Assembly: GCA_951799425.1 (NCBI GenBank)
Contig: OX637399.1
Span: forward strand, 19,504,001 to 19,568,000
Origin: Ilex aquifolium
Lineage: Eukaryota; Streptophyta; Magnoliopsida; Aquifoliales; Aquifoliaceae
Direction of reading: 5' to 3'
Length of the DNA stretch: 64,000 nucleotides
In this document: one piece after another, positions 1 through 64,000 of the stretch
How positions within the stretch are numbered: position 1 is the first letter of the stretch
Layout of the letters: the number at the start of each line of letters is the position of its first letter
The notes under the pieces: generated by a model
Databases searched by the model: none
What the model was told of the DNA's origin: nothing
Seen by the model: the letters and a program-made list of their open reading frames with translations, nothing else
Made by a program: the position numbers and the translations under genes

Positions 1-127
1 CTTTTATATATAATTATAAATCTCGGTAAAGGGAATGTGGTGACGTGGTGTCGGGTTAAGCGACATTCATGGGTATTTCCGTGGGTTGATGGATGATCAA
101 CGGACCCCCGGATTTTGGGGCGTCACA
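1..127 (+). mobile_element. 3' end of a Tekay-like LTR, cut by the window edge
   Basis: The segment aligns by eye with the last ~125 bases of the large LTRs further right and ends in the same GGCGTCACA terminus. No primer-binding site follows, so this is either a 3' LTR or a solo LTR whose body lies left of the window. It is more diverged from the intact LTRs than they are from each other, so it is an older copy. Confidence 0.8.
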
Positions 128-459
128 GATACACATAACTAAATGTGAAAATATAAACATAAGCTCGCCGTAAATTACAAAATCTATCCAAAAAAAAATG
201 TTACACCTCTTTTCTGATACTCTGCATATGTGTCTTATAGCTAAATGATATGATCTACCAATAAGGGTCTAACTTGTAATTAAACTAATTATATATATTG
301 TACCAATCTATATCATATCAAGCTAGCTATCGTTTCCTGCATGAACTGACTAACTGTGCTCACGACATACACAATGTCTGGCCCCAAACTTAGTTTCAAA
401 TTAAGGTCCAATGGCGTGCCAATCGATTGTACCCCAACAATCTCAAATCCATAAATTTA
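128..459. other. AT-rich stretch, nothing recognised
   Basis: No coding similarity, repeat or RNA feature was recognised. It lies between the LTR end and the decayed gypsy pol. Confidence 0.5.
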
Positions 460-2773
460 TTCACACAGGTAATTACGATGCAGTCTTCCCAATACTTTTA
501 TGTTCAATGCATCAATAAGAACCTTAGCTTTTCCTGCATGATCATGTCTAGAATAATCACAATCCTTGCTCATTTCCATCCATCTCCTTTGCATCAAATT
601 GAATTCCTTTAGAGTAAATAGATATTTCAACATTTGATAATCAGTAAAAATCCCACATGTCTCATCGTTTAAATAAGGTCTCTATTACTTTAAAACAAAC
701 ACAACAGCAACTAACTCCAAATCATGAGTAGTGTAGTTCTTTTCATGGATTTTTAATGACCCGAAGGCATAAACAATCATCCTACTATGTTATATCAGAT
801 TTTAGTCCAACATATGATGAGAAGCATCATTGTATAACACATATCAACTGCTACCCGAGTGTATAGTCAACACTAGGGCTAAAAAAAAAGTCGATTTCTT
901 CTTTCACTTTTGAAAACTATTTTCACAAACATCATCACATTCAAATTTTGTATTCTTCTTGCGTCAAATGTGTCGAAGGTACTGTTAATACTGAAAATTC
1001 TTATACAAACCTACAATAATAGCCAACCAACCCCAAGAAATTGTAAACCTCCATCATTGTAGTAAATCTTTCCCACTTTACCATTTATCAACTTTCTTAC
1101 GATCAACAAAAATATCATCACTAGAAACTATATATCTCAACAATACAACTCAACCTAACCATAATTCACATCTACTCACCTTAGCAGGTAAATTTCTTTT
1201 TCTCATAGAGTCTATTACACAATCCTCAAATGAAGTTTAAACTCTTCCTTACTACGGGGACACACAGGTATAACATCAACGAATATAGTAACATATGAAT
1301 CTAGTAAAAATTGAGATACCCAATTTAGTCAATCCATAAAACAAATGTAGCATTTGTCACCCTCAACGACATCACCAAAAATATAAAATTGTCATCCCAG
1401 CTTGACAAACTATTTTCATAACATACCACTTATTTCTTTTAAATAAGGATAACCCAACATAAGATCAATCTTACTAAATATTATAGCTCCTCACAACTAA
1501 TCAAATAAATCATCAATACCACATAAAAGATATTTGCTGGTTATTGCTACCTTATTCAGTCAGTAATAACCAACGTACCATTTCACAATCCCATCATTTT
1601 CTTTACAAACATGACATGAACACCCCATGATTATAAGGTTGAATAAATCCTTGGTCTGAAATATCTCAATTGAATTCCCAATTCCTCTTGCTCAGCAAGA
1701 ACCATGCTATATGAACTAATAAATATAAGTGAAGTACTAAAAAACTACTAACACATAATCTCTACCTCTCTTTAATGATAGTTTAGGCAACTCTTATTAG
1801 AATACATCTGAAAATACCCAAACCACACAAATATATCTCAACTGTATCTTTCATTCTTTAGTATCCACTACATAAGCTAGTACCCCAACTTATCTTTCCG
1901 AGAGTATACTAAGCATTTGAAATTTCCTTTTTCGATCACCAAAAATTTCCTACTCTTTCATTTGGTAGCTGAAATATCATCTCATTTCTGAGAACTCTAT
2001 AATAACATGATATTTCAACAATCAGTTCATCTCAAGAATCATATCAACGTCTCAGATATCCAGGGTCATAAAATCAACACATAAATCTCTAACTCCCACA
2101 TTCAACACACAACCTTCATATACATTCTCTGATAACACTATCTCGCCTACAAGGGTAACAATAGATTAACTAGAATCCACCGATGTAAAAGATCGATCCA
2201 ACTGCAAGTTATACAAATGACCATATAAATCTCATATATATCAAAACCCATACAGTCTTGACTGGAATTGGAGAGTGTACTCGTGACAGCCTCAATAGTA
2301 GCTTGAGTATACTATCAAGTCATCACAAATATGCTACATACAATAGTATTGGTAATTTTTCTCCCAAAACCAATGTTACTGATAATAATACCATTGCTAC
2401 TCTTTGCACTACCCACTAAACATGTAAATAAATCAAGATACGCATCAACACAAAGGGACTTAAACATAGAAAAACTTTATTTGATTGAGAAAACTCTTGT
2501 ATTAAATAATACAACATCCCATATCACTGACACACAAAGATGTCATACTTCTATCTTCTTCAAATCTTCTACTTTCATGATTGAAAATTTTCTTTATTAT
2601 GTGTCACTCAAAATATCTTTTTCAGTCAGTCTAGTGACACTTTCAACAACTCCTTTCATCAATGTCAACTGCTCATGTGCAACATTAAATCCACAATATA
2701 TTATACAACCAGCTTGTTCCTGTGTCACAATTAGACCAGATGCATCAAATTATACCTCTTCAAAAACATAGGG
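460..2773 (-). pseudogene. Decayed Ty3/gypsy gag-pol remnant
   Basis: Read on the minus strand, short stretches match gypsy pol in the right order. An RNase H region lies at about 500-770 (THDLELVAVVFVLK, FTDYQMLKYLFTLKEF, QRRWMEM). The end of the reverse transcriptase lies near 1020-1060 (FLGLVGYY) and its start near 1560-1620. Protease/Gag remains are probable but weak further right. The region is broken many times over and no long frame survives, so it is an old insertion. The sub-family is not clear. It lies head-on against the copia LTR at 2986. Confidence 0.75.
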
Positions 2774-2973
2774 TGGTTTTTATTGCACTATATCAGTAAG
2801 TAAATGCCAATATATAACATAATATAGTGATGTATAAATGCACTCTACAATCCCTAGAAATTTTGAAACTTGACTAATGACTTATACACAACTTTCACAA
2901 ACTCAACAACATACTTCTTACAGTCCACTACAAACACTAGACCACAACATGTCTACTGAATCTATAAACACTA

Positions 2974-2985
2974 GCTTTGATACCA
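2974..2985 (-). other. Primer-binding site (initiator tRNA-Met type)
   Basis: The minus strand reads TGGTATCAAAGC, which differs at one base from the plant tRNA-iMet primer-binding site TGGTATCAGAGC. It directly adjoins an LTR edge at 2986. The site could belong to the decayed gypsy at left or mark a former junction with the copia LTR at right. Confidence 0.6.
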
Positions 2986-3543
2986 AAATAACATCTCTCA
3001 ATTCTCCGAATTTGTTGACTCAAATACGAATCTCACTCTTTTATGAATTAAAGTAACAATTATTATATGCACGTGTCAATTAAATATCTCAAGATTAAGA
3101 GCTTAAGCAATCATTATAATTATGAGGTATTTATTTACATATTTAGTCACAAAAAAAAAAACCTCAATAATGGTCTTGTTCAATACACAGTGTACTAGTG
3201 CAATAATTCGAGACATCAGATAGTCTTCTATAGCCAAAACAGACTATGCTAGAAGATTGCACGACAATCCTACTAATGGTATGTCCAAATCCGTCTAAGA
3301 CTGTGAACCTTTACTCATATCATACAATGATCCAATAATTTAATCTTCTGTGTATAAGTCGAACTCTATATACCAGATTATTTACAATGTAAAATAAAAA
3401 ATACACATGGATACCATATATTTAATATAATGTAAATATTTTACCCACACATATTTTCATTCAAATAGGAAGTGTAGAACTTTTATTAAATAATAAACTA
3501 AGTTTTACTACAAAAAACAAGCTTTTAGTATATTACTCTATCA
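2986..3543 (-). repeat. Ty1/copia-type LTR, 3' LTR of the copia remnant
   Basis: On the minus strand this starts TGATAGAG, just after a purine tract (AAGTGGAAGAA, at about 3544-3555) that fits a polypurine tract. It aligns over its whole length with a second copy near 36990-37570, including a conserved AAAAGCTTG motif close to the start. It lies immediately after the copia RNase H region, as a 3' LTR should. Confidence 0.65.
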
Positions 3544-6500
3544 ATTCTTCCACTTATACTCAAAGTCATTCTATCATGCATCTAACTCCCATTCCCTCCA
3601 CGTAACTGTCAAAAGTCTTTGTTGGCAAGCTCTTTGTGAAGGGATCTGCCAAGTTATTTGCTGATGCAATCTTGATCACCAGTACATCGCTTATTCACAT
3701 GATATCTCATATAAGGTGATACTTACGCTCAATGTGTTTTCCCTTCTTATGTGTTCGTGGCTCCTTTGAGTTAGCAACCGCTCCGCTATTATCACAATAA
3801 AGTGTAATATTCGATCTTACCGAATGTACCACTTCTAAATCTATAAGGAAGTTTATGTGCCAAACTGCTTCGGCCTCCATGGTGAAATCAACAATACAAG
3901 ATTGATTGATACTCCTCCAACTTATGGCTCCACCTCATAAAGTACACACATATCCTAAAGTAGACTTCCTGGACTCTTTATTTGACTAAAAATTGGAGTG
4001 TGTGTACCTGAGGGGTACTAGAATATCTGCCTGGTAAACCAACATATAATCTCTCGTGCTTTTCAAGTACTTGAGAATATATTTTACCACAGTCCAATGT
4101 TCTTGCCTAGGTTTAAACTAATACCTACTAACCATTCCAATGGCAAAATAGATACTAGGTCTAGTGCAAAGCATAGCATACATGAGACTTCCCACTATTG
4201 AAGCATAAGGAACTGCCTTCATGCTTTCTATCTCTTTAGGTTTCCTACAACACTGCTCCTTTGAGAGAGAAACTCTATGTCTGAAAGTAAGAAATCCCTT
4301 CTTTGGAATCTTGCATGCTAAAAAGGGCTAGAATGATATCGATATAGGTAGCCTGAGATAAGCCTAACATTCTATCCTTGTGATCTCACATAAGCTTGAT
4401 CCCAAGGATGTGGCTAGCTATCCCCAAAACCTTCATATTGATCTGATTGGATAACTATACCCTAATACAAGAAAACACCCCCACATCATTTTTTATGAGC
4501 AAGATATCATCTACATAAAGCACTAGGAACACCGCCATGTTTCCATTGTGCTTTTCATACACGCAGGACTCATCCGGGCATTGGTCATAATCATAAGATT
4601 TTATGATCTAATCAAAACGAATGTTTCAAGACCTAGATGCCTGCTTAAGTCCATAAATGGACCTATTAAGCTTGTACACTAGATGCTCTTGGCCCTTTCT
4701 TATGAATTCATCTGGTTGAAACATATAAATGCACTCGTCAAGAACCCCATTAAGGAATGCTTTCTTGACGTCCATTTGACAATTCTTGTAATCGAGATGA
4801 ACTACAATGGATAAGTGAATCCGAATTGACTTTAGCATAACTACCGACGAAAAAGTCTCCTCATAATCAATTTCTTCTTTTTGAGTAAACCCTTTCACAA
4901 CAAGCCTTGCCTTAAAGGTTTCCACCTTACCATTTTATCCTTTTTTCCTCTTATAGACACACTTGCATCCAATGGGTTTTATCCCATAGGGTGGTTTTAT
5001 AAGTTCCCAGACCTGATTAGAGTACATGGACTCCATCTTAGTCATCATAGCCTTTTTGCCAAAGTTCTGCATCTTTATCTTGGAGTGCTTCGTTGTATGT
5101 CTAGGAATCGACATTTTGTTCCTCAAGGATCCTGTCAAAAGACTCTTCGAAAAAAATATATTAGTCAGGTTGACGAATAACCCTCCCACTACGATGAGGC
5201 ACTACCTGCATTTGTGTATCATTAGTGACATGTTGCGCTGATTCTACACGAGGATCGATTGTGCTCCCACTACGATAAGGCAATGGGATATCGTCTACTA
5301 TTTCTTGGAATGTTTCCTCTTATATAGTTGGTATTGAAGAAGTATTCCTTGATCTAACTCCTCTCAACTCCTCTAGAACAACTCTACTCTTGGGCTTGTG
5401 ATCCATCACATAGTCTTCCTCTAAGAACTGAGCATTGGTGCTAACAATGATCTTCTGATCCTTTGGACTATATAAATGACCACCTTTTGTTCCTCTTGTC
5501 AGCATTCCTTTTCAACACGTGTGCTGGACTCCCCCAAATCCAAATATGCCGCAGTCTAGGATTATGCGTAGTCTACAATTCTATGGGAATAGTAGGTACT
5601 GACTTAGATTGTACCATGTTCAGAATATATGCCGTATTTTCCAAGGCATATCCCCAAAAAAATCAAGTAAAACTGAATAACTCATCTTAAATCTCACCAT
5701 ATCCATAAGTTTTATTCCTTCTTTCTGCTACACCATTTTGTTGTGGTGTGTCAAGTGCAGACAATTGGGATATAATCCTTACCTCTGATAAGTAATCCCT
5801 AAACTCTTCTAAGAGGTATTCACCACCACGATCAAATTGCAATTGTCTTGCTACACTTGCCTTGATGCTTCTTCATTTCAACCTTAAACTATTTGAATTT
5901 CTCAAAGCTTTCAGACTTACGGCACCTCAAATAAATGTACCCATACCTTGAATAATCATCAATGAAAGTGATGAAATATTCAAAGCCTCATCTAGCTTGG
6001 ACAATCATAGGTCCACACAAATGAAAATGATCCAATGCCAATGAATCTTTTGCTCTATAGCCCTTGGCCGTAAAAGGCCTCTTGGTCATTTTACCTTCCA
6101 AGAAAGATTCACAAACTGGAAGTGTCTCTACTTCTAATGAAGTCAATGGAAAATTTGTAACCAGTCTTTGAATCCTCCTTAAGTTAATATGACGCAAGCG
6201 TAAATGTAAAAGATACTTTGGTTCATTTTAGAAGGTTCCTTTCTCTTAAATGATGAAGTACTAATGTTATTCATTTCAGTTAATTGCAGTGTAGGTGAGA
6301 CAGGACAGATTAACTACTTATTATACTTAATAACCATAGAGTTACTAAAATAAACATTATATCCATCCTTAACTAATTTAGAAATTGAAACTAATTTTTT
6401 TCTAATAGTAGGTGCATAAAGAAAAATTTTCAAAATTAAAACCTTGTCTCAACTAAAACATAAATGTAAATCTCCTACGTTAACTACTGCCACTCTCATA

Positions 6501-7460
6501 ACATTGCCCATATGTAGATAAATATCCCCATCACTGAGCCACCTGATTTCCTAGAACCCCTATAAGAATTTGCAGACATGATTAGTGGCTTCCGTATCTA
6601 CACACCAGGTATTGGTAGATAACACCGCTAAACATGATTTAACAACTAGTAAATGAGATTTACCTGGATTGTTCACTTTTTTTAGGAAGACCAGATAGAA
6701 GATCGGACATTGCTTCTTCTAGTGTCCTGACTGCTTGTAATGAAAACACTTGCCCTTAGGCTTTTTCACTACTCCTTGGACCAACAACCTTTTTTTTTTA
6801 GCCTTTTTATGCTTCTTCTTGCTTTTTGGCTTAGAGGTAGAACCTTTCTCAATCACATAAACACCAGGTTGTTGCTGAAAGACCTTCAGCTGCTTGGAGT
6901 TCCTTAAGGAGTTTCGCTAGAGAATAAGAACGTTTATCCATATTATAATTAAGACAAAAATGCTTAAATGACTCTGGTAGAGATTGGAGTATGATATAAA
7001 CCTGGGTTTCTCATCAAACTCAGCTCCTAGGATCTCTAGTTCATTAAGAAGACCCATCATCTTTAGAACATAATCCCTTACTGGTGCCCCCTCAGGCATG
7101 CTTGTCTTTATTTTATCTTTCATCATAATTTGCCTAACAGAACAACTTTGATCTCTAAACATTTCTTTGAGGTTCATAATCATGTCATAGGCAATGGGAA
7201 TGAACTCATGTTGATTTTGCAACACACTTGACATAGATGCCAAAATGTAACACCACGCTATCTCATCAACCTTTTTCCACCTCTAGTGAGCCTGGACTTC
7301 CCCCTCACCGGGTTCATTCGGAGAAAGATCTATGAGCAAAAAATTGTAGTCCTCTGTAGTCAACACAATATTCAAGTTTCTTTTCCAGTTTATATAGTTT
7401 GGTCCAACTAGTTTGTGTTCTTTAAGTATGACAGAAAGATGATTGAATGAACCCATTGCA
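3544..7460 (-). pseudogene. Decayed Ty1/copia gag-pol
   Basis: Minus-strand fragments occur in copia order. Gag lies at about 7460-6900, with an N-terminal substrate-type segment and a conserved run ending NELEILGAE. A decayed nucleocapsid/protease stretch lies near 6850-6500. The integrase lies at about 6200-5320, with its C-terminal part carrying FLEEDYVMDHKP and VVLEELR. The reverse transcriptase lies at about 5190-4500, with MESMYSNQVWELI, KARLVVKGFTQKE, QMDVKKAFLNG and SIYGLKQASRS. The RNase H remnant runs to about 3570. Integrase before RT identifies copia rather than gypsy. It is broken in many places and clearly old. No matching 5' LTR was recognised to its right. Confidence 0.85.
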
Positions 7461-8119
7461 AAACCTAAAAATCACATAATTGAAAATTATGATGGGCAAA
7501 ATAAAAACATCGAATTCAAATTTAAATTTGGTTCCCTCTACTAATTTCTAAACGAATTTGCCAGTAGCCTGAATCACCGTGAATAGCATGCATCGATAGG
7601 GAGGATTTCTACTATCCATCATTTCTCCAAACAGGCCATTGCCTATTAACTTTACTCTCTAGCCACTATATTGTGACAAGTAAAATTAAATAGCTAGCTT
7701 AGCGTCCTATGAATAACAGTAGTGACCCAGATAGAGAGGACTCTGTTGTTTATAACTAAGTGTATACAATTACTTATTTTTGTGTGAATTGTTTCATAAT
7801 AAGCCCCTTCAGATGTAGAAGTGAACCCATACTAGCAATTACCCAAATTATCATTTTAGGAAGTCTGTACTGGTAATTCTGTAATTAATTTCATCTGATT
7901 GAGTGAAAGACACTGAAGTCAACACGCAAAATTAATTACACCACCTATAAACCAGTAATGGAGACTAAGGGATTTATACAAAATAAATTCTCTCTCCCAC
8001 TTGGTTATTTAATACTTTGTGAGAGTTATCAAAAAAAATTATCTAATTTTTATTAAGATAAAATACAAGGATTTTTGACATATTTATAAAGATACCGAGT
8101 TATCCCATATTTATATGTA
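7461..8119. other. AT-rich gap, possible eroded copia leader or 5' LTR
   Basis: No open frame or clear LTR match was seen. Position alone (upstream of copia Gag on the minus strand) suggests leader or lost 5' LTR sequence. Confidence 0.3.
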
Positions 8120-8124
8120 GTATG
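8120..8124. repeat. Target-site duplication GTATG, left copy
   Basis: GTATG precedes the solo LTR and is repeated exactly at 11001-11005. Confidence 0.9.
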
Positions 8125-11000
8125 TGTGACGCCCCAAAATCCGGGGGTCCCTTATTAACCGTTGACCACCCGTCAACCCGCGAAAATACCCGTGGATGTC
8201 ACTCAACCTAATACCACGGTAGTAGCATTCCCTTAACCGGGATCTTAACTCACAATTGTTAACCGGATTCGATTATTCATTTGGGTTCAACCAATATTCA
8301 ATATACCGTGATTTATACTCCATTATAGTCCATTTACATCATTGGAGGGAAGGAAAACGTAGATTGAAAATAGGGCGAAGCAGTGTGAAAATCTGAAAAT
8401 TTTGAAGAGAGTACCGGTACCATACCGTACCGGTACACAGTACCGGTACCCCTATGTACCGGTACCCGGTACCGGTACTGTCAACCCACTGGAAAGGGAG
8501 TACCGGTACACAGTACCGGTACCATACAGTACCGGTACCCAGTACCGGTACTCTCTGCCCAGTTTCGCCATTTTCAACCATTTTTCAATTCCAATTCATT
8601 TCAAACCACTTCAAAATCATCCAAAACTTATACAATGAAGTTTCTAACATAAAACATTGTTTGTACAAGTTCTATTACAACCCGATACATATATTTACAT
8701 GTCAATATCAAATTTCCTTAAAAGTTTTACAAAAATTCAAAACAAAGCCACATCCGACTTTCTTCGTCCTTGAAGCCCGTATGAGGGTCTTCCATCCCTG
8801 CATATCCCACACCTGAAAATGTTGTCCCACGAAGGGTGAGCCACGCTCAATAGGATATCCTCCTACAGAGGCCACTCCCCAACCTAAGTGCATATGAAAT
8901 GCGCACATGCAACAATCAACAAGCATCAACCAATCCAACAAGAGTATAGACTTCAATGTTAGAAAGCTACCATGCTATGCTATGTCATGCCATGATATGA
9001 GATGGAACTCACTCACGCACCTTATCCCGAGTCTTCCCCGACTCACACAACACAATGCAAAAGCCAATGTGTATGAACCCGTCTATTGACGGAAAAACCC
9101 TCCCAATGATCGTTTGAATTAAAAGTTATGTCTTTATAAAAACCCAATCATTGTTGGAGGCTACCCATTGAATGGGTGTTTTTATACAACAAAATCTTGT
9201 GTCTTTTTGGGCAACGGATTTTGGAGTCGCACCACTGGCTCCGTGGGCCATGCCACTTTTCTGGAATTTCACCGCCGGTCAAATGACTGAACCAAGTGGT
9301 TCCGGGTTTTTCACCCGAGGGAGTGTCTAGCCCTACTTGCTTTACCCGACACAAGTTTTCCTTATGCAATGCAACCGTGCAACTCAGTCGGATCTTCGAT
9401 CCCGACTTTCCCGAGTTCACATACCAACCACCAAGATTTGGTGTTTGATCCACAACACATGCACACACCCACACTCATGTCCATTACCCATGAATGCGAT
9501 GCCAATTCACACCCACACACACCCATGTCTTATGACCATGAATGTGATGTACCCATGAGAATGCAATGTAATGTATCATTGCACCTTATCCACATGTTCA
9601 CTATGTATGAGTGTCATATGAACAATCACAAGATAAATCCACATATCCATGGTACTTCATATCATAAGCATATAAATACCACAATTCAACACTTTGTCAA
9701 CATATATCACAAGTATGTGTACATCTACATTTCCTTACACATAACATCCAACAACAAATCCGAAAGCATGTTTTCACAATTCCCATGCAATTTAACACAC
9801 TTAAATCCATATTGGCATTTAAACAAACACTATGCAAGCATACAATTATATAATCATAATCATGCTCAATTCTCCTCACATGGATCAAGAACTCACATAA
9901 GTGACTTCCACTCGATCAATTCAAGATAAAATTTATTCTATCTATTCCTTGATGTTCATATATCATACTTTCTCAAGAAATTATCAAGAACCATTCCTAA
10001 ATGTCCATTTCATTTAGAAGTTCACTTTACCCAATTTCCCATATCAATTTTCCATACTTCAAGCTCCTTTATAAAATTTACCCAACAAGTAAATATATAC
10101 ACCCATTTCATACCAACCTTGCTTAGCACATTTGGTACCCATTTCCCACACATGAAATACATTGGTGGTACATTAAACTAGAGAATGTGATTTAAATCAT
10201 ACCACCCATTCTCAATACCCATTTCACCCAATTAACCACAATAGGCAAGTGATACATATATATATACACCTACCCATTCCATATAACCTTCCTAGGTTGG
10301 AAATAAACCTAAGTAGGAAGAAAACCCTACCTCTTGTAGCGTGTTGAATCGCCGTGGGAAGCTCCGAGAACTCAAAGCAAGCTTGAATCCTCCACTTCCA
10401 ACTTTTCGGCCTCCCAACGTTCGGTGAAAGCCGTCGTTTTTGGTATCCACGCGTAGAGCAACTCTTGTTCTTGGCCCGAGTCGATTTGAGCGCTAGAACG
10501 GAGTAGATCGTAGAGAGAAGGTGGAGTGTTTCTCTCTTTTCCCTCTCTTCTCAATCGGCTGAACAATCGGCTGAAACAATGGGGAAAAATCTAATTTTTC
10601 CCCCTATTTATATTTTAGAATACTTGGCCCACAATTGACCACACGTCCTATTTAATTTCGGGTCCGTTTTAATCCCGAAACGACTAAATTTCGCTCCGGT
10701 TCAAGTTCGAATTGTTTTTATTTCAAATTGCCTCTAATATTTCCCCAAACTTTAAAATTTTATAAAAATTTCGTGTACGGGGTCACCCGAGGCCCGTTCA
10801 TCTCGTAAAACGTGAAAAATCCGACTATCTCGGAATTCAACGAAATTTGACGTGGTAACTAGATTTCACGAGACGAATCCAACGGTGAAATCCGTTTCGT
10901 CATCCGAGATCTAGAAAAATTCAGTTTTTCAACTAGTACCGAAGTGGCAATTCACCTATTGCCCTTGTTCGTCAAAGTTTAAATTTTCTGGGGTTTCACA
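8125..11000 (-). mobile_element. Tekay-like solo LTR, 2.88 kb
   Basis: The plus strand begins TGTGACGCCCC and ends GGGGTTTCACA, the reverse complement of the LTR ends of the intact Tekay-like elements at 16465 and 42268. Matching 5-base duplications (GTATG) lie on both sides and no internal region is present, so it is a solo LTR left by recombination between two LTRs. On the minus strand a TATA-like AATATAAATAGGGG lies near 10600-10615. A palindromic array lies at 8411-8552. It is a few hundred bases longer than its relatives and more diverged, hence older. Confidence 0.93.
8411..8552. repeat. GTACCGGTAC palindromic array in LTR
   Basis: Repeated GTACCGGTAC cores are separated by short CA-rich spacers, with a CCACTGGAAAGGGAG spacer between sub-blocks. 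The same position in the LTRs at 42268, 49809 and 57362 holds the equivalent array. Chance frames across it give Gly-Thr-Gly-Thr-Arg-Tyr strings that are not proteins. Confidence 0.95.
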
Positions 11001-11005
11001 GTATG
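11001..11005. repeat. Target-site duplication GTATG, right copy
   Basis: Exact match to 8120-8124. Confidence 0.9.
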
Positions 11006-11249
11006 TATGCATGTAATAAATAAAATATCAAATTTCCATAGTTATCCATTCATAAATTGAGAATTTGATTTTATTTCTAATTACACATACACACTTTGAA
11101 CGTCCCTATTTTAAATCAATATAAATTAGATAATAAGCCATGACAGATAATATAAGCTGGTCAATTATTCATGTTGTCCACATGTTAGGATACTGTTATA
11201 TAATTAACTACCCATACAATCAAAACATGAATAAAATAGAAATCAGCAT

Positions 11250-11445
11250 AAATAAGGAAACTGTCTAAATAAAGGGTCCCAACTATTAGAAAACTACTTA
11301 AACAAAGAGTCTCAACTATTAGGAAACTGCTTAAACAAAGAGTCCCAATTATTAGGAAACTGCTTAAACAAAGAGTCTCAACTATTAAGAAACTACTTAA
11401 ATAAAGAGTCTCAACTATTAGAAAACTGCTTAAACAAAGAGTAGT
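11250..11445. repeat. 33-bp minisatellite, about 5-6 copies
   Basis: The unit CTATTAGGAAACTGCTTAAA with AAAGAGTCTCAA repeats every 33 bases with scattered substitutions (starts near 11281, 11314 and 11347). Because 33 is a multiple of three, a minus-strand frame reads through as an 11-residue repeat (LCLSSFLIVET). There is no other sign of a gene. The flanks 11006-11249 and 11446-11623 hold nothing recognised. Confidence 0.9.
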
Positions 11446-11623
11446 TCCAATGCAATAATGAGTCTGCTCACAATCTCCTTTTGATCCCAATCAAAGCCAC
11501 GTTCACTAAAACCACTGTTAATAACTTGAAAGATAAATCATAAATTCATCAAACACATGGTGCGCGTGTGTGCAACATTACAAGTGTACAAGGAAATTAA
11601 AGCAATAACAGACACATTCAATT

Positions 11624-12474
11624 TGTTGATGCAGAAACCCTTCTTAGGAAAAAACACGGGGAACCTTCTCGGTTCACCAAAGCCTAATCCACTAAACCCA
11701 AAGTCAATCTTCAAGTACTCGAGTCGTATGCCTCAACCAATCCACCTGGCTAGATGCTTCTTTCCTTCGTAGATCTCTCCACCAAATGCCCTCCTTCGAC
11801 GTTATGGTGAGCTTCACTTGAACTCCCCGTCGCACAGTTTGTTAAGGCCTCGAGCAATCTTGAAGGCTTCACACCCAAGAACTCAATATGCACACTCTCC
11901 AATTTGATTTTGGTTGACACGAAGCAAGATCTTCTTCTTCAAAGTGTGAGGTTGAATGGAAGAAACAAGATGGTTGGCCTTTGGTCTTAGGGATCTAATG
12001 TTGTTCTTGAAGCATTCTAGAAAGATTTTTGGTATATTCTTTCTCATAGAGGCTTACCCTAGGTTTAAGACATTTCCCCATATATATAGGACACTAAATA
12101 ATGTTTGTCTTGGGGACCAACCCTATTTAAATAATTATTTAAAAATAAATATTAAGTTGGTTTGGTCAAAAATCCCTAGAAAAGTAGGTCAAATCGACAT
12201 CAGATGCAAAACGGACAAAATTGGCTCCTATTAAATCGGTTCATAGTTGTATTGGTTATAGTTGTACGGGTTCATCACACCACAGAGAGACTTGTACCGG
12301 CACTATGTGCTTTGTACCGTTTCATCCCTTCATAAATCACTCATTGTACCAGTACATCCCACTCTAGTACCGGTTCTTTTCTTGTTTCACACTCTATACC
12401 TCCACTTTAACACCACCACCAACCACGGCACCCTACCAAACAACCAACCTACCATTCCTTGACCTCGCAAAAAC
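11624..12474 (-). mobile_element. LTR-like repeat, TGTTGATGCA family, copy 1
   Basis: The plus strand begins TGTTGATGCAGAAACCC. Related copies lie at 35969-38418 and about 39000-40040, and a short inverted one at 38460-38573. Transcription is probably on the minus strand, because a TATA box (CCTATATATA) lies at 12080-12089 when read that way. Upstream of it, at 12264-12375, are spaced GTACCGG-type motifs. The right end is not defined: the solo LTR at 12480 was inserted here. Confidence 0.6.
12264..12375. repeat. Degenerate GTACCGG/GTACCAGTAC motifs upstream of TATA
   Basis: Four or five related motifs (GTACCGGCAC, GTACCGTTTC, GTACCAGTAC, GTACCGGTTC) occur in about 110 bases, roughly 180-290 bases upstream of the minus-strand TATA box. 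Confidence 0.6.
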
Positions 12475-12479
12475 ACAAC
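12475..12479. repeat. Target-site duplication ACAAC, left copy
   Basis: ACAAC here is repeated exactly at 14335-14339, flanking the LTR 12480-14334. Confidence 0.85.
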
Positions 12480-14334
12480 TGATTGATTGGAAAACGCGTT
12501 GTTGTATCCTAACCTCTAAACATCATCCCTAAATGTGTGTATGGCTTATAGGAATGGGTGAGTGTCACTCTCACTCGGAATGATGCAAAAGATTAGGCAA
12601 CAACGGAATGGTGGTGGATGGAATTGTGGAATGAACAAAATATGTGGAATGAGATGCGGTGTGCACAAAAATGCTCCCCAATCGAAAGGAGTCTTTTGTG
12701 GTCATGTGTTTTACTTGGAAAATATTCCAAGGTCGTCTCCTCAGGGAAGGAAAGGGAGTTTTGTGAAAGTGATTTTGTAAAAGTGAAAAGAAAGTGTAAA
12801 ATCTTGTATTTGTGTTTTGGTGAGTTTTGTTTAAAATGAAAATGCAAGAAAGCAGGTGTTGGCTAATCCAAAGGGTTCATTCCAATGGGAATACCAAATC
12901 AACTCAAAGCCTTCCTCCGATTGAGCATGAATGAACGATTGATTCGGGGGAAGCTAGGGACGAGATTGGTGAGTATCTAAGCATAAACCGTGACTAGGCC
13001 TACGGACTATCAAAGGCTCACCAACTCATCCACTCTCAACCCCGTCAAACCGAACCATTTGACTCTAAAGGGAGGAATGAAGAAGAGTTGAAAATGGTAT
13101 TCCCAAGAGGAATTTTCCCTTGGATTAACCAACTTAAATCCTAGCTACTCATATTAAAAATGCAAGACAAGCATAATGTAGATGGATATGGAAGAGAAAT
13201 GGAGATTTAAAACATGAAACTTAACTTGAAGCAAGAAATCTAAAGCTATGAAGAGAAATATTCAAAACCCATTTTAAGCTAAAAATGAAGAACTTGAAAG
13301 CATAACAATGGTGAAATGTAAAGTGCAAGGCTAAACTTGAAATGTACTTCTAATAAATGGCATTAAAGACAGTAAAGGAAGCTTACAATATCCTTACAAG
13401 AGGTTACAAGAGAAATGGATGGAAGAACATGTAAAAATCACAACTTTACTTTTCATCTTCTTCCTCACTAAAACTACTCTAAGCTTAGGTAGCCAACCCT
13501 TTACAAATGAATGGAATGCTGAATATAATGGTGTGTGGGAGACTTCCCAAAATGTCCAAGAGGCTCCCCCCTAGCTGTGTGTACGAGCTCCCATCAAGAG
13601 AGGGCTGAATGGATGGCTTTGACAGGCTAGGAGATCATAGCCTGGGCAGCCCACTCCCCCCCATTCATCCTTTAATGCATTGGCCTTTAAAGTCTTCCAC
13701 TTGAGTGTAGGAGGCCTGTAAATGTGTAAGGAAATGTTGGGATAGGCGTGGGAGAAGTGTAGGTGGGACCCCCAAGCCTCAAAGTTGAGTTACAGGCTGT
13801 TTTCGCGACCAGAAGATCCGGAGTACCGGTACTAGGTACCGGTACCATTTGGTACCGGTACCTAGTACCGGTACTGTTTTTCTGCACTGGACCACCTTCG
13901 GTAGAATCGGCATAACTCTTGCTATAACCGTTGGATTGGGCTGAAAGTTTGACACCAAATAGAAGACACCCATATCTACAACTTTCATGTTTTTAACTTT
14001 TCCAAATTCTGAGTAGATCATGGTCAAAATGGAGGAATTCCGAGGCAGTGCTTCCAATTGTTGCTGCAGCTGGTGCCCTTGTTCCCAAGCACCAATGTCT
14101 TCTTGATTTCTTCACTTTTAAGCCTCCAATTCTTCATGTATTGTGTTCATGCCTTCACCACACATCCATCAAGGTTGCAATGTCCTAAAATCAATCATTT
14201 AAGCTATAAAAGGTTGCAACATCAAAATATCAACATTAGAGACAATTTTGGCTAACACTAAGTATTTAAATGCAAAAGTTGAGTTATAATGCATGTAATG
14301 AGCCCTTCAAATATGCAATATTATGCGCTCATCA
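12480..14334 (-). mobile_element. Solo LTR, TGATGAGCGCATAAT family, 1.86 kb
   Basis: On the minus strand it starts TGATGAGCGCATAATATTGC and ends CCAATCAATCA, so TG...CA termini are present, with an exact ACAAC duplication outside. A related LTR lies at 26820-28222 with the same start and a shared GGTCGTCTCCTCA block. No internal region follows. It carries a 54-base near-perfect palindrome at 13822-13875. The small open frames inside are not conserved between the two copies. Confidence 0.85.
13822..13875. repeat. 54-base near-perfect palindrome of GTACCGGTAC units
   Basis: Two 26-base arms that are exact reverse complements are separated by two bases (TT). Each arm contains GTACCGGTAC-type cores joined by TAG. 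Single strands would fold into a hairpin. Confidence 0.95.
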
Positions 14335-14339
14335 ACAAC
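14335..14339. repeat. Target-site duplication ACAAC, right copy
   Basis: Exact match to 12475-12479. Confidence 0.85.
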
Positions 14340-14975
14340 CCAATCAACAAAGTAACCTAAAACATCCTTAAATCCGAGACCCACTTTATGAAAATCTACA
14401 CCCTCATAAACTTTAAAACCATAAAACATGCTTTTGCACTAACCCAAATAAAAAACTAAGCACATAAATGGATTCCTAGCATCCATATTAAGCTATGAGT
14501 ATACCTTCAATTGTTTGAGACGATCTACAAAGAAAAATCAAAACTCCAACCTTGATGTTTCTCTCTCTGAGCTTCTCCTTCTCTCTCTCTCTCTATCTCT
14601 ATCTCTCTACAACTGGATTTTTCACCCTCTTATACCCTCCTTGAAGTAGAGTCAACCTTCCCGTGCAACCTCTGTGGAAGACATGCAGTGAGAGGCTTTC
14701 ATCGTCTGCCAACGAGTTGCCTTGTGAGGTTCTTGTCACCTCAAAGGCAATCTCATAATTTCCCATTTTCTTGATTAATTTTTGAAAATTAATTACAATA
14801 TATTATTTCCTAAACTTATATACATATTAAATCAAGCACTAGAAAATTATCGATGTAATTTTTGGATATCAAATTATCCCTCAATTTGATCCGCAACCAA
14901 AAATTCCCGCACCCCAAATCACACATATACCTACTTCAGTCCATATTTTCAATCTCTGAATACTAGGTCGTTACA
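14340..14975 (-). mobile_element. 5' part of another gypsy-type LTR
   Basis: Read on the minus strand from 14975 it begins TGTAACGACCTAGTATTC, a typical plant LTR start. It contains a TATA box GGGTATAAGAGGG at about 14625-14638, followed by a GA-rich leader (a CT microsatellite on the plus strand at 14581-14608). The 3' part of the LTR is missing, probably split off by the solo LTR at left. Confidence 0.6.
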
Positions 14976-15001
14976 TATATGTCAAGCATTCAATACATCT
15001 G

Positions 15002-15695
15002 TGTTGTGCAAAAAAATTTCCAACCTCTATGCTAGTTGATGAGCTGGCTTTCTTGCTCCTTGTCATCTTTCCAAATGGTTTGAACAACTTCTGATAGTGT
15101 TGATTTAGCTCTCCAAATTAGGTTTTTGCAAGCTAAAAGACCTAAAAAGAAATTCGAAGACCAGAGGGGGAGCTACGAGGGTCAACCCTCCGATGCTTAA
15201 GTCATTATTTGTCGGAAAGGGTCTCAAGGCATATGCAAAGATTCATGTTGCGTACCTCTGGCCTTCCCCTAGGCTCCCTTTTTATAGTATTTTTAATGGA
15301 TATTTGGTGAGGATTGGAATCTAAGCTCCTTCGTTTGTTTTGGAATTAAGTAGACTCTTTGTATTTGAGGAGTCTAGCTTTCCTTATCCTTGCAGGACTC
15401 CCAAAATGGTTGGAGTCTATTCTTCTACGTGGCGAGAAGGAATTCACCTCATGGGAGAGTCTTTTGAATCCCTAATAAACTTGGTTAGGAGCAGAGACTC
15501 CTATGAATTAAGGGGTGCCAACCTTTTAACTATTTTTCACCCTTAGGCGTGCTACTGACCTTGGCTTGGGGGTCCTTTGATTTTCAAATTATGGATAACA
15601 TTATTCAGCTTGCTTCTTTCATGTGCTAACTTGGTGAGGAGAGCTAATTATTAGGATTCATTTTGCTCCTAGCTTTCCCTACACTCTCATAACTT
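15002..15695 (-). mobile_element. LTR of the nested Tat-lineage element (left, 3' LTR)
   Basis: It aligns with the reverse complement of 32284-32985. A TATA box (ACTATAAAAAGGGAGCC on the minus strand, near 15275-15288) sets the orientation as minus, as expected for the 3' LTR of the minus-strand Tat element whose pol lies at 30.3-34.4 kb. The outer end is TGTTG...-like at 15002. The inner end near 15.7 kb is eroded. Confidence 0.7.
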
Positions 15696-16244
15696 AATAG
15701 GTCTTCCAACAATAATATTACAAAAGCTAGAGCATCCGTAGAGCATTTTCATCACTGTAATTAATTTCTTTTCCCACATCAGTTGCACCTAATCAATTTT
15801 ACGTCCTTCCAGTTTAAATGAGGCAGTTTCTTATAATTGCCATTCCCAAGGCAATTTAAACCCTTCAAAGCTCTGATTCAAGGAATTACTTCAACTTTTG
15901 GAATTTATTAGAGACTCTGTCTTCTGTGATTTTAGCTCTCTTTTTCCTTTCCAAATTTTCTGAAAGCAATCTTGAGCATCTTGGTTGAGTTACTTCTTTT
16001 CAATTTGTTTCCTATAGATTTTTCTTTCTTTCTCAAAGATCTTACTTGAGGAATTTGGGTTTCTTCTTGAATTCCCAATATGTTATGCACCTCATAACTA
16101 TTACTGATTCTTGCTTGAGTTTCTTATGTTATTCGTCTCTGCCTTATCCTCCTTCATTTTAGATCATTCATAACTGCTTATTTCCCTTGGCCTCTGAAAA
16201 AAATTCATCTGATCTCATCCTTACTTTAATTCAAGAAGTAGATC
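15696..16244. other. Spacer between Tat LTR and extra ORF
   Basis: No protein similarity was recognised. Position suggests untranslated internal sequence of the Tat element. Confidence 0.4.
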
Positions 16245-16464
16245 TTGCTAATGAAGAAATTGAGTTCTTCGGAGAGACCGCTTCAGGGTAAACCTCTACT
16301 CCTCTTGAATTTTACGCAAAGGGAGTGCGTAGCAGCATTACTGAGAAAGACCTTGGGTGAATTCATACAATATTCTCCATCCCTGACTCTATGCATTAAA
16401 GGGTCCCTACCAACAATGAATGAGCCTACGACTTTCATGAGGACGAGGTTTATTTCTGTTAAAT
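16245..16464 (+). pseudogene. Extra antisense ORF of the Tat element, N-terminal part
   Basis: An open plus-strand stretch (starting LMKKLSSSE) runs up to the exact insertion point of the Tekay-like element. The story resumes at 26383, where the plant 'putative gypsy type transposon' domain (Pfam PF04195 type) is recognisable. It is antisense to the Tat pol, the arrangement known for the extra ORF of Retand/Grande-type Tat elements. The function of these proteins is not established. The copy is interrupted by two later insertions. Confidence 0.6.
16460..16464. repeat. Target-site duplication TAAAT, left copy
   Basis: TAAAT is repeated exactly at 26383-26387. Confidence 0.92.
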
Positions 16465-18925
16465 TGTAAAACCTGAGAAAATTTAAACTTTTGAGAAAAA
16501 AGGGCAAAATGGTAAATTGCCACTATGGTACAGGTTGTAAACCTGAAATTTTCTAGAGCTCGGATGACGAAACGGACATCACCGTTGGATTCGTCTCGCG
16601 AAATCTAGTTAGCCTGTTAAATTTCATTGAATTCCGAGTTAATCGGATTTTTCGCGTTTTACGAGGCGGTCGGACCTCGGGAGACCCAAAAACGAAATTC
16701 TGAATAAAATTTTAAATTTTGGGAAATAAATGACGGCAAGTTAAAATAAAAATATTTTGAACTTGAACCGAAGCGAAATTTAATCGTTTCGGGGTTAAAA
16801 CGGACCCGGGAAATAAGGGCCGTGTGGCGCGTTGTAGGCCAAGTATTTAAAGAGTATTTAAAGGGGAGAAAATCAGATTTTCTCCCCATTTTGTTCAGCC
16901 GATCAACGTGAGAGAGGAAGAGAGGGAAAGGGCTTGGGTTCTCCATCTTCTCTCTACGATCTACGGAGATTGAGAGCTCAAATCCACTCGGGCCAAGAAC
17001 AAAAGTTGTTCTCCTCGCTGAGGGCTACAAAACCATACCAAGGAGGTCGAGTTTTGGAGTGATTCGAAGAACGGGAATTTGGGAGAGTGAAGACTCCACC
17101 TCGTTTGGAGTTCTCGGAGCTTCTCAAAGTTGTTCTCTACGCTTCAAGAGGTAGGGTTCCCTCCTACTAAGGTTTATTCCAAACCTAGGATGTTTTTATG
17201 AAATGGGTAGGATGATAGATTGTATATCTCTTGCCTATTGTTGGTAATGTGTTGAAATGGGTATTGAAATGGGTAAAGATCAATTATAATTGGATTGGTA
17301 ATTAGAAATTTTTAAATGAAATTTCTAGAATTGGGTATATGGGATTGACCTAATGTAATTCTTGGATTATGTGAATTGTGGGCATGCTATGTGCTTATAT
17401 TATGCCATGAGAATTAAAGTGTGTTATTACTTGATTTTGTGATGACATGCTTGGGTGTCATTCAAGATAAAATGTTGATATATGTATACATGTTATAATA
17501 TATTGACATTGTAGAGAATTATGGAAATTATATGCTTACGATGTAATTTTGCCATGAAATATGTAAAACGTGATTAGAATGTTCATGTGTTACTCATAGC
17601 ATATTGAACATGATAATATTGTTGCAATGGAGCATCACATTGCATATGCACGGGAACATCGCATTTAGTGGGTGTGTGTGCATGGTGGTTGTCTTCACCA
17701 CGCTTGGTGGATGACGAGTGGGCTCGGGTAAGATGGGTCGATGACCTAATCGAGTCGCACGGTTTGCACGGTTGTTAGGGTTGGGGTAGCAAGAAGGGCT
17801 AGACTATCCCTCGGGTGAGAGACCCGGTGATTGGATACGCACTCCGTTGGTATAAGAGTCCATAAAGTGTGTCGGTGTACGCGGAACCGTTGGTGGAAGT
17901 CCATGAATTCCGTGTCGGTTGGGTGCCGTTGGTGTAAGTCCATAAATATCCACCCCAAGAAAGACCCTAGAATGAAATGTCATTTGATGTACAACATAAA
18001 TGACGGATTAGTACACATTGGCACTTGCATGTGTAGAGGAGTCGGGAAGGGCTCGGTTGATATGCATGAGTGGGTCTCACCTCATTCCATAGCATGGCAT
18101 TGCAAATTCCATCATTGAATATATTTCCTTGCTTGGGATGTTATGAATTGTTGTTTTGTGGCATGTGAACATTTCATATGCATATAGGTTGGGGAGTAGC
18201 CTCATTAGGAGATACCCTATTGAGCGTGGCTCACCCTTTGTGGGAAAAATATTTCAGGTGCTGGGTTCACACCGGCGGACGGCTCCCATTTCGAGCTCCA
18301 AGGTTGAAGAAAGCCGGAATGTGGCTTTATTTTGAGTTTTTGTAAAATTATTATAAAAACTTGGTTTTGGTATGTAAATTCATATAAATGTTTGTAATAG
18401 AATTTATATGTATCATGTTTTATGGGAAAAACTTCATTAAATATGTGTTGGATGGAAAAAGATGTGTGTTGAATGGATTGGAAGTGAAAAACAGAGGAAA
18501 AAGGCAAAAAGTGGCAGAACTGTACCGGTACGCGTACCGGTACGGCGACAGCCAGAAGGTAGAGCGTACCGGTACGCGTACCGGTACGCAGAGGTCTAGT
18601 GGGCATACCGTACCGGTACGCGTACCGGTACGCCCTCCAAAATTTTCTGAAATTTTAATTTTTTTTCTTTTCTTGCCAAACCCTTGGGCTATGTCTTCCT
18701 CCCTTCTAATGTTACAAATGGACTATAATGGAGTATAAATCATGGTACATTGAATATTGGTTGAACCCAATGAATAATCGAATCCGGTTAACAATTGTGA
18801 GTTAAGATCCCGGTTAAGGGGATACTACTACCGTGGTGTTAGGTTGAGTGACATCCACGGGTATTTCCGCAGGTTGACGGGTGGTCAACGGTTAATAAAG
18901 GACCCCCGGAAATTGGGGCGTCACA
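16465..18925 (+). repeat. 5' LTR of the Tekay-like element
   Basis: It begins TGTAAAACC and ends GCGTCACA. TATA-like TATTTAAA occurs twice near 16844-16863, about 380 bases in, so the long remainder is probably transcribed leader. The palindromic array lies near the 3' end, at 18522-18632. Confidence 0.93.
18522..18632. repeat. GTACCGGTACGCGTACCGG array in 5' LTR
   Basis: Three paired blocks of GTACCGGTACGC are joined by unrelated spacers. The corresponding array of the 3' LTR (about 26023-26089) lacks one block. The core differs from the GTACCGGTACTG form in the tandem element at 42 kb, although the LTRs are otherwise homologous. Confidence 0.93.
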
Positions 18926-18928
18926 GCT

Positions 18929-18940
18929 TGGTATCAGAGC
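18929..18940 (+). other. Primer-binding site, initiator tRNA-Met
   Basis: TGGTATCAGAGC, the standard plant tRNA-iMet primer-binding sequence, lies three bases after the 5' LTR. Confidence 0.95.
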
Positions 18941-19272
18941 ATAGGTATGCGATTTACCTAGGGCTTGATGGGGCATGGGTCTAGACCATTGCATTCATTG
19001 TACATTTCATGTTATTTGCTACATGTTATGTGATATGTGATATGTGTATTATATGCATGGTAAAATGTGTATGGAAATGGACACACTAGGGTTAGAGAAC
19101 TTAACCTTGGGAGTGGGAAAACAAATGAACGGGAAAGTTCAAAGCGTAAGGGTCCACTATTGGAGGCATACGCTCTACTAGTGAGACAATGAGAAAGATT
19201 TGAACGTTTTAACTTTGATCCCTATCTAGGGATACTAAGTCGTTGTACCGTTGCCATTTGACGTGTGCGTAG

Positions 19273-22200
19273 ATGGCAAGTGGAAGAAGAGGACGTCGAG
19301 GCGGTGGGCGGAACAATAACCAACCACCACCGGTCTTCGATCAACAAGCGTTTACGGAAACCATGGGCATGATGGCGGCTACAGTTGCACAAGCTAGTGC
19401 AAATGCCGGACATGGAGGCGCGAGTAACCTCCAACAGTTTAAAACACACAAACCTCCAGTCTTCATGGGAGGGGCGGACCCGATGGTGGCCGACCATTGG
19501 TTCCGGCAAGTCAACAAGATCTTAGGGGCAATGGAGGTCACCTCAGACGCTACTAAGATAAGGCTAGCTGCATTCCAGCTAGAAGGAGAAGCCCAATTGT
19601 GGTGGGATTGGGTGACGGCCTCGAAGAACTTAGAGGCCAAGACCTGGGGAGAGTTCAAGGAGCTCTTCATGGGTAAATATTTCCCAACGGCCGTTCGACA
19701 TGCAAAGGCCCGAGAGTTTCTAGATTTGAGGCAAGGGTCAATGACGGTGATGGAGTATGTGGCTAAGTTCACCGAATTAGCCCGATTTGCTGATGATTAC
19801 GTGGCCACGGATATGGCCAAGGTAAGAAGGTTCGAGGATGGGTTGAAGCTATCCATCCGGGGAAAGATTGTGGGCCTCCGCCTGTAAGACTTGGACTCTA
19901 TGGTCGAGACAGCTATGGCCATTGAGAGGGAGGTTGACGATGCTCGAAGCATCCGTGAGGCAGGTGCTAAGGATAAGAAGAAGGAGGGCCAATCCTCTTC
20001 TTCTAGTTCGGGGAAGAAGCAGCGGACTTCTACTCCACAAGGACAACAAGGACAGGGCCGTGGCTATCAAGGCCAAGGCCAAGGTCAATTTTCCCAGAGC
20101 GGGAGAAACTTCAGGACTACCCACCAGGCAGGCCAGAAGACATGTTTCCATTGCCACCAACCGGGGCATATGAAGCGGGATTGTCCGCAGAGGCAAGGAT
20201 CCCAGAGCTATGGGACACCTCAGTCCCAGTCATTAGTAGGACAGTCGCAGACACACCTTGTTCCTCCCTACCCCACCATGGGCCAGGGAAGCCAGTATCA
20301 GTTCCAGGGCAATACTCAGGCCCCTACCACTTTTCGAGCGGGGATTCCGCAGTCAGGCCAGATGGGCCAGGGCATGGGTCGAGGCCGAGGATAGGGCATG
20401 CAGGCCGGGACTTCGGGGACCCAGGGGCGTGTCTACGCCATTACACCTCAGGCTGAGCCAGTGGATCAGTCGGTCATTCAGGGTACATTTCTACTTTCTC
20501 GCTTATGGGCTAAAATGTTATTTGACTCTGGTGCATCGCATTCATTCATTTATGCATCATGTGTGAGGGATTTGGGCTTAGAGATTGATACCTTGGAGGA
20601 GCCGTTATATGTGAATTCACCCCTAGGAGCTAGGGTGTGTGTGAATCAGATATGTCGGGGTTGTGAGCTAGAGATCTCGGGGATTCTACTCACCGTGGAC
20701 CTTAGGATTTTGGACATGTCGGAATTCGATGTCATCCTTGGGATGGACTGGTTGGCGGCGCATCGGGTCGTTATTGATTGTGATAGGAAGAGGGTCACTG
20801 CCTATACACCGGACGGTGTTTGTTTCAAGTTTCAGGGGGAAAAGCATGATGCTTTGCCTCAAGTCGTGTATGATTCACGATGGCATGGGCAATTGATGGG
20901 TTGGCTTGCGAGCCTTACCCTGGAGGACGAGGCAAGACAAGAATTGGGTCTACCTCGGGTGGTGTGCGAGTATGAGGACGTTTTTCCGAACGAGTTACCG
21001 GGATTACCTCCCCATAGGGATGTGGACTTTAGCGTTGAGTTGCATCCGGGTACTTCGCCCATTTCTATGACTCCACATAGGATGGCGCCAGCTGAGTTGC
21101 AAGAACTCAAGGTCCAATTACAAGAATTATTGGACAAGGGCTTTATTAGACCGAGTACCTCACCTTGGGGCGCTCCAGTGCTGTTTGCCAAGAAGAAGGA
21201 TAAGACCCTTCGATTGTGTATAGACTATCGGTAGTTGAACCGGGTCACCATCAAGAATAGGTACCCTTTGCCGAGGATCGATGATCTGTTTGATCAGCTG
21301 AGGGGAGCGCGGGTCTATTCAAAGATAGATCTCCGCACAGGCTACCATCAGTTGAGAATTAGGGAGGCAGATATCCCTAAGACGGTGTTCAGAACGCGGT
21401 ACGGGCATTTCGAGTTCACGGTGATGCCATTTGGGTTGACGAATGCCCCGACGGCATTCATGGATCTCATGCATAGGGTGTTCCAGCCCTATTTAGATCA
21501 GTTTGTCGTAGTGTTTGTTGATGACATCCTGATCTACTCCAAGACAGAGGAGGAGCATGAGGGTCACTTAAGGATTGTTCTCCAGACCTTGAGGGACCAC
21601 CAGTTGTACGCCAAGTTCAGCAAGTGTGAATTTTGGCTTACGGAGGTGAAATTTTTGGGACACGTGGTGTCGGCTTCGGGGGTATCAGTTGATCCGGAGA
21701 AAGTCGAGGCAGTTATGAGCTGGGAGAGGCCAAAGTCAGTTTTCGAGATACGTAGTTTCTTGCGATTGGCAGGGTATTACCGGAGGTTCATCGAGGACTT
21801 CTCCCGACTAGCCGCACCTATGACTAGATTGACCCGGAAGGAGGTCAAGTTCGAGTGGAATGATTCGTGTGAGAAGGCATTCCAAGAACTAAAGAGGAGG
21901 CTCACTTCAGCTCCTATCTTGATTGTTCCAGAGAGGGAGCAAAACTACACGGTGTATTGCGATGCCTCCAAGGACAGACTGGGTTGTGTCTTGATGCAGT
22001 CCGGGAGAGTGATGGCTTATGGTTCTCGACAGTTGAAGAATCACGAGCAGAATTACCCTACGCATGATATGGAGTTGGCGGCCGTTGTCTTTGCCTTAAA
22101 GGCTTGGCGCCACTATTTGCATGGTGAACAATTTGAGGTGTTTTCGGACCATAAAAGTCTGAAGTACATCTTCACTCAGCGGGACCTCAACATGAGGCAG

Positions 22201-23870
22201 CGTAGGTGGATGGAGTACCTAGAAGACTATGACTTCACATTGCATTACCACCCTGGTAAGGCAAATGTGGTGGCAGATGCGCTTAGCCGGAAGTCACGGG
22301 GTGTTTTAGCTAGTGTAGCTTCCCGGGAATGGCGGATGCTTGAGACCGTGGGCCAATTTGGGCTGCATTATCGGGGTCGGACTCAGGGTGTTTTGGGGAG
22401 CTTGGTGGCTACACCTTCCCTACTGAGCAGAGTGATTGAGTCCCAGAGACAAGACTCAAAGTTATCATCCATCAGGGTCCGAGTGCAGGCGGGTACTGGT
22501 GACGAGGGCTGGGCCATTCACTCGGATGACAGTCTTCGGTTTAGGGGAAGGGTTATGGTTCCCCAGTCGGCGGAGCTGAGAGAGGAGATCCTCAGGGAGT
22601 TCCATTGCTCTCGTTTTGAGGTGCATCCAGGCGGCACGAAGATGTATCATGATCTTCGTCGCCAGTATTATTGGAGCGGGATGAAAAGGCAGATTGGCGA
22701 TTTTGTCAGTAGATGCCTCTCACATGTCAGCAGATTAAGGCCGAACACCAAAGGCCAGCTGGTATGCTCCAGCCCTTGGAAGTGGCTGAGTGGAAGTGGG
22801 AGCACGTCACAATGGACTTTGTGACCCACTTGCCACAGACATCGCGGGGACATGATGCGGTGTGGGTGATAGTGGACCGGCTTACGAAGTCGGCACACTT
22901 TTTGGCGGTGTGGATGACCTTCACTCTGGAGGAATTCTGCAGGCTGTACATAAGGGAGATAGTCCGGTTGCATGGGGTACCCGTGTCTATAGTATCAGAT
23001 CGGGATCCCAGGTTTACGGCTCACTTTTGTGAGAGTTTCCAGCGAGCCATGGGGACTCAGTTGAGGATGAGCACAGCCTTCCATCCCCAAACGGACGGTC
23101 AGTCGGAAAGGACCATCCAGACATTAGAGGACATGCTACGGGCATGCGTCCTAGACCTCAAGGGTAGCTGGGAAGAACATTTACCCTTAGTGGAATTTGC
23201 CTATAACAACAGTTATCAGGCTAGCATACGGATGGCACCCTATGAGGCACTTTATGGGAGGCCTTGTCGTTCTCCGGTTTGTTGGACTGAGGTTGGAGAA
23301 AGACCCTCTACGGGTCCAGAATTGATAAGAGACGCCTCGGAGAAGGTGGATCTGATAAGGAAGCGTCTTCTCACGGCTCAAAGCCGGCAGAAGAGCTACG
23401 CCGATAGGCGGCGGCGGCCTCTGGAATTTGAGGTGGGGGATCATGTCTTCTTGAAGGTGATGCCTAAGAGAGGAGTGGTCAGATTTGGCAAGCGGGGAAA
23501 GCTGTCACCGAGGTATATTGGCCCCTTCGAGATACTTGAGAGAGTTGGCACTGTGGCCTACAGACTGGCGTTACCGCCAACTTTATCGGGTGTTCACGCG
23601 GTATTCCATGTCTCCATGCTCCGAAAGTATACTCCAGATCCGACGCATGTTGTGGATTGGGGCGAGCTTGTCGTTGTTACGGATGGAACCTTTGAGGAGG
23701 GGCCAGTGCGTGTCATGGATAGCCGGGATCAGGTTTTGCGAGGCAAGACCATGAGGGTTGTGAAGGTGTTGTGGCAGCACCGAGGAGTGGAAGAGGCAAC
23801 ATGGGAGCGTGAGGACACCATACGTGCCAATTATCCTTTCTTATTTGAGGATGGAGGTACATTCTTATAG
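19273..23870 (+). pseudogene. Tekay-like gag-pol region (broken)
   Basis: It starts at the ATG of MASGRRGRRGG. Gag has the retrotransposon-gag signature (WWDWV, F..KYFP) and a CCHC zinc knuckle (CFHCHQPGHMKRDC, at about 20143-20184). The aspartic protease site DSGASHSF is near 20525. RT carries FVDDILIYS near 21517. RNase H follows, with DASKDRLGC near 21960. Integrase has an HHCC-type start near 22620, its core over 22.8-23.3 kb, and a GPY/F module near 23500. A chromodomain-like tail closes with [16 protein letters not shown]. Elements of this kind normally encode one Gag-Pol polyprotein that is cut by its protease. The frame is interrupted about four times in this copy. Confidence 0.93.
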
Positions 23871-23951
23871 TCATTTAGTGATATATGACTGTTGCATATG
23901 CATGTGGTTGTATGTGCATGATTGTGTGAATTTCGGGGACGAAATTCTTTT

Positions 23952-23964
23952 AAGGGGGGAAGAA
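23952..23964 (+). other. Polypurine tract
   Basis: AAGGGGGGAAGAA lies immediately before the 3' LTR. It is identical to the tracts at 49796 and 57349. Confidence 0.93.
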
Positions 23965-26382
23965 TGTAAAACCCGAGAAAATTTAAACTTTGGAGAAAAA
24001 AAGGGCAAAATGGTAAATTGCCACTATGGTACAGGTTGTAAACCTGAAATTTTCTAGAGCTCGGATGACGAAACGGACATCACCGTTGGATTCGTCTCGC
24101 GAAATCTAGTTAGCCTGTTAAATTTCATTGAATTCCGAGTTAATCGGATTTTTCGCGTTTTACGAGGCGGTCGGACCTCGGGAGACCCAAAAACGAAATT
24201 CTGAATAAAATTTTAAATTTTGGGAAATAAATGACGGCAAGTTAAAATAAAAATATTTTGAACTTGAACCGGAGCGAAATTTAATCGTTTCGGGGTTAAA
24301 ACGGACCCGGGAAATAAGGGCCGTGTGGCGCGTTGTAGGCCAAGTATTTAAAGAGTATTTAAAGGGGAGAAAATCAGATTTTCTCCCCATTTTGTTCAGC
24401 CGATCAACGTGAGAGAGGAAGAGAGGGAAAGGGCTTGGGTTCTCCATCTTCTCTCTACGATCTACGGAGATTGAGAGCTCAAATCCACTCGGGCCAAGAA
24501 CAAAAGTTGTTCTCCTCGCCGAGGGCTACAAAACCATACCAAGGAGGTCGAGTTTTGGAGTGATTCGAAGAACGGGAATTTGGGAGAGTGAAGACTCCAC
24601 CTCGTTTGGAGTTCTCGGAGCTTCTCAAAGTTGTTCTCTACGCTTCAAGAGGTAGGGTTCCCTCCTACTAAGGTTTATTCCAAACCTAGGATGTTTTTAT
24701 GAAATGGGTAGGATGATAGATTGTATATCTCTTGCCTATTGTTGGTAATGTGTTGAAATGGGTATTGAAATGGGTAAAGATCAATTATAATTGGATTGGT
24801 AATTAGAAATTTTTAAATGAAATTTCTAGAATTGGGTATATGGGATTGACCTAATGTAATTCTTGGATTATGTGAATTGTGGGCATGCTATGTGCTTATA
24901 TTATGCCATGAGAATTAAAGTGTGTTATTACTTGATTTTGTGATGACATGCTTGGGTGTCATTCAAGATAAAATGTTGATATATGTATACATGTTATAAT
25001 ATATTGACATTGTAGAGAATTATGGAAATTATATGCTTACGATGTAATTTTGCCATGAAATATGTAAAACGTGATTAGAATGTTCATGTGTTACTCATAG
25101 CATATTGAACATGATAATATTGTTGCAATGGAGCATCACATTGCATATGCACGGGAACATCGCATTTAGTGGGTGTGTGTGCATGGTGGTTGTCTTCACC
25201 ACGCTTGGTGGATGACGAGTGGGCTCGGGTAAGATGGGTCGATGACCTAATCGAGTCGCACGGTTTGCATGGTTGTTAGGGTTGGGGTAGCAAGAAGGGC
25301 TAGACTATCCCTCGGGTGAGAGACCCGGTGATTGGATACGCACTCCGTTGGTATAAGAGTCCATAAAGTGTGTCGGTGTACGCGGAACCGTTGGTGGAAG
25401 TCCATGAATTCCGTGTCGGTTGGGTGCCGTTGGTGTAAGTCCATAAATATCCACCCCAAGAAAGACCCTAGAATGAAATGTCATTTGATGTACAACATAA
25501 ATGACGGATTAGTACACATTGGCACTTGCATGTGTAGAGGAGCCGGGAAGGGCTCGGTTGATATGCATGAGTGGGTCTCACCTCATTCCATAGCATGGCG
25601 TTGCAAATTCCATCATTGAATATATTTCCTTGCTTGGGATGTTATGAATTGTTGTTTTGTGGCATGTGAACATTTCATATGCATATAGGTTGGGGAGTAG
25701 CCTCATTAGGAAATATCCTATTGAGCGTGACTCACCCTTTGTGGGAAAAATATTTCAGGTGCTGGGTTCACACCGGCGGACGGCTCCCATTTCGAGCCCC
25801 AAGGTTGAAGAAAGCCGGAATGTGGCTTTATTTTGAGTTTTTGTAAAATTATTATAAAAACTTGGTTTTGGTATGTAAATTCATATAAATGTTTGTAATA
25901 GAATTTATATGTATCATGTTTTATGGGAAAAACTTCATTAAATATGTGTTGGATGAAAAAAGATGTGTGTTGAATGGATTGGAAGTGAAAAACAGAGGAA
26001 AAAGGCAAAAAGTGGCAGAACCGTACCGGTACGCGTACCGGTACGCAGAGGTCTAGTGGGCATACCGTACCGGTACGCGTACCGATACGCCCTCCAAAAT
26101 TTTCTGAAATTTTAATTTTTTTTCTTTTCTTGCCAAACCCTTGGGCTATGTCTTCCTCCCTTCTAATGTTATAAATGGACTATAATGGAGTATAAATCAT
26201 GGTACATTGAATATTGGTTGAACCCAATGAATAATCGAATCCGGTTAACAATTGTGAGTTAAGATCCCGGTTAAAGGGATACTACTACCGTGGTGTTAGG
26301 TTGAGTGACATCCACGGGTATTTCCGCAGGTTGACGGGTGGTCAACGGTTAATAAAGGACCCCCGGAAATTGGGGCGTCACA
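23965..26382 (+). repeat. 3' LTR of the Tekay-like element
   Basis: It begins TGTAAAACCC and ends GCGTCACA. It is near-identical to 16465-18925, with the array one block shorter. Almost all the base differences between the two LTRs are transitions. Confidence 0.93.
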
Positions 26383-26387
26383 TAAAT
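26383..26387. repeat. Target-site duplication TAAAT, right copy
   Basis: Exact match to 16460-16464. Confidence 0.92.
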
Positions 26388-26816
26388 TGCTTTGACTGCA
26401 AGACTTAGGTTCCCTATTCATCCTTACATTTGCAAATTCTTGTCATTCTTGAATATTACCCTTGATCAACTTACTCCCAATAGTTGGAGAGTTTTGATCG
26501 GCCTTGGTGTTATTTGGAGCTCCACCCATGGTGTAGGTGTGTTCCCTTCTCCGGGGAGATCCTTCATTCTTTTCAAATAAAGACTAGTATTGGCCCAAGC
26601 TATGGATGGTACTATCTAACCAAGAGGCCCGATATCACTAATCTACTAACCAAGATTCCCACTCCTCTAAAGGAGTGGAAGTACCGATTCTTCTTTGCTT
26701 CAGGTTTGGATTGGGAATTCAACGCTTTCAAACCTCTTGTGGTCAATCCTATTAGGATACTTTCTCGTTGGGGTGTGGTGTCCCCTTTTTCTAGTAAGTT
26801 AGTGCTTGCTCCTTAG
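26383..26816 (+). pseudogene. Extra antisense ORF of the Tat element, PF04195-like domain
   Basis: The plus-strand translation contains LRFPIHPYICKFLSFLNI, LTPNSWRVLIGLGVIW, GWYYL and EWKYRFFFASGLDW. This pattern matches plant 'putative gypsy type transposon' proteins (PF04195). These are often annotated as transposases, but they occur as an accessory frame of Tat-lineage elements. It is bounded at left by the Tekay-like insertion and at right by the solo LTR at 26820. Confidence 0.72.
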
Positions 26817-26819
26817 AGT

Positions 26820-28222
26820 TGATCAAATTATCGAGGAATTCCCAAGCATAGGAAAGAGTATCATTTTTGTGACTCGATTGATTACCGTGGTCGTCTCCTC
26901 AAGGAAAATGAATGGTTCAAGAGGTGATGGTTAAAATAAAATGAAACCTTGAATTTTGAGAGTTGACTTAACAAAATTGATCACTTTAAGAAATAACAAT
27001 TAAATAAAAGAATCGGTTCATCAGTAGAGATCACCTCACCGTGAATAGGCATTTTGAATTAAACTATATAACTCACTCGAGATTGTGGTCAAATACACTA
27101 AAGTGGTAAATATTCATTTAACACCCAATTCATAAATAACAAATATGTACTCAAGACAATTGAATTGGTTAAAGGGAAGTCACTTTGAACAAGAATTACT
27201 CATGCCAAGTCTTAATTGTCGACAGATAAGCAAGAAGATATACAATTTATAGCATCTTCACTTTAAACCATTCAATTAAATCAAATAACTCGACAGTAGA
27301 TAAGCCCTAGTTTTGAGTCAAAAGCCCCAATTCACAGATGAGACTACTTCATCCGATCAAATCGGTAAATGACTACTCACTCATGATTGAATTAAAATTG
27401 AAAACAATTAAAGAAAGTATCATTGTAAATGAAAGCAAAAAGACAAGAATTGAAATTGCAAAAAAAGTAAATACCTTGTATTGAAATTGCAATGAATGTA
27501 AATCGTTTGTAGAAAGGAACCAAAAATAGTTGTGTTGCAAGAATTTAATACTTGAATTGAAACAAAGCTTGTAAAGTAAAACAATTAAGAAAGCTTGAAA
27601 GAAGAGGAAGAAAATCTAATACCCTAGGAAAGAGAAAAAAGAAGAATGGTAAATTAAACGATGGAGTAAAGCTCTCCTCTCTCTTTCTAGACTTGGGTAT
27701 TTATAGGAGGTCTTGTGCTAAAAACCCTCCTTTCCATCCACAATCATGGCCCTCGAAATATTCAGCAGATTGCCTTCCTTAGGAGTCTTGATTACGGAAA
27801 CAAAAACCTATTGGTAAGAAGCAGAAAATGACCTACCGATAGGACCGTTCACTATTGTCCTCCTGTTGGTTGCCTTACTCTCCTACTGATAGAACCCTTC
27901 TCTATCTTCAATCTATCGGTAAGAAGTACTAACCTATCGATAGAACCAACTATTTGCCTCCGTTGTACCAGTAGAAAGGGCCTTTTCTTAATTTTGGTTG
28001 TTGTGGCCTTGGCTTCACTCCTGGGCCTCTTAGCTCATCTTCCAAGTCTTCTATGGCATTGAAACATGTGCAATTCCATGTTCTTACACCAATTCAACTG
28101 CAAACACACAAATTTACTATAAAATAAAAAAAAAACTCAACTAAAACAAAGGAATTAAGTGATTAGCATGACTAAGATGAATGATTATGAGCCCTATAAG
28201 ATGCAATATTATGCTCTCATCA
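26820..28222 (-). mobile_element. Solo LTR, TGATGAG family, 1.40 kb
   Basis: On the minus strand it starts TGATGAGAGCATAATATTGC and ends ATTTGATCA, and it is related to 12480-14334. A TATA box CCTATAAATACCC lies at 27695-27707 (minus). The flanks share TTAG (26813-26816, 28224-28227), but the duplication is not clean, so the exact ends may be off by a few bases. It separates two parts of the Tat extra ORF. Confidence 0.72.
27807..27974. repeat. CTATCGGTAG-type motif cluster upstream of TATA
   Basis: Spaced near-palindromes (CCTATTGGTAAGAAG, CCTACCGATAGG, CCTACTGATAG, CTATCGGTAAGAAG, CCTATCGATAG, GTACCAGTAG) lie 100-270 bases upstream of the minus-strand TATA box. The sister LTR at 12480 has GTACCGGTAC units in the comparable part. 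Confidence 0.7.
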
Positions 28223-28227
28223 GTTAG

Positions 28228-29612
28228 CAACATCATTTTGAGTTTGTTTTCCTTTTGGTTGAAAGACAAGAAATTAATGATTTCCTCTTCTTGTAGTTGA
28301 TAATGTGAACCTTCCGAAGGTGTTTCAGGATAGGGTAAAGGTGGTCTAGATCCACAAGGTTAAGGAATTCGACCTTCTAATGACCGATACAAATATGTTC
28401 AAGTTCAAGCTGGGGCCTAAGCCAGAGTCTATTATTGTACCCAATCGACCTCTTTTTTCAAAGTAGAAAGTTTTTCTTTACTTTTGGTGATAGTTTCACC
28501 CTTTGGTGCCTTTTCTTTGGTTTTAGGTCTTTTGCCAAGACTCAACAAGAAAACATTTCATGATGTTAGGGTTAGGCAATCTTCTAAGGGTTTCACCAGT
28601 CATCCTCTGCCAATTACGAAGAGGTTAAGGTCTAGGGGATCTCCTACTTTAAAAATTTCTTCGAATATTTCAGCCTCTATAGAGGTGATCCCACTTAATG
28701 TGGAATCCTCCCCTAAGATTCCCCTAATCAACAAGAGACAAAAAGTAAAAGAGGGGAAGCTTACTGCTCATACTTCCTTAGGGGGTATCCCCACCTTGAC
28801 CCATGCTCCTCATGCTGCTAAAGTTAGTGCTCCTATAAAAACCATGTGGAATGACCCAGAGCTTGCTATGAAAAAGTTTCAATATTTTGTCTTTGGTTTA
28901 GGAGGTGATGAAGCTAAGGTCCTTCAAGATCTCCAACATGATGGCTCATAACTTTTGCAAGGTAGGTTCCAACATTGGCTACTTTTTTGCCTTCATTTTT
29001 AATGATGCTAATGCTCCTCCCCTTTGCACATTTGCTAGATGGCCTTACTGGCAACGGGGGTACGTTGTTTGGCCTATATAGAGGAGAACCCTATGAAGGA
29101 GAAATTGGAGGTTGGCCTCAAAGAAACTCTAGATGCTAATATTGAGCTTATCACTCGTGACGAGGAGTTAGTGTTTGTTCGTGCTGATCTAGATAATATC
29201 AAGAACTCCTTAGCGATCAAGACGGTTGCCTAAGAGTGGGCTAGAAGAAGCTTTAAGGCATGCACAAGAGGAGGCTAACAATGCCAAAGAGATAAATATA
29301 GATAGAATGGTCTGTCTAACCAGCTATCCACCGTCTTAGAGAGTTCCCAGAAGCTTGTCAAAGATGCAGAGGCTGCTATTGTGGCTACTTTCCAAAAGTC
29401 GCCTAAGTTCCTTAAGATAGGCATGAGCTACTGGGATGCTAGTTTTGAGGACTTCCGCCGCCTAGCTTGGAACTGTTCCCTAATCTAGACCTTTCCATAA
29501 TTAAATTGGATGATGTTGAGACTCCCCCTAGGCAAGTTGCAGGAGAGGAATGGAGCTTTACCGAGGGCCAGGATCCCTCAGCTAAGGAGGGTTGGGTTGA
29601 TGTAGTTCAATA
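28228..29612 (+). pseudogene. Extra antisense ORF of the Tat element, C-terminal part
   Basis: Open plus-strand segments at 28484-28951 and 29039-29233 encode a basic, low-complexity linker (RLRSRGSP, KRQKVKEGK) followed by a charged, helical stretch (KEKLEVGLKETLDANIELI) of coiled-coil character. A long coiled coil after the PF04195 domain is usual for this protein type. The region is broken several times. An AT-rich, T-rich tail follows. Confidence 0.6.
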
Positions 29613-30285
29613 AGAGATCTGATCTCTTCTTTCTTTTTCTTTTGTTCTCTTCTTTTAGAACTTTTGTAAATACAACTCCTTTTGAGATGAAAGCAATCGG
29701 CATTTCCTTACAGGAGCTTTCACATTCCTTTGTTGTAGATGTGCTTTAATACATGTATATATATACACATATATTTACTTAGGCTATAAGCCTTGTTCTC
29801 ATTATCAAGGGCTTTCTAGCTTTTGTTTGAGAGTTCAACGTGCAAGGTTCTCAACCTTAGCAGTGTTCTTCTCTACTCTTTTAATAGCAGTTCGCTGAGT
29901 TTTCTATAATGTCAACTATTTTTTTGGTAGTTAGCCAAGTTGATCCCCGACGAGCCTAGGCTGGCCTAGGTCTTTTTGCCAATGAAAGGAAAGTCTCAAG
30001 CTTTCCCTGCCCTTTCTTGAGTTGGGTGCCTTTCCTTTGGGATACCTTTCCCTTTTCAACCTATGATAAAGGTGCATCGTGTAGAGGTCTGGTTTCCCCA
30101 AGCTAAGCTCACTCGAGGTTAAAAATTACTGCATATTGTAAAACTCTTTGAGAGAAATGATATTTTTTTTGAATTTTTCCCATATAAGAAACATTACATT
30201 AATTCACTAGCTAAAAAAATGGAGAAAAGAAAGAACCTTTAAGGGGCTAGTAGATTGTTATCCCTATAGTGTTTTCCGTAAGTTG
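29613..30285. other. Spacer between extra ORF and Tat integrase
   Basis: No coding or repeat structure was recognised. It lies between the convergent 3' ends of the extra ORF (plus strand) and the Tat pol (minus strand). Confidence 0.45.
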
Positions 30286-32283
30286 ACCCTTATTGGAAAT
30301 ATTTCTTTAGATGTTCTACATCTGAAGTGTGTGTTAACTGTCTCCCATCCAAGGTTTGAATTTCATAGGTACCAGGCCTCACCATCTACTAACTGATAGG
30401 GGTCTTCCTAGTTTGGACCAACCTTTTTCAGTACCATCTGTCTTGGAAAGAACTCTCGAATCTTCACTCTCTTTTTGTAGTACTTGACAGTTTGGCTTTG
30501 GTAAGCAGCCACCCTGATCTAGGACTATTCTCTTTTCTCATCCAAAATATCTAGATTAACCTTGAGTTGTTCATCGATGTTTTCTTCATTGAAGTGCTAG
30601 ATTTTGTGAGTTTCTAGTCCCATCTCAACCTGAATCACTGACTCAATCCCAAAGGCTAAGGAGAAAGGGGTTTCTCTTGTGGGGGACCTTATCGTGGTTC
30701 TATATGCTCATAGGATATCGAGGAGCTCTTCTACCCATGGTTCTTTTGAAGCTTTTAACCTTGTCTTCAATCCTTTCAGAAGGGTCCTGATGGTGACTTC
30801 TGCCTATTCGTTGGCTTGAAGGGTGGATAAGGGATGAGTAATGGTTTTGAATCCCTAAGTCCAAACAAAACTATCTGAATGTGTCATTGTCAAACTGTTT
30901 CCCATTTATCAACTATGAGAACTCTAGGCACTCAAAAGTGGTAGATTATGGATCTCCACATGAAACCTCTGAGCTTTTTTTCAGTGATTGTGGCCAGTGG
31001 CTCAGCCTCTGACCACTTAGTGAAGTAGTCAATGGCAACTATGGCAAATCTTTTTTGCCCCTTGCCAATTTCAAAGGAAGCCACGGGCTAGTCATTTGGG
31101 TGAGCTCTTTTGGTGGTTTTTTGAGGATATTGGCAAACCTCTACCGTTTGTCATAGTTATGCGAGAACTCAATGGCATCCTTCTCCATAGTGGGACAGTA
31201 ATACTATTGACGAAGAGCCTTATGCGCCAGAGCTCTCCCTCCAGAATGGTTGCCACAGATTCTGTAATGGATCTCACTAGGCACATAACAAGAATTTTTT
31301 GGCTCTAGTCAATGCAGGTATGGCAGAGAGAATCCTCTTTTGTACAAAGCTCTCCGGTTATCACATACATACTAGCCTTTCTATGGAGTTTTTAGGCTTC
31401 CACTTTATCCGGTGGTTGGCTCCTTATATTAAATGAGAGGATAAGTCCCGCCTTCCTTGTATTGAATTACTTTTACTTCACCATCCCTCTCCTCTATCAA
31501 CGAGTTTTGGAGGAGTTCTACAAGAATCACACAAGAAGCTCATTTTATAAAGAGATGAGGCCAGGCATGCCAAGGAATCAGCATGGGAGTTTTCTACTCA
31601 TGGGATTTGTTTTATATCAAAATTCTCAAACTAGGAGACATGCTCAATCTTGGATAGGTAGGCCATCATCCTTTCATCTTTTGCTTTGTACTCCCCCCAA
31701 ACCTACCTAACCACTAGTTGAGAATCTACCATAGATTGCAGATTCCTTGCTCCATGAGAAAGTGCTAACTTCAAACCAGCTAGCAATGCTTCATATTCGA
31801 CCTCATTATTTGACACCTTAAATCCAAACCTGAGGGCATATTCTCCCTTTAGATGGTCTAGGGAAACCAGAATTAGCCCAGAACCTCCTCCACCTATGTT
31901 TGAGGAGCCAATTCCTTGATCCTTGAAGGACTAAAGTAGCTCTTCTTGACTCCTAAGTCATGATTTCCACGATGAAGTCTACCAATGTTTGTCCTTTGAT
32001 GGAGGTTCTGGGCTGAAAGGTTATATCAAACTGTCCTAAATTGATGGCCCATTTAATTAACCTTCCTGACACCTCGGGCCTCTGTCAAATTTTCCTGATA
32101 GGAGAATCTATCATGACTATGATTGTATAGGCTTGTAAATAGGGGCGTAGCTTTCAAGACGCTATTACCAAGGCCAGGGCCACTTTTTCTAGGCTGAGTA
32201 CCTGGTCTTAGCTCCTTTAAAAATCTATCTGGTGTAAGACACTGGCTTCTGAACTCCTTTTTCCACCTTTACAAAGGAGGAGT
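30286..32283 (-). pseudogene. Tat-lineage gypsy pol: integrase, second RNase H, part of first RNase H
   Basis: Minus-strand reading gives integrase remnants at about 30290-31650, including a core segment near 31020-31060 (KRFAIVAIDYFTKWSEAEPLA-like). A plant-type second RNase H lies at about 31700-31960 (EALLAGLKLALSHGA, then DSQLVV). The back half of the ordinary RNase H lies at about 31960-32283. Two RNase H domains in one pol are a hallmark of the Tat lineage. The region is broken many times. It continues beyond the inserted solo LTR at 32284-32985. Confidence 0.75.
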
Positions 32284-32985
32284 TGTTGAACGCGTGCAAG
32301 GAAAGTTGGGAGCAAAGCGAATCCTAATAATCAGCTCTCCCCCACCTAGCTAGCAGGTGAAAGAAGTAAGCTAGATAGCGTTATCCATAATTTGAAAATC
32401 AAAGGACCCCTAAGCCAAGGTCATCAGCACACCTAAGGGGGAAATACAATTAAAAAGCGGACACCCCTTAATTCAAAGGAGTCTCCACCCCTAACCAAGC
32501 TTATCTGGGATTCAAAAGACTCCCTCACGAGGAGGATTCCTTCCCAACACTTAGAAGAATATACTCCAACCATTATGGGAGTCCTGCAAGGATAAGGAAG
32601 CTAGACTCCTCAAATATAAGGAGTCTACTTCCTCTCTAAACAAATAGAGGAGGCTAGAGTCCACTCCTCACCAACTATCCATTCAAAAAACTATAAAAAA
32701 TGGAGCCTAGAGGAAGACAAAAGGTATGCAACATCAATCCTTGCATATGCCTTAAGACCCTTTCTAACAAATAATGATTTAATCATTGGAGGGTCAACCC
32801 TTGAAGCTCCCCTCCAGTATTCGACTTTCTTTTAAGGTCTTTCAACTTACAGAAACCTCATTTGGAGTCCCGAAGAGATAAATCAACACTACCATAACCA
32901 TTTCAAACCATTTGGAAAGGTGACAAGGAGCAAAGAAATTAGCTCGTCAACTTGAGTAAAGCTTGCGCAAATTTTTGCACCAACA
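32284..32985 (+). mobile_element. Solo LTR of the same Tat family inside its RNase H region
   Basis: It begins TGTTGAACGCG and ends TTTTTGCACCAACA, and aligns in reverse with 15002-15695. A plus-strand TATA box lies at 32692-32700 (CTATAAAAAATGGAGCC). It lies opposite in orientation to the host element. No target duplication is visible, and some host RNase H sequence appears missing at the junction, so there was probably a deletion next to it. Confidence 0.7.
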
Positions 32986-35968
32986 AAAGCTAATGCACAC
33001 TCTAGTGTCCACTCAAAGGCCTTCCTCAATGTTTTGAAGAAAGGCAAATATTTATCACTAGCTCTTGAAACAAACTTGTTGAGCACCTCCACCCAGCCTA
33101 TTAAGCATTGCACCTCCTTGATGTTGCGAGGTGGGTGCATGTGCAGGAGGGCTTGAATTTTATCTAGGTTTTCTTCTGTTCCTCTTTGGGAAACCATAAA
33201 ATCTAGGAACTTCCCGAAGGATACCCCAAAGGCACACTTAACTGGGTTTAGCTTCATCTGATATTTCCTCAAGATTCAAAAGGCTTCATCTAGCCAAGAG
33301 ACTTGATCTTCTATATCTTGGCTTTTTACTAACATGTCATCAACTTAAACCTCCGGAGTTCTACCAATTAAGTTATTGAAGATGTGATTAACCAGGCATT
33401 GGTACATTGCTCTAGCATTCTTTAAGCTGAATGGCATCACCTAGTAATAGTATAGTCTCTTGATCTTTTAGGTGCCTCCGAATTTGATTATACCCTAAGA
33501 AAACATTCATGAAGCTCAAGAGCTGGAAACCTGCTATTGCATCCACTAGCAGGTTAATTCTTGGTAGGGGAAAAAAATATTTTGGACAACCCTTATTGAT
33601 GTCTTTGAAGTCTATCAGGAGCCTCCATTTCCCATTGTGTTTCTTGAATTGCACCACATTTGCCACCCATTCGGGGTAATGGACCTACCTGATGGACCTT
33701 GCCTTTAGGAATTTTCCTATTTCTTTTACAATAGCTTTGGTCCTTTCTGGGGCAAGCACTCTTCTCTTTTGCCTGACTGCCTTGAATGAGGGATCCATAT
33801 TAAGCTTAGGGATCATCACCTGAGAGTCAATTCTAGTCATGTCTTCATGTCTCCAAGCAAACACATCTGAGTTGGTGCATAAGAAACTCACGATTTTGCT
33901 CTTGATGTGGGGGGAGAGCTCAGTTACTTGGTCTAGGGTCTTTCCCAGGATTATAAGGGTCAATTATTCGACCGGGCAAGCTCTTTGTCTTTCTTCCAAG
34001 TCTCTTGGGTCGAGATCATCTACTTGGCACATCTCCACAGTAGGACTATTCTTAGTTGAAGCTACGTAGTATTATCTGGTGATGATCTGATCTCCCCTTA
34101 CCTCACTCACTCCCTGCTTGGTTGGACATCAGAGAAGGATGTGGTATGTTGAGGGTATTGCCTTTAATGCATTGAATGTTGGCCGCCCTAGGACGACGTT
34201 GTAGGCAGAGGGACAATCCATTAACAAGAAATCCACCAAGTGGGTAACTTGATAGGGATGTTTCCCCGAGGTGATCGGGATGGACACCGCTCCCAATGGA
34301 TAGGCATTCTCTGCTAAGAAACCAACCACATGAACTCTAATTGGTCTAAGGTTGCGTCTTCCAATGTCCAACTGATCTAAAGCATTGGCAAAGATTATAT
34401 CAATTAAGCTGCCACTGTTGATTAAGACCCTTCACACAGTATGGTTTGAAGCAATAATAGAAATTACCAGGGGGTCATCATGGGGGAAGCGAATTTCTTT
34501 GAGGTCCTCATCCGTAAAAGTGACAGGTTGGCTTTTATAGGGTACTTTTCTTGGATGTACCAAGATAATTTCTTTAACATCTGATCGATCTTTTCTAGCA
34601 TAAGCCCTTATGGCAAAGCTACTTTCTCCTTCGAATGCTAGCCCTCAAGAGATAACCTTTATCTCCCCTAGGGATTACTGTTGCTCGTGAGGTTCTACAA
34701 GAGGAGCTCTGTCTTCTCTCTAATTTTTGTCCATAAACCTTCCCGAATGGCCTCGCCGATTCAGCTCCTCTATCTGTTCCTTGAGGGTCATGCAGTCATC
34801 TCTGTCATGGACATGGTCATGATGGAATCAGTAGTACTTATCTCTTGCTCGTTTGCGGGAATGTGTTCTGAGCTATGTTGGTCATTTAAGTTCATTATCA
34901 TCTTGTATTTGGAAAAAGACTTGTTCGTCCGATGCATTGAGAAGGGTGTATCCTTGATACCTTCCTGGTGGAAATCGAGGTCCTAACCTCTCTCTTATGA
35001 GCACACGATATGTCTTCCCTTTTTTGGAAGTGTTAGCCTTGCCAAGCTTCTCCTGATCTTTTTGCTTCTTTTCGAAAAGGTGGTCCTCCATTCCTTTTAT
35101 GGCATTCAAGGCATCTTCTGTATTCATATGGATATGAGATTTGGAAATGAGCTCTACCATACTTGTAGATGGATCCTTAAAAAGTAAAACTAGGAACCTA
35201 GAGGGCTAAAGTCCTCCCATCAAGGTAGTCAGGGCTACCTTGTCATTAACATTGTCTATTTGTAATGACTCTTCTCTAAACCTTGTCACAGATTATTGAA
35301 GTGATTCTCCCTTCATCTGCTTGAGATTCAAGAGATATGTGGCAGTCTTCCTGTGCGTTCTTCCTCTAATAAAGTGAGAAAGAAAAGATTATCTAAGTTC
35401 CATAAAATATTCGATAGACCCTTGGGGGAGTTTATTAAACCAGAGGCGAGCTATTCCTTTGAGGGAGGTAAGGAATGCCTACACATGACCTAATCCAAAA
35501 CATTGTGGAGTAGCATCAGAGATTTATAGGTATCCAAATGGTCCAAAGGATCATTCTTTCCATTGAAACTGTCTATCGATGGCAACTTGAATTTTTATGG
35601 TAGGGGATAGTGTGTTACATCATGTGAGAATGGGGATTCCAGACACTAGACCAGAGTTTCCACAGTTTTTGGAGCTCTAGCTTTGACAGTGTTAAGAACG
35701 TTGCCAATCCGATCATTGCCTTCCTTGAATTTATGGTCCTGAGATGCATATTCTTCTTACTGGTGGAGGGTATCATTCTAACTGTGTTCGTTCCTTGCAT
35801 CCCTCTCTGGGTTGCGTTGGGTTTCTTCTAAATAAGAAGCTTGTTGTGGCTATTGTTGATGTTGGCAAGGGTTTGAAGGATTTGTTGAGTTTGTTGAGCT
35901 AGGCCTTCGATGGTGTCTGGTTTAGCCTATCGTAGTTCCTCTCCAAATTGAGCACCCTCTGAGCAATT
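32986..35968 (-). pseudogene. Tat-lineage gypsy gag, protease and reverse transcriptase
   Basis: On the minus strand, Gag lies at about 35968-34700 (with SPGRYQGYTLLNASDEQVF-like sequence near 34950-34990). The protease region lies at about 34371-34129, with the Tat signature VDFLLMDCPSAYNVVLGRPT and FNALKAIPSTYH. RT lies at about 33960-32990, with KKHNGKWRLLIDF, FPLPRINLLVDA, LSFMNVFLGYNQI and CAFGVSFGKFLDF. It is broken at many sites, so it is an old element. Its 5' end is cut off at 35969 by the LTR-like repeat there, so no 5' LTR or primer-binding site is visible. Confidence 0.85.
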
Positions 35969-36239
35969 TGTTGATGCAAAAACCCTCCATGGAAAAAATC
36001 GTGGGTAACCACTACCAGTTTACCAAAATCTAATCCACTATCACAAAGTTAATCAATAAATACTTGAGTTTTATACCTCAATTAATACCTTGGTTAGAAG
36101 CTTCTTTCCTCTAATAGATCTCTCCACTAAAGGGCCTCCTTCGACCTCTTGAATAGCTTCACTTGGATTCACCTCCACGAGGATCTTCTAGGTCTCGAGC
36201 GATCTTGGATGTTTTCCTGAGATTGAACTCTTGTAACTA

Positions 36240-37570
36240 GATAGTTCTACTCCGAACGAAATCAAAAAAAAAAATGCTTTTTTTTTTACAAAATAGACCC
36301 CATTCGCACCAACTATCCTCGAAATGCACACACTATTGGAACGCGAGTCCCAAGATACGTTGACACAGTATAAACCAAATACAAAAAGAATATTATTTGT
36401 TAACCCTACAAGGCTGAATTAGGGTTTACCTTCGACAGATTGATCTCATCACAGCACAAACGAAAACCTGATGCAGATCGAACAACTCGCTCAATGGACC
36501 TCACGATCTTCTACAGTATGGGCTGCAAATGCATTATGGGCTACAATCCTCTGAATTTCCTCTCTTGTTATCTCTCTTTCTGCCTCTTCTAAACATGAAG
36601 GTAGAAAGTAGCTGGGAGAACCAAAAAGAGCGAGTATATATAGGCTATAGTAGAAATAATTGTCAGGCTTACAATAGGCCTAGGAATCCTATCTCCAACC
36701 CCGAACAAATATCCTCTGGTTCATTAATAATAAGTTAGTCCACTAAAAATTTATTATTGATCTCCTAGGCATTATCTCAAAATTATATTTCAAGCTCCTT
36801 GTTATTATATGCCTAATAATCTCCCCACATTTAAGATTATTGAAATCCGTTAATTAATTAAATTACTGATAATTATATTTAATAGACTTCTTTTTATCCT
36901 TGAGATCTTACCACTCAATTTATTTGTTATGTTGGATAATTAAATCCATCTACAAGGTTTGACATGGACAAAACTTATGAGCTCTAATTAATTTTCACCA
37001 TACAAATAATGTCATCTCACAATTTATCGAGTTTCTTGACTCAAATATGAATCTCACTCTTTGATGAATTAAAGTAAAAATCATTATATGCATGTGTCCA
37101 TTAAATATCTCGAGATTAAGAGCTCAAGCAATCATAATAACCATGATGTACTTATTTTCTTATTGAGTCAGTAAAAAGTTAATAACCTCAAAAATGGCCT
37201 TGTTCAATTTACAAAGTGTACTAGTGCAACAATCTAAGCTATCAGATAGTCTCTTGTAATCAAGATAGACTATGCCAGAAGATTGCACTACAATCCTACT
37301 GATGGTGTGTTCAATTTCATCTAAGACTGTGAACTTTTACTTATATCATACAAGGATCTGATCATCTGATCTTCTATTCATAAGCTAAACTCTACACACC
37401 AAATTATCTATAATGTAAAATAAAAGACACAAATGCATACCATATATTTAATGTAATGCAAATATTTTACCCACACAGATTCTCATTAAAATAGAAAATT
37501 ATGAACTTTTATTAAATAATAAAATGAGTTTCACTACAAAAGCAAGCTTTTAGTATATAACTATGTTACA
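36240..37570 (-). mobile_element. Ty1/copia LTR inserted in the LTR-like repeat
   Basis: 36990-37570 aligns with the copia LTR at 2986-3543, including the AAAAGCTTG start and the direct-run AT-rich middle. The minus-strand start TGTAACATAG at 37570 is clear. The left end is uncertain, somewhere in 36230-36420, and no matching target duplication was found. A TATA-like TATATATA near 36634-36642 on the plus strand (CCTATATATAC when read on minus) fits a promoter for this LTR. Confidence 0.6.
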
Positions 37571-37799
37571 CACCAATGGGTTTGGTTCAAACCATTCAAG
37601 ATCTTCAACTCCAAGTTGTGAGGTTGGGTAGAATCTCTAGAAGGTAACCTTGGGTCATAGGGATCTAAGGTTGTAGAGGAAGCTCTTTAGATTTAGAATA
37701 GATTTCTCTCTTCAAAAGGCTTGCTAAAGGCTTACCCAAGTTGTAGGAAAGGCTTTCCCAATTTATAGGTTTGGAATAAGAGTAATCTTGGTCAACAAG

Positions 37800-38025
37800 A
37801 AAACTTAGAAACGTGAGCGACCAATTGATCAATGAGAGGGCAGTCATAGGTGATGGTCTTAGGAATGAAAATTTAATTCCAAACTGACCTAGGATGAGCA
37901 GAATACTCGAGCAGCCTCAAGGGCAGTCTCTGTTCTCCTCCGTTTTGCCTTTTCTCTTTTCCTTCTCTAAGTCATAAAGAGACCGCTCTAGCGAAGGCTA
38001 GCGAGCATACGGCGGTACCTGTTGG
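37800..38025. repeat. GAGCGACC/GACCGCTC motif cluster upstream of TATA
   Basis: Spaced GAGCGACC, GGGCAGTC, CTCGAGCAG, GACCGCTCTAGCGA and GCTAGCGAG motifs lie 40-260 bases upstream of the minus-strand TATA box. Copy 3 has a comparable cluster at 39365-39600. Confidence 0.5.
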
Positions 38026-38418
38026 TTTTTTAAGCCTAAAATCAAGCAAAAAAATTGTCCACTTGAGCACCTAAGGTTATTGCTCAAGAAAGGTCCGCTA
38101 ATGGCTTAAACTATGTTGTCAAAACACAAAACAGTTTAGAAAAATTTTTCGTTGAAAAACACCCAGGAGCCATACATGGATTAGTTTCAATTCTATTTTA
38201 ACTCTAATCCTCCTACGTCTTTTAAACTAAGGGATCATCTTAGGTGTATAGGTTATTACCTTTGTCATAAGCATGAAGATGCATTCAGAGTGCAACTATG
38301 TAGCTTTGACGATTAATCTCCTCCCTTTAATGACGTTTTTAGATTTCAACCTTTATAGCATCATGACCATGGAATAGGTTGAGATTTACCATGGACTCCA
38401 AGAAATTAGCCAATTACA

Positions 38419-38573
38419 ATATATAATTTAACAGAAAAGGATTGTTTAACCATGGTATAAGTTGAGATGTAAGTCTTGAATACTTGTAAGATAACTTGGG
38501 AATTGTGGATTAGGCTTTGGTAAACCCCTTAGTTCCCCGTAGTTTGTCCTGACGAGGGTTTTTCGTGTCAACA
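38419..38573 (+). repeat. Short inverted fragment of the TGTTGATGCA repeat
   Basis: The last ~110 bases are the reverse complement of the first ~110 bases of copies 1 and 2 and end GTGTCAACA. It lies opposite to copy 2. Confidence 0.6.
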
Positions 38574-38579
38574 AATCAC

Positions 38580-38988
38580 TTGTACTATTTTTTTCATATA
38601 TACTTGTGATTTGATGCACACACGTGCATTATGTTTGATGAAATGATTAATTTAATATATTTATCATCCATAGTCGCATGCTAGGGTTTGGGTCTTTGGA
38701 ATTGGGATGTTGTGAGAGATTGAGTGTTAGAGCATTTAATTGAAAAATTAACAACATCAATCTTCAATGGCCTAAGGGTTGTGGTGTTTAAAAGGGGGTT
38801 CTCACTATTAATTGATCAATCTTTGTGAGAACAAGTAACTGTGGTTGTAATAGGTTTAATTTAGTGTTTGCCTAAACTTAAAATTTTAAAACCTATTCAT
38901 GCCCTCCCCCCTCTAGGAAGTGTCTTGCAATCCACGTGTATAATCGTGAGGGAAGATCCACTCCATATCTCCCCCTCCTAGAACAACA
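38580..38988 (+). mobile_element. Copia (SIRE-like) LTR 3' part
   Basis: It contains AAAACCTATTCATGCCCTCC, CTCTAGGAAGTG, GAGGGAAGATCCACT and ends CTCCTAGAACAACA. It matches in reverse the segments at 40157-40260 and 63732-63850, the last of which has a primer-binding site next to the same terminus. The start is not defined. Confidence 0.55.
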
Positions 38989-40040
38989 TTAATTTTTTCT
39001 CCAGATACACCCACTTAAATCTTGAGAAGTAGCTTTACTTGGATGCGATCACCGCAATGAACCGTCTAGGTTTCAAGCAATCTTTAGGATGCCTCCCAAG
39101 ATTCTCAATATGCATACAACCAATGTGGGTTTTGGTGGTTCACTACAAGATCTTCTTCTTCAATGTGTGATGTTGAATTTAAACGATTAAGTAGGCTTTG
39201 GCCTTTAGTGCTTAAGGATCTAGTGTTATTCTTGGCTCTCTAAAGATGAAAAAGGTAGCTTATGAACATATTTGATAGTTATCCAAGGTTAGAGAGACTT
39301 CACCTATTTATAGGCCCAGAATTAGAGAAGTCTTGGGTCCAAAAAATTGAAATGTGTAAGGGATTGCTCGAACCGTCATAGACCACTTAGAGGGTAGTTA
39401 TCACTAGAATGAGAAAACTATTCAAACTAGTGGAGTTGAGCAAAGACCGCTCGTGCCATTGTCAAACTACTCGAGTTGTCTACAAATCGCTTGAGCGACC
39501 AGGAGGGCGGTTTGCAATGCCAATTTTGTCAACTTCCTTTGATTTTTTTCCTAATTTTTTAGAGACCACTCTGGATGAAGACAAGCGAAAAGAGGGCGGT
39601 CCCTACTAGTTTTAAAGCTAAAAACCAAGAAAAGCTTGTCTTTTTGATAACTAAGGAGTGTTTTTTAATAAGGATCCAATACAGAACTCAAACTATGCCT
39701 TCAAAATAAGTTCCAATGTTTAAAACATCTTTCCATGAAAAAAAAAATAATGCATCATTCATGGATTATCCTAATCCATTCTAAACAAACAAAATAAGTC
39801 AAAGTATAAAACCAAATGAGTCAAAGTATAAAACCATGGTTCTAAGGTATCTAAGTCATTACCTTTCCTAAGCTTGGAAGGCTCAAGGGAGGTCTTCATG
39901 ATATGGATTTGAAGCTTAAACTCCTTCTTTCTTCTAGCTTTCGGATCTTGAACTTGAAGCATCATGACCATGGACTTAGGTTGAGATTTACCATGTGACT
40001 TCACGGAATTAGCCAATTATAAATGAACAATTTATTAACA
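38989..40040 (-). mobile_element. LTR-like repeat, TGTTGATGCA family, copy 3
   Basis: It aligns with copy 2 over the TATA box (CCTATAAATA, minus, at 39305-39314), the GAGCGACC-type cluster (39365-39600) and a shared end with TTAGCCAATTA. The first few hundred bases of the family are missing at its left edge. Confidence 0.55.
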
Positions 40041-40156
40041 TATAGTGTTTTGCCTAATTTCAATTTTTTGTGCAACTTCAATTTATGTCTGGTTCACTCC
40101 TAATTGTAAGTGTATGTGAGCCCTATAGAGCTATGGAGGTTGGATATTTAAGACTC

Positions 40157-40410
40157 TGTTGTCCATTTTAGGAGAGGAGGAGATTCAAGTGGATCTTCCC
40201 TCACAATTATGCACATGGAATTGCTAGACATAACCTAGAGGGGGTCAATAGGTTTATTAAAATTACGCTTGGACAACCACTAATTTTAAGCCTAATCAAC
40301 CAATTCGCAAATTAATTATGCAATTACAACTACGATCCCACCACCAAGCCAAATATTTGAAAAACCCTTAACAATGAATAGAAAGTTAAACAATCATTCA
40401 ATCGAACATA
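40157..40410 (-). mobile_element. Copia (SIRE-like) LTR 3' part, inverted to 38580-38988
   Basis: The plus strand starts TGTTGTCC, then GGAGGAGATTCAAGTGGATC and CTAGAGGGGGTCAATAGG, the reverse of the LTR end at 38880-38988. Similarity to 63732-64000 continues to about 40400. Confidence 0.55.
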
Positions 40411-41801
40411 GTGTGTGTGATGATCGAGGTTTCGGAAGTCGGGTTCTGAGTCGTGCCCAATCTCGAGAGTCGTGCCAATCTTGAGAGTCGTGCTCAATAG
40501 GGCAAGCCCCCAACTATGAGAAACTAAGATGAAGGTGAGTGTGGGACCTTGAATTTGGACGTTGAACGTGGAAGGTAAGTCGTGGGAAATGAATCAAGTC
40601 TCCGAACTGTAGGATTTAGGGTTAGTCTGGAAATCCAACCGATTAGATGTTAGGAGCTCGGTGTGTGTAATTCAAACTGGTGCGTGCGAGTATCGAAAGA
40701 TTTAATTGGTATTTTTATAATTTATTTAATTAATGTGTTTGAATTTAAAAAAAATAAAATTTCAAAAATTAAAAATTACCTAAATGCCCCTCCCACAAGC
40801 ACCTCACATGGAGGAAATATGAGGTGGAAGATCTATGGCGTTTCAAGTCATTCAATATCATAAGTGCTATCTATGTGTCCCTTTGAAGTTATTTTAAGCC
40901 TTCTGGAGGTGTTGGAATGGATCATAACACAGGAGAAAGAGACAGCAAGAGGAGAGGAAATCAAGAAAAGAGAGAAATTTTGGGTTTTGGTTCTAGGGGG
41001 ATTTAAGCAAAAACACTAATGGGAAAAGCTTCTATTTTCTTCAAGGAACACACAGGTTAGCTCAAAATTGGATTTGGTTTAGTGTGTGTTGTCGAATTTT
41101 AGTTTAAAGTTTGATGTGGGTTTCGGATTTTCAAATGGGTTGCATCGCTAGGCATGTGTTTCTTGTTCAATTGCGCCTTCGATCTTGTTCTTAGGTTATA
41201 GTAGAGTAGTTCTTGAGGTCTTGTAGCTATGGTCGTGGTGTGTAAAGGTGAGGTGAAGAAACCCTAAGAACATGAATCTTAGAAATCAAAATCTCTAAAA
41301 ACAAGTTTAAACTTGTAAAGGGGTGTTGGGTCTAGCTAATCTGGGGCCTAACTTGTGATGTTTATATGAAAAGTATCTTTAATAGCTGTTATTTTTTTAG
41401 TTTGATTTAGTGGTTGATTAAATGTCATGCTTGTGAATCTGATAGCTACTTGATATGTTTAAATGGTTTAGTAATGTTTTTGGTTTGGTTATTGGTAGTG
41501 ATTTTATAAGACATGGCACACTGGGACGAGCTTTATTTACTTCGAGGAGAGTTGGGATGTCGAGAGACCATGGCTCATCGTCGTGTGAAAACAAATGTAG
41601 AGGCACTCTAGCTAATACTATAGGAAACTTAGGATGTAGCATGTACCTGAAAGTTAGTAGAACCCATTCATCAGCGCATCTTAGTTCGACACAGGCTAGA
41701 GTTGAAAATCAAAGTTATTCGATGCGCACTAAATATTGAGAGGAATTGGCAAATTGTTGAAGCAAAAGATGAATATTTAAAATGGAAAACATTATACATA
41801 A
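40411..41801. other. Unassigned 1.4 kb, LTR-like in character
   Basis: It contains repeated GAGAGTCGTGCC words near 40455-40495 and a leader-like CAGGTTAGCTC near 41050, but no coding similarity. Together with 59902-60279 and 62759-63470 it may be part of one older element, but this was not proved. Confidence 0.35.
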
Positions 41802-42180
41802 CACTATTTACGCCATTAAATTGTCGATGCAAAAAACAATGACTATTTACGTTGGCAACCTAATGAAGGAAAAATATATTATTTGCATCGGCACTTTGCG
41901 GACGCAAAATGTATTTTTTTCCTCAGCAGTAGCTACTAACGCAAAAAACTGATGCCAACCTATCTTTGTTCTCAGTTTTTTTTCATTGGCTATTTCCCGA
42001 TGCTAATACTTATTTGTCTCAACAAATAGCCGACGCAAAATTTTTGCATCACCCACTATTTGCATTCCCCCTTTTATTGACTCAAATAGTATGATTTCTG
42101 ACACAAATATTTTTTGCTTTGGCAAACACACTATTTGCGTTAACAAATAGCCGACTCAAAAACCTATTTTTCTTTTAGTG
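41802..42180. mobile_element. CACTA-like miniature DNA element
   Basis: It begins CACTATTTACGCC and ends TTCTTTTAGTG. Within it, TATTTGCRTYGGC and its reverse complement (AATAGCCGACGCAAA) recur several times, like the subterminal repeats of plant CACTA transposons. It has no coding capacity. No clean 3-base target duplication is visible, so the ends are approximate. Confidence 0.55.
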
Positions 42181-42262
42181 TCATTGGCAAATGTGCATAC
42201 CGAGGATCTTAGAAGAGAAGATTGCTCGAAGCCTTGACTATCCATTGCGGTGGAGAATTCAA

Positions 42263-42267
42263 GTGAG
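42263..42267. repeat. Target-site duplication GTGAG, left copy
   Basis: GTGAG is repeated exactly at 59897-59901, 17.6 kb away. It does not occur at the inner LTR junctions. Confidence 0.93.
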
Positions 42268-44771
42268 TGTAAAACCCGAGAAAATTTAAACTTTTTAGAA
42301 AAAGGGGCAAAACGGTAAATTGCCAGTACGGTACAAGTTGTAAAACTGAATTTTTCTAGAACTCGGATGACGAAACGAACTTCACCGTTGGATTCGTCTC
42401 GCGAAAACTAGTTACCCTGTCAAATTTCATTAAATTCCGAGTTAGTCGGATTTTTCGCGTTTTACGAGGTGGTCGAGCCTCGGGAGACCCAAAAACGAAA
42501 TTCTGATTTAAAATTTAAATTTTGGGAAATAAATGACGGCAAGTTAAAATAAAAATATTTTGAACTTGAACCGGAGCGAAATTTAATCGTTTCGGGGTTA
42601 AAACAGACCCGGGAAATAAGGGTCGTGTGGCGCGTTGTAGGCCAAGTATTTAAAGAGTATTTAAAGGGGAGAAAATCAGATTTTCTCCCCATTTTGTTCA
42701 GCCGATCAGCGTGAGAAAGAAGAGAGGGAAAGGGCTTGGGTTCTCCATCTTCTCTCTACGATCTACGGAGATTGAGAGCTCAAATCCACTCGGGCCAAGA
42801 ACAAAAGTTGTTCTCCTCGCCGAGGGCTACAAAACCATACCAAGGAGGTCGAGTTTTGGAGTGATTCGAAGAACGGGAAATTGGGAGAGTGAAGACTCCA
42901 CCTCGTTTGGAGTTCTCGGAGCTTCTCAAAGTTGTTCTCTACGCTTCAAGAGGTAGGGTTCCCTCCTACCAAGGTTTATTCCACACCTAGAATGCTTAGG
43001 TGAAATGGGTAAATGAATAGATATAGATATATATATGTATGTCATTTGCCTATGGTTGTGAAATTGGGTGAAATGGGTTGAAATCAATTCTAATTGGATT
43101 GGTAATTAGAAGTTTCTAAATGAAATTTCTAGGATTGAGTATATGAAATTAACCCAATGTGACTCTTGGGCTATATGAAGTGTGGGCATGCTATGTGTTT
43201 ATCTTGTGCTTGAAATTGAAGTATGTTATCTCTTGATAATGTGATGACATGCTTGGGTGTTGATTAAGATTAAATGTTGATATATATACATGCTTGTGAT
43301 ATATTGACATTGTAAGGAAATATGGAAATTATATGCTTATGATATGATTTTGCCATGAAGTGTGAGAAATGTATTGTAAATGTTCATATGTCACTCATAC
43401 CATATTGAACATTGTAATATTATTGAAATGGGACATCACATTTCATATGCACGGGAGCATTGCACTTAGTGGGTGTGTGTGCATGGTGGTTGTCTTCACC
43501 ACGCTTGGTGGATGACGAGTGGGCTCGGGTAAGATGGGTTGATGACCAAATCGAGTCGCACGGTTTACACGGTTGTTAGGGTTGGGGTAGCAAGAAGGGC
43601 TAGACTATCCCTCGGGTGAGAGACCCGGTGATTAGATACGCACTCCGTTGGTATAAGAGTCCATAAAGTGTGTCGGTGTACGCGGAACCGTTGGTGGAAG
43701 TCCATGAATTCCGTGTCGGTTGGGTGCCGTTGGTGTAAGTCCATAAATATCCACCCCAAGAAAGACCCTAGAATGAAATGTCATTTGATGTACAACATAA
43801 ATGACGGATTAGTACACATTGGCACTTGCATGTGTAGAGGAGCCGGGGGGGGCTCGGATGATATGCATGAATGGGTCTCATCTCATTCCATAGCATGGCA
43901 TTGCAAATTCCATCATTGAATATAATTCCTTGCTTGGAATGTTATAAATTGTTGTTTTGGGCATGTGAACATTTCATATGTATATAGGTTGGGGAGTAGC
44001 CTCATTAGGAGATACCCTATTGAGCGTGGCTCACCCTTTGTGGAAAAAACATTTCAGGTGTTGGGTTTGCACCGGTGGATGGCTCATTTGGGGAGCATCA
44101 AGCATGAAGGGGGCCGACATGTGGCCTTAATTTTGAGTTGTAAAGTTTTTACCAAAATTTCCATTTTTGATGTATAAATTATGGGAATTGTTGTAATGGA
44201 ATTTTTATAAAGCATGTTATATGGAAAATCCTATTACTCTGGTATTGGATGAGTTGGGGAAGGTTTGGAATGGATTGGAAATGAAAAATGGAGGAAAAAG
44301 GCAAAACTGGGCAGAGAGTACCGGTACTGGGTACCGGTACTGTATGGTATCGGTACTGTGTACCGGTACCCCCTTTCCAGTGGGTTGACAGTACCGATAC
44401 CGGGTACCGGTACTGAATGGTACCGGTACTGTGTACCGGTACCACTTTCCAGTGGGTTGACAGTACCGGTACTGGGTACCGGTACTCTCTTCAAAATTTT
44501 CAGATTTTCACACTGCTTCGCCCTATTTTCAATCTACGTTTTCCTTCCCTCCAATGATGTAAATGGACTATAATCGAGTATAAATCATGGTATATTGAAT
44601 ATTGGTTGAACTCAAATGAATAATCGAATCCGGTTAACAATTGTGAATTAAGATCCCGGTTATGGGGATGTTACTACCGTGGTGTTAGGTTGAGTGACAT
44701 CCACGGGTATTTCCGCGGGTTGATGGGTGGTCAACGGTTAATAAGGGACCCCCGGAAATTGGGGTGTCACA
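42268..44771 (+). repeat. LTR 1 of the tandem element
   Basis: It begins TGTAAAACCC and ends GGTGTCACA. TATTTAAA pairs lie near 42646-42667. It has an 8-base G run near 43845 and its array at 44318-44486. Confidence 0.95.
44318..44486. repeat. GTACCGGTACTG array, LTR 1
   Basis: GTACCGGTACTG cores are grouped into ~75-80-base higher-order units separated by CTTTCCAGTGGGTTGACA. It is the same sequence as in LTR 2. Confidence 0.95.
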
Positions 44772-44774
44772 GCT

Positions 44775-44786
44775 TGGTATCAGAGC
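44775..44786 (+). other. Primer-binding site, initiator tRNA-Met (unit 1)
   Basis: TGGTATCAGAGC, three bases after LTR 1. Confidence 0.95.
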
Positions 44787-45128
44787 ATAGGTATGCGATT
44801 TACCTAGGGCTTGATGGGGCATGGGTCTAGACCATTGCATTCATTGTACATTACATGTTATTTGCTTAAATTGCTACATGTTATGTGATATGTGATATGT
44901 GTATTATATGCATGGTAAAATGTGTATGGAAATGGACACACCAGGGTTAGAGAACTTAACCTTGGGAGTGGGAAAGCAAATGAACGGGAAAGTTCAAAAG
45001 CGTAAGGGTCCACTATTGGAGACATACGCTCTACTAGTGAGACAATGAGAAAGATTTGAACGTTTTAACTTTGATCCCTATCTAGGGATATTAAGTCGTT
45101 GTACCTTTGCCATTTGACGTGTGTGTAG

Positions 45129-48100
45129 ATGGCAAGTGGAAGAAGAGGACGTCGAGGCGGTGGGCGGAACAATAACCAACCACCACAGGTCTTCGATCAA
45201 CAAGCGTTTACGGAAACCATGGGCATGATGGCGGCCACTGTTGCACAAGCTAGTGCAAATGCCGGACATGGAGGCGCGAGTAACCTCCAACAGTTTAAAG
45301 CACACAAACCTCCAGTCTTCATGGGAGGGGCGGACCCGATGGTGGCCGACCATTGGTTCCGACAAGTCAACAAGATCTTAGGGGCGATGGAGGTCACCTC
45401 AGACGCTACCAAGATAAGACTAGCTGCATTCCAGCTAGAGGGAGAAGCCCAATCGTGGTGGGATTGGGTGACGGCCTCGAAGAACTTAGAGGCCATGACC
45501 TGGGGAGAGTTCAAGGAGCTCTTCATGGGTAAATATTTTCCAACGGCCGTTCGACATGCAAAGGCCCGAGAGTTTCTAGATTTGAAGCAAGGGTCAATGA
45601 CGGTGATGGAGTATGTGGCTAAGTTCACCGAATTAGCCCGATTTGTTGATGATTACGTGGCCAAGGTAAGAAGGTTCGAGGATGGGTTGAAGCTATCCAT
45701 CCGGGGAAAGATTGTGGGCCTCCGCCTGCAAGACTTGGACTCTATGGTCGAGACAGCTATGGCCATTGAGAGGGAGGTAGACGATGCTCGAAGTATCCGT
45801 GAGGCGGGTGCTAAGGATAAGAAGAAGGAGGGCCAATCCTCTTCTTCTAGTTCGGGGAAGAAGCAGAGGACTTCTACTCCACAAGGACAACAAGGACAGG
45901 GCCGTGGCTATCAAGGCCAAGGCCAAGGTCAATTTTCCCAGGGCGGGAGAAACTTCAGGACTACCCACCAGGCAGGCCAGAAGACATGTTTCCATTGCCA
46001 CCAACCGGGGCATATGAAGCGGGATTGTCCGCAGAGGCAAGGATCCCAGAGCTATGGGACACCTCAGTCCCAGTCATCAGTGGGACAGTCGCAGACACAC
46101 CTTGTTCCTCCCTACCCCACCATGGGCCAGGGAAACTAGTATCAGTTCCAGGGCACTACTCAGGCCCCTACCACTTTTCGAGCGGGGACTTCGCAGTCGG
46201 GCCAGATGGACCAAAGCATGGGTCGAGGCCGAGGACAGGGCATGCAGGCCGGGACTTCGGGGACCCAGGGGCGTGTCTACGCCATTACACGTCAGGCTGA
46301 GCCAGTGGACCAGTCGGTCATTCAGGGTACATTTCTACTTTCTCGCTTATGGGCTAAAGTATTATTTGACTCTGGTGCATCACATTCATTCATTTCTGCA
46401 TCATGTGTGAGAGATTTGGGCTTAGAGGTTGATGCCTTGGAAGAGCCGATGTGTGTGAATTCACCCCTAGGAGCTAGGGTGTGTGTGAATCAGATATGTC
46501 GGGGTTGTGAGCTAGAGATCTCGGGGATTCTACTCACCGTGGACCTTAGGGTTATGGACATGTCAGAATTCGATGTCATCCTTGGGATGGACTGGTTGGC
46601 GGCGCATCGGGTCGTTATTGATTGTGACAGGAAGAGGGTCACTGCCTATACACCTGACGGTGTTTGTTTCAAGTTTCAGGGGGAAAAGCATGATGCTTTG
46701 CCTCAAGTCGTGTATGATTCACGATGGCATGGGCAATTGATGGGTTGGCTTGCGAGCCTTACCCTGGAGGACGAGGCAAGACAAGAATTGGGTCTACCTC
46801 GGGTGGTGTGAGAGTATGAGGATGTTTTTCCGAACGAGTTACCGGGATTACCTCTCCATAGGGATGTGGACTTTAGCATTGAGTTGCATCCGGGTATTTT
46901 GCCAATTTCTATGACTCCACATAGGATGGCGCCAGCTGAGTTGCAAGAACTCAAGGTCCAATTACAAGAATTATTGGACAAGGGCTTTATTAGACCGAGT
47001 ACCTCACCTTGGGGCGCTCCGGTGCTGTTTGCCAAGAAGAAGGATAAGACCCTTCGATTGTGTATAGACTATAGGCAGTTGAACCGGGTCACCATCAAGA
47101 ATAGGTACCCTTTGCCGAGGATCGATGATCTGTTTGATCAGCTGAGGGGAGCGCGGGTCTATTCAAAGATAGATCTCCGCACAGGCTACCATCAGTTGAA
47201 AATTAGGGAGGCAGATATCCCTAAGACGGCGTTCAGAACGCGGTACGGGCATTTCGAGTTCACGGTGATGCCATTTGGGTTGACGAATGCCCCGGCGGCA
47301 TTCATGGATCTCATGCATAGGGTGTTCCAGCCCTATTTAGATCAGTTTGTCGTAGTGTTTGTTGATGACATCCTGATTTACTCCAAGACAGAGGAGGAGC
47401 ATGAGGGTCACTTAAGGATTGTTCTCCAGACCTTGAGGGACCACCAGTTGTACGCCAAGTTCAGCAAGTGTGAATTTTGGCTTACGGAGGTGAAATTTTT
47501 GGGACACGTGGTGTCGGCTTCAAGGGTATCGGTTGACCCGGAGAAAGTTGAGGCAGTTATGAGTTGGGAGAGGCCAAAGTCAGTCTTCGAGATACGTAGT
47601 TTCTTGGGATTGGTAGGATATTACCGGAGGTTCATCGAGGACTTCTCCCGACTAGCCGCACCTATGACTAGATTGACCCGGAAGGAGGTCAAGTTCGAGT
47701 GGAATGATTCGTGTGAGAAGGCATTCCAAGAACTAAAGAGGAGGCTCACTTCAGCTCCTATCTTGATTGTTCCAGAGAGGGGGCAAAACTACACGGTGTA
47801 TTGCGATGCCTCCAAGGACGGACTGGGTTGTGTCTTGATGCAGTCCGGGAGAGTGGTGGCTTATGGTTCTCGACAGTTGAAGAATCACGAGCAGAATTAC
47901 CCTACGCATGATATGGAGTTGGCGGCCGTTGTCTTTGCCTTAAAGGCTTGGCGCCACTATTTATATGGTGAACAATTTGAGGTGTTTTCGGACCATAAAA
48001 GTCTGAAGTACATCTTCACTCAGCGGGACCTCAACATGAGGCAGCGTAGGTGGATGGAGTACCTAGAAGACTATGACTTCACATTGCATTACCACCCTGG

Positions 48101-49712
48101 TAAGGCAAATGTGGTGGCTAATGCGCTTAGCCGGAAGTCACGCGGTGTCTTAGCTAGTGTAGCTTCCCGGGAGTGGCGGATGCTTGAGACCGTGGGCCAA
48201 TTTGGGCTGCATTATCGGGGTCGGACTCAGGGTGTTTTAGGAAGCTTGGTGGCTACGCCTTCCCTACTGAGCAGAGTGATTGAGTCCCAGAGACAGGACT
48301 CAGAGTTATCATCCATCAGGGACCGAGTGCAGGCGGGTACTGGTGACGAGGGCTGGGCCATTCACTCGGATGACAGTCTTCGGTTTAGGGGAAGGGTTGT
48401 GGTTCCCCAGTCGACGGAGCTGAGAGAGGAGATCCTCAGGGAGTTCCATTGCTCTCGTTTTGCAGTGCATCCAGGCGGCACGAAGATGTATCATGATCTT
48501 CGTCGCCAGTATTATTGGAGCGGGATGAAAAGGCAGATTGGCGATTTTGTCAGTAGATGCCTCACATGTCAGCAGATTAAGGCCGAACACCAAAGGCCAG
48601 CTGGTATGCTCCAGCCCTTGGAAGTGGCTGAGTGGAAGTGGGAGCACGTCACAATGGACTTTGTGACCCACTTGCCACGGACATCGCGGGGACATGATGC
48701 GGTGTGGGTGATAGTGGACCGGCTTACGAAGTCGGCACACTTTTTGGCGGTGCGGATGACCTTCACTCTGGAGGAATTCTGCAGGTTGTACATAAGGGAG
48801 ATAGTCCGGTTGCATGGGGTACCCGTATCTATAGTATCAGATCGGGATCCCAGGTTTACAGCTCACTTTTGGGAGAGTTTCCAACGAGCCATGGGGACTC
48901 AGTTGAGGATGAGCACAGTCTTCCACCCCCAAACGGACGGTCAGTCGGAACGGACCATCCAGACATTAGAGGACATGCTACGGGCATGCGTCCTAGACCT
49001 CAAGGGTAGCTGGGAAGAACATTTACCCTTAGTGGAATTTGCCTATAACAACAGTTATCAGGCTAGCATACGGATGGCACCCTATGAGGCACTTTATGGG
49101 AGGCCTTGTCGTTCTCCGGTTTGTTGGACTGAGGTTGGAGAAAGACCCTCTACGGGTCCAGAATTGATAAGAGACGCCTCGGAGAAGGTGGATCTGATAA
49201 GGAAGCGTCTTCTCACAGCTCAAAGCCGGCAGAAGAGCTACGCCGATAGGCGGCGGCGGCCTCTGGAATTTGAGGTGGGGGATCATGTCTTCTTGAAAGT
49301 GATGCCTAAGAGAGGAGTGGTCAGATTCGGCAAGCGGGGAAAACTGTCGCCGAGGTATATTGGGCCCTTCGAGATACTTGAGAGAGTTGGCACTTTGGCC
49401 TACAGATTGGCGTTACCGCCAACTTTATCGGGCGTTCACGCTGTATTCCATGTCTCCATGCTCCGGAAGTATACTCCAGATCCGACGCATGTTGTGGATT
49501 GGGGCGAGCTTGTTGTTGATACGGATGGAACCTTCGAGGAAGGACCAGTGCGTGTCATGGATAGTCGGGATCAGGTTTTGCGAGGCAAGACCGTGAGGCT
49601 TGTGAAGGTGTTGTGGCAGCACCGAGGAGTGGAAGAGGCAACATGGGAGCGTGAGGACACCATACGTGCCAATTATCCTTTCTTATTTGAGGATGGAGGT
49701 ACATTCTTATAG
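45129..49712 (+). pseudogene. Tekay-like gag-pol region, unit 1 (nearly whole, broken)
   Basis: The start MASGRRGRRGG is the same as in the 16465 element. The CCHC knuckle CFHCHQPGHMKRDC lies near 45987-46028 and protease DSGASHSF near 46370. RT has FVDDILIYS near 47358, and RNase H has DASKDGLGC near 47810. The integrase zinc finger includes [19 protein letters not shown] and [14 protein letters not shown], near 48470-48600. The GPY/F module is near 49340 and the chromodomain-like tail ends at 49712. The longest intact run covers RT through integrase. The frame is broken about twice, the least damaged of the three copies in this window. Confidence 0.94.
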
Positions 49713-49795
49713 TCATTTAGTGATATATATGACTGTTGCATATGCATGTGGTTGTATGTGCATGATTGTGTGAATTTCGGGGACGAAATTCTTTT

Positions 49796-49808
49796 AAGGG
49801 GGGAAGAA
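49796..49808 (+). other. Polypurine tract (unit 1)
   Basis: AAGGGGGGAAGAA lies directly before LTR 2. Confidence 0.93.
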
Positions 49809-51386
49809 TGTAAAACCCGAGAAAATTTAAACTTTTGAGAAAAATGGGCAAAACGGTAAATTGCCACTACGGTACAAGTAGTAAAACTGAATTTTTCTAG
49901 AACTCGGATGACGAAACGAACTTCACCGTTGGATTCGTCTCGCGAAAACTAGTTACCCTGTCAAATTTCATTAAATTCCGAGTTAGTCGGATTTTTCGCG
50001 TTTTACGAGGCGGTCGAGCCTCGGGAGACCCAAAAACGAAATTCTGATTTAAAATTTTAAATTTTGGGAAATAAATGACGGCAAGTTAAAATAAAAATAT
50101 TTTGAACTTGAACCGGAGCGAAATTTAATCGTTTCGGGATTAAAACGGACCCGGGAAATAAGGGCCGTGTGGCGCGTTGTAGGCCAAGTATTTAAAGAGT
50201 ATTTAAAGGGGAGAAAATCAGATTTTCTCCCCATTTTGTTCAGCCGATCAGCGTGAGAAAGAAGAGAGGGAAAGGGCTTGGGTTCTCCATCTTCTCTCTA
50301 CGATCTACGGAGATTGAGAGCTCAAATCCACTCGGGCCAAGAACAAAAGTTGTTCTCCTCGCCGAGGGCTACAAAACCATACCAAGGAGGTCGAGTTTTG
50401 GAGTGATTCGAAGAACGGGAAATTGGGAGAGTGAAGACTCCACCTCGTTTGGAGTTCTCGGAGCTTCTCAAAGTTGTTCTCTACGCTTCAAGAGGTAGGG
50501 TTCCCTCCTACCAAGGTTTATTCCACGCCTAAAATGCTTAGGTGAAATGGGTAAATGAATAGATATAGATATATATATGTATGTCATTTGCCTATGGTTG
50601 TGAAATTGGGTGAAATGGGTTGAAATCAATTCTAATTGGATTGGTAATTAGAAGTTTCTAAATGAAATTTCTAGGATTGAGTATATGAAATTAACCCAAT
50701 GTGACTCTTGGGCTATATGAAGTGTGGGCATGCTATGTGTTTATCTTGTGCTTGAAATTGCAGTATGTTATCTCTTGATAATGTGATGACATGCTTGGGT
50801 GTTGATTATGATTAAATGTTGATATATATACATGCTTGTGATATATTGACATTGTAAGGAAATATGGAAATTATATGCTTATGATATGATTTTGCCATGA
50901 AGTGTGAGAAATGTATTGTAAATGTTCATATGTCACTCATACCATATTGAACATTGTAATATTATTGAAATGGGACATCACATTTCATATGCACGGGAGC
51001 ATTGCACTTAGTGGGTGTGTGTGCATGGTGGTTGTCTTCACCACGCTTGGTGGATGACGAGTGGGCTCGGGTAAGATGGGTTGATGACCTAATCGAGTCG
51101 CACGGTTTACACGGTTGTTAGGGTTGGGGTAGTAAGAAGGGCTAGACTATCCCTCGGGTGAGAGACCCGGTGATTGGATACGCACTCCGTTGGTATAAGA
51201 GTCCATAAAGTGTGTCGGTGTACGCGGAACCGTTGGTGGAAGTCCATGAGTTCCGTGTCGGTTGGGTGCCGTTGGTGTAAGTCCATAAATATCCACCCCA
51301 AGAAAGACCCTAGAATGAAATGTCATTTGATGTACAACATAAATGACGGATTAGTACACATTGGCACTTGCATGTGTAGAGGAGCC

Positions 51387-51405
51387 GGGGGGGGGGGGGG
51401 GGGGG
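51387..51405 (+). repeat. Poly-G run, 19 bases
   Basis: The same place holds 8 Gs in LTR 1 (near 43845) and in LTR 3 (near 58940), and GGGAAGGG in the 16465 element. Confidence 0.9.
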
Positions 51406-51870
51406 CTCGGATGATATGCATGAATGGGTCTCATCTCATTCCATAGCATGGCATTGCAAATTCCATCATTGAATATAATTCCTTGCTTGGAATGTTATAA
51501 ATTGTTGTTTTGGGCATGTGAACATTTCATATGCATATAGGTTGGGGAGTAGCCTCATTAGGAGATACCCTATTGAGCGTGGCTCACCCTTTGTGGGAAA
51601 AACATTTCAGGTGTTGGGTTTGCACCGGTGGATGGCTCATTTGGGGAGCATCAAGCATGAAGGGGGCCGACATGTGGCCTTAATTTTGAGTTGTAAAGTT
51701 TTTACCAAAATTTCCATTTTTGATGTATAAATTATGGGAATTGTTGTAATGGAATTTTTATAAAGCATGTTATATGGAAAATCCTATTACTCTGGTATTG
51801 GATGAGTTGGGGAAGGTTTGGAATGGATTGGAAATGAAAAATGGAGGAAAAAGGCAAAACTGGGCAGAGA

Positions 51871-52039
51871 GTACCGGTACTGGGTACCGGTACTGTATGG
51901 TATCGGTACTGTGTACCGGTACCCCCTTTCCAGTGGGTTGACAGTACCGATACCGGGTACCGGTACTGAATGGTACCGGTACTGTGTACCGGTACCACTT
52001 TCCAGTGGGTTGACAGTACCGGTACTGGGTACCGGTACT
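51871..52039. repeat. GTACCGGTACTG array, LTR 2
   Basis: Same length and sequence as the array of LTR 1. Confidence 0.95.
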
Positions 52040-52327
52040 CTCTTCAAAATTTTCAGATTTTCACACTGCTTCGCCCTATTTTCAATCTACGTTTTCCTTC
52101 CCTCCAATGATGTAAATGGACTATAATCGAGTATAAATCATGGTATATTGAATATTGGTTGAACTCAAATGAATAATCGAATCCGGTTAACAATTGTAAA
52201 TTAAGATCCCGGTTATGGGGATGTTACTACCGTGGTGTTAGGTTGAGTGACATCCACGGGTATTTCCGCGGGTTGATGGGTGGTCAACGGTTAATAAGGG
52301 ACCCCCGGAAATTGGGGTGTCACAGCT

Positions 52328-52339
52328 TGGTATCAGAGC
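52328..52339 (+). other. Primer-binding site, initiator tRNA-Met (unit 2)
   Basis: TGGTATCAGAGC, three bases after LTR 2. Confidence 0.95.
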
Positions 52340-52681
52340 ATAGGTATGCGATTTACCTAGGGCTTGATGGGGCATGGGTCTAGACCATTGCATTCATTGT
52401 ACATTACATGTTATTTGCTTAAATTGCTACATGTTATGTGATATGTGATATGTGTATTATATGCATGGTAAAATGTGTATGGAAATGGACACACCAGGGT
52501 TAGAGAACTTAACCTTGGGAGTGGGAAAGCAAATGAACGGGAAAGTTCAAAAGCGTAAGGGTCCACTATTGGAGACATACGCTCTACTAGTGAGACAATG
52601 AGAAAGATTTGAACGTTTTAACTTTGATCCCTATCTAGGGATATTAAGTCGTTGTACCTTTGCCATTTGACGTGTGTGTAG

Positions 52682-55600
52682 ATGGCAAGTGGAAGAAGAG
52701 GACGTCGAGGCGGTGGGCGGAACAATAACCAACCACCACAGGTCTTCGATCAACAAGCGTTTACGGAAACCATGGGCATGATGGCGGCCACTGTTGCACA
52801 AGCTAGTGCAAATGCCGGACATGGAGGCGCGAGTAACCTCCAACAGTTTAAAGCACACAAACCTCCAGTCTTTATGGGAGGGGCGGACCCGATGGTGGCC
52901 GACCATTGGTTCCGACAAGTCAACAAGATCTTAGGGGCGATGGAGGTCACCTCAGACGCTACCAAGATAAGACTAGCTGCATTCCAGCTAGAGGGAGAAG
53001 CCCAATCGTGGTGGGATTGGGTGACGGCCTCGAAGAACTTAGAGGCCATGACCTGGGGAGAGTTCAAGGAGCTTTTCATGGGTAAATATTTTCCAACGGC
53101 CGTTCGACATGCAAAGGCCCGAGAGTTTCTAGATTTGAAGCAAGGGTCAATGACGGTGATGGAGTATGTGGCTAAGTTCACCGAATTAGCCCGATTTTTT
53201 GATGATTACGTGGCCAAGGTAAGAAGGTTCGAGGATGGGTTGAAGCTATCCATCCGGGGAAAGATTGTGGGCCTCCGCCTGCAAGACTTGGACTCTATGG
53301 TCGAGACAGCTATGGCCATTGAGAGGGAGGTAGACGATGCTCGAAGTATCCGTGAGGCGGGTGCTAAGGATAAGAAGAAGGAGGGCCAATCCTCTTCTTC
53401 TAGTTCGGGGAAGAAGCAGAGGACTTCTACTCCACAAGGACAACAAGGACAGGGCCGTGGCTATAAAGGCCTAGGCCAAGGTCAATTTTCCCAAGGCGGG
53501 AGAAACTTCAGGACTACCCACCAGGCAGGCCAGAAGACATGTTTCCATTGCCACCAACCGGGGCATATGAAGCGGGATTGTCCGCAGAGGCAAGGATCCC
53601 AGAGCTATGGGACACCTCAGTCCCAGTCATCAGTGGGACAGTCGCAGACACACCTTGTTCCTCCCTACCCCACCATGGGCCAGGGAAACTAGTATCAGTT
53701 CCAGGGCACTACTCAGGCCCCTACCACTTTTCGAGCGGGGACTTCGCAGTCGGGCCAGATGGACCAAAGCATGGGTCGAGGCCGAGGACAGGGCATGCAG
53801 GCCGGGACTTCGGGGACCCAGGGGCGTGTCTACGCCATTACACGTCAGGCTGAGCCAGTGGACTAGTCGGTCATTCAGGGTACATTTCTACTTTCTCGCT
53901 TATGGGCTAAAGTATTATTTGACTCTGGTGCATCACATTCATTCATTTCTGCATCATGTGTGAGAGATTTGGGCTTAGAGGTTGATGCCTTGGAAGAGCC
54001 GATGTGTGTGAATTCACCCCTAGGAGCTAGGGTGTGTGTGAATCAGATATGTCGGGGTTGTGAGCTAGAGATCTCGGGGATTCTACTCACCGTGGACCTT
54101 AGGGTTATGGACATGTCAGAATTCGATGTCATCCTTGGGATGGACTGGTTGGCGGCGCATCGGGTCGTTATTGATTGTGACAGGAAGAGGGTCACTGCCT
54201 ATACACCTGACGGTGTTTGTTTCAAGTTTCAGGGGGAAAAGCATGATGCTTTGCCTCAAGTCGTGTATGATTCACGATGGCATGGGCAATTGATGGGTTG
54301 GCTTGCGAGCCTTACCCTGGAGGACGAGGCAAGACAAGAATTGGGTCTACCTCGGGTGGTGTGAGAGTATGAGGATGTTTTTCCGAACGAGTTACCGGGA
54401 TTACCTCTCCATAGGGATGTGGACTTTAGCATTGAGTTGCATCCGGGTATTTCGCCCATTTCTATGACTCCACATAGGATGGCGCCAGCTGAGTTGCAAG
54501 AACTCAAGGTCCAATTACAAGAATTATTGGACAAGGGCTTTATTAGACCGAGTACCTCACCTTGGGGCGCTCCGGTGCTGTTTGCCAAGAAGAAGGATAA
54601 GACCCTTCGATTGTGTATAGACTATAGGCAGTTGAACCGGGTCACCATCAAGAATAGGTACCCTTTGCCGAGGATCGATGATCTGTTTGATTAGCTGAGG
54701 GGAGCGCGGGTCTATTCAAAGATAGATCTCCGCACAGGCTACCATCAGTTGAGAATTAGGGAGGCAGATATCCCTAAGACGGCGTTCAGAACGCGGTACG
54801 GGCATTTCGAGTTCACGGTGATGCCATTTGGGTTGACGAATGCCCCGGCGGCATTCATGGATCTCATGCATAGGGTGTTCCAGCCCTATTTAGATCAGTT
54901 TGTCGTAGTGTTTGTTGATGACATCCTGATTTACTCCAAGACAGAGGAGGAGCATGAGGGTCACTTAAGGATTGTTCTCCAGACCTTGAGGGACCACCAG
55001 TTGTACGCCAAGTTCAGCAAGTGTGAATTTTGGCTTACGGAGGTGAAATTTTTGGGACACGTGGTGTCGGCTTCAGGGGTATCGGTTGACCCGGAGAAAG
55101 TTGAGGCAGTTATGAGTTGGGAGAGGCCAAAGTCAGTCTTCGAGATACGTAGTTTCTTGGGATTGGTAGGATATTACCGGAGGTTCATCGAGGACTTCTC
55201 CCGACTAGCCGCACCTATGACTAGATTGACCCGGAAGGAGGTCAAGTTCGAGTGGAATGATTCGTGTGAGAAGGCATTCCAAGAACTAAAGAGGAGGCTC
55301 ACTTCAGCTCCTATCTTGATTGTTCCAGAGAGGGGGCAAAACTACACGGTGTATTGCGATGCCTCCAAGGACGGACTGGGTTGTGTCTTGATGCAGTCCG
55401 GGAGAGTGGTGGCTTATGGTTCTCGACAGTTGAAGAATCACGAGCAGAATTACCCTACGCATGATATGGAGTTGGCGGCCGTTGTCTTTGCCTTAAAGGC
55501 TTGGCGCCACTATTTATATGGTGAACAATTTGAGGTGTTTTCGGACCATAAAAGTCTGAAGTACATCTTCACTCAGCGGGACCTCAACATGAGGCAGCGT

Positions 55601-57265
55601 AGGTGGATGGAGTACCTAGAAGACTATGACTTCACATTGCATTACCACCCTGGTAAGGCAAATGTGGTGGCTAATGCGCTTAGCCGGAAGTCACGCGGTG
55701 TCTTAGCTAGTGTAGCTTCCCGGGAGTGGCGGATGCTTGAGACCGTGGGCCAATTTGGGCTGCATTATCGGGGTCGGACTCAGGGTGTTTTAGGAAGCTT
55801 GGTGGCTACGCCTTCCCTACTGAGCAGAGTGATTGAGTCCCAGAGACAGGACTCAGAGTTATCATCCATCAGGGACCGAGTGCAGGCGGGTACTGGTGAC
55901 GAGGGCTGGGTCATTCACTCGGATGACAGTCTTCGGTTTAGGGGAAGGGTTGTGGTTCCCCAGTCGACGGAGCTGAGAGAGGAGATCCTCAGGGAGTTCC
56001 ATTGCTCTCGTTTTGCAGTGCATCCAGGCGGCACGAAGATGTATCATGATCTTCGTCGCCAGTATTATTGGAGCGGGATGAAAAGGCAGATTGGCGATTT
56101 TGTCAGTAGATGCCTCACATGTCAGCAGATTAAGGCCGAACACCAAAGGCCAGCTGGTATGCTCCAGCCCTTGGAAGTGGCTGAGTGGAAGTGGGAGCAC
56201 GTCACAATGGACTTTGTGACCCACTTGCCACGGACATCGCGGGGACATGATGCGGTGTGGGTGATAGTGGACCGGCTTACGAAGTCGGCACACTTTTTGG
56301 CGGTGCGGATGACCTTCACTCTGGAGGAATTCTGCAGGTTGTACATAAGGGAGATAGTCCGGTTGCATGGGGTACCCGTATCTATAGTATCAGATCGGGA
56401 TCCCAGGTTTACAGCTCACTTTTGGGAGAGTTTCCAACGAGCCATGGGGACTCAGTTGAGGATGAGCACAGTCTTCCACCCCCAAACGGACGGTCAGTCG
56501 GAACGGACCATCCAGACATTAGAGGACATGCTACGGGCATGCGTCCTAGACCTCAAGGGTAGCTGGGAAGAACATTTACCCTTAGTGGAATTTGCCTATA
56601 ACAACAGTTATCAGGCTAGCATACGGATGGCACCCTATGAGGCACTTTATGGGAGGCCTTGTCGTTCTCCGGTTTGTTGGACTGAGGTTGGAGAAAGACC
56701 CTCTACGGGTCCAGAATTGATAAGAGACGCCTCGGAGAAGGTGGATCTGATAAGGAAGCGTCTTCTCACAGCTCAAAGCCGGCAGAAGAGCTACGCCGAT
56801 AGGCGGCGGCGGCCTCTGGAATTTGAGGTGGGGGATCATGTCTTCTTGAAAGTGATGCCTAAGAGAGGAGTGGTCAGATTCGGCAAGCGGGGAAAACTGT
56901 CGCCGAGGTATATTGGGCCCTTCGAGATACTTGAGAGAGTTGGCACTTTGGCCTACAGATTGGCGTTACCGCCAACTTTATCGGGCGTTCACGCTGTATT
57001 CCATGTCTCCATGCTCCGGAAGTATACTCCAGATCCGACGCATGTTGTGGATTGGGGCGAGCTTGTTGTTGATACGGATGGAACCTTCGAGGAAGGACCA
57101 GTGCGTGTCATGGATAGTCGGGATCAGGTTTTGCGAGGCAAGACCGTGAGGCTTGTGAAGGTGTTGTGGCAGCACCGAGGAGTGGAAGAGGCAACATGGG
57201 AGCGTGAGGACACCATACGTGCCAATTATCCTTTCTTATTTGAGGATGGAGGTACATTCTTATAG
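52682..57265 (+). pseudogene. Tekay-like gag-pol region, unit 2 (broken)
   Basis: It is the same length as unit 1 and differs at only about a dozen positions seen by eye. The domains are the same and in the same order: Gag with CCHC knuckle near 53540, PR near 53925, RT motif FVDD near 54911, RNase H, integrase, GPY/F, and a chromodomain-like tail ending at 57265. It is broken about four times, so it has decayed a little further than unit 1. Confidence 0.94.
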
Positions 57266-57348
57266 TCATTTAGTGATATATATGACTGTTGCATATGCAT
57301 GTGGTTGTATGTGCATGATTGTGTGAATTTCGGGGACGAAATTCTTTT

Positions 57349-57361
57349 AAGGGGGGAAGAA
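57349..57361 (+). other. Polypurine tract (unit 2)
   Basis: AAGGGGGGAAGAA lies directly before LTR 3. Confidence 0.93.
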
Positions 57362-59896
57362 TGTAAAACCCGAGAAAATTTAAACTTTTGAGAAAAATGG
57401 GCAAAACGGTAAATTGCCACTACGGTACAAGTAGTAAAACTGAATTTTTCTAGAACTCGGATGACGAAACGAACTTCACCGTTGGATTCGTCTCGCGAAA
57501 ACTAGTTACCCTGTCAAATTTCATTAAATTCCGAGTTAGTCGGATTTTTCGCGTTTTACGAGGCGGTCGAGCCTCGGGAGACCCAAAAACGAAATTCTGA
57601 TTTAAAATTTTAAATTTTGGGAAATAAATGACGGCAAGTTAAAATAAAAATATTTTGAACTTGAACCGGAGCGAAATTTAATCGTTTCGGGGTTAAAACA
57701 GACCCGGGAAATAAGGGCCGTGTGGCGCGTTGTAGGCCAAGTATTTAAAGAGTATTTAAAGGGGAGAAAATCAGATTTTCTCCCCATTTTGTTCAGCCGA
57801 TCAGCGTGAGAAAGAAGAGAGGGAAAGGGCTTGGGTTCTCCATCTTCTCTCTACGATCTACGGAGATTGAGAGCTCAAATCCACTCGGGCCAAGAACAAA
57901 AGTTGTTCTCCTCGCCGAGGGCTACAAAACCATACCAAGGAGGTCGAGTTTTGGAGTGATTCGAAGAACGGGAAATTGGGAGAGTGAAGACTCCACCTCG
58001 TTTGGAGTTCTCGGAGCTTCTCAAAGTTGTTCTCTACGCTTCAAGAGGTAGGGTTCCCTCCTACCAAGGTTTATTCCACGCCTAGAATGCTTAGGTGAAA
58101 TGGGTAAATGAATAGATATAGATATATATATGTATGTCATTTGCCTATGGTTGTGAAATTGGGTGAAATGGGTTGAAATCAATTCTAATTGGATTGGTAA
58201 TTAGAAGTTTCTAAATGAAATTTCTAGGATTGAGTATATGAAATTAACCCAATGTGACTCTTGGGCTATATGAAGTGTGGGCATGCTATGTGTTTATCTT
58301 GTGCTTGAAATTGAAGTATGTTATCTCTTGATAATGTGATGACATGCTTGGGTGTTGATTAAGATTAAATGTTGATATATATACATGCTTGTGATATATT
58401 GACATTGTAAGGAAATATGGAAATTATATGCTTATGATATGATTTTGCCATGAAGTGTGAGAAATGTATTGTAAATGTTCATATGTCACTCATACCATAT
58501 TGAACATTGTAATATTATTGAAATGGGACATCACATTTCATATGCACGGGAGCATTGCACTTAGTGGGTGTGTGTGCATGGTGGTTGTCTTCACCACGCT
58601 TGGTGGATGACGAGTGGGCTCGGGTAAGATGGGTTGATGACCTAATCGAGTCGCACGGTTTGCACGGTTGTTAGGGTTGGGGTAGCAAGAAGGGCTAGAC
58701 TATCCCTCGGGTGAGAGACCCGGTGATTGGATACGCACTCCGTTGGTATAAGAGTCCATAAAGTGTGTCGGTGTACGCGGAACCGTTGGTGGAAGTCCAT
58801 GAATTCCGTGTCGGTTGGGTGCCGTTGGTGTAAGTCCATAAATATCCACCCCAAGAAAGACCCTAGAATGAAATGTCATTTGATGTACAACATAAATGAC
58901 GGATTAGTACACATTGGCACTTGCATGTGTAGAGGAGCCGGGGGGGGCTCGGATGATATGCATGAATGGGTCTCATCTCATTCCATAGCATGGCATTGCA
59001 AATTCCATCATTGAATATAATTCCTTGCTTGGAATGTTATAAATTGTTGTTTTGGGCATGTGAACATTTCATATGCATATAGGTTGGGGAGTAGCCTCAT
59101 TAGGAGATACCCTATTGAGCGTGGCTCACCCTTTGTGGGAAAAACATTTCAGGTGTTGGGTTTGCACCGGTGGATGGCTCATTTGGGGAGCATCAAGCAT
59201 GAAGGGGGCCGACTTGTGGCCTTAATTTTGAGTTGTAAAGTTTTTACCAAAATTTCCATTTTTGATGTATAAATTATGGGAATTGTTGTAATGGAATTTT
59301 TATAAAGCATGTTATATGGAAAATCCTATTACTCTGGTATTGGATGAGTTGGGGAAGGTTTGGAATGGATTGGAAATGAAAAATGGAGGAAAAAGGCAAA
59401 ACTGGGCAGAGAGTACCGATAGTGGGTACCGGTACTGTATGGTACCGGTACTGTGTACCGGTACCCCCTTTCCAGTGGGTTGACAGTACCGGTACCGGGT
59501 ACCGGTACTGAATGGTACCGGTACTGTGTACCGGTACCCCCTTTCCAGTGGGTTGACAGTACCGGTACTGGGTACCGGTACTGAATGGTACCGGTACTGG
59601 GTACCGGTACTCTCTTCAAAATTTTCAGATTTTCACACTGCTTCGCCCTATTTTCAATCTACGTTTTCCTTCCCTCCAATGATGTAAATGGACTATAATC
59701 GAGTATAAATCGTGGTATATTGAATATTGGTTGAACCCAAATGAATAATCGAATCCGGTTAACAATTGTGAATTAAGATCCCGGTTATGGGGATGTTACT
59801 ACCGTGGTGTTAGGTTGAGTGACATCCACGGGTATTTCCGCGGGTTGACGGGTGGTCAACGGTTAATAAGGGACCCCTAGAAATTGGGGTGTCACA
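57362..59896 (+). repeat. LTR 3 of the tandem element
   Basis: It begins TGTAAAACCC and ends GGTGTCACA. It is 31 bases longer than LTR 1, of which 30 come from extra array sequence. The outer GTGAG follows. Confidence 0.95.
59413..59611. repeat. GTACCGGTACTG array, LTR 3 (30 bases longer)
   Basis: It has one more core pair than LTRs 1 and 2, plus several base differences. Confidence 0.95.
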
Positions 59897-59901
59897 GTGA
59901 G
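59897..59901. repeat. Target-site duplication GTGAG, right copy
   Basis: Exact match to 42263-42267. Confidence 0.93.
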
Positions 59902-60279
59902 GCTATCCAAGACATCGGTGGGTGTATCCGGTGGAGAGGTTTATTAAAGAAAATGAGCCTCTTGTTGACCCGATGTGCTTAGTTAAGCAAAATTTTTATG
60001 ATCATAAATATCCTAATATGAACTAATGTGTGCATTAGTGTGTGGATGAAGTGTAGGTGATCACCCAAAGAAGAAAAAGGAAATCCAAAAAGGTGTCCTG
60101 TATATCAGACAACTCAGCCAGAAGGCACATCCGGTATGACGCATGCAAAGGAATCAAGGAAAGAGATTAGTCACATCTGGAAGGTTTCCAGTATATTGAT
60201 TGAGGTATTTGAAAGACTATACCGATATTCTAGACATCTTATCTGATATTCCAGAATCATGACAATGAAGGACAAGACG
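59902..60279. other. Unassigned flank of the tandem element
   Basis: No coding similarity. Short words such as ATCCGGTG, ATCCGGTATG and ATACCGATATTC recur loosely here and again after 62759, so the two flanks of the solo LTR appear to be one sequence. Confidence 0.4.
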
Positions 60280-60284
60280 GAAGG
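60280..60284. repeat. Target-site duplication GAAGG, left copy
   Basis: GAAGG is repeated exactly at 62754-62758. Confidence 0.9.
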
Positions 60285-60779
60285 TGTAACACCCCGTATT
60301 TTCTTTTATATATGTATATAGATATATAGTAGATAATTGAGGTAAAAATGTGGATATGTGTAAAAATAGTAGGAATAAATACTAGGGAGACAAATGGATT
60401 GGGAAGTTTGAGTTTCGAAAGTGTGTAAACTTGAGAAGAGGGATTATGGAAGTTTCTAAATATTTTTAGGTCCAAATAAGGTGTCCATTGAATCCGGAAG
60501 GTCGAACAACCTTGGGAGAGGTAATATGAGGTGTATTGGAAGCTAGGAAGTATTCCGGAGTGAAAACACACTTAGAGAAAATTTGGGTAAAAAGGAGTTG
60601 GGACACCTTCTAGTATTTTTTTCATAACTTTTTATTCTTACGTCCAATTGATCTGAAATTTGGACAGTAGATAGTAGACATCTAGGGCTACAAAAGTGTG
60701 TCTCATGAAAATTTTCCAATTCGACCTCTAAATGGGTCAAAAATGCACTTGAAGTTGAAGTAGAAAATCTGGGCAGTGA

Positions 60780-60940
60780 CTACCGGTAGTCAACCGGTAG
60801 TCGATGGTCCAGTGTGCCCGAGCTACCGGTAGTCAACAGGTAGTCGAGTGTCCAGTGTACCCGAGCTACCGGTAGTCAACAGGTAGTCGAGTGCCAGTGT
60901 ACCCGAGCTACCGGTAGTCAAAATCAGCTACCGGTAGTCG
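60780..60940. repeat. CTACCGGTAGTC array upstream of TATA
   Basis: A ~44-base unit (GAGCTACCGGTAGTCAACAG, then GTAGTCGAGTGTCCAGTGTA) occurs about three times, with extra CTACCGGTAGTC cores at each end. It stops about 50 bases before the TATA box. Confidence 0.93.
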
Positions 60941-61678
60941 CTGTAAAGATCCGAAATTTTCAACTCGCGAACAGTCGGTCCTAGCTCCACTATAAATACT
61001 TAATGTCAACTTTTTTAGCCTCATTTCACCCATCCAAACCCTAGGCATCCTTACAGAGCAAAAGAGGGAGAGAAAAACACAAAAATTGGGAGAGATTTAC
61101 AAGATCAAAGCCCTAGTTTTCAAGATTTCACTTCTCCATCCATTCCCTCTTCTATAATTTCACTTCACCCTCACTCAAACCTCTTAGAACCAAAAGAGAA
61201 AGTAGCAAGGGAGCAAGAAAAAGGGGAAAAGGGAGTCTTTAAAGCTTGGGTTGCTAGAGATACTTGGTTGAGGTAGGGGTTTTCTCTCACTCACTTACAT
61301 TGATGGCTAGGGTATTTATATATGTATGTTTTGGCTATCAATGGTATATATATATGTTATGGAATCATCCTCTCTTAGGCTTTTTTTGGCAAAGATTACA
61401 TGTTTTGAACAAAGTTAGGGTTTAATACCCATGAAATCTCTTTTCTAGTTTTAAAACCCTAGTTTTTGGGATAGTGATGTATTTCTTCTTAAATGCTTCT
61501 TTATTATGAACTTCAAAAACCGTAGTTGTTTGTGTTGGGTAGAAAAATGATGTTATTGTGATCTCATGTATTTTCTTTGTTGGTTGGGGAATTGTTACAT
61601 CATATATCTTGGGGATTTTGGAGAGATGCTTGTAAAATGATATAAATATTGGAATGGTATGCTTGGTTGGGTTGTTTG

Positions 61679-62140
61679 TGATGCCTTGAGGGTGAGAGGT
61701 TCCTTATAAGGATGCTCATGCCAAGAGAGGAGAGTATGTGATTTCCCTCAAGAGGTTCCTTATAAGGATGCTTGAGTTTGTGATGCCTTGAAGGTGAGAG
61801 GTTCCTTATAAGGATGCTCATGCCAAGAGAGGAGAGTATGTGATTTCCCTCAAGAGGTTCCTTATAAGGATGCTTGAGTTTGTGATGCCTTGAGGGTGAG
61901 AGGTTCCTTATAAGGATGCTCATGCCAAGAGAGGAGAGTATGTGATTTTCCTTAAGAGGTTCCTTATAAGGATGCTTAAGAAACTAAGCCTTGAGGGTGA
62001 GAGGTTCCTTATAAGGATGCTCATGCCAAAAGAGGAAAGTATGTGATTTTCCTCAAGAGGTTCCTTATAAGGATGCTTGAGTAACCAAGCCTTGAGGGTG
62101 AGAGGTTCCTTATAAGGATGATCATGCCAAAAGAGGACAA
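61679..62140. repeat. 102-bp tandem repeat, about 4.5 copies
   Basis: Units start near 61679, 61781 and 61883 (TGATGCCTTGAGGGTGAGAG), with two more, more diverged, units to about 62140. Each unit contains AGAGGTTCCTTATAAGGATG twice, about 50 bases apart, so the array probably grew from a half-unit. TTCCTTATAAGGA is itself palindromic. Confidence 0.93.
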
Positions 62141-62753
62141 TATTATATAATGTGTGGGAAATGGTTTATATTTTGAAAATGGATGTTTGTTAAAATGGGT
62201 TATTATTGTTCATTTCTAGTACTATTGTTATTTAAACTTGAGATCATTGTTGAAATGTCACTGCCTGATTTCAAATTATGTATCTATGTTATGTTAAAAA
62301 TGAGACCGGCCATTTTAAATACATTTCTAAACCTTGTTTGGGTTTGAGAGAATTTTTCTACAGAGCTTCGTACTCACCCCCTACCGCTAACATTTTTCAG
62401 ATTACCCTCTCGAGGAAGAGCTGGGAGTCGAGGAGCCCGCACACTGGGATATTCCGATAGACGGGAGCGTGGATCCCGAGGTGGACGCCTAGAGCGACAC
62501 TTCCTTTCGTTCTAGACTAGGATATTCATTTTGAACCTTGTAAAGTCTAGTTTTATTTTGTTATTTCCGCTGCGCTACATTAGATGATTTTTGGAATGTA
62601 AAGGCCAAAATGGGTCTATTCTTTTGGGGATAATGGTGTAAATGTTATGGATGACTTGATGAAGTCTTATTTATTGATGGATTATATTAGTGCTCTCATG
62701 ATATGAATGTTTGAGAATGTAATGCCGTCCAGGATGTGTTTTGGGGTGTTACA

Positions 62754-62758
62754 GAAGG
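62754..62758. repeat. Target-site duplication GAAGG, right copy
   Basis: Exact match to 60280-60284. Confidence 0.9.
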
Positions 62759-63475
62759 GATACTGGCAGATCGTTTGGGCATATCCGGTAGACTAGAACA
62801 CAGTGAACCAGCATATCGATGGGTGTATCCTGCTTATCAAAGCATTGGTTCAATGTTATGCTCCACATTGAGACCATAGAGAGTTACACTAAGTTCGTAA
62901 ATGCCTGGGCGACCTAGTTAATCTTCGGACTTGGGTGTCGAATTGTGTTTAGGGAGTGTATCTTCCTTGGGGTGCAAGTCCCCTAAAAGGTTTGATCATA
63001 TTGCTTGTACCGACCCTGAGTGGTCCATTAAGATATTAGCTCTCCAGGGTGGCCGTGTATTGGTATTGCTTAATTGTTTTCGTACATGACTGTTCCATTC
63101 AATGTTTTACATTATATCTATGTTTGAAATGACTATTCTCTTTAATGCCCAATCATTTCCAATTACTTATATTTTCAAACCTCTGTGACTTGGAATTGAG
63201 ATTTTCTAATGAGTTGTTTATGCGTATCTTAAAATTTTGACACATTTGTAAATAGCATGTACATTATGATAAGTTCGGATTTTGTTCTATTGTTGTAAAG
63301 ACGTTATGACTGAGTAGGACTGCCATGTAATTATTTTGAGTTAAGTTGCTACATCGCCTATGTTCTAGTGTGGGTTGGTCCGAGTTTATCATTAGTCATG
63401 TCTCGCTATCACATAACGTGCTCGTGTGATATGGGGTGTTAGACATTACATGATTGGGCAATCCGGGGTGTGACA
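62759..63475. other. Unassigned, ends like an LTR
   Basis: No coding similarity. It closes with GGGGTGTTAG and CCGGGGTGTGACA, resembling the ends of plant gypsy LTRs, so it may be the end of the older element that received the tandem Tekay insertion. Confidence 0.4.
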
Positions 63476-63660
63476 TAGTGTGCATGTATGCTATTGCAAG
63501 TGTGTATGCAAAGTAAAGAGGCATCCATAACACAAGCAAATTTCCAATATGCAAAGTTCGATCCATCGAAGAGTGGTGGTCGTCCAATTGAACCAGCTTC
63601 CTTTTGAGACTCCATTGAATACAAATTAGCAGTATGAACAGATCTCAAGAAGGCAAACAA
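63476..63660 (-). pseudogene. Copia (SIRE-like) gag start, truncated
   Basis: The minus-strand reading has GRPPLFDGSNFAYWK, the typical N-terminal Gag motif of plant copia elements. Only the first ~60 residues remain before other DNA. It follows an LTR end and primer-binding site in the proper order on the minus strand. Confidence 0.75.
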
Positions 63661-63717
63661 GGTACTTAAGTAAAAACAAGAAATGCCTACAAGTGTTTAT
63701 GAACTAAGGGCAACCAC

Positions 63718-63729
63718 GCTCTAATATCA
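63718..63729 (-). other. Primer-binding site of the copia fragment
   Basis: The minus strand reads TGATATTAGAGC, two mismatches from the tRNA-iMet site, just after the LTR end at 63732. Confidence 0.65.
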
Positions 63730-63731
63730 AT

Positions 63732-64000
63732 TGTTGTTCTAGGAGGGGGAACCCGGTATAGATCTTCCTTCATGATTATACACGTGGAGCTATAAACACT
63801 TTACCTAAAGAGGGTGAATATGTTTTTCAACTTTTGTCCAATTGATTAGCAATAAAAACCTAAACGACCACAATTACCTCTACCCACAAAGATAAAGCAA
63901 TTAATGTGAGAACCACTTTAATCAACACAACCTTTTTTGCACATGAAGATTGATTTTAATTAATTCCCTCACAATCAAACTCACGTCGATCCCAAATCCC
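63732..64000 (-). mobile_element. Copia (SIRE-like) 5' LTR, runs off the window
   Basis: The plus strand starts TGTTGTTCTAGGAGG and matches 40157-40410, and 38580-38988 in reverse. It is followed on the minus strand by a primer-binding site and Gag start, so it is a 5' LTR. Confidence 0.7.

What the first reader, a model, noticed from the sequence alone, without database searches (positions are those of the whole stretch)
8411..60940. ACCGGT-centred palindromic arrays shared by unrelated LTR families
GTACCGGTAC or CTACCGGTAG arrays occur in Tekay-like LTRs (8411, 18522, 26023, 44318, 51871, 59413), in the TGATGAG-family LTR (13822), loosely in the TGTTGATGCA family (12264), and in the TGTAACACC-family LTR (60780). 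The LTRs are otherwise unrelated. Either one sequence-specific host factor is being exploited by many families, or the motif spreads by a mechanism of its own such as conversion or template switching. I know of no named system that fits.
Basis: partly seen in the sequence, partly recalled or inferred. Interest (0 to 1): 0.8.

Follow-up and report, generated by a model that had tools for sequence, protein, structure and literature searches.

The report
Shared palindrome switches in retrotransposon promoters
In a holly genome, unrelated families of jumping genes carry the same clusters of short palindromic DNA sites just in front of their start signals, apparently swap these clusters like cassettes, and almost never mix versions within one cluster, which suggests they depend on one switch protein or a small set of them.

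Summary
The window fits Ilex aquifolium chromosome 9. GTACCGGTAC occurs 51,910 times (reversed control 907), CTACCGGTAG 22,728 (353). Of 36 multi-copy arrays read (motif-chosen), 34 lie in LTRs or internal regions of Tekay, of "D" (a deleted relative of Tekay with non-homologous LTRs), or of Athila, a truly distant lineage.

Arrays sit just upstream of the LTR promoter; in Athila a second array precedes a PF20167 3' ORF. A second site, TCCAGTR, lies 7 or 8 nt from a half-site in 62 of 79 sampled cases. Arrays are homotypic: 7 mixed neighbours genome-wide against 32,847 G-to-G. At one homologous place in D LTRs three palindrome types alternate. One D pair keeps 92-93% identity on both sides of a swapped cassette. 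One D subfamily carries an Athila-like array.

Best reading: exchangeable promoter modules binding a dimeric, CCGG-recognising factor family. Closest known: Sirevirus RM boxes and VANDAL/VANC motifs. No binding, expression or methylation data were available.

The parts
8411..8551 (-). G-type array, 9 exact GTACCGGTAC, in a Tekay solo LTR (8125-11000, TSD GTATG on the + strand)
8311..8317 (-). TATAAAT core promoter candidate about 94 nt 3' of the array
12294..12376 (.). decayed array: four GTACC-like units, one with ACCGGT intact; family unresolved
13823..13874 (-). G-type array, 4 exact copies, in an Athila-type LTR (about 12500-14335, minus strand; ends approximate)
18522..18631 (+). G-type array, 6 exact copies, 5' LTR (16465-18925) of Tekay element T1 (TSD TAAAT)
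18734..18740 (+). TATAAAT 102 nt 3' of the T1 5' LTR array
26023..26088 (+). G-type array, 3 exact and 1 decayed copy, 3' LTR (23965-26382) of T1; shorter than in its 5' LTR
44318..44485 (+). G-type array, 8 exact copies, LTR a (42268-44771) of Tekay compound T2 (outer TSD GTGAG)
44579..44585 (+). TATAAAT 93 nt 3' of the array in LTR a of T2
51871..52038 (+). G-type array, 8 exact copies, LTR b (49809-52324) of T2
59413..59610 (+). G-type array, 11 exact copies from 59426 (first unit decayed), LTR c (57362-59896) of T2
60780..60937 (+). C-type array, 5 exact CTACCGGTAG with interleaved CCAGTG sites, units of about 43 nt, in D-family solo LTR (60285-62753, TSD GAAGG)
60991..60998 (+). TATAAATA 53 nt 3' of the D array

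Best explanation
The arrays are promoter-proximal (U3) arrays of binding sites. Each palindrome is a two-fold symmetric site with a CCGG centre for a homodimeric, sequence-specific DNA-binding factor; TCCAGTR is a second, phased contact. Together they form a composite enhancer upstream of the LTR TATA box and, in Athila, of the promoter of the 3' ORF. Different palindromes (GTACCGGTAC, CTACCGGTAG, CTTCCGGAAG, GCGTCCGGACGC) match different members or specificities of the factor family. Families acquire, swap and homogenise whole array cassettes by recombination, so unrelated LTR lineages in one genome share the same few codes. Shown by sequence: enrichment, position, grammar, homotypy, type switching, one cassette swap, and an Athila-like array in D. 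Inferred: that a protein binds, that it activates transcription or counters silencing, and what the factor is.
For: Enrichment of four CCGG-centred palindromes: 51,910 / 22,728 / 23,874 / 8,992 exact copies against 907 / 353 / 931 / 134 for reversed patterns (the last two types were read in only 2 D arrays and 1 Athila array). Outer bases change together: asymmetric sites are 938 of 75,576 where 32,154 are expected if the sides were independent. Homotypy: 0 of 36 multi-copy arrays mix G and C types; genome-wide 7 mixed neighbours within 30 nt against 32,847 G-to-G. Grammar: palindrome followed by CCAGTR within 30 nt occurs 24,925 times against 143; in the first 100 places 21 are decayed palindromes, and in 62 of the other 79 CCAG lies 7 or 8 nt from a GGTAS half-site. 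Position: TATAAATA downstream in 18 of 27 D LTRs; TATAAAT 81-102 nt 3' of the array in the five + strand Tekay LTRs of the window; TATAAATAG after the array of L101. Turnover: of 27 D LTRs with one upstream flank, 14 G, 10 C, 2 CTTCCGGAAG and 1 with no intact unit; starred branches force at least 2 changes for G and 2 for C. Swap: L018 (C) vs L084 (G) 92.1% upstream, 48.7% array plus proximal, 93.3% from TATA on. Cross-family: L075 (D) vs L012 (Athila) scores 60.5, and 11 of 719 cross-lineage pairs exceed the null maximum of 42.
Against: No binding, expression, methylation or small-RNA data were available. Homotypy within an array can also come from tandem duplication of one founder unit. 9 of 27 D LTRs have no TATAAATA at the expected place. 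The grammar was measured on the first 100 places of chromosome 1, with near-copies (45 distinct spacers), and at least 5 of the 11 cases with gaps of 27-30 nt are plain D flank sequence. Array type is partly clustered on the D tree (C: 5 changes, as low in 4 of 500 shuffles; G: 7 changes, as low in 51 of 500), and 10 of 24 inner branches are unresolved. Two of three further PF20167 upstream regions (L100, L102) had no array. CpG retention is seen in D and Athila but not in Tekay compound T2.
Confidence: 0.62

Rival explanations
1. The palindromes act as nucleic-acid structure (hairpins, cruciforms, RNA dimerisation, or siRNA-generating foldbacks), as argued for maize Sirevirus palindromes.
For: Perfect self-complementarity with both outer bases changing together. 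The inverted repeat with 26-nt arms at 13822-13875. Published excess of small RNAs over Sirevirus palindromes (PMC10760457, passages).
Against: Structure alone does not fix the CCGG centre, yet all 26 D arrays read with intact units keep it while the flanking bases switch. Homotypy between neighbouring units and a preferred gap to CCAGTR are not needed for folding. Sites with A or T on at least one side of TACCGGTA are only 10,762 of 86,338.
Confidence: 0.15
2. Neutral minisatellites: arrays expand by slippage or unequal exchange and are carried along with no function.
For: Array length changes fast: 6 exact copies in the 5' LTR and 3 plus one decayed in the 3' LTR of T1, with 13 mismatches in 2,037 aligned positions upstream. 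Tandem duplication alone produces homotypy.
Against: The same palindromes, spacing preference and promoter position recur in Athila, Tekay and D. CpG observed/expected is 0.96 and 1.06 in the D and Athila arrays of the window against 0.38 and 0.32 in the rest of those LTRs. Neutral repeats would not be expected at two separate promoters of Athila.
Confidence: 0.13
3. One ancestral LTR with an array was inherited by all families, and the flanks have diverged beyond recognition.
For: D is related to Tekay in coding (53% over 178 aa), and Tekay sublineages share LTR flanks at roughly 66-80% around different arrays.
Against: Tekay and Athila are deep lineages with clearly different gag-pol. Array similarity between D and Athila (74 of 83 positions) far exceeds flank similarity, which BLAST did not detect. 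Both types occur within Tekay, D and Athila, and types interleave on the D tree.
Confidence: 0.07

Closest known systems
Sirevirus repeated motif (RM) boxes (Bousios et al. 2010, PMC2829016; abstract, section 9 and passages seen)
   Same: Multi-copy palindromes in the LTR, a short distance upstream of a TATA box; CpG-rich; extra copies upstream of the ORF at the env position; motif differs between related elements.
   Different: There: Ty1/copia Sireviruses, CGG-CCG signature, reported absent from classic elements; sharing between unrelated families of one genome is not described in the parts I saw. Here: Ty3/gypsy Tekay and Athila, CCGG-centred, a second phased TCCAGTR site, cassette swap, type switching and sharing between lineages.
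VANDAL / VANC anti-silencing systems (Hosaka et al. 2017 PMC5735166; Sasaki et al. 2023 PMC10398659; passages seen)
   Same: Short motifs in tandem arrays in non-coding TE regions, with discrete type variants that evolve together; an unrelated TE (AT9TSD1) also carries the VANC6 motif.
   Different: VANDALs are DNA transposons with a proven TE-encoded binding protein. Here the elements are LTR retrotransposons and the factor is unknown.
Tnt1 / Retrolyc1 U3 variants (PMC1838419, passages seen)
   Same: Closely related elements differ mainly in the U3 regulatory region.
   Different: One Ty1/copia superfamily; no common code shared with unrelated families in the passages seen.
ONSEN and other COPIA heat-response elements (PMC5059998, passages seen)
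   Same: Repeated acquisition of factor-binding site clusters in LTRs of several families.
   Different: Known host factor (HSFA2); HREs gained by duplication and mutation within families; no array exchange in the passages seen.

Membership tests
Sirevirus RM boxes | palindromic unit repeated many times within the LTR | tested here: met
   2-11 TACCGGTA palindromes per array in 36 multi-copy arrays: 31 in LTRs, 3 in the Athila internal region, 2 unassigned
Sirevirus RM boxes | CGG-CCG signature in that order | tested here: not met
   units are CCGG-centred: TACCGGTA, CTTCCGGAAG, GCGTCCGGACGC
Sirevirus RM boxes | lies shortly upstream of a TATA box | tested here: met
   TATAAATA in 18 of 27 D LTRs; TATAAAT 81-102 nt 3' of the array in five window Tekay LTRs
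Sirevirus RM boxes | additional copies upstream of the ORF at the env position | tested here: met
   Athila L012 and L027: arrays 208 and 294 nt before the likely ATG of a PF20167 frame; L101 another type; no array in L100 and L102
Sirevirus RM boxes | host element is a Sirevirus (Ty1/copia) | tested here: not met
   RT precedes integrase in both pol frames tested, the Ty3/gypsy order
VANDAL/VANC anti-silencing | short motif in tandem arrays in non-coding regions, with type variants among related TEs | tested here: met
VANDAL/VANC anti-silencing | TE-encoded protein binds the motif and removes methylation | not testable with these tools
   a PF20167 frame sits behind same-type arrays in Athila; no binding or methylation data
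VANDAL/VANC anti-silencing | carrier is a VANDAL (Mutator-like) DNA transposon | tested here: not met
   carriers identified are LTR retrotransposons
heat-response-element capture (ONSEN type) | site bound by a known host stress factor | not tested
   no motif library or expression data at hand; CTTCCGGAAG resembles nTTCnnGAAn by eye only

The most novel reading that the evidence does not exclude
A retrotransposon-wide 'address code' with a TE-encoded reader. The Athila 3' ORF (PF20167; basic N-terminus, acidic C-tail) makes a VANC-like DNA-binding trans-activator or anti-silencer. It recognises its own CCGG palindrome arrays in the LTR and in its own internal promoter. Tekay and D families, in which I found no such ORF in the copies examined, exploit it by acquiring the arrays.
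Probability: 0.2. Interest if true: 0.92.

Novelty: new variant of a known kind. Interest (0 to 1): 0.72.

Why it matters
If right, transcription of major Ty3/gypsy families of a plant genome depends on a few shared, discrete DNA codes that move between lineages as cassettes. That makes testable how LTR families capture, share and escape regulatory control, and gives a concrete candidate function for the long-orphan Athila 3' ORF. It also joins two literatures that seem to have stood apart: Sirevirus palindromes and VANC target arrays.

Tried and rejected
Chance: rejected by counts against shuffles and reversed patterns. Wider homology of all LTRs as the reason for sharing: not seen by BLAST for Athila vs Tekay or for D vs Tekay flanks; single-linkage first joined D to Tekay, but only because the two window arrays are physical neighbours. 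Solved-structure relatives of the PF20167 protein: none meaningful (best E 0.26). The 42 arrays and single sites come from motif-chosen places: of 36 multi-copy arrays L062 and L068 have no assigned family; of 6 single sites L055 has flank matches to the Athila LTR group and L017 and L063 group with L062; L016, L053, L054 matched nothing. Literature: searches listed no paper that I recognised, from titles and starts of abstracts, as describing this motif; most listed papers were unrelated. The 2016 paper on maize Sirevirus palindromes was not held and is known to me only through PMC10760457.
Full report
What and where. The genome handle has 103 contigs and 800.23 Mb, with 20 long contigs. The published English holly assembly drIleAqui2.1 has 104 scaffolds, 800.0 Mb and 20 chromosomes; the 18 lengths I could see agree to rounding except chromosome 2 (59.41 printed, 59.40 here) (PMC11109700, passages). 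The window is therefore Ilex aquifolium chromosome 9, 19,504,001-19,568,000, in this or a near-identical version. In the window GTACCGGTAC occurs 49 times and CTACCGGTAG 5 times, with 57 YACCGGTR against 1.83 expected from shuffles. In the genome GTACCGGTAC occurs 51,910 times against 907 for the reversed pattern, CTACCGGTAG 22,728 against 353, and pairs of GTACCGGTAC within 30 nt 32,847 against 1.

Which elements carry them. I read 42 arrays or single sites: 8 in the window and 34 on chromosome 1, chosen by motif and therefore not a random sample. With the array masked, flank BLAST places 34 of the 36 multi-copy arrays in four contexts: Tekay LTRs (15, six of them in the window), D LTRs (7), Athila LTRs (9) and an Athila internal site (3). 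L062 and L068 remain unassigned. Each lineage holds both types: among Tekay LTRs L056, L057 and L070 are C-type and the other 12 G-type. The only BLAST link between D and Tekay flanks was the physical adjacency of two window arrays. The lineage names are mine, from hallmarks I recall; Pfam shows gag, RT, RNase H and integrase in the Ty3/gypsy order for both pol frames tested. The internal part of one D copy (L099) keeps gag-like zinc knuckles (read by eye) and an integrase end 53% identical over 178 aa to the window's Tekay pol (E 1.6e-55), so D is a deleted, non-autonomous relative of Tekay.

Position. The five + strand Tekay LTRs of the window have TATAAAT 81-102 nt 3' of the array, the minus-strand one about 94 nt, and D has TATAAATA 53 nt 3' of it. 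18 of 27 D LTRs have TATAAATA within 520 nt of the anchor word; the other 9 do not. In two Athila elements the LTR arrays bracket the element and a third array lies between pol and the 3' LTR. That internal array is 208 nt (L012) and 294 nt (L027) before the likely ATG of an open frame that matches PF20167 (E 1.5e-22 and 9.8e-20). The L012 frame gives 396 aa with a basic N-terminus and an acidic C-tail; the L027 frame gives 395 aa but runs off the end of the locus. The two are 52% identical. L059 has the same layout, but the candidate ATG 372 nt downstream opens only 32 aa. PF20167 3' ORFs in Athila, with predicted nuclear signals and unknown function, are reported in sunflower (PMC11728184, passages). 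Upstream of a further PF20167 match (L101) six CGTCCGGACG palindromes stand before a TATAAATAG. In two other PF20167 upstream regions (L100, L102) no array was found.

Grammar. Searching palindrome-N(2-30)-CCAGTR gives 24,925 matches on both strands against 143 for the reversed pattern. Of the first 100 listed places (all chromosome 1, near-copies included), 21 are decayed palindromes. In 62 of the other 79 the CCAG lies 7 or 8 nt after a GGTAS half-site. Palindrome-to-CCAG gaps fall at 0 (8 cases, a 3-nt spacer type), 7-8 (40), 18-20 (18), 24 (2) and 27-30 (11); over 45 distinct spacers the same groups hold 1, 24, 9, 2 and 9. At least 5 of the 11 cases at 27-30 are plain D flank sequence, so the firm peaks are those at 7-8 and 18-20. 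They are about one helical turn apart, which points to assembly on one face of the DNA (inference). In the 43-nt units of C-type D and C-type Athila arrays, which share no flank homology, a GGTAG half-site and the CCAG stand at the same offsets (read).

A code that hardly mixes. Of 75,576 sites with G or C on both sides of TACCGGTA, only 938 are asymmetric where 32,154 are expected if the two sides were independent. No multi-copy array of 36 mixes G and C types, and genome-wide there are 7 mixed neighbours within 30 nt, in either order, against 32,847 G-to-G. Two more CCGG palindromes are strongly enriched: CTTCCGGAAG 23,874 vs 931 and CGTCCGGACG 8,992 vs 134; I read only two arrays of the first and one of the second, so most of their carriers are unknown. 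In three Athila elements read directly the LTR and internal arrays are of the same type (L011/12/15; L022/27/30; L059). In six more places the same 35-nt string recurs about 2 kb away, which fits such a pair; there I infer the family from spacing alone, apart from C20, where L098 is an Athila LTR.

Type switching and exchange. The 21-nt word that marks the D flank occurs 2,684 times. Of 27 D LTRs read, 14 carry G-type, 10 C-type and 2 CTTCCGGAAG arrays, and 1 has no intact unit, all in the same place. On a tree of about 450 nt of upstream flank the labels need 7 changes. Well-supported branches alone force 2 each for G and C and 1 for the third type. The labels are still partly clustered (C as low in 4 of 500 shuffles, G in 51 of 500), and 10 of 24 inner branches are unresolved. 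L018 (C) and L084 (G) are 92.1% identical upstream of the array and 93.3% from the TATA box on, but 48.7% in the array and proximal stretch between: a cassette swap (nine chosen pairs were compared and this is the cleanest). The array of L075, flanked on both sides by D sequence, aligns over 83 nt with an Athila internal array at 74 identities (counted on the printed alignment). Its score of 60.5 compares with a maximum of 42 in six shuffles of 719 pairs, and 11 of the 719 real pairs exceed 42: this one, eight D-Tekay and two Athila-Tekay. The 35-nt core has 98 copies: the five copies with TGCGACTCCAGAA that I read (L075, L093-L096) are all D, while the TTCGACTCCAGAA copies read (L012, L015, L098) are Athila, as is L097 with TGCGATTCCAGTA. 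Relative to transcription the array is inverted between the two families, which fits DNA-level recombination through palindromes better than copy choice on RNA (inference).

How it works. I conclude, with about 0.6 confidence, that these are exchangeable promoter modules: homodimer sites plus a phased second contact, read by a small family of CCGG-recognising factors. CpG in the window's D and Athila arrays is kept (0.96 and 1.06 observed/expected) while the rest of those LTRs is depleted (0.38 and 0.32). Tekay T1 arrays are at about 1.6 against about 0.9, but T2 arrays are no different from their LTRs (0.83-0.86 against 0.85-0.86).

What is known. Sirevirus RM boxes are the nearest kind in anatomy: palindromes upstream of a TATA box with extra boxes before ENV (PMC2829016, abstract, section 9 and passages). 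VANC target repeats are the nearest in logic: short tandem motifs with type variants, one of them carried by an unrelated TE (PMC5735166, passages; PMC10398659, passages). Tnt1-family U3 variants and ONSEN heat elements are precedents for fast promoter turnover (PMC1838419, PMC5059998, passages). The holly arrays differ from the Sirevirus boxes in host lineage, in palindrome signature, in the second site and in exchange between lineages, so I file them as a new variant of a known kind and as a member of neither named family.

Noticed in passing
window 42268-59896: Tekay LTR-internal-LTR-internal-LTR compound with matching outer TSD GTGAG, consistent with unequal recombination.
   Followed up: partly
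window 18522-18631 and 26023-26088: The two LTRs of one young Tekay element differ in array size (6 vs 3 plus one decayed palindrome) with 13 mismatches over about 2 kb upstream: the array changed length since insertion.
   Followed up: partly
G000:C1:28180266-28262099: Seventeen D-family anchor words at a regular step of about 5,094-5,124 bases on one strand: a large tandem array of LTR-internal units.
   Followed up: no
G000:C1:60595-191878: Repeated CTTCCGGAAG arrays near the chromosome end, some 7.64 kb apart, close to the 7.5-kb distance of the window's Tekay LTR arrays; possibly a Tekay subfamily with the third palindrome type.
   Followed up: no
G000:C1:19970569 and others: At least 13 PF20167 frames with the same E-value (1.8e-29) and a 377-aa open frame, which suggests a recent burst of one element group (150 of 6,661 candidates were scored).
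   Followed up: no
window 61674-62181 and 11219-11475: Tandem repeats of about 102 nt (5 copies) inside the D LTR and of 33 nt outside the arrays.
   Followed up: no
L017, L062, L063, L068: Older-looking C-type sites, in L062 and L063 within near-palindromes such as TTCTACCGGTAGAA and with variants having CTAG, CCAG or CTGG centres nearby; not assigned to a known LTR family.
   Followed up: no
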